A stretch of DNA of 64,000 nt, taken from the NCBI GenBank assembly GCA_034440615.1, contig JAOTOM010004738.1, forward strand, positions 310,001 to 374,000, given 5' to 3'. Source of the stretch: Ashinkailepas kermadecensis. Lineage: Eukaryota; Arthropoda; Thecostraca; Neolepadidae. Shown here piece after piece: positions 1-64,000 of the stretch; positions within the stretch are counted from its first letter, which is position 1, and every line of letters begins with the position of its first letter. The notes under the pieces are model-generated. The model saw nothing but the letters and a program-made list of their open reading frames with translations. It was not told where the DNA came from and made no database searches. A program made the translations under genes and the position numbers.

Positions 1-642
1 TACAAATTGGACGCCGTCGTTTAAGCATTTGCGTTGCAGTCGCTTCTTAAAACCAATGCGGCAACGCCGATTGCTTTAGTGTACCTATCACTGAGACGAT
101 GACGGTGGACTGTGGACGGAGCGTCTTCAACTGGTGTTGGCAGGTGAGGTTTTGTAATGTAAATCGCTCGTTCAAGCTTAATTCGTCAAACTCGGGGTAT
201 TTCTCGTGCTGACGATAACATGTTTGTTGAAGCTGTGGGCGTTGTGTGATGCCAATGCTGTAGATGCTCGCTCAACCACAAGTGTGCCACCAAGGTGTTC
301 CGACTTGGCCCGCGCGGTGTGGCAGAGCCTCCCACCACTGGGAGTGGTAGGAGGAGGGTGGTCAGTTTGGCATCTCGCTCCCTACGTTTGCTCCGAGCCA
401 GGTAGAGATACGCCAAACGGCATGGTGTACCCGCACCCTTGTACTTTTGGAGTTATTTGTAACATTTGTATCCACCTCTGTTAGTTGACTTTCTAGATCA
501 GGTGGAACAGGTCATCGTCTCGGTGCAGTCATTTACCCTCTCTTCGCCGTAGTTTTTGGACTCTGGTGGTCGTGAAGCAAATGCGATTTCGTCCTACAAT
601 TTTGATGTTCTGCAAACTGAGCAGTGAATCCTGACCCTGATC

Positions 643-801
643 TGTGCAAAGGTCCAGATCGTTGATCAGAAGTTAAACTACCTGGGAATGCTGGATGAAA
701 TGTTCAAGCTAACGATTCCCGAAGCAGATTGTTTTCAAGAAGAGATAATGAGCATCACCAAAGCAAGGTCAAATGTTCGCGCTTTGATAGTTCCTCTTTA
801 A
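643..801 (+). pseudogene. Possible retroelement gag-like scrap
   Basis: An open stretch of about 52 codons ends at TAA 799-801. It reads as a helical, charged peptide containing LNYLGMLDEMFKL and CFQEEIMSITKAR. That style resembles the DUF1759-type helical segment of BEL/Pao retrotransposons, but the match is by eye and weak. There is no start codon, no long terminal repeat and no neighbouring polymerase. It could equally be a fragment of an unrelated coiled-coil exon. Confidence 0.25.
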
Positions 802-1008
802 CAATTTGGGTAAAGCATTCGATTATGTTTTGGTTTGTTAAAAAAAAACATGACCAATTTTCAACTCTAAGTTTGCAAAGGAAATAGATATCTCCTAATC
901 GCATCAGAAATTAAATCGCGTGCAAAGGTACCCTGGTCACGCACTTTCGCACCGCAGCGGTGCGTATTTTAGCCTACACAGCACCTGCGATACGTGTGCC
1001 ATGGCGCC

Positions 1009-1062
1009 GTTTCTGGCCATGTCCCGGTTTCTGGCCATGTCCCGGTTTCTGGCCATGTCCCG
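1009..1062. repeat. 18-bp unit x3 tandem repeat
   Basis: Three identical consecutive copies of GTTTCTGGCCATGTCCCG are present. No function is evident. Confidence 0.9.
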
Positions 1063-1358
1063 GTGACTTGATCAGATATTGACGTACCAGCTGGGGCACT
1101 ATTGGAGGACATAGTTTACCATAACACATAACCCAGTTTTTCGAAAATATTTATTAGTGATAGTTATACACGAAAAACGTCTTTCAATTTAAACCTGCAC
1201 TTCACCAGGTGACATCTCAGTTTCTTCGTTCTACTTTTTTTTGCATTTTTCTGTATTCATTTGTCTATGCACTGGTATTTCACGTTTTACGGAATCTTGT
1301 ACGGTTTGTTGATGATGACTGTTTCATTGTGCATCTACATTTACATTGAGACCAAATC

Positions 1359-1458
1359 GTGATCTCACTCACCTGGTCTAGCTCCGGACCCCACACTGGA
1401 CCTCCATTGTGATCTCACTCACCTGGTCTAGCTCCGGACCCCACACTGGACCTCCATT
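1359..1458. repeat. 50-bp perfect tandem duplication
   Basis: Two identical 50-base copies lie head to tail, each starting GTGATCTCACTCACCTGG and ending CACTGGACCTCCATT. Perfect identity implies a recent event. Confidence 0.9.
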
Positions 1459-2569
1459 TTTTTCGACACCATATGCCATCGTCAATTATGGCCGAAGGGT
1501 ACGCAAAATTGCAAGCCGGTATCTTGATCGGCTTATGATATATTGCAGAAAACCTCAAGAAGGGTGAGGCAAACTGACACCTCCTCCTATTATTACGTAT
1601 TCCCAGCAAATACGTATTCCCGGTAACATTAACGTTGAAGTTAAGCTTAGCTTTAGCGCTTCGTCAACAATTCTGCGGCGAGGATGGTTCCTGACAAAGA
1701 AATCTAGACCGGCGGTCTTTTTTGGAGAGGGCGAGGACAGTTCCTGTAACATGCATGGAGACTGAGAGAAATGAAGAAACTTCTCCGAATTTACGCTTTG
1801 TGTCGTATAGTGTAAGTGGAAGTGGTAAGTACAATTTCTCACTAATGCGACCAGAATTGTTCTGGTCAGAAAAACTCTGGTCGAGTCAGATGAAGAAAAA
1901 AAATCGTGCTATTGATTAAAATTCAGCTACGTCAATACAAGGGAGCAGTATTTTGGTCCCGAACTTAAAAAGTTCTAACCATGGTATTTGGCAATATCAC
2001 TGTGGCTTCCTTTGCCAGGTGTAACATCTACGAAATCTGAGGACGGGATAAAAAAGAAAGCTGACCAAGACGACGAAGGAGGTTTCTTAGAAGAAATCCT
2101 CTTCATTCTACATGAGCACAGCGAGGTATGGAGTGGAATCTCCTGCGATCCGGACACAATTGATCATTGCACAATGCGTAATTATTTCGATAGTTCGCCA
2201 TTTCAGAAAGTGCAATAGTGTTTCTTGCCCAATCTTAACCACACCTCTTTTTTCACTTCGCTCCTGTTTTAAACTAGTGCGGTTCGTTTGCCGCGGTAGT
2301 TTGACATATAGATGATGAATTTGTAATTTTTGGCAGTTGATTATCTGTTGACCTGCATCGGGGTTTCGGCGGAACATACGTCTCTTTCGCTTTCTCACTC
2401 TGTGTGCCAGTGCGACCCCTATCCGGTCAGGGCCTGTGTGACACTCCACCATAGCTGGGCTGTGACCTGAGCCCGGATCTGAGCCGCGCCTGGGTGTCTG
2501 ATCCGTGTCTGGGTACGGCCTGGTCGAACACGCACGCAACCTTTGTCTGGGAGCGGCCCGCGCCTGTCG

Positions 2570-2705
2570 GTGGCCGGTGACCGGTGACCGGGGCATGACG
2601 TGCACATGGCCGGGGGCCGGGGTCCGGTGACCGATGACCAGTGACCAGTGGCCGGTGACCGGTGACCGGTGACCCATGACCGGTGACCGGTGACCGGTGA
2701 CCGGG
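2570..2705. repeat. GGTGACC-type short-period repeat upstream of exon A
   Basis: Runs of GGTGACC (period 7), with imperfect GGCCGG and GATGACC variants, are interleaved with two copies of GGGGCATGACGTGCACATGG. The tract ends about 65 bases before the exon A acceptor. Unlike other arrays in this gene, no clear copy of the splice junction is seen in the unit. Confidence 0.8.
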
Positions 2706-2769
2706 GCATGACGTGCACATGGGGGCCCCACCCACGGGTCGCTGTGACGGCGCGCTGTGCGGCCGACAG

Positions 2770-3066
2770 TCACAGCGCTGGTCGTCGCCGCTGCTGCTGG
2801 CCGCCGCGGCGCTGGTGCACGCGCTGTGGGACGGCCAGTGCGGCGCCGCGCTCGCCTACCTGTGCGGCGCGGCCACCTTCTGGCGGCTGCTGGCGGCGCC
2901 GCTGCTGACGGCGCCCGACCGGCTGCCGCTGCCGCTGGCCGCACACCTGCTGCGCACACTGGCGCTGCAGCTGTACTACGGCCGGCAGCCGGACCGGCGG
3001 CTCGCCGACGTGCTGGCCGCCGTCACCGACGACCGCGACGGCCACCTGCTCGGCGCCTGGTCAAAG
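2770..3066 (+). CDS. Nup188: Nup188 exon A
   Basis: Internal exon of 99 codons, phase 0 at both ends. The acceptor is GGCCGACAG|TCACAG and the donor GGTCAAAG|GTGGGG. The peptide is leucine- and alanine-rich helix with LVHALWDGQCGAAL, then ATFWRLLAAPLL, then LRTLALQLYYGRQ. In animal Nup188 the same order (a helix containing LW, an FW..L.sPLF segment, then a LALELYY helix) occurs in the mid to C-terminal solenoid. Codons are strongly G/C-ending compared with the flanks. The preceding exon is not visible. The donor side founds a 31-bp tandem array that repeats the last exon bases. An antisense frame of 283 codons overlaps it and is a composition artefact. Confidence 0.8.
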
Positions 3067-3405
3067 GTGGGGGCACGGGAGCAACGCCTGGTCAGAGGTG
3101 GTGTCTCGGGAGCAACATCTTTTCAAAGGTAGGGTCACAGGAGCAACATCTGGTCAACGGTGGGGGCACAGAAACAACACCTGCTCAAAGGTGAGGTCAT
3201 AAGAGCAATACCTGGTGAAAGGCGGGATCACAGGAGCAACACCTAATCAAAGGTCGTGTCACTGGAGCAAAAACTGGTCAAAGTTGAGGTCACGGGAGGA
3301 ACACCCACGGGAGCAACACATTGGCAAAGGTTTGGGCACGGGAGCTACACCTGGTGAAGGGTGGGGTCACGGGAGCAACAGCTGGTCAAATGTGTTGTCA
3401 CGTGA
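3058..3405 (+). repeat. 31-bp donor-derived minisatellite after exon A
   Basis: About 11 copies of a 31-base unit are present. The first copy begins in the exon itself: CCTGGTCAAAG is the exon end and GTGGGGGCACGG the intron start. Later copies vary (GTCAGAGGTGGTG, TTCAAAGGTAGGG, GTCAACGGTGGGG). Most keep an A(A/C)(A/C)GGT(G/A)-like donor. Confidence 0.85.
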
Positions 3406-3675
3406 TCAATAGTTGATAAGCGGTTGGTATGGGGATGGGGTAAACTCCGTAGCACCGTGTCTAAGAGGGTGTGGAAGGGTGTTGAAACCGGATAATGATG
3501 TGTTCTCTGCATCGCAGTGTAGTGCAGCCTGCCACAAAAGCATGTCTTCACCCCCCCCCCCCCATGGTGCTAAGCCTGCGGGGCATAGCACCTGTTGTTG
3601 GTGTATTGGGCAATTGAAGGCTTTATTGGTCCCCTGGGCTCAAGAGCCTGCACCTTACATTTGTGCTTGGCATTA
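3406..3675. other. Intron A-B, unique part
   Basis: Non-repetitive intron with a C12-type run near 3550. No exon or element was recognised. Confidence 0.6.
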
Positions 3676-4029
3676 GATGACATTGTAGCTGTTGAGTGAC
3701 GTGCCGCGACGTCACAGCTGGCGTGTGACGTGACAACGTTGCGTCTGGTATGTGCCATGGCGTTACAGCTGCTGCGTAACGTGGTGTGACATTGCAACTG
3801 ATGTGTGATGTGCCATGACGTCACAGCTGGTTTGTGTGGCTTGCCATGACGCTACAGCTGGTGTTACGTGCTGTGACGCTAGAGCTGATATGTGACGTGC
3901 CGTGACGCTACAACTGCTGTGCAATGTGTTGTAACGTTGCAGCTGGTGTGTGACGTGCTGTGGCGCTATAGCTGGTGTGTGACGTGCCGTGACGTTGCAG
4001 CTGGTGTATGACGTGCCGTGACGTTGCAG
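3676..4029 (+). repeat. ~29-bp acceptor-derived minisatellite before exon B
   Basis: About a dozen degenerate units of roughly 27-50 bases are built on GTGACGTGCCGTGACGTTGC then AGCTGGTGT. The last units run straight into the real junction GACGTTGCAG|CTGGTGCGTGACG, so the unit contains the acceptor AG and the first exon B bases. Several copies keep an intact CAG|CTGGTG. Confidence 0.85.
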
Positions 4030-4180
4030 CTGGTGCGTGACGTGACGTGTTCGCTGTCGGAGGACCTGGACGCCTCCGTGCTGGCGCCGTGTCCGGAGTC
4101 GGCGCCCGAGGAGCGCCAGGCGGACGCCGCGAATCTACTGCTGGCCTGGCGCGACTGGTGCATGGTGGTGGCCGCGCCCG
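4030..4180 (+). CDS. Nup188: Nup188 exon B
   Basis: Internal exon of 50 codons plus one base (phase 0 in, phase 1 out), with acceptor GACGTTGCAG|CTGGTG and donor GCGCCCG|GTTAGT. It begins LVRDVTCSL and ends LLLAWRDWCMVVAAP. The family has the same arrangement here: a YVKSL-like helix, an acidic loop, then a helix with AWR and hydrophobics. The loop ASVLAPCPESAPEE is low-complexity. The exon start is embedded in the tandem array to its left, so first-exon codons LVRDV also occur in decoy copies upstream. The exon was too short to stand out as an open frame and is supported by splice phase and alignment order. Confidence 0.75.
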
Positions 4181-4203
4181 GTTAGTGTGGGTTAGTTAAC
4201 ACG

Positions 4204-4205
<2 letters not shown>

Positions 4206-4269
<64 letters not shown>
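4206..4269. repeat. (TA)n microsatellite
   Basis: Roughly 31 uninterrupted TA dinucleotides start 25 bases after the exon B donor. Confidence 0.97.
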
Positions 4270-4436
4270 GGGTGTGTGTACGTGTATGTGTGCGCGAGAG
4301 AGCATTACGGCTAAAAATGTAACACGATCTGTTATGGGCTGCTTTGGGCTTTGGGTCTTTGTATTGTCTTGGAATGGCGCGCATTGTATCAGGAAATTTT
4401 AACTCGTCTATACGCTGGTCGTGTATCACTGCCACC

Positions 4437-4809
4437 AGTGCGCCGGTTGACGTGCCGGAGGTGTAAGGTGACGCGACGTGACCGCTGGCGGCCGATGGCA
4501 GGAGCGTCGGTGACGTTGTCGCCGGTTGACGTGCCGGAGTGTAGGCGACGTGACCGCTGGCGGCCATGGCAGGAGCGTCGGTGACGTTGTTGCCGGTTGA
4601 CGTGCCGGAGGTGTAAGGTGACGCGACGTGACCGCTGGCGGCCGATGGCAGGAGCGTCGGTGACGTTGTCGCCGGTTGACGTGCCGGAGGTGTAAGGTGA
4701 CGCGACGTGACCGCTGGCGGCCGATGGCAGGAGCGTCGGTGACGTTGTCGCCGGTTGACGTGCCGGAGGTGTAAGGTGACGCGACGTGACCGCTGGCGGC
4801 CGATGGCAG
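4437..4809 (+). repeat. 79-bp acceptor-derived minisatellite before exon C
   Basis: Nearly five copies of a 79-base unit are present. Each contains GCCGATGGCAG|GAGCGTCGG, identical to the true exon C acceptor, followed by GTGACGTTGTCGCCGG, the next exon bases. After that the copies diverge into GTTGACGTGCCGGAGGTG while the true exon continues ACAGCC. One copy (about 4515-4590) carries small deletions. Reading on from a decoy acceptor in the exon C frame reaches TAA. Confidence 0.9.
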
Positions 4810-4960
4810 GAGCGTCGGTGACGTTGTCGCCGGACAGCCAACGTCGGGTGCTGGTCGACCTGATGACGTCGCTGGAGCAGCAGCTGAACGGGCCCGGCCG
4901 GCCGCGTCTGGTCAGCACGCTGGCCGAGCTCATCATGATGCTGACGTCACACTGGACAGG
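4810..4960 (+). CDS. Nup188: Nup188 exon C
   Basis: Internal exon of 151 bases (phase 1 in, phase 2 out), with acceptor CCGATGGCAG|GAGCG and donor GGACAGG|GTCAGT. With the base left by exon B it reads G-ASVTLSPDSQRRVLVDLM, then a helix, then LAELIMMLTSHW. The family has a corresponding TDSVVRRQLFLDVL-like helix and a final LLLILLRQW-like helix, so the order and spacing fit. Both exon edges founded arrays: 79-bp units on the left and 75-bp units on the right. It is therefore the clearest case in the window of an exon bracketed by copies of its own two junctions. Confidence 0.8.
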
Positions 4961-5312
4961 GTCAGTGGCGCTCTCCACTATCGGGACTGTCCTACTGACA
5001 CACCATGACGCTGATGTCCCACTGGACACGGTCAGTGGTGCTCTCCACACCGGGGTCGGGACTATCCTGACACACCATGACGCTAACGTCATACTGGACA
5101 GGGTCAGTGGTGCTCTCCTCGCCGGGGTCGGGACTGTCCTACTGACACACCATGACGCTAACGTCATACTGGACAGGGTCAGTGGTGCTCTCCTCGCCGG
5201 GGTCGGGACTGTCCTACTGACACACCATGACGCTAATGGCATACTGGACAGGGTCAGTGGTGCTCTCCCCGCCGGTACTGGCCTGCTGACACCATAACGC
5301 TGATGTCCCACT
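4961..5312 (+). repeat. 75-bp donor-derived minisatellite after exon C
   Basis: About 4.5 units of 75 bases are present. Each carries GACGCTAACGTCATACTGGA then CAGGGTCAGTGGTGC, matching the exon C end GCTGACGTCACACTGGACAG and donor GTCAGTGG. So about 26 exon bases plus the donor are repeated. A detached copy (CACTGGACACGGTCAGCGA) lies at about 6465-6484. Confidence 0.9.
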
Positions 5313-5587
5313 GGCAGACCGGTTTACCCTTACACTTTTGGCGTGCTTATTACGATTTTGCACATGGAACTACGCCAATGCTATATCTCTAGACTGATTA
5401 CGCTTATCAGCGAGGTGAAAATACGATTTTTTCATGTCGGTGATTTTCCGTTTTTTTTCAGTTCCGAATTTTATTTTCCTTAATGTTCCGTTCCAAGTTT
5501 TTACTTTCGGTCGTCGAGCGCGCCATTTTCCCCGATTCGGTATGTTCATCGCTCGGCAGAAGAACTTTCTACTTGCTTCCGACAACA
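5313..5587. other. Intron C-D, AT-rich
   Basis: AT-rich sequence with T-runs leads into the hAT fragment. No exon was recognised. Confidence 0.5.
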
Positions 5588-6079
5588 TGTCATGTCAAGG
5601 ATGTGGAGGTTGTGGACACCAACCTTCAGGCATCATCCAGCGCACAGAGCATCACCAACCTGATTATCAGATTCCCCTTCCTCATTCCACCTGATGTCTC
5701 CAAGCAGACAATACTGGAACAGTTCAGAGTGTACCAGCAAGAGGACATTACCGCATGTGTGGCTGATCGCATTGACGACACCTGGTCAGCAATTGGGAAT
5801 CTCAAAGATGAAACTGATGAGCAGACCATGAAAGAACTCTTCAAAGTGATGTGTGGGATCCTCACTGTTCCCCATTCCAGTGCTCACTGTGAGCGTGTTT
5901 TCTCATGTGTGAGGAAAAACCGCACAGACCAGAGATCATGCCTTGGCGACGACACTCTGGAGAGTTTGCTGGTTCTGAAGTCTCGCCCAGGGAGCTTCAC
6001 TACCAGAACCTACTCCAAAGATGTTCTTGACAACGTTAAGTCAGCCTACTACAAATCACTGCAGGCAACTCAACTGTAA
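5588..6079 (+). pseudogene. hAT-like transposase C-terminal fragment
   Basis: An open frame ends at TAA 6077-6079. The last ~150 residues include DTWSAIGNL, then LTVPHSSAHCERVFSCVRKN, then DDTLESLLVLKSRPG. This HSSAxxERxFSxxxxxxT...L..LL.lks pattern is the hAT dimerisation domain near the C terminus of hAT transposases. The DDE catalytic core and BED finger are missing, so it is a 5'-truncated relic or a captured domain. It lies in sense orientation in intron C-D. Base composition (about 48 percent GC) differs from the GC-rich exons nearby. Confidence 0.65.
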
Positions 6080-7096
6080 CCAAACAAATCAAGTCCACCC
6101 ACCCACTCATTTTGACACGTTTTGTGGCTTATGACTTTGTTTTGTACAAGTAAATGGTTTCTCACACACACAGTTGCATCTAGTGAATTTGACATTCCTT
6201 TTATGGCTTTGTTTTGTACTCATGTTTCCAAATTCTCATTGCGTCTTCGATGTTCTGTGAGCTGGATATTGTCAGCCTCTAAGATTGATTTCCACGAATA
6301 TAGTCCACCCCATCTACTGAATTTGCCTTTTTTCATTGTGTTGATGAGGCTCTGCGGGCTGGATGATGCTGGAAGGTTGTCCACAAATTACACTTTTTGG
6401 TCTGAGATTACACTTTTTTGCTGGTTGAAGTACTCCAAATACTTTGAGGGGGTAAACAGGTCTGCACTGGACACGGTCAGCGATGCTCTCCGTGGGGCAC
6501 AGCAGCGATTCGGAACCAGCCTGCTGGAATTTGGGACGCTGTGTTATAATCCAGGTGTCATGAGATCCAAAAACTTGCAATAGTTGTCGCTGATGATTGT
6601 GCGTAGGCAGGCTGAGCATAAGCGCGCGAGCTGCGCTGTTTCTTTTGTTTTCTGATCTGTATCTGCGGGCATACATCAGAGCTCGGTGGCACTCACCCGT
6701 CTGTCGCAATATATTAATATGATGTAAATGACATTTGAGCTGCAGCAATGGTAATACTTAGTGATTATGTGGTGGGTATTGTGACGTAAAGTCATGCGAT
6801 TGCCAACACTTTCGTCTCGCTTTGGATGCACTCACTTTACTATGTAGTGACTGTATCGCTTCGCGCCTTCTCATGCTGCAGTGCAGTTATGATGCCGCCG
6901 TCTCCCAGCTATCGCGGTGATTGCGATGATGTGGCATCTTCATCTTCGAAGCTTTGGCGATTGTTGCAACGTGACCCCCCACTCCCCACCCCTCTCCGTA
7001 CGGATAAATGAGTAATGACTGTGCCCAACTCCGTGGCAGTGTTACGTGCCACCCCCGTTAGATCTGATCTGGATAACGTAGCCCCCTGTTTCCCAG
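6080..7096. other. Intron C-D remainder
   Basis: Mostly AT-rich. It contains one stray copy of the exon C donor unit near 6460-6500. No other feature was recognised. Confidence 0.5.
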
Positions 7097-7248
7097 ATGC
7101 TGCAGCGATCATGAAGTGCTAGACCACACCTGGTCGCTGCTGGAGGCATGCAGCGTCCGTTTTGAGGAGCTGCACGTGCGCGCACGGACAGCCGTGCTGA
7201 CAACAGCGCTGTGGACCCTTCAGCAGTGTCAAGCGGGGTCAGATGCAG
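7097..7248 (+). CDS. Nup188: Nup188 exon D
   Basis: Internal exon of 152 bases (phase 2 in, phase 1 out), with acceptor TGTTTCCCAG|ATGCTG and donor GATGCAG|GTGGGG. It reads CCSDHEVLDHTWSLLEACSV, then RFEELHVRARTAVLTTALW, then TLQQCQAGSDA. The family has an acidic start, an ILEGVL-like helix, and a QQLMEKTKAKVFSAFITVLQ-like helix. An alternative donor at CAAGCGGG|GTCAGA was considered, but only the chosen donor leaves phase 1, which exon E needs. The acceptor side has no tandem array, in contrast to exons B, C, E and H. Confidence 0.78.
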
Positions 7249-7620
7249 GTGGGGCCTGGTGTAGTCACAGGCAGGGTCAGAAGCAGGCGGGACCTGCTGT
7301 AGTGTCAGGAGGGGGGGGTCAGAAGCAGGTGGGGCCTGCTGTAGTGACAGGCAGGGTCAGACGCAGGTGGGGTCTGCTATAGTGGCAGGCGGGGTCAGAT
7401 TGCAGGTGGGGCCTGCTACGGCGGCAGGCGGGGTCAGATGCATGTGGGGTCTGCTGTAGTGTCAGGCAGGGTCAAGTCAAGATGTGGGAGATGGTTGTTG
7501 TGGTGTTTGGTGGGGTCAGACAGATGCAGGTGAGGGGTGTGGGGCTAGTGTAGTGTCAGGCAGAGACAGATGCGGGTGTGGGATGAGGGACTGTCTTCAT
7601 GTCAGGCGGGGTGCTGTGGT
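7230..7620 (+). repeat. ~42-bp donor-derived minisatellite after exon D
   Basis: About nine degenerate units of roughly 42 bases are built on GGCGGGGTCAGATGCAGGTG then GGGCCTGCTGTAGTGTCA. The unit repeats the exon end GGGTCAGATGCAG and donor GTGGGG. Many copies retain GCAGGTGGGG. Confidence 0.85.
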
Positions 7621-8119
7621 GAAGCATTAAGGCAATCTGTCGCTTGCCACCTTTGGGCAATGCCAAAGCTTGAACTCATTTGTCACGGTCGTTTTGGCAG
7701 ACAACCGGGGCAGTGGTAGACTGCGCTGCCTTCGCCGCAGCAACAGTACTGCTGGTGGTGTGCAGATATACAGTGCTGATTTGTGTGCGTAGTGCTGTAT
7801 GAGCTGAACTCTTGAAGATTAGTCGCGTTTTCAGGACTTGTCAGCTGATCGTGGGATGACCAATTAATACTTGAAATTTTTCATCGGTAGCGATTAAAAA
7901 TAATCGTGTGAGTGCGTATGGATAGTGTTCATGCGTGTTTAAGCAGAATTGTGTGCTGTTCTTATCTTAGCACTCTCAGAGCTGTAACTGGTCAGCCTGT
8001 GTATCCCCGGTCTGCCCCGGCATTTAGCCCTCTCTCAGGAATGTTGACCGACCCTGAATTATTGTCCCGCCCGCAGTGGTGTGGGTCTACTAGCGCCCTT
8101 TTGGCCGGATCTCTGGTTC
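7621..8119. other. Intron D-E, unique part
   Basis: No exon or element was recognised. The sequence becomes GC-richer toward the exon E acceptor array. Confidence 0.5.
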
Positions 8120-8466
8120 CTCCCGCAGAGGTGTTGATTTGCTGTCGTTCAGTGGCGCCCGTCTGTCCTGACCTCTGACCCCTGACCCCTGCGGCAGAGG
8201 TGTCGGTCTGCCATTACTGCGTGACACCCGTCTGTCCTGACCTCTGACCCCTGACCCCTGCGGCAGAGGTATCGGTCTGCCATTACTGCGTGACACCCGT
8301 CTGCCCTGACCTCTGACCCCTGACCCCTGCGGCAGAGGTGTCGGTCTGCCATTACTGCGTGACACCCGTCTGTCCTGACCTCTGACCCCTGACCCCTGCG
8401 GCAGAGGTGTCGCTCTGCCATTACTGCGTGACACCCGTCTGTCCTGACCCCTGACCGCTCCGGCAG
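8120..8466 (+). repeat. 69-bp acceptor-derived minisatellite before exon E
   Basis: Four near-identical 69-base units plus a more diverged first one are present. Each contains CCCTGCGGCAG|AGGTGTCGG, the exon E acceptor and start, then bases translating as VSVCHYCVTPVCPDL in the exon frame, ending in TGA. The true exon reads VSACQRCVAPVCQML, so about 45 coding bases were copied and have since diverged. Confidence 0.92.
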
Positions 8467-8831
8467 AGGTGTCGGCCTGCCAGCGCTGCGTGGCGCCCGT
8501 CTGCCAGATGCTGGAGCTGGCGCTGTCGCAGACGGAGCCGGCCGACGCGGCGCCGGCCGCCGTGCAGCTGGCCGGCCTGGCGGCGCTGCTGCTGCGCCGG
8601 CTGGTGACAGCCGAGCCGGCGCGCCGGCAGCTGGCCGGCCGGCTGACGCTGCCGGCCGCGCTGGCCACGCTGGGCCGCCGGCTGCGCCAGGCGCGCCAGC
8701 CGCAGCTGTGCGAGCGGCTGCTGCAGGCGGCGCTGGCCGCCACCGCCGCCGACCGGCAGGCGGCCAGCGGCGCAGTCTCGCTGGGCCTGTCCAGCGTCGT
8801 GTGTCTGCCGCTGGCCGACCTCAGACAGAAG
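8467..8831 (+). CDS. Nup188: Nup188 exon E
   Basis: The largest exon seen: 365 bases, 121 codons plus two (phase 1 in, phase 0 out). The acceptor is CTCCGGCAG|AGGTGT and the donor GACAGAAG|GTACGC. It starts VSACQRCVAPVCQMLELAL and proceeds through alanine/leucine-rich helices. The later part holds CERLLQAALAATAADRQ and ends LSSVVCLPLADLRQK. In the family this region has a LVLNVCETLQE-like helix, a variable linker, a HLLLTLARTQ-like helix and a final SICLPLLSVYQ-like helix. Third codon positions are almost all G or C. The donor side lacks a convincing array, although AAGACAGAAGGTGCAG near 9033 resembles the donor. Confidence 0.82.
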
Positions 8832-9552
8832 GTACGCCCGCTGAGCTTCACGTGTGCAGACGTTGTGAGCGTCTAGGCTGTGTGTGGCGTAGAGTACTGA
8901 CGTCTGATCCGCTGCACCTCGCTCAAACAAAATGTCCACTCGTATGCCGTTCTGCAGACGGACAGGGCGTCCGGTCTACTCCTGTTTTCCCCAGACAAAA
9001 GGCAAGGGCATCTGGTTCACTCTCGTTCCTTAAGACAGAAGGTGCAGATGTCTCATCCCCTGGCAGGTGTGTGTTGGCTAGTCCATATCGCATGTGATCG
9101 CTGCTTTGGTCGTGACGGTGTGTCTGCTATAACGGTAGCATCGCGATTCATCTATCGCATTACACAGAACATTCCCTGTTTTCACGCCCTGCAGGCGACG
9201 GATGAAGGCGTCATCCCTGAATATCCATGCTAGTTCCTTTCCTTATAGATGGCATGTGGTAAGGAGAACACGCTAGGACTTGTTACATTTGTGTCATTCG
9301 CTGACTGGAAGTAAAAAGATCTACTCGCGGGATCTGCCATATCTTTGATCAGTGTCCGCCTGTCGTGTGTGGCCACTTGCAGACTGGAGGTGGGCGAACA
9401 CGCTGTACACCCGAAGCACGTGTGCAACGAAGTTAGCTTCTGGCAGTACCTTTGGTATCAAATTTGGTAGCCAAGTCATAGTTGTATGTGTTCGAATTTG
9501 CCAGCCGCCGTCCCGTCACATCGCAGTGGCTGGTACAGCGCACTAAGCTACT
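8832..9552. other. Intron E-F, first part
   Basis: Non-coding, with one stray donor-like copy near 9033. No exon was recognised. Confidence 0.5.
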
Positions 9553-10395
9553 GAGTCAGCGTCTCTGTGCCAATGGCCGGCCGACTGCCCCTCATGACTT
9601 CCGCCAGGTGTGGCAGATCATGGGCCGCCAGTACGGCCGCCAGTCAGTGATGTGTGGAGGCCCTCAGCGTCTCTGTGCCAATGGCCGGCCGACTGCCCCT
9701 CATGACTTCCGCCAGGTGTGGCAGGTCATGGGGTACGGCCGCCAGTCAGTGATGTGTGGAGGCCCTCAGCGTCTCTGTGCCAATGGCCGGCCGACTGCCC
9801 CTCATGACTTCCGCCAGGTGTGGCAGGTCATGGGGTACGGCCGCCAGTCAGTGATGTGTGGAGGCCCTCAGCGTCTCTGTGCCAATGGCCGGCCGACTGC
9901 CCCTCATGACTTCCGCCAGGTGTGGCAGGTCATGGGCCGCCAGTACGGCCACCAGTCAGTGATGTGTGGAGGCCCTCAGCGTCTATGTGCCAATGGCCGG
10001 CCGACTGCCCCTCATGACTTCCGCCAGGTGTGGCAGGTCATGGGGTACGGCCGCCAGTCAGTGATGTGTGGAGGCCGTCAGCGTCTCTGTGCCAATGGCC
10101 GGCCGACTGCCCCTCATGACTTCCGCCAGGTGTGGCAGGTCATGGGGTACGGCCGCCAGTCAGTGATGTGTGGAGGCCGTCAGCGTCTCTGTGCCAATGG
10201 CCGGCCGACTGCCCCTCATGACTTCCGCCAGGTGTGGCAGGTCATGGGGTACGGCCGCCAGTCAGTGATGTGTGGAGGCCCTCAGCGTCTGTGTGCAGAT
10301 GGCCGGCCGACTGCCCCTCATGACTTCCGCCAGGTGTGGCAGGTCATGGGCCGCCAGTACGGCCGCCAGTCAGTGATGTGTGGAGGCCGTCAGCG
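9553..10395 (+). repeat. 102/108-bp intronic minisatellite
   Basis: Eight near-identical units begin CAGCGTCTCTGTGCCAATGG. Short units are 102 bases and long ones 108, with an extra six bases in the CCGCCAGTACGG stretch. Both lengths are multiples of three, so a forward frame stays open throughout and would give a roughly 34-residue repeat. It lies between exons E and F, which join directly in frame, so the open frame is judged an artefact. Confidence 0.9.
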
Positions 10396-11872
10396 CTCAG
10401 GAGTCGCTGAGGAGTTGTCGACGAGGGCGGACTGTCACGCTGCTCTGGGCCGAGTCACTGAATGTACGTGGCCAGCTGGGCAAGCGCCCGGCTGCCGCCC
10501 TTTGCTATTCGAAAGTCCAATTAATAACGGCCAATTAGCAGCAATATTTTCCAACAAAGTGTCTGCGATCCAGACGAGGTTTCCCTAGACTATCACTCAA
10601 GCTACAAGAGGTTCTGGGGCTCCCAGTTTGAGCACGTCGTCACTACACGTGTGCGCACCTCCGGACAGTAGACTCGTCGCCAGCTGTACGTGTCTACTTG
10701 TTGCCAGCAGCCTGCTGTACCAGCCCGCACACTGGTGCGGGTGGTGTGTGTGGGCTCGCTTCCTGTTGCACCTGTCAAATGCCAACAGACGACAAAACAC
10801 CGACACCGATTAGAGCATCAGATGTGTTAACAGCTGACTAGCTATGCTGTACACTTATCGCCTAGTTTGGAGATGAGCATCACCGACAGTGCATGCGGTT
10901 CGTGAAGTTCGTTTTCACCGAGAACCTCTAAAGTCATTACCTGTCATTAACAAGCAAACAAAAAAAAACTACCTTGGCGAGCAACAGGCCAGGGGACTGG
11001 GAAGCACGATGTGGGAGAAATGCAACACAGTGTCGCCATAGACAATCATGAACCCTGCATCTGTTCTTAAGTAGCCCGAGAAAGTGCCGCGCATCGAATC
11101 GCTCCGATCCCGCCTGCACATGCTGGCGTCAGATGAGTCGGGTTCTATGACGAGGTTCCTGCCGCATGCAGCCGATGTCAGCAGCAGGCAGTCTGTTTCT
11201 GAATGTCGACTGTGCTGGTGGTCGCGAGCTCATCTTGGCTCTGGCGTCACGCGCCATCCTCCTCAGCTCACCCGGGACCACGCTGACGTTTCCTCAGACA
11301 ATATATCCGCTGTTGCCGTAGTCCTGTTCAGCAGGCATTTGTCACCATGTACGGACTGGGGTTTCGGGTCTGTTTTTAACCATGGCCGGTCATAACCGTA
11401 AAGCATTTGCTTGAAACTAACTCATTCCATTTCATATCACGCCATTTTAATCTATGTTGAGAAATACCTTGTCAACCTGTTTTCTTAAACTTGCATTGCT
11501 CTCAAATCACATTGTCCTCCCGGGTGTCATTCCAGCAGCGATTTCAGTGTGTTTTGCGGGCAGACAGGTGGCGGCCTTTATTTTCGAGGATGGGAACGTC
11601 TCTCTAGAAACAGTCGGCTGTACTGTACTGTTGTGTGTTGTTGATGCCCGGCCATTGTTCGCAACACATCAAGTGAGTACATCGGGTTTGAGTCAGGAAC
11701 GTGCCGCAATTTCGTCGGACGCATTTTGTAAGTACGAACGGACACACAACTGGTGCTGAATGACTTGCCTCGAATTACAGTGGCGTCGATGATAGTTCAC
11801 AATTGAATCACTGGTCGCATTGTCCTGCCAATCCGACCGTGAGGTTCCTGCTGACCCAGTGTGTTATTTCAG
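10396..11872. other. Intron E-F, second part
   Basis: No exon, RNA gene or transposon was recognised in about 1.5 kb. Confidence 0.5.
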
Positions 11873-12028
11873 TTGGGAGCCGAGTTCAACCGGGAGTGGC
11901 GGGGAGTTTGGGTGCTCACCATCCACTTGTGGACGACGCTGCTGCGCTCTCAGAAGCACTTCTTCATCGTGGACGCGCTGGACTTCGCCGCCGTTCACTG
12001 CGGCTCTCTCAGCGCCGCTATTGCCCAG
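11873..12028 (+). CDS. Nup188: Nup188 exon F
   Basis: Internal exon of 52 codons, phase 0 at both ends, with acceptor TGTTATTTCAG|TTGGGA and donor ATTGCCCAG|GTGAGC. It encodes LGAEFNREWRGVWVLTIHLW, then TTLLRSQKHFFIVDALDFAA, then VHCGSLSAAIAQ. The family carries a W..VYRLSMSLMEQLL-like helix followed by an EALDFVGVH motif. The VDALDFAAVH here is one of the best conserved landmarks in the window. The acceptor has a normal pyrimidine tract and no array. The donor is followed at once by a second, 24-bp-spaced copy (GCTCAG|GTGAGC). Confidence 0.88.
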
Positions 12029-12245
12029 GTGAGCCCGTCTGTTGCTCAGGTGAGCCCATCTGTTGTGACAGCCTGGTCTGTTGTCTGTTGTGAGTAATGC
12101 AGGGTCTGTTGCAACAGCCTGGGAGCCGTTCTGTTGCATAATCCAGGATCTGGCCTCTCGCCATAGCCCAAGAGATAGTCTGTTGCTGTAGCCCGATAGC
12201 TCTTCTGTTGCCATAGCCTGATGGCTCCTCTGTTTTGTCACTTGC
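12029..12245 (+). repeat. Short donor-derived repeat after exon F
   Basis: A 24-base duplication of the junction (GCCCAG|GTGAGCCC then GCTCAG|GTGAGCCC) is followed by looser ~34-base units ending in TCTGTTGCCATAGCC-like sequence. Confidence 0.7.
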
Positions 12246-12409
12246 AAGCCTACTTCAGCATCTGACGCGAAGCTGAATCGGATCTGATCTGCATGTTACG
12301 CGCAGTGGAACTGGTCTGCATTCGAGTGCAAGCCGGGCTGCGATGTTTCAGAGGCTCTCGTCACGGCTCGAGCTGATAGCCTGACGGGGGCACTGTTCAG
12401 CCGTTGATC

Positions 12410-14790
12410 GGCCGTGACCTGGTGGCAACGACTGTACCGGTCGGACCTCAGCCCACTCTGTGACGTGATCCCGTGTGACCGGCCGTGACCTGGTGGCAAT
12501 GACTGTACCGGTCGGACTGCAGCCCACTCTGTGACGTGACCCGGGTGATCGGCCGCGACCTGGTGACAATGACCCTGTACCGGTCGGACCTCAGCCCACT
12601 CTGTGACGTGACCCCGTGTGACCGACCATAACCTGGTGACAATGACCCTGTGTCGGCCGGACCTCAGCCCACTCCGTGACGTGACCCACATGTGACCGGC
12701 CGTGACCTGGTGACAATGACCCTGTTCCGGCCGGACCTCAGCCCACTCCGTGACGTGACCCACATGTGACCGGCGGTAACCTGGTGGCAATGACTGTACC
12801 GGCCGGACCTCAGCCCACTCCGTAACGTGACCCACATGTGGCCGGCCGTTACCTGGTGACAATGACCCTGTGCCGGCCGGACCTCAGCCCACTCCGTGAC
12901 GTGACCCACATGTGGCCGGCCGTGACCTGGTGACAATGACCCTGTTCCGGCCGGACCTCAGCCCACTCCGTGACGTGACCCACATGTGACCGGCCGTGAC
13001 CCGGTGGCAATGACTGTACCGGCCGGACCTCAGCCCACTCCGTAACGTAACCCACATGTGACCGGCCGTGACCTGGTGGCAATGACTGTACCGGCCGGAC
13101 CTCAGCCCACTCCGTGACGTGACCCACATGTGACCGGCGGTAACCTGGTGGCAATGACTGTACCGGCCGGACCTCAGCCCACTCCGTGACGTGACCCACA
13201 TGTGACCGGCCGTGACTTGGTGGCAATGACTGTACCGGCCGGACCTCAGCCCACTCCGTGACGTGACCCACATGTGACCGGCCGTGACCTGGTGGCAATG
13301 ACTGTACCGGCCGGACCTCAGCCCACTCCGTGACGTGACCCACATGTGACCGGCGGTAACCTGGTGGCAATGACTGTACCGGCCGGACCTCAGCCCACTC
13401 CGTGACGTGACCCACATGTGACCGACGGTAACCTGGTGGCAATGACTGTACCGGCCGGACCTCAGCCCACTCCGTGACGTAACCCACATGTGACCGACGG
13501 TAACCTGGTGGCAATGACTGTACCGGCCGGACCTCAGCCCACCCCGTGACGTGACCCACATGTGACCGGCCGTGACCTGGTGGCAATGACTGTACCGGCC
13601 GGACCTCAGCCCCACTCCGTGACGTGACCCACATGTGACCGGCCGTGACCTGGTGGCAATGACTGTACCGGCCGGACCTCAGCCCACTCCGTGACGTAAC
13701 CCACATGTGACCGACGGTAACCTGGTGGCAATGACTGTACCGGCCGGACCTCAGCCCACCCCGTGACGTGACCCACATGTGACCGGCCGTGACCTGGTGG
13801 CAATGACTGTACCGGCCGGACCTCAGCCCACTCCGTGACGTGACCCACATGTGACCGACGGTAACCTGGTGGCAATGACTGTACCGGCCGGACCTCAGCC
13901 CACTCCGTAACGTGACCCACATGTGACCGACGGTAACCTGGTGGCAATGACTGTACCGGCCGGACCTCAGCCCACTCCGTGACGTGACCCACATGTGACC
14001 GACGGTAACCTGGTGGCAATGACTGTACCGGCCGGACCTCAGCCCACTCCGTGACGTGACCCACATGTGACCGACGGTAACCTGGTGGCAATGACTGTAC
14101 CGGCCGGACCTCAGCCCACTCCGTGACGTGACCCACATGTGACCGGCCGTGACCTGGTGGCAATGACTGTACCGGCCGGACCTCAGCCCACTCCGTGACG
14201 TGACCCACATGTGACCGTCCGTGACCTGGTGGCAATGACTGTACCGGCCGGACCTCAGCCCACTCCGTGACGTGACCCACATGTGACCGGCCGTGACCTG
14301 GTGGCAATGACTGTACCGGCCGGACCTCAGCCCACTCCGTGACGTGACCCACATGTGACCGGCCGTGACCTGGTGGCAATGACTGTACCGGCCGGACCTC
14401 AGCCCACTCCGTGACGTGACCCACATGTGACCGGCCGTGACCTGGTGGCAATGACTGTACCGGCCGGACCTCAGCCCACTCCGTGACGTGACCCACATGT
14501 GACCGACGGTAACCTGGTGGCAATGACTGTACCGGCCGGACCTCAGCCCACCCCGTGACGTGACCCACATGTGACCGGCCGTGACCTGGTGGCAATGACT
14601 ACCGGCCGGACCTCAGCCCACTCCGTGACGTGACCCACATGTGACCGGCCGTGACCTGGTGGCAATGACTGTACCGGCCGGACCTCAGCCCACTCCGTGA
14701 CGTGACCCACATGTGACCGGCCGTGACCTGGTGGCAATGACTGTACCGGCCGGACCTCAGCCCACCCCGTGACGTAACCCACATGTGACC
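12410..14790. repeat. 72-bp minisatellite, ~33 copies, before exon G
   Basis: A long array of a 72-base unit is present (CCGGCCGTGACCTGGTGGCA, then ATGACTGTACCGGCCGGACC, then TCAGCCCACTCCGTGACG, then a CCCACATGTGA end). The copies at the left edge are more diverged and include 73-74-base variants; the middle is highly homogeneous. The array stops 5 bases before exon G, whose acceptor is the CAG of ACCGGCAG. Since 72 is divisible by three, several reverse-strand frames remain open for hundreds of codons; these are artefacts. Confidence 0.95.
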
Positions 14791-14795
14791 GGCAG

Positions 14796-14921
14796 CTGCG
14801 CTCCAGTCTGCTGGCGCCCGACCTGGAGGAGACGGAGGCCGTAGTCAGCTTCCTTGCCACGCTGGTCACGTACAGCACAAAGTGGAAGCAGCAGCACCGG
14901 CACTCGTTCGACACGCTTCTG
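14796..14921 (+). CDS. Nup188: Nup188 exon G
   Basis: Internal exon of 42 codons, phase 0 at both ends, with acceptor TGTGACCGGCAG|CTGCGC and donor ACGCTTCTG|GTATGC. It encodes LRSSLLAPDLEETEAVVSFL, then ATLVTYSTKWKQQHRHSFDT, then LL. The family has a CLEEADHTVGFLLQLSxFMK-like stretch followed by W.fHLPQLM, and the order and spacing match closely, including the acidic pair before the helix and the W ten residues later. Its pyrimidine tract is poor because the 72-bp array supplies the upstream intron. The exon was invisible as an open frame because it is short, but splice phase and similarity support it well. Confidence 0.87.
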
Positions 14922-15690
14922 GTATGCGTACGGCGACCTCCGCCTCACCGCATCGGACTGGCACGGTGTCCCTGACACGGTGTCGGTCCCCTGTACTGGT
15001 GTTGGTCCTATCCCGTTTTGGTGTTGGTTCCACGCTGTCCTGGTGTCGGTCGTCCTCTCTCCTGCATTGACCCCCTGTTCTGTCCTGGTGTTGGTCCTAC
15101 CCTGTCTTGATGCTGGTACCCTGTCCTGGTGTTGGTCCCACCCCGTCCTGGTGTTGGTCCCACTTCTGTCGTGGTGTTGATCCCACTCCTGTCCTGATGT
15201 TGGTCCCATCCGTGCCCTGGTGTTGATCCCACCCTGTTCTGGCCTTGGTGCCACTCGTCTCCTGTGTTGGTATTGGTCCTCACTCTTGTCCTGGTGTTGG
15301 TCCCATCCGTGTCGTGGTGTTGGTGCCATCCCTGTCCTGGTGTTGGTCCCACTTCTGTCGTGGTGTTGATCCCACTCCTGTCCTGATGTTGGTCCCATCC
15401 GTGCCCTGGTGTTGATCCCACCCTGTTCTGGCCTTGGTGCCACTCCTGTGTTGGTATTGGTCCTCACTCCTGTCCTGGTGTTGGTCCCATCCGTGTCGTG
15501 GTGTTGGTGCCATCCCTGTCCTGGTGTTGGTTCAATCCTGCCTTGTTATTGGTCTTATCATGCCCTGGCGTTGGATTGGTCATACCCTATGTCGGTGTTG
15601 GTTCTACTTCTGTCCTTGTGCTGCTTCCACTCCTGTCCTCTTATGAACCTACTTCTGTGTTGCCCTCTTCCATTCGTCCACTGATGCTCG
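14922..15690 (+). repeat. GTCCTGGTGTTGGTCCC-type array after exon G
   Basis: Degenerate ~20-22-base units are built on CCTGTCCTGGTGTTGGTCCC. A higher-order duplication of roughly 190 bases is visible (15140-15290 compared with 15330-15480). Resemblance to the exon G donor is weak, so it is not counted as junction-derived. Confidence 0.8.
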
Positions 15691-16195
15691 TCTCCACCCT
15701 TGGCGTTGTACCTCCGCCCATCGGTCTCAGTACCGCCGGCCGTGTCGTCTGCAGCGTGTTCTAGGACGTACAGCGCTGCCGCAGTCGTAATGGGATAACT
15801 CGTCCAGCCACGGGTGTCGTGTCGCCTGCCACATACAGTGGAGGAGGGCGTCAAATGACCGTGTAGTCGGCGCGCCCCGAAGCCAAATAATCAGTCAAAG
15901 CGGAGAGGTTGTTAACGTGCAGCTCGAAGTTCATCACGCCGGATGAGGTTTTCAGCTGGACACGTACCTAAACACGGTGTTGCTCGCCGCCGCTATTTTC
16001 AGTAATATTCAAGTAGTGATGCAAAGACAAGTTGGTTACTGTACGAAATAGTACCAGCACGGTGTCGGGTGCTGTGCAGAGCTTGCAACTCTCACTCGAT
16101 ACCACGGGCATCGTTGAGCCGCGTGTCTGAATCCTCTGTCTCTCCAGACTGCTGTCAGAGAACGTCTATGGTAGAGAGGTTGTGTGGTGATGTGT
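15691..16195. other. Intron G-H, unique part
   Basis: No exon or transposon was recognised. Confidence 0.5.
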
Positions 16196-16760
16196 CGGCA
16201 GCGTTTGCTACAGATGTAGCTGTCGGACTGTGTCGGCATCTGTTTCTGGAACGTGTGTCGGCGGCTCCTGTTACAGACGTGGCTGTCGGGTTGTGTCGGC
16301 ATCTGTTTCTGGAACGTGTGTCGGCGGGTCCTGTTACAGACGTGGCTGTCAGTTTGTGTCGGCATCTGTTTCTGGAACGTGTGTCGGCGGCTCCTGTTAC
16401 AGACGTGGCTGTCAGGCTGTGTCGGCATCTGTTTCTGGTACGTGTGTCGGCGGCTCCTGTTACAGACGTGGCTGTCTGGTTGTGTCGGCATCTGTTTCTG
16501 GAACGTGTGTCGGCGGCTCCTGTTACAGACGTGGCTGTCAGGCTGTGTCGGCATCTGTTTCTGGTACGTGTGTCGGCGGCTCCTGTTACAGACGTAGCTG
16601 TCTGGTTGTGTCGGCATCTGTTTCTGGAACGTGTGTCGGCGGCTCCTGTTACAGACGTGGCTGTCGGGTTGTGTCGGCATCTGTTTCTGGAACGTGTGTC
16701 GGCGGCTCCTGTTACAGACGTGGCTGTCGGGCTGTGTCGGCATCTGTTTCTGGTACGTGT
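16196..16760 (+). repeat. 63-bp acceptor-derived minisatellite before exon H
   Basis: Nine copies of a 63-base unit are present, each with GGCTCCTGTTACAG|ACGTGG, the exon H acceptor and start, followed by CTGTCGGGCTGTGTCGGCAT and CTGTTTCTGG. The last copy is the exon itself. Since 63 is divisible by three, the copy starting at 16655 is open and in frame with exon H. The copy at 16592 has a TAG instead of TGG at its second codon. Confidence 0.92.
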
Positions 16761-16902
16761 GGCGGCCGACTATCGTGGCGCTGCTTCTGGAGCGTTCACA
16801 CACAATGGCCGGCCGGGAGGAGCTCAAGAGGGTGCGACGACTCAGCAGTACCGACCCAGAGCCGGAGAGGGCACCTCCACAGGTCACCCGCGTCCAGAAC
16901 AG
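16718..16902 (+). CDS. Nup188: Nup188 exon H
   Basis: Internal exon of 185 bases (phase 0 in, phase 2 out), with acceptor CCTGTTACAG|ACGTGG and donor GTCCAGAACAG|GTCAGT. It encodes TWLSGCVGICFWYVWRPTIV, then ALLLERSHTMAGREELKRVR, then a polar linker with PEPERAPPQ. The family has a sulphur- and leucine-rich helix (a LGYLCQA-like segment), a srkmL-like helix and then a disordered polar linker. An earlier donor at CCTCCACAG|GTCACC would leave phase 0 and break the frame with exon I, so it was rejected. The similarity is looser than in exons F, G or I. Which of the last array copies supplies the real start is not certain. Confidence 0.68.
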
Positions 16903-17300
16903 GTCAGTTGACGGGTCAGCGTGGTACAGAACAGGGGAGCGAGGCAAATGACAGGGCACCCGCGTCCAGAACAGGTCAGTGGACGGGTCAACCTGGTGCA
17001 GAACAGGGAAGCGAGGTACATGACGGTCACCCGCATCTAGAACAGGTCAGTGGACGGGTCAGCATGGTACAGCACAGGGAAGCGAGGTACATGGCAGGTC
17101 ACCCACTTACAGAACAAGTCAGTGAGTGGGCTAGCCTGTTACAGAACAGGGAAGCGAGGTACATGACAGGTTACCCGCGTCCAAAACAAGTCGGTGGTTG
17201 GGTCAGCATGTTACAGAACATGGAAGCGAGGTACATGACAGGTCACCCGCGTCCAGAATAGGCCAGTGGGTGGGTCAGTCTGGTGCATAAACACAGCCGG
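16884..17300 (+). repeat. ~60-70-bp donor-derived minisatellite after exon H
   Basis: About six units contain CACCCGCGTCCAGAACAG|GTCAGTGGACGG, repeating the exon H end and donor, then CAGAACAGGGAAGCGAGGTA and CATGACAG. The extra CAGAACAGG inside each unit gives a second donor-like motif. Confidence 0.88.
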
Positions 17301-17551
17301 GTATAGGGCTGGCCACACGTGCCTGGACAGGTCAGTGCTGGGTAATGGGTGTCCAGAACAAGGCAGGGTGGGATAAGCCAGGTCACCACTTTGTCCCAGA
17401 AAGGATTGGTGGCCAGGTGCAGGCACTTCGCTGGTGAACGGCAGGTTTTCAGAGCATAAGCATCTATCCCTGTCCGATTAATACTGGGTATTCAGACTCT
17501 GTTCCCACGCAGTCTGAGAGGTCTGGTTTGGCGTTATTTCTGCTCCCTTAC
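17301..17551. other. Intron H-I, unique part
   Basis: Nothing recognised apart from decayed array copies at the left edge. Confidence 0.5.
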
Positions 17552-17565
17552 AAACTACGAAATTA

Positions 17566-17726
17566 GGGGGACGAGTGGTCTAGGGGTAAGATGCTCGTCT
17601 CACAATCGAAAGGTTGTAGGTTAGAGTCTCACCTGTCGCTACTCTTCGCCCGCGACCAATCGGCGTGAGAGATTGGCGACGCTACATGACTCAACGGTCG
17701 ACGTGTCGTAAAACCAATAACCAACC
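17566..17726 (+). mobile_element. tRNA-derived SINE, copy 1
   Basis: About 161 bases. The head has pol III A-box TGGTCTAGGGG and B-box-like GGTTAGAGTCTC; other copies have GGTTCGAGTCTC. The body contains CGCCCGCGACCAATCGGCGT and the 3' end AACCAATAACCAACC. The 14-base duplication AAACTACGAAATTA flanks it at 17552-17565 and 17727-17740. The head looks tRNA-Val-like (CTCACAA in the anticodon-loop position), which is uncertain. Confidence 0.9.
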
Positions 17727-17884
17727 AAACTACGAAATTAATTCCCTATGTGATCCAGCTGAGACGCTCGATTCCATCCTCAATCCGATCAACGTTTAGC
17801 AGGACTCGGAGTTGAGCAACACTGGTGAGCCGATTCCGATGAAGTCCGGCTGCCGAATTCCAATTGTAATTCGTTCGTGTTCAG

Positions 17885-18273
17885 GGTACGAGTAGTCTAG
17901 GGGTAAGTTTCCCGGCTCACAATCGAAAGATTGTGGGTTCGAGTCTCACCTGTCGCTACTCTTCGCCCGCGACCAATCGGCGTGAGAGATTGGCGACGCT
18001 ACATGACTCAACGGTCGACATGTCGTAGAAACCAATAACCACCACCCAACTTTACGGAAAAAAGCGTCTGGAACCGCAACTGATGTTCCGACTGCAAATG
18101 ATCAGTTTTTTTAAACAGTTGGGAGCTTTCTGTGCGATACCTCATGTGAAAGTGAGGAATAGCAAATCATGCCACAGCATTGCCACGGGCTTCCAGTTGT
18201 GGGTGGCGGCCCACTCATCTAGCCACATCTACATGACGCAATGGTCGACGTGTCGTAAAACCAATAACCACCA
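17885..18273 (+). mobile_element. Composite (dimer-like) SINE, 389 bp
   Basis: It starts with a full SINE head and body like copy 1, then about 160 bases of unrelated sequence, then a second SINE 3' end (CTACATGACGCAATGGTCGA and onward). One pair of 14-base duplications, TCGTTCGTGTTCAG, flanks the whole at 17871-17884 and 18274-18287, implying a single insertion. Confidence 0.8.
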
Positions 18274-18287
18274 TCGTTCGTGTTCAG

Positions 18288-20127
18288 ATCTGATATAGGC
18301 GAACAACAATCAGCTTCCGGCGCAAATCCCAGCTGGACTGTGAACGAAGCCGATATTTGTTGGGTGTAGATGGTGTGCCATCAGGCTCTTTGGCTGGTCG
18401 TCCCGGCACATAGCAGGTCACAGAACACGTCACACGCTATGTCATGTAACAATCTGGTAGACGTGCACACAGAGCTGGTCACACGGACACAGGACAAGTC
18501 GGCAGCTATGTACACAACGGTCTCATGTGATGCAAGTCAAGCTCGAAACTGTTCCGGACATCTCGCCGAAACCGATTAATCTCGTCCGCGCAACGACAGC
18601 CGTTGAGCGTGTATTTTGGCTGGCTTTGTTGTGCTCGGTGGACGTGGCACACACGAGGCAGACATTACTGCGGACGTCGGTCCGGTTGCTTTATGGCAGA
18701 CACCGATGTGCAGTGTTCTCACTGGCAGGTCGGTTGGGTGTGGCCTGATGCTAACTTCCGGTACCAGCGATCTGTGATTACGAGCGCGACACTAATCAAA
18801 ATAGTGGTGTTGCCGTGTAACACCACTATTCCATCCCCATCCGCTCTAGTGAGCCCCCGAACGTGCATGTACCCCTCGAGAACTGCGCAGTACACTAATT
18901 GTCTTTTGAAACAGGGAAGAGGTCAACACACTTTCAGAATGCATTAGAGCCTTTTCCATTGGTGGCGACTCTTATGCATTTGTCACTATTGTTCTCAATG
19001 GAACACTGGCGTACGCTTTCCACCTAGTAAATATGACATTCTAGCTCTGCATACCGGGGCAGTGAGTGATCGTGGCAGCATTTCAAGTTATCGCGAAATG
19101 GCTGCCGGGCTTTTTTGGCTCTCTAGTTACGCTTTGTGCTCGTTAGCTCGTTTGTGTCGACGCATGGACGTCCTTTCTGACAGCGCAGTTTCGTTAAACA
19201 ATCGGGCAAGTCATCATTTCGTCAGCGAAAAAGTTCGGGTAGTTTTAATTTCTCTGAAACAATTTGCAAGTTCAGCGGCGGACTAAAAGCAGGCCGCGGA
19301 CTATGCCTGTTAGAACTGTTTGTCTTTGCCCGATGAGCGGATGGTGATTGTGAAAGGGCGTGAACGATGCAGCACTCCTGGCTAAAATGTGGTTCCATCG
19401 TTTCGTGCTCCCAACATTAATTGCATTTTTCTTGCCGTTGGGAAATGAAAAGGAATGACGCGGCCGCTAAAGTCTCGGAAATTAGGAGGCATAGGGCCGC
19501 CGTGTTCCGAGGAAAGTTCTTTTTTCAGTGACCAATGCCTTCGAGCCGTGTGATAGATGATATGTGACCCTCTGAACCGTTTTTTAATATGTTGGATGGG
19601 CGGGCTCACCATCTACATCATGGCATGTGCGAAACCTAGTGTTTGACGTGATCTTGGAAGTGTGCAGCTCCATGGCATTGCAACAGTTCATTAAAGTATA
19701 ACATTATAATTGCGCAATATAGCAATGCAGCTGCCAAGTGGAATACATCATTCGAATTGCACATGCCGGCTTGCGTGCATTTTCATATGCTGGATGATTT
19801 GGATTTGTCACAATTGGGCGTTGTTTCCCTGAGTGAAGAAATCTACTCACGAACGGACACTTGAACCCCCATCCACCTGAAGAATGAAGAAACAGCGACT
19901 GATGTAAACAGTAAAATCATGTAAGCATGACAGTGAAACGAAGGTGTAATGTACGCAATGCCCCATGACGTCATTCTGTCGCATGTGCTGAATGGGGTGG
20001 TGGACGTCTCACATGCTATGGCTGTGGTCGATTAATTCATAATTGTATGAATATTATACATCACGAATTATATTGAATTATTCATTTTTATTGCATTATT
20101 GTAGCCCACCCGCCTGTCCTGCCGCAG
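18288..20127. other. Intron H-I, unique part
   Basis: About 1.8 kb without a recognised exon, RNA or element. It becomes AT-rich from 19,600 toward the exon I acceptor. Confidence 0.5.
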
Positions 20128-20344
20128 ACTAGTTCGTCTATCGTCCGTGTGCCTGGTGGCGCTTCAGGCGCTGTCGCCGCCGCTGCCGACGCTGCTGACC
20201 CAGGACGGCCTTGACCTGAGTCAGTGGGAGCTGCTGGTGGACGCCAGCATCGCCTCGCCCACGCTGGACCAGCCGGACGCGCCCCACCTGACCTATGGCA
20301 CTCTGCTGGCCGGCGTCAGCGTCTGCGTCCGCCCGCTGGCCAGG
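20128..20344 (+). CDS. Nup188: Nup188 exon I
   Basis: Internal exon of 217 bases (phase 2 in, phase 0 out), with acceptor CCTGCCGCAG|ACTAGT and donor CTGGCCAGG|GTGAGA. Its first base completes an Arg codon begun in exon H. It encodes LVRLSSVCLVALQALSPPLP, then TLLTQDGLDLSQWELLVDAS, then IASPTLDQPDAPHLTYGTLL, then AGVSVCVRPLAR. The family has a LLKILSKTLAALR-like helix, a DLAEYNFLFALSFTTPTFD-like stretch and a FGTLLATVNVAL motif, all in this order. With exon F this is the strongest similarity in the gene. There is no array on the acceptor side. Confidence 0.88.
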
Positions 20345-20778
20345 GTGAGAACGTCTTATCGTCTGTATCTTACTGCTGGCGAGGGTGAGAACGTCTCGCC
20401 GTCTGCATCGGGCCGCTAGGGAGGGTGAGAACGTCTCACCGTCTGCGTCTGATCGCTGGCGATAGTCAGAACGTCTCACCGTCTGCGTCTGATCGCTGGC
20501 GATGGTAAGAACGTCTCGCCGTCTGCATCTGGTTGCTGGCCAGAGTGAGTGCGTCTCATTGTCTGTATCCGGCCGTTGAAGAGGGTGAGAACGTATCACC
20601 GTTTGTGTATGCCTGCTGACGAGGGTGAGAACGTCTCACCGTCTGCGTCCGCTCGCTGGCGATGGTGAGAACGTCTCACCGTCTGCATCTGACCGCTGGC
20701 GAGGGTGAGAACATATCACCGTCCGTGTCCGCCCGATGGCCAGGGCAAGAACATACCACCGTCTCCGTCTGTTATAGT
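20331..20778 (+). repeat. ~40-bp donor-derived minisatellite after exon I
   Basis: About 11 units contain CGCTGGCGAGGGTGAGAACG then TCTCACCGTCTGCGTCTGAT. The exon end CCGCTGGCCAGG and donor GTGAGAACG are repeated in nearly every unit. Confidence 0.9.
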
Positions 20779-21384
20779 AATCAGTGCGGCGTGGCAGTGA
20801 TACATTATTCGTGAAATAGGGTGGAATATACCACTTTCTGAATACTCAGTTGACATCCTCCTCCATGAAGTACCGACATCATGCTTCTTGAGGCATGTTT
20901 ATGAAGTCTTCATGTCTCCTTTCAAACTCATAAGTACCATGCTCATGCTCAGTACAGTCATAAGTATGCCATTGGCTCAAATTTGAGTCTGAAAGACATC
21001 AAAAACATTTTAAATGACATTAATTCCATGACAAATTTCAACATCCTCCTGTGCTCGTTTCGACATCTCACACCTAATGAAAACCATTATTTTAACACTG
21101 TAGCGAGGTCGTACACTATCATCGTGTGTGTGTGGGGGGGGTAGGTGTCAGTTGTGTGCGTAGATACTGCCACCGGCGAAAGTGAGCTGTTCAAAACATG
21201 CTTAAAGTTGATTCCCTATGTTTACATGTACCTTCTGTATACGCTGATGGTGGTGTACCTCATACCAACTGAAGAGAGGATATAAATTTCCAAGCAAGTG
21301 ACCTCCGTTTCGCACTCTAGCTAAGACTTAGCTACCGTTAAGACCAGGATTAACAAGTTTTTTTTCCACGTGGTAAGTTTGAAT
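20779..21384. other. Intron I-J, unique part
   Basis: AT-richer intron with no recognised feature. Confidence 0.5.
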
Positions 21385-21600
21385 GACCACTATTGCCGTG
21401 ACGTGACACCACTGCTACCGTAACAGTTCGGCCGTGACGTGACACCACTGTTACCGCAACAGCCGCGCCGTGACGTGACACCACTGCTACCGTAATAGCC
21501 GTGCCGTGACGTGACACCACTTCTACCGCAACAGTTTGGCCGTGACGTGACACCACTGCTACCGTAACAGCCGTGCCGTGACGTGACGCTCGTGTCCGTC
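21385..21600 (+). repeat. 36-bp array before exon J
   Basis: Five full 36-base units (CGTGACGTGACACCACTGCT then ACCGTAACAGCCGTGC) and a last partial one run into the exon J acceptor GTGTCCGTCAG|TCGGAG. Each unit holds ACCG(T/C)AACAG, comparable to the acceptor, followed by TTCGGCC in some copies, comparable to the exon start TCGGAGC. Derivation from the junction is probable rather than certain. Confidence 0.85.
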
Positions 21601-21602
21601 AG

Positions 21603-21782
21603 TCGGAGCGGTCGCCGGCGCGCGGTGCCGAGCCGGCGCTGGAGCGGTCGGCGCTGCTGACGGTGCTGCACCAGACGCTAGCGCTGGTGCTGAGTCAGGC
21701 GGCGCTGCACCGGCTGCGGCCGCCGGCCGTCGGCGACACTGACCGGCAGTCGCTCAACTGCGACCTGCTGCACAGGGAGCTG
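21603..21782 (+). CDS. Nup188: Nup188 exon J
   Basis: Internal exon of 60 codons, phase 0 at both ends, with acceptor GTGTCCGTCAG|TCGGAG and donor AGGGAGCTG|GTGAGT. It encodes a variable start (SERSPARGAEPALERS), then ALLTVLHQTLALVLSQAALH, then RLRPPAVGDTDRQSLNCDLL and HREL. The family has a polar linker, a TLLMFTMENCFYLLISQAMRYL-like helix, a DPAVHP-like turn and a KQRMKQEL-like helix leading into the last conserved helix. The exon end (CTGCTGCACAGGGAGCTG) is the seed of the 50-bp array that follows. Confidence 0.85.
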
Positions 21783-22545
21783 GTGAGTGGGTCACGGCGG
21801 GGTCAGCTGATCTGCTGCACAGGGAGCTGGTGAGTCTGGGTCACGGCGGGGTCAGCTGATCTGCTGTACAGGGAGCTGGTGGGGACGAGTGGTCTAGGGG
21901 TAAGATGCTCGTCTCACAATCGAAAGGTTGTGGGTTCGAGTCTCACCTGTCGCTACTCTTCGCCCGCGACCAATCGGCGTGAGAGATTGGCGACGCTACA
22001 TGACTCAACGGTCGATGTGTCGTAAAACCAATAACCAACCACAGGGAGCTGGTGAGTCTGGGTCAGCTGACGGGTTGTACAGGGAGCTGGTGAGTCCGGG
22101 TCACAGCCGGGTCAGCTGACATGTTGCACAGGGAGCTGGTGAGTCTGTGTCACAGCTGGGTCAGCTGACCGGTTGTACAGGGAGCTGGTGAATATTGGTC
22201 ACAGCCGGGTCAGCTGACCTGCTGGTGATTCTGGGTCACAGCCGGGTCAGATGACCTGCAGTACAGGGAGCTGGTGAGTCTGGGTCACAGCAGGGTCAGC
22301 TGATCTGCTGGTGATTCTGGGTCACAGCCGGGTCAGATGACCTGCAGTACAGGGAGCTGGTGAGTCTGGGTCACAGCAGGGTCAGCTGATCTGCTGGTGA
22401 TTCTGGGTCACAGCCGGGTCAGATGACCTGCAGTACAGGGAGCTGGTGAGCCTGGGTCACAGCCGGGTCAGCTGACCTGCTGCACAGAAAGCTGGTGAGT
22501 CTGGGTCACGGCAGGGTCAGCTGACCTGCTGCACAGAGAGCTGGT
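21768..22545 (+). repeat. ~50-bp donor-derived minisatellite after exon J
   Basis: About 15 units contain CTGCTGCACAGGGAGCTG|GT, the exon J end and donor, followed by GAGTCTGGGTCACAGCCGGG and TCAGCTGAC. Some units lack the GTACAGGGAGCTG part. A SINE (21882-22040) interrupts the second or third unit. Confidence 0.92.
21882..22040 (+). mobile_element. tRNA-derived SINE, copy 3, inside donor array
   Basis: A 159-base SINE with intact A-box TGGTCTAGGGG and B-box GGTTCGAGTCTC. The 14-base sequence ACAGGGAGCTGGTG flanks it at 21868-21881 and 22041-22054. The duplication equals the array motif, so it could partly reflect the array itself. Confidence 0.9.
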
Positions 22546-23048
22546 CAGGTGACAATGCGATACCCAGACGATGTGAGTCACGACCACCGGTCACGCGGTC
22601 ACGACACCGGTCAGTGACCAGCATCATGTGCATGGTGTGGTTGGTTGTTGGAGCTCCGTAGCGCAGGGACTACGTTCGTATTCAGCTTAAAGCGATGACA
22701 CTTTGCAGCCAGCATTGGTGAGTGACGTTGTCAGAGAGACACGCTCTGACGTTGTCAGAGAGAGAGATGGATTGAACCGATATAGGAGCAGCATCTGATG
22801 CGTGTCTGCAGATGGTGCAATTGGAGAACAGAACAAATATAATTTGGCCTCACTGTCTCTGACGGTACACCGCGGCACGCTACTAAATTGGTATCCAGCG
22901 AAAACAACTCCGGGGTAGAAAACACCACAAAGGATTGGACAATGAATCACGCGTGTGAGCTGGTACATTACGGGCACTCGCGTACCCGGCGGACAGATCG
23001 CAGACCTGAGCTTGAGGACCATTCGAGACTCACGGATCACTGCGCGAC

Positions 23049-23640
23049 CGAAACCTCGCCCTGCGCGACTATCTGGGCACATCACAGAAACCTCGCCCTG
23101 CGCGACTATCTGGGCACATCACAGAAACCTCGCCCTGCGCGACTATCTGGGCACATCACAGAACCTCGCCCTGCGCGACTATCTGGACACATCACAGAAA
23201 CCTCGCCCTGCGCGACTATCTGGGCACATCACAGAAACCTCGCCCTGCGCGACTATCTGGGCACATCACAGAAACCTCGCCCTGCGCGACTATCTGGGCA
23301 CATCACAGAACCTCGCCCTGCGCGACTATCTGGGCACATCACAGAAACCTCGCCCTGCGCGACTATCTGGGCACATCACAGAACCTCGCCCTGCGCGACT
23401 ATCTGGGCACATCACAGAACCTCGCCCTGCGCGACTATCTGGGCACATCACAGAAACCTCGCCCTGCGCGACTATCTGGGCACATCACAGAAACCTCGCC
23501 CTGCGCGACTATCTGGGCACATCACAGAAACCTCGCCCTGCGCGACTATCTGGGCACATCACAGAACCTCGCCCTGCGCGACTATCTGGGCACATCACAG
23601 AAACCTCGCCCTGCGCGACTATCTGGGCACATCACCGAAA
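23049..23640. repeat. 36/37-bp minisatellite, 16 copies
   Basis: Sixteen near-identical units (GAAACCTCGCCCTGCGCGAC then TATCTGGGCACATCACA) are present. Eleven or so are 37 bases and the rest 36, differing by one A (GAAACC or GAACC). There are no spacers. It sits between the arms of the fold-back structure. Confidence 0.95.
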
Positions 23641-24493
23641 TGTTGCCAGTCAAGCACATGTAATCACACACCCGCACCATTCATCAAGTCGCGTACTCAC
23701 ACTACCCAAAGCACGTCAGCCGCCAAGCACAGCACACGAATTGGAATTCTCGTCGAGCCCGTGCGGCATCGTCAGCAACTGGTACCACCAGCAGTTCGGC
23801 GGCGCCGGTCTCTATTAAAACCGTCGTACGGGCGGCGCGATTCGGAAAACAAAGCTATCGGCGGCGAGTGGACGACACGGCCCGAGCGGCCAGCAGCCGC
23901 TGGGAGACGACGCCGCACCGGTCCGGTACCGGCCACTGGCCGGCCGCCAACAGACGCCAAACAAACACCATGGCCGCCGCCTCGGGTAAGATACATGGGC
24001 TCTGGAGGCTCGCAGATAACGTCCGGAAAACACCTCGCCGGGGTACGGTCCGAATGGCAACTTCCGCGGGGCGGCCGAACAAACACCGATGCATCACGTG
24101 TTATGGCAGCGGTTGTCAACCCGGTGCACACAACAGACAGGATTGCACGGATGATGGCACATGTCAAATGTGAATGTCATCATCAACATACCGTGTACTA
24201 ATTGCAGTGGGCTCTGTGAGCAGTCGCATTGTTCGTATTGTGAATATTCGACTGGAATAATTGCTGTCATTACCATGCCGTCTGTGTTGCACATTGAACA
24301 ACGCCAACACCAGCAACCTTCCCTTGCATGGACGTTATCTGGCGTTAATTTGCACGATACATCGACACGACCTGCTTCCCCACATTTAACCTCCCGGACG
24401 CTTCTCCCACGGCGTTTCCGACTGAAGGGATCCTGGTGGAATACCTACCAGTCTGGACTGTACGGCTTGTGCAACAGGTCAACTGATCCCGCT

Positions 24494-24659
24494 AAGGGGA
24501 CGAGTGGTCTAGGGGTAAGATGCTCGTCTCACAATCGAAAGGTTGTGGGTTCGAGTCTTACCTGTCGCTACTCTTCGCCCGCGACCAATCGGCGTGAGAG
24601 ATTGGCGACGCTACATGACTCAACGGTCGACGTGTCGTAAAACCAATGACCAACCAACC
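24494..24659 (+). mobile_element. tRNA-derived SINE, copy 4
   Basis: The same family as at 17566 and 21882. Near-perfect 13-base flanks are AACTGATCCCGCT (24481-24493) and AACTGACCCCGCT (24660-24672). It is nested in the fold-back structure. Confidence 0.9.
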
Positions 24660-25311
24660 AACTGACCCCGCTGTGATCCAGACTCACGAGCTCTCTGTGC
24701 AGCAAGTCATAATACATTTTGATGCGATGAAAGACACTGAGAGAAGCCTCACTACGTTCGGTTCATGCCATGCATATCCTTAATAGTAGCAAACACTTTT
24801 CACTTAATTGCGTCGCTTTTGCGGGGATGCAAACACACATCGTATCGTCAAAACTTCTGTCCGCTCTGTCCGCCCCAGGAACGCGAGTGCCTGTGATGTA
24901 CTAGCTCACACATGTGATTCATTGTCCCATCCTTTGTGGCGTGTTTTCCACCCCGCAGCTGTTTTCGCTGGAGACCAATTTAGTAGCGTGCCGCGGTGTA
25001 CCATCAGAGGCAGTGAGGCCACATTCGTGTTTAATTAGGCGCTGGATGTAAACACTTCTTGCCATCAAAGATGGAAGTGTATGTCAAAGTGTATTTATGC
25101 AGCACGTATGCAAACAGACAATGTCATTGTTGTTCTGGTTAGTGTCGTACAGCACTGGCGACGGGTGACCTAAGGAATGAGATATTGGTTTCATGTAAAT
25201 AAAAATCAAGGATTTCTGGAAGAGAACTAGCATGGACCAGTGACAGGTGCAGGTGAGAAAGTAATTATGACTTATGACATGCATTCTTGTCCCGTTCCCT
25301 GTCAGTTTCAA

Positions 25312-25367
25312 TGGGCGCTGTATAACCAATGCAGTTGATGCGCCCTAAAACCCTAATAACCAACCAA
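25312..25367 (+). mobile_element. Very short SINE tail, copy a
   Basis: A 56-base insert (GGGCGCTGTATAACCAATGC, then AGTTGATGCGCCCTAAAACC, then CTAATAACCAACCAA) is flanked by the 13-base duplication CTGTCAGTTTCAA (25299-25311 and 25368-25380). It resembles the 3' end of the longer SINE. Confidence 0.85.
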
Positions 25368-26018
25368 CTGTCAGTTTCAACTCAAATCTCCGAATTTAGA
25401 CACATTGGTGGCAGGTCGTGGGCGGAATAAGAAGTATGGCATAGGAGTGTGCAGTTGTGTGTCAAGGGCACTGGAGGGGGTACTGTACCCACGCATAGTC
25501 TCATCGTTTGACCCTCCGACAGAGTGATTTCTGCAAGATTTAGTTTTCGTCAATGCGTTCTTTAGCGTGATAAAAATGTAAAGTGAAGTTCATGTAACTG
25601 ATATACTGATGGTAGCAAGTAACATAATTATGGGTGAGGAAAACGGCAGACGCCAGAACGCGGGCTGACATAGCTGCTGTTCTCCGATTGCACCATCTGT
25701 AGACACGCATCAGAATGATGCTCCTATATCGGTTCCATTCACAGCTGTGTGTCTCTGACCATGTCACTCACCAGTGCTGGCTGTTTAGTGTCATCGCTTT
25801 AAGCTGAATACGAACGTGGTGCCTGCGCCATGGATCTCCAACAACCAACCACGCCATGCACATGATGTGATGTTCAGTTCATCACTGACATGACATGATG
25901 CACAGTTCATCACTGACCGGTGTGGTGGCCGGCTGACCGGTGGCCGTGACCTGTATTGTCTGTGCCGGCACGTGCCGTGGTGCCGCACCTGACGCCCAGT
26001 GCCCCGCTCCTCCGGCAG

Positions 26019-26165
26019 ACGTCGCTGCTGGAGAGCCTGCGCCGGCAGCTGCGGCGCGGTACCTCCCACTCGCCGCTGCCGGCGCACTCGGCCGATCCGT
26101 GCGCTCCGTCCGAGCATCGCTTCCTCGAGCTGGTGGAGCACCTGGTGAACACGGTGCTGCGCTGA
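26019..26165 (+). CDS. Nup188: Nup188 last coding exon (K)
   Basis: The terminal exon starts in phase 0 after acceptor GCTCCTCCGGCAG|ACGTCG and ends in TGA at 26163-26165 (48 codons before stop). It encodes TSLLESLRRQLRRGTSHSPL, then PAHSADPCAPSEHRFLELVE, then HLVNTVLR. Animal Nup188 ends with the same plan: a LSSLSRYFRRGAPSSP-like helix, a short disordered linker, then a PLIQLVQAFVRHMQR-like amphipathic helix at the very C terminus. The linker here is much shorter than in vertebrates. The intron before it is 4.2 kb and holds the donor array, SINEs and the fold-back structure. No canonical AATAAA was noticed in the next 800 bases. Confidence 0.86.
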   Translation, partial: TSLLESLRRQLRRGTSHSPLPAHSADPCAPSEHRFLELVEHLVNTVLR

Positions 26166-26494
26166 CACGCACCGGAGGCGCTGCCACCCGCCGGGACGCT
26201 CACCGCGTCGCTCTGCCGGCCCACCAGCGGGCGCATGGCGAGCTCGTGAGACTCATCCCACACACTCGAAATGCCCGCGATGTCGGATACTTCGTGAACA
26301 TGGTGAAATTCGTGTATAGCTCGGCCCGTGAAGAGTGGTCGTGCCGTTCCGTTGGTTTAATGAATACATTGTTGCGGATTCGTGTTGGACTCCCGGCGAT
26401 CAGCAGAATGAATGGCACGACAGGGCGCACGGCGTGTGGATCAGGTTCGAATGGCAGTCACGTGTTTTGTGCGAAGTGTAACTCATGTCAGGCC

Positions 26495-26538
<44 letters not shown>

Positions 26539-26970
26539 CCATCCACAGGCAGGCTACGATGTGTGTTTGCGTCCCCCGCAAAAGCGACGCAATTTGGCAA
26601 TTGAAACTAGCAGAAATCTAATTCACTAGAAAGTGAAGTTTGTTGTGATTCCGTGATTTGAATTTCTGATAGATATTTTATAGTCTGAATACGATGAAAT
26701 CGAATGCTTCTCACCGTAAAAGATCGCCTATTCTTTCCCCGAATTCAAAAGAAGTCAATTACGAGCTCCAATTATAAAGCTACCAAAGCAAGTCCAGTCT
26801 GTGTAATCTTGCAAGTAGTATAAGAGAGTCTAACACTTCACTAAGTGAGTCTAACTTAGAATAGTTTACTGCACTGACAATTGCGTTTGATACAATGAAC
26901 GGCACTAATTAAGGGAAGCGATAGATGTGTAGGGACGTTCTTACTGAAGAGTCCTCAGACGTACCTCAAG
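26166..26970 (+). other. Presumed Nup188 3' UTR/downstream flank
   Basis: AT-richer downstream sequence contains a (GT)n run (26497-26536) and a segment (26553-26590) that is the reverse complement of 24806-24842. No polyadenylation signal was identified with confidence. Confidence 0.4.
26497..26536. repeat. (GT)n microsatellite
   Basis: About 19 GT dinucleotides. Confidence 0.97.
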
Positions 26971-27336
26971 TATCGATGTGGTGAGCTCTGGCGGCTGGCC
27001 GGCCGCGGCCAGTTGCTCGCCTTCGGCGACCGCTCGGTCGCGAGTCCCGGAGGCAAGTGGGAGAGTGCCCTGGCGACTATCTACCAGGAGAACCCGGCGT
27101 CCACCGCCCATGACACGTCATGGTCACGCGACGGACTATGCCCCCTATCCAGTGGGGGTTGCTCATCCCCTAAAGTGCACGTGGTCTCCGTGTCGCATCT
27201 GAGAACAAAGGCTTGCAACGAACCCGACGAACTCTACCGCACGCCGGCGGGTCGCGCCGGTCCTCAGACCTCAGAGATATTCTCAGAGCTCTCCAAGGTT
27301 GAGTCAGCGTGCCGGCCGTCGGCACCTGTTGGCTAA
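26970..27336 (+). CDS. Unrecognised GC-rich open frame
   Basis: A forward frame of about 107 codons (27013-27336, TAA) lies in a GC-rich island. It can be extended leftward to about 26970 without an ATG (CGELWRLAGRGQLLAFGDRS, then VASPGGKWESALATIYQENP). The first 40 codons have coding-like composition; the later part is less convincing. A possible acceptor is CCTCAAG|TATCG near 26968. It is not part of Nup188, which has already ended. It may be an exon of a downstream gene or the 5' end of a retroelement. No domain was recognised. Confidence 0.25.
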
Positions 27337-28060
27337 CCTCAGCACATACCTCCAAACAATACCGATACGGTGGCTCCGCGCTGCGCACAGGCAGCCGACA
27401 GATCGGGGCGTTGCAGCCCATCTGTCATCTGACATACATCACAACCACAGTAATATTCATCCAGCAGCAAGGGTGTCGATTTTTTATAAACATTTGGGGA
27501 GGGGGGCCGAAGTGCCAACGTACCGGACCCCCCCACCCCACCACAAAAAAAAACTCATCGGATTTCGCCCACTATATTTTCAGATCCCAGAACTTCTGAT
27601 TTTTATTCGACGATGTGTATGTTTATGTTTATTCAGCATCCTCACCAACGGGCAAAATCGTCCAATAACTGGTGAAGTCGCATAATTAAAAGTGCAGTGC
27701 ACAGTACATGTCAACATAGCAACTCTGAGTAATAGCATGCGACTGCAGTGCCATATAGTGGGCTCGGATCTATCGTCACCGTCACCGTCACCGTCACCGT
27801 TACCCTCGTCCTCACTCCACACACCAACAAACACACACCGGCTTAAATAAAAATACTTCAGCGATCAGATGCAGGCTAAAACACACCGACATTGATGGAG
27901 CATCGGAGCACAGCAGACTTGAACAGTGATGGCGATGGGTGAAAGTATTTCCTTGGTGCCTAACATTAGGAAGGGGAATTTTTCCCTCCAGTACGCCACT
28001 GCGGCTGCTCAACGTGTTTTTTCCCGCAGATTGCACGATCGAGAGCCCTTCGGATAATTT
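27337..28060. other. Intergenic, low-complexity patches
   Basis: Contains C- and A-runs near 27,520-27,560 and a (CACCGT)n hexamer tract at about 27,778-27,810. No gene was seen. Confidence 0.5.
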
Positions 28061-28510
28061 TCTTTCGGAACCCATTCTGAATTTTCCGGTGCTCTGGTAG
28101 ATTCGATGGAGTCTCCTTGTGGTTTTTGTGGTGAAGTCTATTTTTATAAGCCCCCTGCAGGCTATTTTTGGACCCCGGTACGATTTTTCTGTCTCTCGGT
28201 GCGTTTCTTTCCGTGCCCGAACAGGTTTCTTTTGTGCCGTCCGACGACTTCTTATTTTGTGGATCCTTGACGCAATTTCTATGTCCGCAGGGTGACATTC
28301 CGGGTATATATTGGTCCTTGGGAAGCCAGCTACAACTTGTGGGGCTCCGGCACGACGTTTTGGTCCCAGTGAGATTTTCAAGAGAAGCGGTGTGAAATTT
28401 GTTTGGTCTAAGTGCGATTTTTGGGGGCCCGTGGTCACTTGTTGGGATCCCTTGCGGTGGCTACCAGGGTGGGAATTAAGGCACTTCTTAAGATATTTTA
28501 TCTCTGAAAA
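28060..28510. repeat. Degenerate ~29-bp repeat with GGGCCC/TTTTT core, locus 1
   Basis: Loose ~28-30-base periodicity on a theme like CGGTACGATTTTTGGGGCCC. The same theme recurs at 35,540-36,060 and, in reverse orientation, at 46,470-46,800. Confidence 0.6.
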
Positions 28511-28863
28511 CATTTTTGCACTCCGGGTTCATACTGGATAGGATGGGCTTCACATGTACTCCGACACAAATGTGGGAACAAGGATGTCAATAAAAACAAA
28601 CACAGAACGACACCCAAAAAAAACGCTGGTTATTCCACTTACGGTCACCACTCAAACTAATCACTTTTTGTAGCAGTCAGCATCCGGACCACAGCTTCAC
28701 ACACTCCATCAATCTCAACCACCGGAATTGCCGACAACGCGCCAACAGCAATTTGCAAGATGATGCGCATGCGCACTGAGAACACTGTTCTCCGGCTCTG
28801 GAGCGGCGTCTCGGAATACCTGTGTTCCTGCCACCCTATAGTAGGAAACTTTGACAGTTTTAA

Positions 28864-29786
28864 CACGCGCACTGGAGGGGGGGGGCGAAATCCGCCCACC
28901 CCTCCGGTTTTTCGCAAATAACTGCAGATTTTACCGGTCGATATACTGGATTTTCGGTGTACCTGCTTAAAAATGAACGACGCGTCGTTTAAAGCAAGAA
29001 AAATGGAAATCGCCCGAAAATTTGTCAAGTTAGGGGCCGGTAAAGTCAAAAAATGTTATAGTGCCAGACCACAAAAATCGGCGCAGATGCGCTCCCAGTA
29101 TACTGACAAAAGGGAAGTGTTCTAGGCAACACTAGGGACTTGTTTGATGCATATTGATATGCTGTATAGTTTCAAGGTCATGTTAGGTCACCAAGGTCAA
29201 GTCAGGTCAAGTTCATGACAGGCTAATGGAACCAAACTTGATCAACTGGAATGTTGCCATAAATGCACTACTGGTTGTCATTTGTACTGTTTGTCATTGC
29301 GTTTCCATACTTTATTCATGTACTTCACTCCCTTCTTCACGAAGCCGATTGCTCCGAGCTGCCCGACGGAGCAGTCGGGCGGGCGGCCGGTTCCGGTAAC
29401 TGGAATAGGTAACTGACCTGATAAAGTGGTGCTATATAGGTGACCTGAGGTCAAATGTTGGATCTAGCATCTGCATTGCATCATTAGTAATGTCCAAAAC
29501 ATCATTGATGCCCATTTTTGAGCATTTAAACAATCACAGCGATCCATAACGATGACAAGCCAAGCCACGCAAAACCGGAAAATTTTGCCAATCTGACCTC
29601 ATTTGGCCTTGAAGATATTGACCTAAGGTCACGCAAATTGCACACAATAGAGTTCACTACCGTGCCCATCCACCCTGCGAATTTCGTTCCTCCAGCTTTA
29701 CTAGGAGCCGAGATCTTAGGGGGGGCGGAATCCGCCCCCCCCCCCCTCCAGTGCGCGTAATTCTCAGAGGCCCTCCAGGGCGCGTG
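28864..29786. mobile_element. TTAA-flanked inverted-repeat element (possible piggyBac-type, non-autonomous)
   Basis: The ends are CACGCGCACTGGAGGG (left) and the complement of CCCTCCAGGGCGCGTG (right), 15 of 16 matching, each bordered by TTAA (28860-28863 and 29787-29790). A second, internal inverted pair (GGAGGGGGG and GCGGATTCCGCC-type) lies just inside. No transposase was seen in 923 bases. TTAA target duplications are typical of piggyBac, but the terminal bases are not the classical ones. Confidence 0.55.
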
Positions 29787-29790
29787 TTAA

Positions 29791-31030
29791 GAGACGTCTC
29801 CGGAGTCCCGGAGGCCACCGCTCAGAAGTGGCTGCGTTAGCGTTCTCTGTTCTGAAATCTGTCTGTCAACCAATCAATGCAAGGTATTTTGTATATGACG
29901 TCATAACCATTAGCAACTTTGAACACATGGTTAACAGTGTCCACACAAGTTAACAGTAAACACAAGACCTTGACTGATCCTTTGCTTTGATCACGTCCAA
30001 CTGTGGCGTGTGCGGTAGCGGAGTCGCGCTTGTATTACGTGTGAAATTGGCTGCGTAGGTAGGTATGCGCTCTGAGCTGAGGGTGAAGCGTGAAGTATTT
30101 TTGTTTGTTTTTCATATGGCTAGCCTTGTACTGAGACCAACAGTGAAAGGAAAACGCATTTCTCCTGTGAGTTATAAGAAACGAAACAGTGCTGATTATT
30201 ACTTGTCACTGCCGGGCGGTGCCATCCGGGCCCCCACGAAGTGGGTTTGGTATCGGGCTTGAAGGTTTCCCTTCACCATTGGTTTACATGCAATCTTACC
30301 GTTTTTCTCTACGCTCTCTTGCATGTTTTATGGCAATATAGATCACTCTGACGTATACCAATTGAAAGACATATTCTTCAGCTTCAGCAAAATGTATCCT
30401 AAATGACCCAGTAACAATCTTCCTGCCTAACAATGTGCCATTTCCGGCAGGCTGGCCATCAAGTGCCTTCAAAATAAAGGGATTTTTCCCGATATTGGTA
30501 GGCTCCCTCTACCGTCCGTTTTAACTGGTCAAGTTGTCACCCCAGTTCAAGAGCGAATAAAGGACAGACAGGGAGGGGGAGCTAAGTGTGCCATAGCTTC
30601 TTCCCCTCAGTGGCAGGAAAGTTTCCGAAAAGTAACCACAGAAGACCGCCTGAAATTATTGACCGCCCCTAGAACGCAATAGGAGGCCCTCTGTCGTCAT
30701 AAGAGGTCCCATAGCCGCCACAAAAAAAACCAATAGCTGCCACAAGAGGCAGGGACAAATCCAGGAATTGTCATCTGGGTGAGGGGACACGTGTTTGGAG
30801 TGGCGCCACCGCGAAAGTAGCGTAAGGGGTGCCTTTCCTGCCCAGAGGCGCCTGTGGCTGAAAAATTCGATGGTGTTCGGGTGCACTCGAGCCTTCGCGA
30901 AGGGACGCGTTTTCCTGGTTGAAGGGACGCCACCTTTCATGGGGGGAGGGGGGCATATGCCCCAACTTCCCTCCCTGGCTCCGCCACCGACAGGAGGCCC
31001 CATATAGCCCATGTAATATATAGTTGTGTA
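29791..31030. other. Intergenic, no recognised gene
   Basis: A forward frame of 65 codons (30065-30262) and others are unrecognised. G/C homopolymer-rich sequence near 30,940-30,990 (GGCTCCGCCACCGACAGG) resembles one end of a GC-rich MITE, but no partner end was found. Confidence 0.45.
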
Positions 31031-31034
31031 TTTG

Positions 31035-31037
31035 TGA

Positions 31038-31102
<65 letters not shown>

Positions 31103-31209
31103 CATACATATATATATACATAGATGTATATATATACATCTATATACATATATATATATATACACATCTATATACATATATATAATATGTATATATACAT
31201 ATATATATG

Positions 31210-31241
<32 letters not shown>

Positions 31242-31248
31242 TACATTA

Positions 31249-31321
<73 letters not shown>
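31035..31321. repeat. Long (TA)n / (TACA)n microsatellite
   Basis: Nearly 290 bases of TA with scattered TG/CA interruptions; the last 60 bases are pure TA. Confidence 0.97.
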
Positions 31322-31324
<3 letters not shown>

Positions 31325-31329
31325 CGCAT

Positions 31330-32570
31330 ACGTATTTCAAATACGAATGTATCGCGAACTTATAACATAACCAAGTAACAACGGCAGCAGCACGTTTACC
31401 TGCGTGGATCGCCAACTGTGGTTGGTGAGAAAAAAACAAACATGAATTCACAATATAAGAATCTTTCACCTGACGCTTCGTCTGCTTTCATTCATCACTC
31501 GCATCGCAGCCGTAATGTACGAGTGGTCGGCGCACGCGTGGTGACCGTCTGTCACAGCGCGGCTTGAACTTAATCCTATGTACTGAACTGGGGCGGCAAG
31601 GGAACACACACGTCAGCGGGTAAGGCTACCACTGATGGTGGCCTCAGCTGAGATACCCCTCGCGCAAATGACGTCGTAGGAGCCGACGGGACGGCTTCGG
31701 GAACGGATACAGCAACGGTACCACTCGCAACCTGATCTGGTCATTATGTGAATGACCTATCGACGGTCCACGAACTGGACCGTGCACGCCTGACCCGCTG
31801 TCTGCACGATGGTCGCTGGCAGCCGGCGGCTGTGGAAGGCTGGCGTCTTCCTACTTATACATTTATTTATTTATTTCACGATACATACCTTCTACGTGCA
31901 GTGGCTATTATGGACAGTCCTCTGCAAGTTGTTTTGAAAATCACATTTTAAAATCATATTTAGGCAATCCAACATCAGTAGGTTTTAAGTAATCCAATAT
32001 TAGTGCGTTTAAGAGATTCAACATCGGTAGGTTTTAGGCCGTCCAACATCAGTAGGCTAGGTTAGGTTGCATTAATGTTTATTGATAATTGTATGTTATT
32101 TTTCATTATACACCACCACACCCAAAACCTTTTCCCCACACCTCCCATATGTTGTTGAGGTGGGATAGCAGGTATATGTAGTCAATTTTTGTTCTTGTTT
32201 AAAAAGAGTTATTTCAATGTATTTGATATTCTTTTCTTGGACCGATTTCTTAGATAGAGTTACTTGAACTTAAAGTGCTTATATCTTTCATTTTCCAAAG
32301 GAATTAGTGTCAAATCAGAAAGCACCAGAAAAAAACAACATTGTGATCAAAAATGACCCAGGGACTTCTTATGCATGTGTGCTATTTTAATGATGATTAT
32401 TGTTTTTTTAGGGTGCGTCAACCACATTGTGTTATATTGCACCCATAACAAGGTTGCCTAAGCATGCGTCAGACTGTCACAAACGAATATAAAGCATCGG
32501 TAGCTATTAAGGCGCTTGATATAAAATCTGGGGAAACAAATAATCAGTTAGGCAGGTGCATATATTACAT
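31330..32570. other. Intergenic; short ~30-bp repeat at 31,963-32,060
   Basis: Four loose copies of a CAATCCAACATCAGTAGG-type unit run into CTAGGTTAGGTTG. The rest is AT-rich and featureless. Confidence 0.5.
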
Positions 32571-32574
32571 CAAA

Positions 32575-33309
32575 TCACATCTCCGCAAGGGAGCACAAAA
32601 CTGCTCCATTGTGTATAACTCGGGAATAATCTCCCAATAAGTCCTTTAACCTCAGAGCATTCGCATCATATCCGAAGTGGCGCCTACGTTCTTCTGTGTA
32701 TGCTTGGCACGCCATCAGCACATGGTGCACAGTCAGCGCGGCATTACACCTAACACATTTCGGCCTGTCGTCCCCGCACAATAAATACCTATGTGTTGCT
32801 AGAGTGTGACCAATTCTGAGACGACAGATGGCTACCTCGTCCCTTCTAGTTTGGCTGAAGGACGAGGGCCACGGAGCTAAGTATGGTTTGATTTGCTTTA
32901 ATTTGTTGAACTCCACTTGGTCCCATTTTCCCTGCCACTGTCTGATAATAAATGATGAGATAATTGGGTAGCAGTCACTGGCAGGGAGTGGGAGAACGCG
33001 ATTCCTTGGCGCTTGTGCTGCACGCCTTGCAACCCTGTCGGCCAGCTCGTTACCACGGATTCCGACATGTGCTGGAATCCAGCAAAGTATGACCTGTTTT
33101 CCCATGCGATGCAGCGAAGTAAGGTGTGATAAAATGTATCGTACGATGACATGTTGCTGGTTAAAACTGCGCAACGCCACAAAACTGCTCAGAGAATCAG
33201 TCAAAATAAAATGAAAAATATCGTCGTCAACCTCCATGTATGCAAAAGTTTTGCTGATGGCCATCAACTCCGCAATGAAGACCGTGGCGTGTGGTGGCAT
33301 TTTACACAA
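32575..33309 (-). pseudogene. 5'-truncated I-clade LINE, RNase H domain
   Basis: A reverse-strand frame of 244 codons. It holds the RNase H residues in FIAELMAISKTF (Glu), FILTDSLSSFVAL (Asp) and GNELADRVARRA (Asp), plus the WIPAHVG motif. The C-terminal tail ICRLRIGHTLATHRYLLCG, with CVRCNAALTVHHVLMAC, is a Cys/His zinc-like segment typical of I-clade and related LINE ORF2 proteins. The first RNase H aspartate (YTDGS) is missing because the copy is cut just upstream, near 33,320. It is related to, but a different family from, the copy ending at 54,039 on the other strand. Frame integrity suggests a fairly young dead-on-arrival insertion. Confidence 0.85.
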
Positions 33310-33319
33310 ATCCTATAAT

Positions 33320-34199
33320 TGTTGATGGAAAGAATCAACTTAAATATAGGCATCACTCACTTGTTATCTCATGATAACCTCTCCTTTATACTAAGTTTGA
33401 GACCTATACTTTAATTACACAGGTCAGGACATCGAGAAATCGTGCTCCAATCACCTAAACAAAACCTATATAATGCCATTCCAAAAGACTTGATACTTTT
33501 CGTCAATAAAGTTAAACATGTTTTCCTATGACAAGAACGATGCTATTTTTTGACAAAAGGGATTATGCTTGTATTTCAGACTAAGTTTTATGATAGAACA
33601 GAAGAAATGTACAAACTGGTTATAATATTTTATATCCAGCCCACTGTACAGGAGAACAAAATGTTCGAATGTAAATCTATCTAATGGATACATTTGTCAC
33701 CTGATATCATTCTTTGTCCATTCTGTAAAAATGTAGCTCATAAATGCACCATTTCAGTCAGCAGATCTGACCCAAATCATCTATTTCTCATACCTTTGAC
33801 CCTAACTTAGTGTACTCAGTGGTAAATGCTTGACATGAGGGTCTTATTGTGATTGTTATTTTGGTGCACAAAGAACATATTTTTTACCAACAAGCACAAA
33901 AATTGGTTGAAAAGCAAAATAATACAAAAAATGAGGACTTTCAATCGGTTCATATACAATAACTAATTATTGAAAGCTTTAGAAATGGCAAGGTAACCTA
34001 GCATAAAATTATCTAGCCTAATCTATTTTCTCCGAGAAAAGTATCAAAATCTAGAAATAAAAGGACATAACCTAACCAGGCCTATCCATCTTTTTCTTTC
34101 GCAGAGTAAACATATTGCCAACATGCAAACGAAGCAGGAAAAACACAACAAAGTAATCTTGCAAATGATGTAAACATCAATAACACAAAAAGTTTCAGG
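33320..34199. other. AT-rich intergenic
   Basis: Nothing recognised. Confidence 0.5.
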
Positions 34200-34506
34200 A
34201 TTACCAAGGGTTTTGGCTGGTGGGAACATTATGGCGGGAATAGCTGATATTAGGAGACATTTGCTTCTCTGCAAAGAGGCAGGGTTGAGCAGTTCTTTCT
34301 TTAGATATCTTCTCTTATCAATTTCTTTGAAATGCTTGGAGCATACTCTCAGTTCCTCAACATTTGAGAACTTAGACATGTTTTATGGTATGCTAGGAGA
34401 TTTTGCTAAGGCAGAATCCTGATAAAATGGTGTAACCAGATTTCTTCTTTATAAAAGTTGCCTGCCCAGTGCCACCTCTATGCTCTGGTGCTGCACAGTA
34501 AGGCAT
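34200..34506 (-). pseudogene. Broken THAP-like zinc-finger domain
   Basis: On the reverse strand, MPYCAAPEHRGGTG (from 34,506) resembles the start of a THAP finger (MPxxCxxxxC). After a frame change, VEELRVCSKHF (about 34,358-34,326) resembles its CSxHF motif, followed at about 34,244 by SAIPAIMFPP, like the AVPTIF box that closes the domain. The middle third is out of frame with stops and one expected Cys is His, so this is a relic. THAP domains occur in host proteins and in P-element-type transposases; which source applies is unknown. Confidence 0.45.
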
Positions 34507-34509
34507 GAC

Positions 34510-35500
34510 ACCTGAAACAGAGATGTGTTACATTCAAACATTCTATCTAGATGTTGAATTCATAGAACAGGAAATCAGACTGCAACTCATGGAAAGTTTC
34601 AGGAAGGCATTCATAGCATGATGATTGTATTGTACATAAATGTTCAATTATGCATGTATAGTCAATAATCCATGCAAGATTAATCAAGGAATAATGCACC
34701 ATGCCCTGGGTCCAGCTGGCCTAGAAAAAGCTATGTTTTCAATGACTGTTGTATGTCAATGTAGGTAGGTAGGTACATTTTTGGGGAAAATAGGCTGCTC
34801 CTGGATTTTTGGAATCCAGAGCACTCCTCTCCAGAAAATTGTTTCTTGTCTTCTCATCTGGAGATTGAATCTCCTAAGTTACCTCCTATGTTTGACAATG
34901 AGCTGCTGTGATCAAGTAAAAGTGCTCAAAATTCAGCGAAAGAGGGTGCAGATTGAGTTACGATGTATAAGGTTGAACAAAATATTCTCCATACTGGATG
35001 ACTACAAAATATTCCTCTCAACATGCAAGATTACAATGCACAAATTCAGCCTTGCCTATGCATGATAAAAATATGTGTCGGAACAAATGTTCACTGGAAA
35101 GAACAGGACACGATTAGTAACTCAGTCAGCGGAAGATAAATATATTTGCTTGTAGAGGAGGAAAAATAAAAGTAACCATTGCGTATGATTTGAGAAAAGT
35201 TGTCTGCAACCATATTGATACCATAATAAAAAACCTTCGGATGACGTCATGCGGGATTGAAGGAAAACTTCCATCTACCTTCTAGTAAAGGTATCTTGGT
35301 GCCTTCCATTGTTCACTTCTTTGTTCGTATGTTTCGGCATTTGATTTGACCAAAAATGAGAATGATATTACTTATGCATATTATGTAAGCACTGATTTAT
35401 GTTTTTCCGGTTGGTTACTGGTAAACAGATTCCATGCATAAAAAAATAATGTCCATGAAAATGTACTCCGGAAGAAATCGGTATGCCCTCCGACTCCCAA
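34510..35500. other. AT-rich intergenic
   Basis: No gene or clear repeat; a (TAGG)n scrap lies near 34,764. Confidence 0.5.
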
Positions 35501-35539
35501 CCCGGAAAGTAAGTTTCCCACTCTGGTGGCTACGACACG

Positions 35540-36060
35540 TTTTTGGGGGCCCAACAAGTTTTGTGGGCTTTTGGAGCCATTGGTGAGATCCCAGATTGGT
35601 TTTCCGTGTCCGGACTGTTTTTCATTTACCCGGCTTCATTTGTTGGGTGATCTCAACGAGACTTTTAGAGCCCCGGTGGGACCTGTCAGGGCTCTAGCGT
35701 GATTTTCATGGGCCTGGGTGATAATTCTTAGTACCCCAGTCTCAGCGTGATTTTCAGGAGGCCCCGGCCCGACCGTTTGTGCCCCCCCCGTCGTGAGCTT
35801 CTTGAACCCCGGCACGACTTTTTTGCGGCCCCAGCATGATTTTCAGGGGCCCAGGTGCAAACTTTTGAGGCCCCAGCGTCATTGTCGGGGGCCCATGCGC
35901 TACTTTTAGGGGGCCCAAATGTGATTTTTCTGAGCCCCGATGCGATTTTTGGTAGACCGAGTGGAATTTTTGGAGAGCATGGCGCATTTTTTTCCTGAGC
36001 TCGGCGGATTCTTGGGTAGCCCCACAACCTGTCAGGAGGGGGGGGGGGAGACAACTGCCC
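35540..36060. repeat. Degenerate ~29-bp GGGGCCC/TTTTT repeat, locus 2
   Basis: The best example of the theme: successive CCGGCACGACTTTTTTGCGG, CCCCAGCATGATTTTCAGGG and GGCCCAAATGTGATTTTTCT stretches at about 28-30-base spacing, ending in a G10 run. Confidence 0.7.
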
Positions 36061-37329
36061 ACAATGCTCCTTCCCCCCCCCCATTCGGTATGTCACTGTG
36101 CCATGCAATGATGCAACATAAGAATCCAGGAATAGTTCATCTGTTTCATCACTCACGTGTGATTTCAACTCCCCAGTTATCCAGACTGTTTGAGGAAAGT
36201 CAAACATCTGCTACATGGATCAGCAAGGATGGATCGTAAGGCAACATGGATACCATGGAATTCAGGTCACAGTAGTTATGCTGCAGTACATACCTTCTTC
36301 AACAGACTGCTTTGGAGATGGATGAGCTCCTGAAGTTTGGTCAGGGTTGGAGCTGGAGGTGGATGGAGCAACACTGTGAAGGACATCACATATGGTTCAA
36401 GAGACTTCTGTTTACATTAACAATACAGGGGATGAAGTAACATTTTCATTGACTTCCATGGTTTTCATTGACTTCATTGACTTCTATGGTGTCCTGAGTA
36501 AGTAGGACAATCGGGATGGGTTTCTGTTATATGTATTGTAGAAGCAATGTTATGATGCAGCTTTTATACCACATTGGGAATGGTATGGATTCACTCATAA
36601 GTGAATTTGCAAACATACTGAAATATCAGTTAACAACAATGCAGGGAGCTATGTGATCAACATGGTCGATGTGCCCTAAAATCCAAATAACTAAGTAACA
36701 ATGCAGGGAATCTGCTGCATAACAGTTTGCCCATACATTAGCCATGATATATGGCATCATACTTCCCATGCTATTTAGAATAGTGAGCTATATTTTGTGT
36801 ACAAACATCAGTACATTAGAAATGCTACTTAAACGTTACATACATCAGTTCCTCACCAGTGTCAGCAGTACATTTCCTTCATGTGCTTTAAACATGATTC
36901 AAGAAAGCACTGTCATCGATTTTAAACTTGCAAAAAGAGTGGGCCGCCTGGAGATTTGAGTGCCATTTGAGTGAATTTGCTGTCTTGTTAGTGAACTGAC
37001 CACATATTGAGATTTAAGTACTTTAACTTTGCCTGCTTCTATCATGAAAAGTTGTCATTCTCCAATACATCAGAAATCATCAGAATAACTTCTTGTCCAC
37101 AAACCGGTATATGTATTTCTATGAATTTATCATATTTATTCACACAAATGATGTAGATCTGATTTGCAAATTTATAACTCAGATAATGTTATCAGCACAG
37201 GATTCCATTTCTGAAAATATAGTACTTTCAACATGTTATTGTTCTTTGTGAAGCAATAAGTGCAATGCTCTCATGCAGCATGCAGATGGTGGTTCATCAC
37301 ATGCACCATGTAGCACAAAAAGAGGTATT
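36061..37329. other. AT-rich intergenic with one short SINE
   Basis: Apart from the 49-base insert at 36648-36696, nothing was recognised. Confidence 0.5.
36648..36696 (+). mobile_element. Very short SINE tail, copy b
   Basis: A 49-base insert (GCTATGTGATCAACATGGTC, then GATGTGCCCTAAAATCCAAA, then TAACTAAGT) is flanked by AACAATGCAGGGA at 36635-36647 and 36697-36709. Confidence 0.85.
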
Positions 37330-39330
37330 ATTGCAGTCTAACGTAACCACAAGACGGATTTTACACCAATTTTACCTCCACGAATCATTCCAAGGCGCTA
37401 GGTTTCGCCTAGTTGCGTTAGGCTAGGCTTTTGTTGTAAGTTAGTAAATTTTTCACGAAAAACGTCTTCAAAAACGGTTCAAGCTAGATTAGGTTATGCT
37501 AGACTTTTTAAGTTGAAAATGTTTGAGAGCAAAATTTTTTCTTGGAAATTGGGCATACAAATCATTTCTTGCATGGAAGGCTAGGCTAGGTTAGGTTAGG
37601 TTGTGACATCTTTGTTTAAAAAATCTGAACATTATTTTTAATCCCAATCCTTTTGCGTGTTACTTTGCCTCACAATTGAAAAGTGTGCATCTGCAGAGGA
37701 AATGAGTTGTTACATCATGTTAAGCACATTAATAAACACTGCATTAAAAAATAAATTCAAAGAAGTCAGAGAGTACCATGAGCTGCAAAAATTACCCAAA
37801 AAGCCAGGTATTATCGCAGTTTAAGGTAACCACAAGGCAAGTTTTACAAACATTTTACCTCCATGAAGCATACAAAGGGGTTAGGTTTGTCAGGTTAGGT
37901 TAGGCTTTTGTGGTAAGTTATAAAAAAAAATTGTTGGTAAATAATTTGTTTAATGATTTTCTATTTAAAAAAAATAAACAGTTCAAGCTAGTTTAGGTTA
38001 GGTTTTTGAAAGTAGAAAATATTTGAGAAAAATGCCTAAAAAATTTCAATTCAAAACAATTAATTTCTTGTATGGGAAGTTTAACTATGTTAGGTAAGGT
38101 TATCATACATCTTGAACATTATTTGTATGCTATATTTCCGAACTCCACACCCTTTTTTGTGTTATTTTTACTCCTAATTGAAAAGCATGCATTTGCAGAG
38201 GAAAGGACATTAAATTTGTGCTTTTATGTGTTTTATTAATATTTGTAAATTTAAATTTGCAATGCAATGTTTATGAATGTCACTAAGCTGATGGCACCAT
38301 TCATTTTCTGTGCAAATGCTTACTTTCCAGATTGGGAGCAAAATAACATGAAAAACAGGCTTTGAGTTAGGTGGCATAGCAATTAAAAGAAATACATAAA
38401 AAATGCAACATAACCTAACCTGACTGGAGAAAACAATAATAAAAACAAAATTGGAAAAATTTCACGCCATTTATTTTCTTGGAATTCTACAAATGAAAAA
38501 ACCTAACCCAACCTAATCTAACCAGAATTATTGTACTTTAAGGTGGTAACAAGACAAGTTATTACACATTTGCCTCCATCAAGCAAACAAATGGGCTAGG
38601 TTTGGTTATGTTAGATTAGATTAGGTGTTTTAAGTTGGACATTTTTTTGCAAAAATTGTTCCAAAATGTTAAAGAAATGGATCTTTTTTCTTAAAAAGCA
38701 GCTTATGTTAGATTAGGTTAAGTTGGGTTACGTTTTTTATTTAAACAAAAAATATATTGCTTGAAATTTTAAAACCGTGATGTGTTGATTCTGTTTTTCT
38801 CCGAAGGGAGGTTAGGCTAGGTTAGGTTAGGTTATGTTGCATTTCTTTTTATTAAAAAAAATATATTTTACCCTATGACACCTAATTAAAAGCCTTTTTG
38901 GTGTTATTTTGCTCACAACCTGAAATGTAGGCATTTGCATAGAAAACGAGTGGTCCCATCACCTGAGTCACATTCATAAACATTGCATTGAAATGATACA
39001 TTCCACGAATTCATAAAACACCTTAAAACACAACTTTACCAAAATGAGCAGTAACATCATGTTCATCACATTCTTAAATATTGGATTTTAAAAAAATCAA
39101 GAAATCAGAAATTGCCTTGAGCTGTAAATTTATCAAAAGGTGTGCCAACCCTTGAACGGAAATGCACCACTAGGTGCCCCAATCCTCGACAGAAAAAGCA
39201 CTAGGGGCAGTGGAGTGAAAATATTAATAAAAGTAAACAAAAACAGCCCTTCTTGAAGACATACGTGGTAGTTATGTGATATTTACATGGAAACCCTGAG
39301 CACAAATCAGAAAAAGGCATGGACTGGACT

Positions 39331-39662
39331 TTAGGCGCTGGAATTTTTGTAACTGGAATTTTTTATTTGGATGTTCTTGTTCAAGCTTACCTGCCTACTT
39401 CTTCAACTACTGTTCCTTTGGGAATTAAATAGCAGCAGGCTATTTATTCACTATTTAAAATCACACCAATCTGCAGATACATCAGAAAGTGCGAAGTACA
39501 AAAAACGAATCAGTACGTCACATGAGATTGGGCTACGGATTAAACACTGCGCGCAATTGCATCACGAATGTCTCACCTCCGTAACATTTGTCTACCGCAA
39601 CCTCAAATTTAGACTTTAGGCGCTATAATTTTTGTAACTGGAATTTTTTATTTGGATGTTCT
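39331..39662. repeat. ~50-bp direct repeat pair
   Basis: GACTTTAGGCGCTGGAATTT then TTGTAACTGGAATTTTTTAT at 39,331 recurs at 39,612 with two changes. The spacing is 281 bases. Confidence 0.85.
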
Positions 39663-39958
39663 GAGGAACGCCCACCACGATTTGTGGCATTTATTGCGCT
39701 AGTGTCTATCAAGTCTCTCCAGACACATTTGGTGATGGGCTTTGACCTTATATAGCTTACAAGCAGGTGTTTGTCACTTATGCAGCCGCCACAGATCCAT
39801 ATTTCTGAGCTGTGACGTCACGAGTGCGATTGCCAGGCTGCGCCGAATTTCTCCACCGAATTTGGAATATGCCCGATTTCTGCTCGGGTGCATCAGTAAA
39901 TAAGCCTCGGTAAAGCGACGATAAACTATGTACCGCGTTGCCAATGATTAAGGTTGCT

Positions 39959-40290
39959 TTTATGATGTAACTCGTGCTTGCAAAGTGGAAGGAAATCCAA
40001 CTCCTTTGTTTTTTTCCACAAAGTTGTCAATTTTGCAGCAAAGGGCGGAGAGTCAATCCACTATCCAATTCAAATCTGTTTCATTTCAGTACAAAATGTG
40101 CTGGTTGGCATCAACTAAGCTACGTAAGTCGCATGGTGTTTTTTTCTTCTTTTTTTCTTTAACTTTCTTCTCAGCATAAAAATAGCATAGGTTATTGGGG
40201 GGGGGGGGGCAAATCAACATTGAGGGGGCCAAGATCAAAATTGGTGGAGCAATGGCCCCCACAAAAGGATACAAATCGACGCCCCTGCTA
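39959..40290. repeat. Long interspersed repeat, copy 1 (partial)
   Basis: It shares with copies 2 and 3 a TTTATGATGTAA start, GGAGAGTCA(A/G)TCCACTAT, ACAAAATGTGCTGGTT and a GC-rich end (ATAGCATAGGTTATTGGGGG ... GGATACAAATCGACGCCCCT). Confidence 0.8.
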
Positions 40291-41090
40291 TGGAGAAAAA
40301 AATAGAAACAAAAATGAAGCAAGATAGACTTTGAAAATTTTATAAATTGAACAACCGAACCCAACCTAACCGAACCTAACGTCAGCTCCTTTTGAAGGAA
40401 AATTTCCGACTTTATTTTATTTTTGAAAATTTTTGCAAATGTTTCCAAGTTCAACAACTAAACTAGCCTAACCTAGCCAAACCGGTATTATTGTGCTTTA
40501 AGGTGGTAACAAGACAAGTTTCTACATACATTTAACTCCATATATCAAACAAATGGGTTAGATTTGGCTAAGTTGGGTTAGTTTAGGCTTTCCAAGTGGG
40601 AAAACTTTTCAAAAAAAATCAAAAAAAGTTGCCCCAAAAAATGGCGAATTATTTGGTAACTTTGCAGTTTACGGTGTTCTTTTTTCTTTTTTTTTCTTTT
40701 TCTGCAGAATACCATGTTTATGAAGGTGACTAAGATGATTAGATCCACTTATTTTCTGCGCGAATGCTTACTTTTCAGGTTGTGAGCAAAATATTACCAA
40801 AAAGGGCTTAGAGTTCGGTAACATAACATAAACATAAGTGTTTTTTTTCTTTAATGCAACAAAACCTAACCTAACCTAGCCTAACCTATCGTTTGAGAAC
40901 AAAAAAATAAACAAAATAAAAATGTCAATTCATTTATTTTCTGAAAATTCTCAACCTTAAAAAAGAAACCTAACCCAACCTAACCTAACCTAAGCTGCTT
41001 TTGAAGAAAACAAAATTCTGAACATGTTTGTTTTTGTTTTTGTTGAAACTTTTGAGTATTATTGTGCTTTAAGGTGGGAACAAGAAAAGT

Positions 41091-41155
41091 GTTGTGGGCG
41101 CTGTATGACCAACGCAGTCAATGCGGCCGTAAGCCCAAATAACTAACCAACCAAC
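41091..41155 (+). mobile_element. Very short SINE tail, copy c
   Basis: A 65-base insert (GTTGTGGGCGCTGTATGACC, then AACGCAGTCAATGCGGCCGT, then AAGCCCAAATAACTAACC) is flanked by CAAGAAAAGT at 41081-41090 and 41156-41165. It splits one of the GTTAG-type repeats, so it is younger than them. Confidence 0.85.
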
Positions 41156-41504
41156 CAAGAAAAGTTTTTACGCACATTTGTCACCATAAAGCAAACAAAT
41201 GGGTTAGGATGTGGTTAGGGTAGGTTGATTTAGGTTTTTCAGTTGGAAATTTGTCATTTTTTTCAAATTAAAATAAAATGTATTTACACCGAAAATAAGT
41301 GGTCTCATCGTCTTAGTCACCGTCATGAACATGGTATTCTGAAGAAAAATTAAAATAAACAAAAAATCACCTTAAACTGCAAGTTTACCAATCATTTTTT
41401 ATTCAACAGCAACTTATGATAGGTTAGGTTCGGCTTGGTTAGGTTCTTTAAACTTTGAAAATTAAAAATTAACAAATGCTTTAACTCTCTCATGCGCAGT
41501 GAAA

Positions 41505-42490
41505 TTGAAACACGCCTGATGCTACCAATATCTGCAATATAAGAGAAAAAAAGCTATGACATCACCAAATCTTGAAAGCGAATTTTGGTGTACCTTCTAA
41601 TGTAAGCCGCTACAGTCCTTGGCAGCTACCAGACACTGGTCTTGTATGACTCTTTAGGGTTTGTTTAGGAAGTCATGTGTGGCAATAGCTTAATAACCAT
41701 TGTTTCTTCAGGAATATCAATTATAATGAGGTGTATATACGGCTTCTTGCTGACTTTGCTCTCGTGTTTTCATAGGCTGGCAGATTGGCTCAAACGTGGC
41801 TTTTGTTGGTTCAGTTTGAGATTGGGTAGCCCCATATCAATATCAATGCACATTGTCATTGGGCATGTAGGTAGGTAGGTACCTTGGTAGATATCAAGCT
41901 GATGGTGTGATGGGTAGGTTGCGGAATATAATTATAGTTTGCATATCCACAATATCAATGATAACCATGATTTGCATGCAAGTTTGACAATGACTGGAAA
42001 TTGAGAATGGAATTAATCATGTTCAAGCTCCATATGCATGTGGTTTTGCCATTGGTGGTGTGTACAAACATCAGTATGACCATGCAATTGTTGTTTGGTT
42101 GCTAAGCGGATTTTTTTCTTCAGACAATCTGGTTTAAAATGCATCAGCATTGTTTATTTCAACATTTTATGATGTAAGCTGTACTTCCACAGTGGGGGGA
42201 AATCCAGCTATTTTGTTTGTTTTTTGCACAAAATTTTACATTTTTCAGCAAAAGGTGGAGAGTCAGTCCACTATCTAATCCAAATCTGTTTCTATTCCAT
42301 ACAAAATGTGCTGGTTAACATCAATGCTTCTACTTAGCATTATATTTTTTCTTTTTTCATTTAGCTTTCTTATCAGCATAAAATAGCATAGGTTATTGGG
42401 GGGGGGGGCCCAAATCAACATTGTGGGGGCCAAGATCAACATTGGTGGGGCCATGGCCCCCACAAAAGGATACAAATCGACGCCCCTGGT
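41505..42490. repeat. Long interspersed repeat, copy 2
   Basis: The longest uninterrupted copy. It starts TGAAACACGCCTGATGCTAC and ends GGATACAAATCGACGCCCCT. No coding domain was found. Confidence 0.8.
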
Positions 42491-42848
42491 AGTCCTCCAT
42501 TTTGTCGAGACAAAATCATGTAACGTGCAAAACTATATGGGCAATGCATAAACTTCGCATGTCTCATGCGCAGCCCCACCCACACCAAAACTACAAATTA
42601 TTTAGTGGAGGAGTAAAGTAAAATTGAAACCATTTAGACATGTCCCCATATCAGCCCCCGCCTTCAGCACCTAAAATATCACACAAACTATAACGTAAAA
42701 TTCCCTTAACGCAAATGTTCACCTGCCTCCACCTTGATCGCAAACACTCGCTATTATAGACAGGCATGTAACGTACTCGCTTTAGAGGCGGCGCAAATGA
42801 CCTTTATGGTCCGGCACGCCCAAAAAATAACTCCCCCCCCCGATGCGC

Positions 42849-44087
42849 AGCAAAATTTATACATGCCTGATGCTACCAATTTCTGCAATATATGAGGAAA
42901 AAGCTGTGACGTCACCAAGGCTTGAAGGCTAACTTTGGTGTACCTTTTAAGGTTTGCTTTGGAAGTCATGTGCGCCATAACTTAGTACATATTGCTCAGG
43001 AATATCAATTATAATACAGTGTCCATGCAGCTTATTGCTGAGTTTTGTCTTTCATGGTGTCATAAGCTGGCAGATTGGCTCACACACGGCTCTCGTTGGT
43101 TCAGTTTGAGACTTGGTTTTCCCATATCAAAATTGAATGCATGCATATGGATCTATTTGAAGAGGTCCTGATGATCTGAAGCCACTGCGATGGTCTCATG
43201 GCAGTTTCACGCTGCACTGAGTCATATGTAATGTTGCAACACCGTCCGGTTTCTCGATGGGCGAGTAAGTCGTATCACTGTGACTGTTTGTGACGTCATA
43301 AAAATGTTGCATCCATATCCAGTGGTATATTTGAACAGTGCGACATTTCCTGCCGATATGCGGCACATTCGGTTACATATCTAGTGTAAATAACGCTATG
43401 GCAGAAAGTAAAAGAATACCCACATTGTCACTGGGCATGTAGGTACCTAGGTAGGCACCAGGTAAATATCAAGCTGATAGTGTGATGGGTGGGCTGTTGA
43501 AGATAATTCTAGTTTGTATATCCACAATCTCAATGATAACTGTGATTGTTGTTCACTGGTTCACTCACTGGTATGCAAGTTTGACAATGACTGGAAATTG
43601 AGAATGGAATGAACCTTACTCAAGCTCCATATGCATATGGTTTTGCCATTGGTGGTGTATACAAACATCAGTATGACAATGCAATTGTTGTTTTGTGGCT
43701 GAGCATGTTTTTTTACAATCTGGTTTAAAATGCATTAGCGTCAGCTATTCTTAACATTTTATGATGTAAGTTGTCCTTCCACAGGGGAGGGAAATCCAGC
43801 AATTTTTTTTTGCACTCTATTTTGAATTTCATAGCAAAAGGTGGAGAGTCAGCCCACTATCTAATCCAAATCTGTTTCCTTTCAGTACAAAATATGCTGG
43901 TTAACATCAACTACATTTTATATGTACCTACCTAGCATGGTGTTTTTCTTTCTTTGTTTCCTTTCACTTTTTTTATCAGCATAAAAATAGCATAGGTTAT
44001 TGGGGGGGCCCAAATCAACATGGCGGGGGCAAGATCAACATTGGTGGGGCCATGGCCCCCACAAAAGGATACAAATCGACGCCCCTG
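42849..44087. repeat. Long interspersed repeat, copy 3
   Basis: It parallels copy 2 from ACATGCCTGATGCTACCAAT to GGATACAAATCGACGCCCCT. An extra stretch of about 280 bases is present at 43,147-43,425. Copies 2 and 3 lie in tandem about 1.35 kb apart. Confidence 0.8.
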
Positions 44088-46205
44088 TCTAGCAGTCTTC
44101 CAATCATTCATCAACCTTGCACTTCGACGTTGGCCACGGAGCCTGACATCTGTTATCTGTACACACGCACAGCACTCGAGACATACCTGACATACTGTTG
44201 TCACAGTGACAGCACCTGTCACATCACACCATTCATGTACTTACACCCACCTGCCCGACTGTTCCCATAATAGAATCACTGACATACATCACCCACTGAC
44301 GGTCACATCACCTCACTGGCATTCACACTCATGTCAGATATTTCATCAGACCAAAGGCGGCGGCTTGCATCGAGGTCACGCGGGGGGCATATCAGAACCT
44401 CTAATACCCAAAACCTATAATGCTTCAGAACCTATAATACTCAAAACCTATAGTGCTTCAGAGCCTCTAAATAGTCGTCTTGGGGGAATTTTCAATACCT
44501 ATAATACTCAAAAACTATAATGCCTCAAACCACATAATGCTTGGAACATATAGTTGTTCAGAACATATAATACCCAAATCCTATAATGCTTCAAAGCCTC
44601 TAATACTACGTCCTGTGGGAACATTCAAAACATATAATGCTCAAAACCTATAATGCTTCGAAACCTATAATGCTCAATTCCTATAATGCTTCGTTTCAAC
44701 TAATATTCAGAAAGCATAACTCTGGAAACAGCTAGTGCTTCAAAACCGCTAAAGCTCAAAGCCTATAATGCACAGAATCTATAATGCTCGGAGCCTATAA
44801 TGCTCAAAACCTATAATATCCGCTGACGACCGCATGCTATAATCGGCCGTACGGTTCACTCCGCGCCTCCACCGTAGTCTACCAATGGGAGACACCGCCC
44901 AAAAGCTTCCAGGTGTATCCGCCAGAGCGGCGACACATGTGAGTGTAGGACTTGAATTGCTCGCCGCATTGGCCGCGTTCATGCATTTCGCTTGTGAAGA
45001 GCAGGATATTGGAGTGAATGCTCCCTGAATCAAATTACTTGTCGTTGATTTATAAGCTGAGTCACTGGTTTTACGAATAGACAATTTCAGTGTCTAGTAC
45101 CACAGGGGCGGATCCAGCTTTAATAGGTGCTGTGGCCGATTATTCCTCTTTGACCGCTGCCAGGCTGAAGTAGAGGAGACCTGGTGCTCGTGTTCCCTTG
45201 CATGGAATAGGTATGCGTACGCTGAAGACCAATGAGGTACCTAGAATTTGTATCTGGGGGGGGGGGGGAGATTTTGAGGATGTCCAGGTTTGTCCAGTAA
45301 TACTCACCATGCTAAGTTTCAGTGGCATAATTAGGAAGTGGCGCAGCCAGAAGCTTCTGAATGTGGGTGGGGGGGGGGGGGGGTGACGAAAAAAATGTCA
45401 TGAAACAGAGATCTTTTCCCAAAAATAACGAAATACATTAAACAACACCCCTGTTCAGGGGTGCTGTTTTATGTGCTCCGTGTCGCTGTGGAATGCCTAT
45501 GCCAGCTGGAAAGAGGAATCTCAGCGGAAGCGGACCTCTAACAGCTGAGGAATAAACAGGGTGCCTGATGGTCAGAGAGGGCTGGGATGATCTTTCGATT
45601 TGAAAGTGCCCGTGACGGAAGAACAAAACCCGTAAGTGCTAAAGTGAACTAGTGAGGTTCCATCTCAGATCCGAAATGTCCCCGAGATGAGAGCACGGAT
45701 TGACCCAGGATGACGCTTGCATTCTCAATGCACCTAAGTGCCTAGAAAGATGCTTTTCATCTCAGTAGAGGAGCATATATAGCCAGTAATTTTCCGCATA
45801 TTACGAAGAACGTTGCCCGAATGGCCCAAAAGGGTGCCTACATTCTCAAGCCACACAGCTGTTCGAAATAGCAACGGTATTGGCGAGATAGGCGCCTGAT
45901 CTCACGGACTACCTTTGTCTTCCAGCTGCCTTATTATTTTACTGATTTTAGCTAGGTGGATACACTCAACCGATTGGGTTCAAGCTGATTCTACTGGAAG
46001 GACACTTGCCCACCCAGCTAACATGCTACCCGAGGTCCTGCTTCCTTAGGCGTTGGCAGAGATTATGTATTGGACCAATAGCGCGCCTATTGCCAAAGTC
46101 GCCATGTTGCCCAGGACATGGACTACATAACCTGTCAGGATGTAGCGCTTAACATTTGATACTTATATTTTATTTTAAGAAGCATGGTATCTAGGGACAG
46201 TACCT

Positions 46206-46462
46206 AAATGGAGACAGACAGACAGACAGAGATACAGATACAAATAGACAGACAGGCAGAGAGGCAGACAGACAGAGAGACAGACAGACAGATACAGACA
46301 GATGGAGAGAGAGACAGATAGACAGACAGATGGAGAGATGGAGAGACAGATAGACAGACAGATGGAGAGATGGAGAGACAGAGACGGAGAGGGAGCGGGA
46401 GACATAGACAGAGACGGACACGGAGACGGACACGGACACGGACACGGAGACGGACACGGACA
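46206..46462. repeat. (GACA)n/(GAGA)n/(GGACAC)n microsatellite
   Basis: Purine-rich tract grading from GACA/GATA into GGACACGGA units, inside the Mutator-like element. Confidence 0.95.
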
Positions 46463-46469
46463 TGGATAA

Positions 46470-46800
46470 TCACTCTGGGACCCCAACAATGGCGCCAAAA
46501 GCCTCCAAAATGTATTGGACCCCCAAGAAGTGTCGAGGTCGCTAAAACTAGCGCTAGGGATCCAATCACATGACGTCGGGATACAAAAGATTACATTGGA
46601 CTAAAAATAGTCGGGTCTCAGCCCTTCAAAATCGCACTGGGGGCCCAAAAGATCGCGCCGGACACCCAAAAGTTGCAGCTTCTGAATGGCGTCTAGGGCC
46701 CCACATAAGCACAGTGTGACCCCAAAAATCGCATTGGTATCCGAAAAAAAATCAAGCCGGAGCCCTCCAAAATATGGAGGGATTAAAAAACTAAATGTCC
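46470..46800. repeat. Degenerate GGGCCC/AAAAA repeat, locus 3 (reverse)
   Basis: Reverse-orientation form of the theme at 28,060 and 35,540, for example CACTGGGGGCCCAAAAGATC then GCGCCGGACACCCAAAAG. Confidence 0.6.
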
Positions 46801-47811
46801 GGGTCAGGAAAATGGCTCTGGAGCACCAAACATATCATCAGATACCTTGAGGGAGGAATCCCACACCACCACACACCAGCTAGGAATGATAAACCGTGGG
46901 GGGAACATGGTGATATTAGCGCCGCCCTGGAAACATACGGGACATTGAAGCCGCCGCATTCCTCTGAAATTCCGACTCGTGATTGGCCCACGAGTTCACC
47001 TTCCACCGATTTCCGTCTTGAAGGACCTGTATTACAGCCCTGTACCTGGCGCGAGTATTGGTAGAGTACTGTGGAGATGTGAAATAAACTGATAAGGGTG
47101 ATAATGGCATGCAGTTGTCAGCTGATATTAGAGGTTTTGAGCATTATAGGCTCTGAGCATTATATATTCTGTGCATTATAGGCGTTGAGCTTTAGCGGTT
47201 TTGAAGCACTAGCTGTTTCCAGAGTTATGCTTTCTGAATATTAGTTGCAACGAAGCATTATAGGAATTGAGCATTATAGGTTTCGAAGCATTATAGGTTT
47301 TGAGCATTATATGTTTTGAATGTTCCCACAGGACGTAGTATTAGAGGCTTTGAAGCACTATAGGATTTGGGTATTATATGTTCTGAACAACTATATGTTC
47401 CAAGCATTATGTGGTTTGAGGCATTATAGGTTTTGAGTATTATGGGTATTGAAAATTCCCCCAAGACGACTATTTAGAGGCTCTGAAGCACTATAGGTTT
47501 TGAGTATTATAGGTTCTGAAGCATTATCGGTTTTGGGCATTAGAGGTTCTGATATAGACCCTCACGCGGCGGTGGTAGGGTGTCGGATAGCTATGCACCT
47601 GTGCCGGAAATGGGGGTGGGGAGTGGGTGAAGTCCGCTGTTTGGCCTCGGCTGCAACGGTGGCTTGCTGACGTAAGCTGTGAGGCAGCTCGGCCGACCCG
47701 TGGCATGTTCGTGAGCCTGTCCTCCTGCCAGCATTTCTGCTGAATGTCACACACGAGGTGAGATCAGCATCGACGTCACGGATTCTATCCAGTTTCTAGT
47801 ACGACCCATTG

Positions 47812-47971
47812 AGGGGAAGGAAACAAAGGGTAGTGTTAAATGGATGTAAATCTGATTGGAAGGATGTTCTGAGTGGAGTACCACAGGGCTCTGTTCTAGG
47901 GCCACTTCTCTCCATCATCTTTGTGAGATAAAAAAAGTGAGGTGAGACTTTCAGATATACAATGGGAGGGA
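47812..47971 (+). pseudogene. Old LINE reverse transcriptase fragment, left piece
   Basis: Forward translation gives [20 protein letters not shown] then GPLLSIIFV. This is reverse transcriptase motif B ([13 protein letters not shown]) of a non-LTR element. After an internal deletion it resumes as RYTMGG near 47,953-47,970, where it is cut by the block that begins at 47,972. The sequence continues in type at 58,172 (see that entry). Confidence 0.7.
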
Positions 47972-48638
47972 CCCCCCCCCCGACGAGGCACCACCTTTCC
48001 GTGGTGGGGGGATTGCGTGCCCCAATGACCCGGCGACCATCTTACCGGCGAGGGGTGAGACTAAGAGTGCCTCACTCGTCCTTCCATCCATACGCCCCCA
48101 TTCCAATGCCCATCTCATCTCAACGTCCATATCCTTCACCTGACCCTACAAGACCAACTCTCCCTATCAGGAGCAGGTAGGACAACTTCCCCGGTCCTGC
48201 CCACCAGCTCAGTTTTATCGGGGTAGCCGCGCCCCCTCGGCCCGTCCCCCGGGGTTGACGGAGTCCTGGAGGTTGAGGTCCCCCGTCGCACGGTGCTAGT
48301 TGTGACGGGGGACCAACACACCTCTTTGGTCCCAATATCCCGGAGGGGCGGGCGGGCCCGTGGGGCCTCACGCGGGCCAAGTGGCCGGTCGCCTCGGGCC
48401 GGGGACCTGGGATCCGTTCCAGTGTCTGCCGGCCCGGCCGGCTGGGGTCAAGGGGTGGGCGGCGCTGGATTCCGGCGGGGGTGGTGAGTCTCTCTCTCCC
48501 GGCCGGGCGAAGGCGCCGCCTGCCCCGTATAGCTCCTCGGTCGCCTGGCGTCCTCCCGTCCGCGGGGCCCAGGCGTCCCCCCCCCCGTAGGGCCCCTTTG
48601 TGGTGGGGCGCCCGAGGAGCCGAAACCAATCACAACAC
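47972..48638 (+). mobile_element. I-clade-like LINE, 5' untranslated region
   Basis: GC-rich leader beginning C10 then GACGAGGCACCACCTTTCCG and TGGTGGGGGGATTGCGTGCC. A TTTCCGTGGTGGGG-type start is common at the 5' end of arthropod LINEs. The left end abuts the putative target duplication ACAATGGGAGGGA. Confidence 0.65.
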
Positions 48639-50282
48639 ATGGCAACAATAACACTTAAAAACACTCCTGGTCCCTCTCGTGAGGGCCAGACCACCTGCTC
48701 AGATGGAACCAACACGTTTTCCGCCACCCCGCGGGTCCTCATTCTTCGAGGGAAAACACAGACTCTTGGTTCTTTATCCCCCTTTCAAAGACGTAATGGA
48801 TGCGACCGGTTTGAAAGAATTATTCGATGTGAGAAGTTGAAGGATGGAGGGCTGGAGGTGGAGTTTGCGGTAGCGGAAGAGGCGGAGAGAGCGTTGTCGA
48901 TGACCAAGTTTGTTTACAGTGTGCGAAAGGATGGCAAGAAGGTAGACGAAATTATTCCAATCTATGTAGAACCCCATAAAACCAAGAACTCATCGAGAGC
49001 TATAATCAACTGTTTTTACTTGAGGGATGTACCAGAGGAAGAGATTGTCGATGGACTAGCAAAATTTGGAGTGACTGGAGCGAGAAAGTTGAAGGTAAGG
49101 AGAGGTGCAGAGATGGTCACAACTAACAACATCGTACTAACCTTCAACACGAGCGATCTTCCTCCTGAGATTCGTGTGGGATACGTCCGGGTTAAGGTTC
49201 GTATTTTCTTTCCCAATCCAATGAGATGTTTTAAATGCCAAAAATTCGGCCACACAAACCAGTATTGCCGCAATCATGTAGCAAGTGCGCCTCTCACGAT
49301 CACGGAATTGAACACTGCACCTCTGAGACCCCCCCGTTGTACAAACTGTGGCTCAGAACAAGACCCCCACTCGTCTTATGACAGAACTTGTCCGATATAC
49401 ATCAAGGAGAAAGAAATCATTGCAATTAAACACACAAAAAAAGTAACCTTCCGGGAGGCTAGAGATATATATGAACACACTCACCACAGAATCACATACG
49501 CATCAAAAGTCAAAAGTCATACGTTAATTAACCAACATACTCAGCCCGACAAGGTTTCCGAGCTCATCTCCCAAATGATAGCCTTACTTCGCTCCTTTGG
49601 AGTGCCCCTTACGCTACCTGCAAGGGACCTACAGCCAACCCAAGACTACGTCGAGACCACCGAAACGCCACCCACCATGAGTGAACAAAACACTGTACAT
49701 GACACCATCAATACAGCAGAGCGCGTTGTTTTGTCACCATGGGCCCCGGAAGTCGCAGTTACTCCACCCATTACAGAGCGGGCTCCAGAAGAGTGGCATC
49801 GTGTCCAGCGGTCTAAGAGGCCCGCCAAGACCTCCACTATCCTCGAATCCTTACCAGCCATACCCACCGAACCCACTCCCATCCAGCCTATCACTGCACC
49901 ATCCAAAACCACGCCAATCCCCCCACCGCCACCCCCACCAACCATCTCAGATCCAAATATCGGACGTGCTGCGGTTCAGGTGCGCTCTGGAGCCCCGGAT
50001 TTAGGAGCACAGGGTCGCACCGCCCAACATATGCCAACCTCCTCGAACTCGAAGCCTGAGGGCCAGCGCCCAATGGCGACTCCTCACTCCTCACCATTAC
50101 CCGCGGCAGCCATGAGACCGCCGGAGACACCTTCCCGTCGAACCGCACACCCCCAATATCCTCCCCATCCCCGAATCGCGCTACGAAGCGTGCCCTCCCC
50201 GGTGCTGTGTCACCAAGTGAGTTTGGGAGCCCGCGCTCACGCCCACGAAGCCAAGACCCCCGACTACAAGACCATGACTTAG
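48639..50282 (+). CDS. LINE ORF1 (gag-like nucleic-acid-binding protein)
   Basis: An uninterrupted 547-codon frame; the start is the ATG at 48,639. The N-terminal third is a basic RNA-binding-like domain. A CCHC knuckle lies at about residues 197-210 (CFKCQKFGHTNQYC). A second Cys/His motif lies at 234-251 (CTNCGSEQDPHSSYDRTC), followed by PIYIKEKEIIAIKHTK. A CPxYxxExxI-style tail after the knuckles is characteristic of ORF1 proteins in the I, R1 and related LINE groups. The C-terminal part is a proline-, serine- and threonine-rich linker, presumably disordered. The frame is intact although ORF2 is not. It packages element RNA in a ribonucleoprotein particle by family analogy. Confidence 0.88.
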   Translation: MATITLKNTPGPSREGQTTCSDGTNTFSATPRVLILRGKTQTLGSLSPFQRRNGCDRFERIIRCEKLKDGGLEVEFAVAEEAERALSMTKFVYSVRKDGKKVDEIIPIYVEPHKTKNSSRAIINCFYLRDVPEEEIVDGLAKFGVTGARKLKVRRGAEMVTTNNIVLTFNTSDLPPEIRVGYVRVKVRIFFPNPMRCFKCQKFGHTNQYCRNHVASAPLTITELNTAPLRPPRCTNCGSEQDPHSSYDRTCPIYIKEKEIIAIKHTKKVTFREARDIYEHTHHRITYASKVKSHTLINQHTQPDKVSELISQMIALLRSFGVPLTLPARDLQPTQDYVETTETPPTMSEQNTVHDTINTAERVVLSPWAPEVAVTPPITERAPEEWHRVQRSKRPAKTSTILESLPAIPTEPTPIQPITAPSKTTPIPPPPPPPTISDPNIGRAAVQVRSGAPDLGAQGRTAQHMPTSSNSKPEGQRPMATPHSSPLPAAAMRPPETPSRRTAHPQYPPHPRIALRSVPSPVLCHQVSLGARAHAHEAKTPDYKTMT

Positions 50283-50334
50283 TCACTCTTGGGCTTTTAC
50301 GCTCTTAGCTTAGGACTCCTACATATACTGACAA

Positions 50335-53300
50335 ATGAGTAACATTTTACAATGGAACTGTAGAGGTTTGAGAACTAGTAATAACGAATTACAACATATT
50401 TTGCACCGTCGTACACCGTCCGTAGTATGCCTACAGTAGACCAAGCTCTCTCCTGGAGCTCCCTTTTATCTAAGAAACTACTCTGTTTTACGTAAGGACG
50501 TGATCACCCACACTGTAGCACATGGTGGTGTACTTCTTGCCGTCCACCACTCAGTTCCCTTCCAACAAGTACACCTTATATCAAATATCCAGGCCGTTGC
50601 TGCTCGGATAATAATTAACCGACGTGTTACCACCATTTGTTCCATATACTTACCTCCAGGAATAATCTTTCTACTTGCAGAACTGTCGCAATTGGTAGAT
50701 CAGCTCACTCCCCCGCTGATTATATGTGTAGATTTTAACGCCCATCACCATGTTTGGGGCTCGGCGAATATTACCAGTCGCGGACGTGCATTGGAACAAA
50801 TTATCCGGAATTTTCCTCTTGGTATTCTTAACTCTGGAACTCCAACACATTTTACACTGCCAACAGGACAGACCTCCGTGCTGGACCTCACGCTTTGCAG
50901 CCCTAAACTTTCTCCCTGTTTAGAGTGGTCGGTGGATGATGATCCAGGCACTAGTGACCATTTTCCAGTTTGGACATCCTTCATTGATGTAGTGGAAGCT
51001 GGTCGACGACCCCCCAAGTGGATTCTTACAAAAGCTGACTGGAGTTCCTTTCAGGCTGACGTCGAGGAGAGACTCGGTGAGTGCTTCGAAGGATTTCTTT
51101 CCATGGAAGCTTTTACAGCCGCGACACTGCAAAGTGCCATGCAATATATTCCTCGTTCGTCGGGCATGTCACGTCGCGTACCAGTCCCTTGGTGGTCGGA
51201 TAAGTGCCGAGATGCACTGCGTGGTAGAAAGAAGGCATTCCGTGTTTTTAATCGTGACAGCTGTATGGCGAATCTGGTAGCTTTCCGCAAGGCAAGGGCA
51301 CACGCGAGACGCACAATCGCCGATTCCAAACGACAATCGTGGAAAACATACGTCAGCACATTGAATCGCTCCACCTCCCTGTCATCGGTGTGGTCCCGCA
51401 TCAAACGTATTTCCGGAAAACTTACCTGCACCCCACTCCCCACACTGCACGTAAGTGGTCAAGATATTATTAACCCGAAGAATGTCGCCCACGAGATTGG
51501 ACGGGCCTTCTCCGAACGATCGAAAAATAAAAACAGTCAACGTTTCCTGGCATACAAAACCCGGTGCGACGCACTACCCCTTGATTTCACAACAACAGAT
51601 TCTGTCCACTACAACAATCCTTTTTCTATTACCGAACTGACTGCGGCGATAAGCACTCTTAGGAACGTAGCAGAGGGACCCGATACCTTACACAATGACA
51701 TCATTAAACATCTCCCGACAACAGCCTTAAATACACTTCTGCAAGTGTTCAACGAAATGTGGGAAGCGAGTACATTTCCATTGACATGGCAGAGAGCGAT
51801 TGTCGTCCCTATCTGCAAGCCAAACAAAACGGGGAAGGACCCACTTCACTATCGACCTATCTCACTGACATGTTCTCTTTGCAAATTGTTTGAAAAAATG
51901 GTAAACTTGCGACTCATGTGGTTTTTAGAGCGCAACCAGGTACTCACCTCGATACAAAGTGACTTCCGCAGACACCGTAGCACATTTGACCATATCTTAG
52001 CTCTTGATTCAGTTGTACGCCTGAGTTTTATGAAACGATGTCATACCGCCGCCATATTTTTCGATGTTGACGGCGCTTATGATACCGCGTGGCGTCATGG
52101 TATCCTCATGAAGTTGCACCGAATTGGCATAAGAGGCCCGATGGGGTTTTTCTTGACGAATTTTTGTTTAACTAATAGGACGTTTCAGGTCAGAATAGGT
52201 GGCTACCTCTCTGACATCTTCCAGCAGATTGATGGTGTTCCCCAGGGAAGTGTATTGGGTGTTACATTGTTTGCCATTGCCATAAATGATGTGGGTGATA
52301 CACTGCCAACATCGGTAGGACGAGCACTATTTGTAGATGATTTTACAGTGTGGTTCTCCTCTCGTACGGTGCGGACGGTGCAAAGACAACTCCAGTTAAC
52401 TGTAGCGAAACTGATGGATTGGTGTGATAGAACTGGCTTCACTTTATCCACCTCAAAGACTTCCGCTGTTCATTTCTGCCGCAAACGCCGTTGCGCAGAC
52501 CCAACGATAAAGATGAACGGTCACCCCATACCTTTCAGATCGGCAGTCAAGTTCCTTGGTGTGTGGATGGACTGCCATGCTACGTACAAAACTCACATCA
52601 CTGACCTGATTAACAAACGTACCAAAGGTCTTCAGGTTATGAGTACCGTTTCCAGGTGTTCATACGGGGCTGACAGATCAATTTTACTTCTCATGTACCG
52701 ATCCCTCATACGTTCTAAAATCGACTACGGGTGTTTTATATATGACGGAGCGTGTGATACCTCCAAGCGCCGACTTGATGTCATCCATAACACAGCCCTT
52801 CGAATAGCCACTGGAGCTTTTCGCACTTCACCATCAGACAGTGTTATGGCAGAGGTGGATCAACCTCCCCTTGCGCTGCGCCGCAGGTTATTGGGAGCCA
52901 GATATGCGTGTAAGGTCGCCCAAAACCCAGAGCATCCAGCATATCCGTGGGTGTTCCAGGGATCTTCGATGCCATGCCAGTCGTCCCGCAGTCAGCGTGG
53001 TTTACCGTTTTGCTGGCGCATTGCCTCGACGCTGCGTCGCTGCAACATCAGACCTGGTTGTGTGGCACGTACTGCTATTTCGACCACCCCTCCATGGCAG
53101 ATTGTCGAACCACAAATCGATATTACTTTGTCACACTAAAAAAAATGCGATGTAAGCACAGCAGAGTTCCGAATGATGTCACTTCAGAAAATACATGAAT
53201 GCCGTGACTTCTCCCGGACTTACACGGACGGTTCCAAGTCGGAATCTGGCGTAGGCTGCTCCTACGTCAGTCGATCCGGCTCTGGCACTTTCTGCCTACC

Positions 53301-54039
53301 AAAACATGCATCGATTTTTACCGCTGAATTGTATGCCATTTTGAAAGCTGTTCGTTTTATACAAAATGATGCGACCTCAAAGCACGTTGTTTTCACCGAC
53401 TACCTGAGCAGCCTTTTAGCAATACAATCATTTAATCAAGATAACCGACTTATTCACAAGATTCTAAGAGTTGTAGAATTGTTAGCCGGCATGGGTAAGA
53501 CTACTGTCTTCTGCTGGATCCCCAGTCACGTTGGGGTAGCTGGAAATGAAGCTGCCGACATGGCTGCAAAGGACGCTATCAGCAATGGGCGCACCGCTTC
53601 TCTATCACTTCCTCCAAGAGATCTCTACCCGTATATATCATCATTTATACGATCAGAATGGCAGCGAGTCTGGAGTTCGAGGTGTAGCAAACTAAGTGTC
53701 CTGAAGCCGACGCTGGGGCGGTGGTGGTCCTCGCATCGGGTAAATGGATGGGAAGAAGTTGCGCTCTGCCGTCTGAGAATAGGACATACCTTAGCCACAC
53801 ACCGCTACTTAGTGTCTGGAGATGACCGACCCTTATGCCCACGATGTTCTGCCCTGCTTACTGTACACCATGTCATTGTAGCTTGTTCAGCACTGGAACC
53901 TCTGCGCCGTCAGTACTTTGGAAGAGCGAACACCGACTCCTTACGTATGCTTCTGAGTGACGACTCGGATGTCGTGACGTCCGGTAACATCTTTACTTTT
54001 CTTCGACACGCAAACTTTGATGTTATATATCGTCCTTGA
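50335..54039 (+). pseudogene. LINE ORF2 (endonuclease, reverse transcriptase, RNase H) with two in-frame stops
   Basis: A single frame of 1,234 codons is broken by TAG at 50437-50439 (codon 35) and TAA at 53137-53139. Domains in order: APE-type endonuclease (QWNCRGL at 6-12, VDFNAHH, TSDHFPVW near 208), reverse transcriptase (FFDVDGAYD near 574, GVPQGSVLG near 634, FVDDF near 665), RNase H (YTDGSKSE near 962, AELYAI, FTDYLSSL, WIPSHVG, GNEAAD) and a C-terminal Cys/His segment (CPRCSALLTVHHVIVAC). The TAG falls on the catalytic Glu position of the LQET motif. Other substitutions at usually invariant spots are V for G in GDFNAHH and D for G in SGFR. The RNase H places it in the I group. The copy cannot move on its own. 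Confidence 0.9.
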
Positions 54040-54060
54040 GAACCAATATTCTACTTCCAC

Positions 54061-54110
54061 CAATGATGATGATGATGATTATTATTATTATTATTTTTTT
54101 TTTAAATATT
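54061..54110 (+). repeat. (ATG)n(ATT)n(T)n tail after ORF2
   Basis: ATGATGATGATGATTATTAT-type repeats run into a T-tract just after the ORF2 stop. Trinucleotide 3' tails are usual for I-type elements. However, the matching target duplication is at 58,172, so it may be an internal 3' UTR repeat. Confidence 0.6.
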
Positions 54111-54559
54111 TCTTTTTCTTCCCCTACCTATTAATAGGTAGGCAGGAGTGCCCTTCCATACCCGTGCGACCTAATTACGTTAAATTCCAGGGATGAGAAG
54201 TAGGTCATGGTAAGCAAGTCAAGTTAGGTCACACCACTCCCCGCTCCTGTTTCTTGCTGGACAGATCCTGCCACCAGATATTAGTAAAAGATGTTCCTGA
54301 AGCCCTCTCAGACAATTAGCAATGCTAGTAACGTCTTCGAGGGCTCCAGAAAAAAAACTGCTATAGATGTTAATGGGGAAATAATATAAAATCCCTAATC
54401 TTGCACGTACATCTCCTAAACTATTACTACACTACGGAGAAAGGAGAAAGGACAAACGAAGTATGAAGAAAGAAGAAAGATAGAAAACATGATACTTAAC
54501 GAAAATATCCGAATAAGACAACAAGATCACCATGCATAGCACAACCTTATCACCGACAT
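54111..54559. other. Sequence between the two LINE bodies
   Basis: No coding domain. It contains a small palindrome CTACCTATTAATAGGTAGG. It may be 3' UTR of either LINE. Confidence 0.4.
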
Positions 54560-57541
54560 TCATTGGACAAGTTCATATTTTCTAGTAATGTATTGCCTGA
54601 TGTGATTTTTCAAAATGATTTTACTTCTAGGTACATCTTCAATCCTATGGAAGTGAGAGCAGATTATTTTATTCCAGGCTTTTGGTGCAATAAAGGGTAA
54701 TTAAAACATCCTGTAATTGATATCAGAAAAGGGTATTTGAAAGTGTTGTCTAACTCTGAGGCCACCTTCTTGATGAAGTTGAAACATATCAGAAAGAGGT
54801 GCTGGTAATGAGTGATTTAGAAAACCTAGCATGATGTAAATGCATTATTCATCAATTATGTCCAGAAACTTAAGAACTCTATGCTTGATAAACAATTCAT
54901 TTGTACGGTATAAGTAAGGTTTCTTGTCAACAATCCTAATAACACGCTTCTGCAACTTAATAATCTTGTCGAGCTTAGAGTGGTAAGTACTTTCCCAGAC
55001 AACAGCACAGTAATTTAGATATGGCAGTATTAGAGAATTATACAGAAGAAGCAATTCAGAAGTTGATAGAAAGTACCTAGATTTGCCTATAATACCAATA
55101 TTTCTGCTAATTTTTGAAGAAATGGCATTGATATGGCTTTTCCATGTCATGTCTTCATCAATTAATACACCTAAATATTTATGCAGCTATGCCTTGTAAT
55201 ATTATAACTATTTATTTTTACATGAAGGTCATCACATGGTTTCCTGGAACAAAATTTGATATCCAGTCTTATCAGCATTAATAGATAATCTGTTGGTATG
55301 AAACCATGCAATTATTTTGGGTATTACCTCATCTACTTTAGTTTGTAACTCAAAATGATCATTAGCTGTAATAGTTATGGCTGTATCGTCTGCAAAGAGG
55401 TAAAAGCTAGGTAAATTGGAAACATTGCAAAGATCATTAATGTATAGAAGAAATAGCAGAGGTCCAAGAATCGAACCCTGAGGAACACCTATTGTGATAT
55501 TTAATGGTTGGGAGAGGATGTCATGTATCTTGGTTCTTTGAGATCTATTTGATAGGTATGAGTTTAACAGTTTATGTATATTTCCCCTAATGCCAATAAA
55601 GTAAATCTTTTGTAACAAAATGCTGTTGCTAACAGTGTCAAAGGCCTTTTTCAAATCCAGATACAGGGTACAAACTAATTTATTATTTACAAGGGCTTTA
55701 GTTACTTCATTATGCATCAGAGCAATTGGCATGTATGTGCTATGTTTTTTTCTGAAACCAAACTGCAGTGGGTGTATGATATTATTTTCATTTAGAAATG
55801 ATGATACACTAATGTGTATTAATCTTTCCAGCACCTTCGAAAATATTGGTAGCAAAGAGATTGGCCTATAACTAGTAAATTTATTATTCTCCCCTGATTT
55901 ATATACAGGAATTATAACTGCAGATTTTAATGCATCAGGGAATATTGCAGTGCTCAGACAAAGATTGAAGAAATATGTTAGATGTTGCAAAATACTTCTA
56001 TATGTTCCAAGCAAAATTTGTGTGCTAATTTTATCCATACCTCCACCCACAGGGTTCAAAGACTTAACAATTTATTCAATTTGAGCTTCATTAACAGAAG
56101 GAATATTGTTAATGCTGGCATGAGTAGGCTGTGTAAGGTAATATAACGGGCTATTGTGTGCTGCAGGTATATTTTTGTCCAATTCACTACCAATCGTTGA
56201 AAAAAAAGTATTGAATTTATCAGGTATTTGTTCATTTACACAGGTAGCCCCAGAGTTATCAACAAAGCACCTTGGGGGAACTGTTTGCAATTCATTCTTG
56301 TTTATAATTTCATTCAAATACTTCCATGTTTTTTTGCCATCACCTTTGCTGTCCTGGAATGCCCTCTTGTAATATAATCGTTTTGCATCCCTAAGCACAT
56401 TGCAAAGCATGTTCCTATACATTTTGTATTTATTTTCATGCAATAAAATTATATTCCTAATATATTTTGCATAAAGTTTATTTTTTGTATTTATTGAACA
56501 CAGAAGTGCAGGGGTTACCCATGGTTTAATTGGATTCTTTCTTCTACTGGGTGTAAAAGTTTTAGATAATTTTGTAATACCTGTTTCATATGCCTTAATA
56601 AGTATGTTGCATGCTTGATTAGCATCAGTTTCATCTTGAAAGGCTTCCAAGTTGCTGATGAGGTGATCATTTAATTCACTGATTTTATGTTTATCAAAGA
56701 CTGTCACTGAATGTCTTGTTATATTTGAACTTTCAATTAATGACAGATTAAGAAAAACTGGAAAATGATCTGATAAATCATGAAGTAGTATTCCTGAATT
56801 GTTAAAGACATTAACATCATTGATAAATATATTATCCAAAAGGGCATCTGATTCATTACAAATCCGGGTTGCTTTTGAGATGGTTGGGAAAAATCCATAA
56901 GAATTGAACAAATTCATAAAATTAATTGTAGGTTTATCAGAGTGATATTTCAAAAGATTGTAATTGAAGTCCCCTGCTATGACACATGTACATTTGGTGT
57001 TTTCCAATGAGTCAAGTGTTTTTTCCAAATAGTCCATAAATATAGTGTGGCTCAGACTTGGAGGTCTATACATTTCCCCTACTAGGAATCTTTTCGCTGG
57101 TACACCCAACTTCATTTTGATTTCCAGAAAACTTGTCTCAAAATGATCACTCTCCAGGTCTTTTCTTTCCCTAGCCTCATATCTATTACTTACATATATT
57201 GCTGTACCTCCACCTTCACCTTCTTTTCTACTAGATGAAAAGATATTATAATTTTTTAGACTAAAGTATTGTTCTAAATCTTTCTTCAACCATGTCTCTA
57301 ATACACAAATAACTGACCAATCAACTTTAGAGCTTGCTAGAAAATTAACAACTTCATCAAATTTATTCTTCAGGGATCTTGCATTGATATGAAGTACTGA
57401 GAATTCAGCATTACAGTTAAGTGGTTGAGGTAGGGTATAATATGTACATTGTGACAATATAAGTTCATGAGGAGGGTACTTATCATTCAAATCATTCCCT
57501 AGTAATTCCAATGTAGCTCCCTCAAGTTTGAACCTGCTCAT
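54560..57541 (-). pseudogene. CR1-like LINE ORF2 (endonuclease + reverse transcriptase), decayed
   Basis: Reverse strand. The first 489 codons (57541-56072) carry an endonuclease with LHINARSLKNKFDEVVNF, VLETWLKKDLEQ, VIAGDFNYNLLKY and LSDHFPVFL. After an in-frame TAA (56072-56074) the same frame continues with reverse transcriptase: TSYRPISLLPIFSKVLER, LYLDLKKAFDTV, GVPQGSILGPLLFLLYINDL and YLFADDTAI. It ends in TGA at 55232-55234. Then come about 80 bases with shifts, a further stretch (55150-54845), and by eye one more to about 54,560 (DMFQLHQEGGLRVRQHFQIP). ARSLKNK..ETWL and FADD are CR1/L2-group features. There is no RNase H. Catalytic residues are intact, so decay is recent to moderate. 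Its 5' UTR probably reaches 57,850 or beyond. Confidence 0.88.
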
Positions 57542-58171
57542 TACTCAGATAAAGAGCCAACTGGAAATGGTGATTATATCTGGAAATGTAAAACTTGGAA
57601 TAATAATTGTGCATGGACATTGAACTGGGAACACACAAAAGAGGGACCATGAATGATCGGAAAGCAAAATGGAAAAAGGAAATTAGGGAGGTAAAGTTCA
57701 CACCATCAAGAAGCATAGTTTGAAAAATAAATCTAGATAGTTGTATGCCTAGATGAGATGATAGAGGAGCAAGGATTCTATTGCAAGTGAAAAGAACACT
57801 TGCCAATACCATGTGTGGGAAGCTATCAAACATCCCTGCAGCAGTAAACTTTTAGCAACACCAGTTGTCTGTGATACCCCCTCCCTCTCCCAGGCAGCAA
57901 TTTACAATTTAAGGACAATAATATCACCAGGTTACATGCCCTCTCATATGCCAACATGATAGTAGATTGACACATGTTCAATGTTCAAAATAAATAAATA
58001 GACCCAGATTGAATTGATTATAAGTAAATTGGCATAATAGTTCCCTTCTGTAGTGTTAATCTGCCAAGAACATCAATTTGAAGGACATACCGTCTTAGTT
58101 TCTCTCTAACCATTGTTATAGGCACAAAATGACCTTGCTGTCGACGTGCCCCTAAACAGCAATTCATCATC
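57542..58171. other. LINE flank (5' UTR of the CR1-like element and older sequence)
   Basis: No domain recognised. The end of the 10.2-kb block lies at 58,171, just before the second ACAATGGGAGGGA. Confidence 0.4.
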
Positions 58172-58557
58172 ACAATGGGAGGGAGGGAACTGGATGTTAT
58201 TGAAGAGGAAAGGGACTTAGGTGTGTTGGCTTCAAAAGACCTTAAAGCAGAAAAACAATGTATCTCAGCTAGGAACAAGGCACTCAGAATGCTGGGACTC
58301 ATTAATAGAAGTGTGATATATAAGAACAAGGAAGTCATGAAAAAGCTGTAATTAGCATATGTGCGACCCACTTGGAATATTCTGTACAAGCATGGAGCCC
58401 CTACCTAGAAAAAGATATAGGTATGTTAGAAAGAGTGCAGCGCAAAGCAACTAGACTCATCAGTGGAATAGGTAACTTAGAATATGGAGAAAGGCTTGTG
58501 GCATTAGATATGTACTCACTCAAGTATAGGAGATTAAGGGGGGACATGATTGAAATG
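58172..58557 (+). pseudogene. Old LINE fragment, middle piece
   Basis: Forward frame with MGGRELDVIEEERDLGVLAS, then, after a one-base shift near 58,365, LEYSVQAWSPYLEKDIGMLE, then RVQRKATRLISGIGNLEYGE and LRGDMIEM. This is the typical C-terminal region of a non-LTR reverse transcriptase. It starts at the same MGG codons where the left piece (47,971) stops, and it is cut at 58,557 by a hAT-type insertion. Confidence 0.8.
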
Positions 58558-60038
58558 CAGTGGTTTCCGCATGCGATAGGATGAGCGATAAACGATAAAC
58601 GATAATTATCGCTGTTAAGTAAATCGGTTATCGTTATCGTTTATCGCTAAATTTTCAAAATTATCGCTCATCCACTTATCGCAAGTTCCAAAAATTATGA
58701 ACGATAAACGATAAAATGTAAAACGGGATGATGGAAAAATGGAAGACGATCGACAGTGTATGCCGCGCGACAGTGTGTGTGCGCAACCTGTTGCCATCTG
58801 CTAAGTGTACAGATCTGTCAGACGGCCGACGGGTGGTATAAATTTGCGCGGCGGGCCGGGCAGAGGTCAGTCACAGGGGGGTCCACTCCCGCATATCTGG
58901 CAACTATCCAAATCTTCAGGTTAAAATAAGCCTATTTTCAAAGTTAATCGTCATTGAGATAATTGGATTATTTCATTATCATTTGAAAATAGCATTCTGT
59001 ACTCAGTGTAAAGAACTTGAAATAACATGTAGTTATTGATTGAGGCTTATTTTCAAAAAACCTTTAAGAACTGGCATTGTTCTACACTCCCGCATATCTG
59101 GCAACTATGCATATCTTCAAGTTAATATTAGCCTATCTTCAAAGTTAATCATAATTGAGATAATTTTATTATTTCATTATCGTTTGAAAATAAAATTGTT
59201 TACTCAGTATAAAGAATTTGAAATAAGATTTTGTAGTTATTGATTGAGGCTTATTTACATAAAACCTTTAAGAACTGGTAGGGACGATGGACATACGAGG
59301 GTTTGTCAAAAGCATATTCCTCGCGCCGCAAAACAGACGACGTTACGCATGACGTACGAGGGTTTATCGAAAGTGGTTGCGTCGAAAATATAATTACTTC
59401 TGCCGGTATGTCGGTACTTACGGAGTGACAGAATATATGTACTTCCACTGTGCTAAGCGTTGTCTTGGACATTGGCGAATATTGGGATATACAATAAGTA
59501 GGTACCTATTGAAGACAATGTGTTAAAGTAGCCTATAATTGGTCTGTAGCTGGGCCAGATGTCTCAAGCACCGAACCATCATCCAACAAAGCGGCGGACT
59601 GAATGCGTCCACGGCGCTGAGTGTACAAGCGGCCGCTGAGTGTACTGCGCTTTTGCGGCGCTTGGTCATCTTGGTGAGTCGGAATCAGTGCCCCTCAGCG
59701 ACGGGGCTGCATGGCAGCTGGGGTTTGCATGGTGCCAGGTATGCAACACCAGCATCTGTACGCGTCCATTTCTTGTAAACACTAATGCTATTTGTACTCT
59801 GTTTTGGACCTTGATTTTGGACGTGAAAATAGGTCAGGGGCGGACTCCGTGCCACTGAAAATCGCGTATATTCTGGACGTTATCGCTGTTAAAAAAACAA
59901 TTATCGTTATCGTTTTATCGCTATCGCTGTTAATTTTGTGAAAATTTTTTATCGTTTATCGTTTATCGTTATCGCAAACCTTTCTTATCGTTTTATCGTT
60001 ATCGCAGGTCCGAAAATTAGTTATCGCGGAAAGCACTG
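58558..60038. mobile_element. Non-autonomous hAT-type transposon, 1,481 bp
   Basis: The ends are CAGTGGTTTCCGC and the complement of GCGGAAAGCACTG (12 of 13 match), with 8-base duplications TTGAAATG at 58550-58557 and 60039-60046. CAGTG ends and 8-base duplications are hAT hallmarks. Removing it rejoins the LINE reading frame. Many GATAAACGATAA / TTATCGTTATCG hexamers lie near both ends. There is an internal 200-base tandem duplication (58884-59083 and 59084 to about 59280). No transposase domain was recognised; the 79-codon frame at 59539-59778 is unassigned. Confidence 0.88.
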
Positions 60039-60292
60039 TTGAAATGTACAACATTGTTAAAGGACTAGATCAGGTCAATTTGAATGGCGCTCTTCAGTTT
60101 AGAGTATCACATAGGGGTCATCAATTCAGGTTAGACAAGTTGAGGTGTAGGACAGTTAAGCGACAACAGGTCTTCAGTCAAAGGATTGTTGATCAGTGGA
60201 ATGGGCTGCCTGCTGATGTGGGGAGTTCCTCATTAAATGTATTTAAAAGTAGGGTGGACAATTTTTGTCAGACAGGAAAATCTTGTTTTTGA
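60039..60292 (+). pseudogene. Old LINE fragment, right piece
   Basis: It continues from the middle piece: MYNIVKGLDQVNLNGALQFR, then RQQVFSQRIVDQWNGLPADV, then SLNVFKSRVDNFCQTGKSCF, then TGA. This W..LP...SLN.FK..LD pattern is the very C terminus of many LINE ORF2 proteins. Confidence 0.82.
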
Positions 60293-60615
60293 GTTCTAAT
60301 TTGTGATGGAAGGGGTGAGATTTATGTTAAGTATGTGTGCACGGCACAGACCCCTTTATGGCATGGATGCAGTTTGAAGGTTGTTGATGGGGCGTTCGGT
60401 CCACGTGTGTTGGGGGGGGCTGAATGGCTGGGGTGAAAGGGCATTGGTGGGTGTGTGGGATGTTGGTGGACTGGTTTCTTCGGGATGTGGGGTGTATGGG
60501 GTGGGTCTTTTTGCCGGGCTTGTGGTATCTTCCATTTGCGGACTTGGCTGGATGGGCCCTTGGGTCTCTTATTAAGTCTAAACGCTTTGACTTTATATAG
60601 TGTGTACCCAGCCCT
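60293..60615. other. GC-skewed intergenic
   Basis: G-rich on the + strand; no gene recognised. Confidence 0.5.
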
Positions 60616-61406
60616 GAACAATAGCAATCAGCTGCTGGGGTGTCGTTTAGCTACATATAAGACGCATGTGGCGATTGTGATCGATATCAGTTTTTATCTG
60701 TGCGCGCGCCAAGTTCACGAATTACAGTGCATAATTGTTGTGACAATAGAAAGAATAGCTTTCGTGAAACGCAAATATATAAAACACTGTGTGTAAATAA
60801 AATATATATACGACCTTCAATATACCAGGAGGTGCTGAGTTGACATCAAAAGTAACGATAAGGGTTGTACTTTATCAGTACAACCCTTATCGTTACTTTT
60901 GATGTCAACTCAGCACCTCCTGGTATATTGAAGGTCACTGGCGGATCCAGGGGTGGGGCATGACGCCGAAAACCGAAAGTTGCCCCCCCCCCCAAACCGG
61001 TGGGCTAGATCCGCCAGTGTTGAAGGTCGTATATATATTTGATTTACACACAATGTCTAAAACCCAGGAGCATCTAAAAGCCATTCTTCGTTATATTAAA
61101 CATATATAAAACACAGCCGTATTTATATTCACATATCAAATCCTTCCCACGGGAGCTTCGCTGGCGTGACAGCACGTGCGCCCTATATCATTTTCAACTG
61201 GTGAATGTGCCTGAAGCAAACTCGCCGATTGATCGATGGATTTCGAAGGCGCTTTAGCAAGAACTATTTGGCTGTCATCACAAAAATGCTGCACTGTAAT
61301 TGGTTCAATTGGTGCGCGCATAGATAAAAAGACTGATATCGATCATAATCGTCACACGCGTCATATATGTAGCTAAACGACACCCCAGCAGCTGACGTTA
61401 TTGTCG
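60616..61406. mobile_element. Large palindromic element with 60-bp perfect core
   Basis: The core arms 60812-60871 and 60877-60936 are perfect 60-base inverted copies around a 5-base loop (TTATC). Symmetry continues outward: 60787-60820 pairs with 61020-61053, and about 60625-60735 (CAGCTGCTGGGGTGTCGTTT) pairs with 61300-61395 (complement AACGACACCCCAGCAGCTG). The right arm contains an 84-base MITE and an unmatched stretch of about 200 bases. No coding region. Confidence 0.85.
60936..61019. mobile_element. 84-bp hAT-type MITE
   Basis: The ends CACTGGCGGATC and GATCCGCCAGTG are perfect inverses. The 8-base duplication TTGAAGGT lies at 60928-60935 and 61020-61027. It is inserted in the right arm of the palindrome, so it is younger. 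A C11 run lies inside. Confidence 0.9.
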
Positions 61407-61703
61407 TTATTATCCAACCTGACTCGATAGGCCTTGGGGTGTACCAAGGCCGTATACAGAGGTAAAATCATAAGCTTCTGCGCACCTTTCCGCGCAGGTT
61501 TCCTCATGACGCGCACGATGCGTCACCAGCCCGCGCCGCAACTACGTATGGATATGGGACGAGCGGGACGATGCAAAGTAGTGAATTGCTTCCAATAAAC
61601 GTTGTTTTCTTTCTAGTAACAAACCAAAATCTGTAGGCACGTCTTTTTCCTTCAAAACAGTGTCAATTTTGTCAGCGTTAAATCAGAAGCTTAGGCTAGG
61701 GAA

Positions 61704-62276
61704 CACTAGCGCAACCAGGGGGGGGGCCATGGCCCCCCCCCCCGAAATTTTTTGGGGCCCGGTCCGAGCCAGGGGCCCGCGAAGCGGGCCCCTGGCTCGG
61801 AGTGGGCCACCCTACTCAGAGCCCTGGCTTGGGGCCCGCGAAGCGGATCTGTGGCTCGAATCAGGGGCCCTTTGAACGAACTGAAAATCTGGGGGCCCGT
61901 TTTAACCAGGGCCCGCCTCGAACCGGGGTCCATTTTGATTCAGGGGCCCGCATTGAACCAATAGCCCGCTTAGAACCAGGGGCCCGCTTCAACCTGGGGC
62001 CCTGTCTTGAACCAGGGGCTCTCTGGAACCAGGGGCCCGCTTCGAACCGGGCCCACTTTGATCCAGGGGCCCGCATTGAACCAATAGCCCGCTTAGAACC
62101 AGGGGCCCGCTTTTACCTGGGGCCCGCCTCGTTTTAGTTTTTACAAACATAGGGGCCCGCTCAAAAGTAAGTGCATGTTTTCCGCAGACTTTTTAAAAAC
62201 ATGAGGGGGGCCCGCTTGCGAGGGGGCCCGCTCTCCAACCGTGGCCCCCCGAACTGAAATCCTGGTTGCGCCACTG
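61704..62276. mobile_element. 573-bp hAT-type element with GGGGCCCGC repeats
   Basis: The ends are CACTAGCGCAACCAGG and the complement of CCTGGTTGCGCCACTG (14 of 16 match), with 8-base duplications CTAGGGAA at 61696-61703 and 62277-62284. The interior is built of degenerate units such as GAACCAGGGGCCCGCTTCGA, with a ~112-base duplication. Open frames through it are composition artefacts. Confidence 0.85.
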
Positions 62277-62284
62277 CTAGGGAA

Positions 62285-64000
62285 CACAGTATGTGAATGG
62301 CTTCCATCTCGCGGCACTTACTTTATAACGTTAGGGTCGCGGGAGTATGTGGAGGCGATGCGCTCTACTCGGGGTAGCATTGAGGGAGCAGCCACCCTCG
62401 CAGTCTGGGAAAGGTGTTAGCATTAGTATTTTGAGTGCATTCACAGACATTGCTTGCTTTAGATTAGCTAACTCGCTCCATACGATTAGCTGAAGCCCGC
62501 CCCATGCATGGACGCATCCATGCGTCATTGTGAAATTGTTGCATGATGTTTGAGACCTGCATCCAAACAATGCACGGGACTTTTTCGCTGCTTAGCTTGA
62601 AATCAACGTAGATCGAACCATGCTTGCCCGTCAAAATGCATTTCCCACTGGTCTTAAGCAGGAAGAGACTTCAAATCATGCTACTAATCGGACATAAGCC
62701 AGCACATTGCAACAGCGCAGCCATACTTTTTGTAGTGGGAGGCCTCAATCTGAGAGGGGCTTTCTTCACACAAATCTTACCTTATGGGGGTGAGACTGAA
62801 AGGGTGGGGCGCATTTCGATGGAAGAAGGCTTTCTGGGTGTCAGAGTAGACAACAAGATGGTCTACTCTGATCCGGCCTTTTCTACTGGGGTATGGTGCA
62901 GGGTTGCAGTCGGATTTCTCAAAAGCTTCATGCGGCTCCTCCAGCGGAACCTCCTGCCGCTAAAGGGGCGGGAACTTAACAAGGGCCGTATCTTTGTATG
63001 TTTATTTTAGAGTTCTTGTATCCCACAACCAATGCTGGCTTTACCCTCTCCACCTCCTCCGCCCAACAATTGTAAACTTTGAAGCGGGTGTAATCCCGAT
63101 CAATTTGAACCCACCTATTGGCTTCATGCATTGTGAACCCCCAATTATTTTCAGAAGCTTACACCTACGACTATGCACCTCCCCCATCTGCTGCGCCGTT
63201 AACAAGAATGAAGCCTAGAGGCGAATCCACGGGAAGCGGGCCAGGGGTCTCATTATAATATTTTTTCCGGGGGAGGGACACGGCCAGGCACGCCATATGG
63301 ACGAAGTGCGAAACGTTTTGGAATGCTTTCCCATTGGGAGGGGACGGGAGTTACCGCGGGGTTGCAGTGGACTGGGTCCTCGGGCTTCCCAATAGTGACG
63401 CTCCTGCAATCGGGGGATCCCCTCCCAATGCCGCCAAATTTGTAGCTAAATCGACCTTCATTCACGATTTGCGGCAAAGCTGGGGGAATTTTACGATGAG
63501 AATATTGTATAAGTTAATTCAGACTGCAAGCTGCCCAGCGTTGATGAGTTTTTCAAATTTGGTGAACATCAATATGTGTAAAGCCAAAACCAAACCATGG
63601 CGGAAAATAGTGCTTCCGGGTCCGGAATTGCACAAGAGGAGCTATAAACATTGGTAGTTGTCATGCAAATCGTTATTTCGGGGAGGTTCCTTGTGAACCC
63701 CAGGAAATCATTTCCATCCTAGGTTGGCCATCCACCCCCTCCCCGGCAAAACTTGATAACGGCGCGACCGGAAGAAGAGAGAGTATTTGTCACAACCATT
63801 CGCACCGGGAGAGTATTTGTCACAACCATTCCACCAAAGCAACAGAACACGTGCAAATACGGTATACGAGTATGCTAGCCTTTATACTTTACAAGCTGTA
63901 GGGAGATGCTTATGGCGCAAGAAATTATCGCTGCTTGGGTGTCAATAAAAAGCAACAAGACATCCAAAAACAAATATGAAGACAGGCAAAACAATTCGAT
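62285..64000. other. 3' end of window, no recognised gene
   Basis: Forward frames of 128 codons (62624-63010) and 107 codons (63334-63657) have no recognised motif. A 27-base tandem duplication (GAGAGTATTTGTCACAACCA) lies near 63,778-63,832. Confidence 0.45.

Follow-up and report, generated by a model that had tools for sequence, protein, structure and literature searches.

Minisatellites that cross exon-intron boundaries have been described in cephalochordates under the name of mirages. Excerpts of two amphioxus papers (PMC3087553, PMC3902484) report them from Adh3, from the globin genes BflGb6 and BflGb9, and from TnC and PGBD5, both citing a paper in Nucl Acids Res 2002 for the original Adh mirage. 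As these excerpts describe them, mirages are tandem repeats of 10–160-bp units lying across the boundary at the 5’ or the 3’ end of an exon, with AG or GT in many but not all copies and with boundary copies that escape homogenisation. The amphioxus work adds that normal splicing is undisturbed, as seen by RT-PCR, and that array length varies between haplotypes or cells. Two further systems, each likewise taken from excerpts, come close: human duplicated genes contain internal tandem repeats with a mean of ~30 bp, some of them at exon-intron boundaries (PMC2812944), and introns can be gained by tandem duplication of segments that bear AG/GT (PMC4974935).

Here we describe arrays of this type in the Nup188 gene of Ashinkailepas kermadecensis (assembly size 908 Mb), starting from a stretch of 64,000 nucleotides that we call the window. 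As in mirages, the Nup188 units span the exon-intron boundary (at 10 of 22 edges in the window, and weakly at the donor of exon F), both types of boundary are hit (four acceptors and six donors), the unit length of 21–79 bp lies inside the 10–160-bp range, and AG/GT is present in many but not all copies (60/66). A sequence-only reading of this DNA had named no described system of the kind; the same structure is in fact published as amphioxus mirages, in the parts of PMC3087553 and PMC3902484 cited above. At the same time, amphioxus genes have mirages at a single junction or at a few, as far as the excerpts go, whereas here 19 of 46 tested Nup188 edges are affected; in amphioxus splicing and instability were assayed, and the Nup188 arrays are described from sequence. 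The human boundary repeats, as excerpted, lie in recent paralogues, whose transcripts they alter; the gene in our case is conserved and its repeats are presumably spliced out. Intron gain as outlined in the excerpt of PMC4974935 shares with our case a tandemly duplicated stretch that carries splice signals, but it creates a new intron, whereas the Nup188 duplications enlarge existing ones. The mirage kind is already known; here it occurs at very high density and in association with GC-rich exons.

Arrays at the exon edges of Nup188

The window holds the C-terminal half of the gene as 11 exons on the forward strand, which together encode 708 aa with consistent phases, GT/AG throughout and no internal stop. 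Exon A (2770..3066) is in phase, bounded by GT/AG and homologous to Nup188; an exon model combined with Nup188 homology places B (4030..4180), C (4810..4960), D (7097..7248), E (8467..8831), F (11873..12028), G (14796..14921), H (16718..16902), I (20128..20344), J (21603..21782) and the terminal exon K (26019..26165), which contains the stop codon. Upstream of A, an exon E0 of approximate start ends at 2125, and its last residues align to Nup188. The spliced A–K product matches a solved Nup188 chain in the PDB (E 6.9e-32; 28% identity in one block of 170 columns). With the spliced half as query, Pfam returned no domain and a protein search no relative, so the identity rests on the PDB chains.

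Each edge was compared, as a 60-base probe, with its adjacent intron, excluding the 30 bases nearest the edge, and scored against 100 dinucleotide shuffles. Junction-spanning copies exceeded all 100 shuffles at 10 of the 22 edges (the E0 donor and exons A–K), namely at the four acceptors (B, C, E and H) and six of the donors (A, C, D, H, I and J) where the sequence-only reading had placed them. All of these arrays lie on the forward strand, and scores are given below against the best shuffle; copy numbers are as in one assembly and may be miscounted where units are near-identical (C and E acceptors). Among the acceptors, the B array (3752..4049; 60 v 28) has a 29-bp unit reaching 20 bp into the exon and keeps AG in five of the seven decoys (intronic copies of the junction) counted. 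The C array (4441..4833; 108 v 27) consists of near-identical copies of a 79-bp unit reaching 24 bp into the exon (AG in 4/4), the E array (8158..8503; 68 v 24) has a 69-bp unit reaching 37 bp (AG in 4/4), and the H array (16191..16766; 115 v 27) has a 63-bp unit reaching 49 bp (AG in 8/8).

On the donor side, the A array (3056..3409; 53 v 29) has a 31-bp unit reaching 11 bp into the exon, with ten decoy copies of which eight keep GT. For C (4934..5275; 67 v 27) the unit is 70–75 bp and reaches 27 bp (GT in 4/4); for D (7225..7474; 73 v 25) it is ~38 bp (GT in 4/5); for H (16879..17284; 83 v 28) it is 72 bp and reaches 24 bp (GT in 4/4); and for I (20316..20771; 76 v 23) it is 40 bp and reaches 29 bp (GT in 9/10). 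The J donor array (21765..22545; 86 v 28), with a ~49-bp unit reaching 18 bp into the exon, is split by a SINE at 21883–22045. Over all junction arrays the exonic reach is 8 to 49 bp.

Three further edges, also on the forward strand, gave a mixed picture. An array had been claimed at the F donor, and a two-copy repeat is indeed present there (12021..12065; TRF 21 bp x 2.1), but it stayed below the best shuffle in the edge test (20 v 25) because the excluded 30 bases hold most of the second copy. The G acceptor (12405..14793; 33 copies of a 72-bp unit; 51 v 32) and the J acceptor (21394..21587; 36-bp unit; 30 v 25) scored above shuffles, yet their arrays abut the junction without crossing it, ending 2 bp before the edge at G and 15 bp short of it at J, so that J, previously listed as a probable acceptor array, was rejected as one. 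No score above shuffles was obtained in the edge test for the E0 donor, the A, D, F, I and K acceptors or the B, E and G donors, and probes from the middles of the window Nup188 exons gave 0/21.

Excess over chance and separateness of the arrays

Arrays make up 38% of intron bases in the window Nup188 (TRF score at least 50), and they straddle junctions far more often than random positions predict. Counting only arrays with a period of at least 10, and with the split J array taken as one, 11 of 20 straddle a junction; random seeding within an array's own intron predicts 1.8 and seeding in any intron 1.1, and 0 of 100000 runs reached 11. A placement null with the same period limit, which allows intrusion of up to 50 bp, expects 2.5 of 21 against the 11 observed (0/5000 runs). 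A cruder view, by coverage, fails to discriminate, with 11/22 edges inside arrays (P = 0.18).

The arrays are also separate from one junction to the next. Comparison of 17 units (leaving out a 7-bp array at 2624) gave 136 pairs, of which 7 scored above 40 shuffles, with about three expected, and within the window edge copies are confined to their own intron, one of them inverted. As the units look mutually unrelated and the copies are local, a common origin was dropped, and the earlier proposal of many independent events following one rule holds up; the unit lengths (21, 29, 31, 38, 40, 49, 63, 69, 72, 75 and 79 bp) likewise fit the differing lengths listed before. A shared motif, GGTCA/GGGTCA, was discarded, an equally common 5-mer occurring in 227 and an equally common 6-mer in 69 of 1000 shuffles. 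Copy divergence varies greatly from array to array; aligned without gaps, the A, B and I copies are ~10–40% different from the real junction. The exon copy is an outlier at the C donor (0.83 to consensus vs 0.94) and at the E acceptor (0.84 vs 0.99), placing the boundary copy outside homogenisation clearly at these two edges and not at most others, while indels block such a reading at the J donor.

Decoy junctions

It is the copy nearest the exon that preserves the protein, in line with the earlier claim that this copy is the real junction: in silico, 54 of 56 tested decoys would lead to a frameshift or stop and 2/56 to a full-length open product (J-donor copies left out; six of the 56 lack GT or AG). 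Splicing presumably uses the exon-proximal copy. GT/AG is kept in 60/66 decoy copies (57/63 in a slightly different copy set), where the retention of other non-CpG dinucleotides predicts 48.4 (sd 6.3; p = 0.019; 0.003–0.04 with other comparisons).

Recurrence in other genes and relation to exon GC

The genome-wide edge count that had been proposed was run on a sample of genes, and spanning arrays recurred there. The 5’ half of Nup188, outside the window and identified by matches to PDB chains, has them at 9/24 edges, in models with introns limited to 3 kb and without any exons that lie between U10 and U12 or follow U13; the U2 acceptor is placed one base off, the U8 acceptor differs from the version used in the identity check, and the U7 donor, above shuffles (47 v 25) but reaching only 5 intron bases, is uncounted. 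LEO1 (identity at 1.7e-96) has them at 2/10 edges, the x4 donor array being 2.7 kb. Myosin genes have them at 8/79 edges (40 exons), on 7 contigs, with exon-middle controls at 0/80. The myosin sample comprises 40 of 78 matches, ranks 2–41 by E-value (the first, a single-exon match, was skipped); 10 of the 40 are listed with an internal stop, among them L047, one of the eight spanning cases. Myosin edges were set by a simple splice-site score beside the profile match rather than by gene models; the L030 donor, without a splice-site candidate, is excluded from the 79, and four more edges above shuffles through intron bases only were not scored as spanning.

Flanks of up to 3 kb were searched in Nup188 and LEO1 and of 600 bp in the myosins. 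With these flanks, Nup188 overall (19/46) exceeds LEO1 and the myosins together (10/89; Fisher p = 0.0001), and since edge rates are unequal among genes, some factor besides the edge must matter. Marginal calls, all outside the window, number 2/19 in Nup188 and 2/10 in LEO1 and the myosins: the U7 acceptor (25 v 20, Nup188) and the x3 donor (27 v 23, LEO1) lie near the shuffle maximum, and the U1 acceptor (45 v 30) and L060 (34 v 22) are short. Every rate is below half (10/22 and 9/24 in Nup188, 8/79 in the myosins, 2/10 in LEO1), so that ‘most junctions of a gene’, as the arrays were first characterised, overstates their frequency. Minisatellites occupy 12% of bases in nine stretches from other contigs (TRF score at least 80).

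In one gene family, the myosins, arrays are linked with exon GC. A spanning array accompanies 8 of 15 myosin exons with GC of at least 0.60 and 0/25 below it, a cut picked after the data were seen; mean GC is 0.63 for matches with a spanning array and 0.56 for the others (Mann-Whitney p = 0.0018), with no clear difference in the flanks (0.55 v 0.51, p = 0.13). Nup188 exons A–K have a mean GC of 0.71, and E0, at 0.43, has no array at its donor, the sole E0 edge tested. Inside Nup188, exon GC does not tell array-bearing edges from the rest: D (0.61), F (0.63) and H (0.64) carry arrays, and the B donor (0.73), E donor (0.79) and K (0.71) are array-free. High GC, or a companion such as recombination, may be what causes the arrays.

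Origin of the arrays

We consider it probable that the window arrays are mirage-type minisatellites derived from tandem duplications at GC-rich exon ends and tolerated through exon-proximal splicing; the earlier suggestion, in which exon edges are duplicated and selection acts on the coding copy, is still the likeliest reading. Short tandem duplications (about 20–100 bp) would be frequent in GC-rich exons of this genome. Those with one breakpoint in the exon end and the other in the intron would be tolerated because splicing at the exon-proximal site still yields a normal exon and removes the surplus copies as part of the intron. Duplications fully within coding sequence would mostly be purged. 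After the initial doubling, slippage or unequal exchange may extend and partly homogenise the intronic copies, with selection maintaining the coding copy only.

A simpler filter, in which duplications arise evenly across the gene with no exon bias and the intronic and edge-spanning ones survive, would suit a genome generally rich in minisatellites (12% in the nine other stretches, 38% of Nup188 introns), but an even model predicts 1.1–1.8 straddling arrays of 20 where 11 are seen, and exon GC should then be irrelevant, yet it matters in the myosin sample; we disfavour this account as unlikely. Equally doubtful is a mechanism directed at exon ends or splice sites as such, whatever their GC, perhaps through co-transcriptional breaks, R-loops or nucleosome edges at exon borders. 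That edges are copied and exon middles are not (0/21, 0/80), and that donors and acceptors are both affected, is what it would predict; however, exon middles could be as unstable and then be purged by selection, myosin matches below 0.60 GC give 0/25, and an exonic reach of 8 to 49 bp implies no fixed distance from the splice site.

The excess of GT/AG in decoys (60/66 vs 48.4 expected, p = 0.019) could be taken to mean that decoys are retained as splicing aids, that is, as backup or regulatory sites. This is very improbable, as the excess is small, related copies were counted separately and had been picked by similarity, 54/56 decoys lead to a frameshift or stop, and about half of the edges do without arrays. 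Misplacement of reads at repeats may have given the near-identical-unit arrays (C and E acceptors) a wrong copy number, but the idea that the pattern itself is an assembly artefact is hardly credible: assembly error does not produce A, B and I copies that are ~10–40% off the real junction, and the pattern is seen again on seven other contigs.

Duplication at GC-rich exon ends might extend well beyond Nup188. It is possible, and we offer it tentatively as something short of an expectation, that GC-rich exon ends are general duplication hot spots, that thousands of genes carry decoy arrays among which the exon-proximal copy is dependably chosen by the spliceosome, and that the process making exons GC-rich (e.g. 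recombination) also makes the arrays. Gene prediction and assembly may misplace exon ends in array-rich genomes. The arrays place natural, sequence-matched decoys beside real splice sites and thereby offer a way to ask how the spliceosome picks the exon-proximal copy; and how such arrays arise, a question that the amphioxus globin paper did not settle, could be tested directly through the exon GC link, if that link holds.

Splice-junction copies at the exon edges of Nup188

The C-terminal half of Nup188 occupies the first 26 kb of the window (C4241 310001-374000, from an assembly of 4689 contigs and 908 Mb), where eleven exons (A-K) with GT/AG borders join in phase to give 708 residues and a stop. 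Their product matches the C-terminal half of solved Nup188 chains (6.9e-32 for 7wkk and 1.3e-25 for 5ijo, which we take to be the Xenopus and human chains, respectively), with 28% identity to a solved chain in a single block of 170 columns, and the exon borders agree with the positions expected from the alignment. Pfam and a large protein collection gave no match for the spliced half.

A probe for each of the 22 exon edges was compared with the adjoining intron and with 100 shuffles; junction-spanning copies were seen at ten: the acceptors of B, C, E and H and the donors of A, C, D, H, I and J. TRF reported a two-copy repeat at the F donor; the arrays at the G and J acceptors end 2 bp and 15 bp short of the edge, respectively, and the other nine window edges showed no signal over shuffles. 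The edges listed in the sequence-only reading are therefore correct by this test (by TRF for the F donor), apart from the doubtful J acceptor.

The same reading proposed many separate events, and the array units do look unrelated, with 7 of 136 pairs over 40 shuffles and about 3 expected. Within the window, junction copies sit close by in their own intron; the single distant match, a J-donor fragment in inverted orientation at 24662, also lies in its own intron. The C acceptor copies are near identical and those of A, B and I differ by about 10-40%; this variation in divergence indicates that the arrays differ in age. At the E acceptor and C donor the array is homogenised and the exon copy stands apart from it; at most other edges the exon copy is as close to the consensus as the remaining copies.

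Several other elements lie in the window. A SINE derived from tRNA-Val(CAC), some 160 bp long, is present in four copies (21883-22045, and 17569-17727, 17888-18045 and 24498-24656, which are 94-98% like the first), one of which interrupts the J-donor array. A broken inverted repeat in intron J-K (22473-22989 and 24659-25962, arms 81-95% complementary) holds the inverted J-donor array fragment, adjoining a SINE. A hAT dimerisation domain lies inside intron C-D (5444-6076), and a LINE with endonuclease, reverse transcriptase and RNase H domains at 48591-54036 has closest relatives at 54% identity. The 463-bp inverted repeats at 44389-44851 and 47093-47555 (96% complementary), composed of 16/33-bp tandem units, look like a foldback-type transposon.

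Excess over chance and occurrence elsewhere

Exon-middle probes in the window gene gave no spanning copies (0/21). With one unit per array placed randomly in introns stripped of extra copies, 1.1-1.8 straddling arrays were expected vs 11 of 20 observed, a number reached in none of 100000 runs; a placement null expected 2.5 and reached 11 in none of 5000. By coverage alone, 11 of 22 edges within arrays is unremarkable (P = 0.18) because arrays make up 38% of intron bases, this being a weak measure that disregards the inability of long arrays to extend over exons. Minisatellites average 12% in nine stretches of other contigs.

The 30 kb upstream of the window, unseen in the sequence-only reading, hold more Nup188 exons, with U1-U10 matching 7wkk residues 87-775 (3.9e-50) and U12 and U13 matching 5ijo residues 826-934 (9.6e-6 and 1.2e-8); junction-spanning copies occur there at 9 of 24 edges, the U7 acceptor being weak (25 v 20). 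On the same contig, LEO1 (235-250 kb; identity 1.7e-96) has them at two of ten edges, weakly at the x3 donor (27 v 23) and strikingly at the x4 donor, where repeat copies extend over 2.7 kb. For myosin-head genes on other contigs, the analysis covered 40 of the 78 matches with 600 bp of flank per side, and spanning copies were found at 8/79 edges vs 0/80 exon-middle probes. Contigs C4393 and C4673 of this genome carry clusters in which myosin exons at about profile positions 377-436 are repeated, resembling the mutually exclusive exons of muscle myosin. Together with the genome size, these clusters hint at an arthropod rather than a lancelet.

Decoy junctions, published arrays and a likely origin

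GT or AG is kept in 60 of 66 intronic copies (48.4 predicted from other non-CpG dinucleotides, p = 0.019), and the decoys are therefore not purged; that selection keeps them is doubtful. In-silico splicing at decoys led to a frameshift or stop in 54 of 56 cases (J donor excluded). Splicing therefore presumably relies mainly on the exon-proximal copy.

The sequence-only reading knew of no described system of this kind, a claim overtaken by the published amphioxus mirages, minisatellites spanning exon-intron boundaries. The globin study describes repeat units 10-160 bp long, occurring at one or the other boundary, AG/GT retained in many, not all, copies, copy number varying between haplotypes and splicing undisturbed, as RT-PCR suggests, and its authors call the origin mechanism unclear (PMC3087553). 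Searches of open-licence papers gave, by title and abstract, no report of a single gene with arrays of this kind at so many junctions, and none in Nup188.

The 15 myosin matches with GC of at least 0.60 carry all eight spanning edges; the 25 with lower GC carry none. GC was higher in spanning than in other myosin matches (Mann-Whitney p = 0.0018), and their flank GC showed no clear difference (p = 0.13). Within Nup188, GC does not separate hit from spared edges, and the link is based on one gene family together with the high GC of Nup188. We know of no earlier report of it. Short tandem duplications probably arise near the ends of GC-rich exons. Those that cross an edge would do no harm because their outer copies would be removed in the intron, and the array would then probably grow by slippage and unequal exchange.
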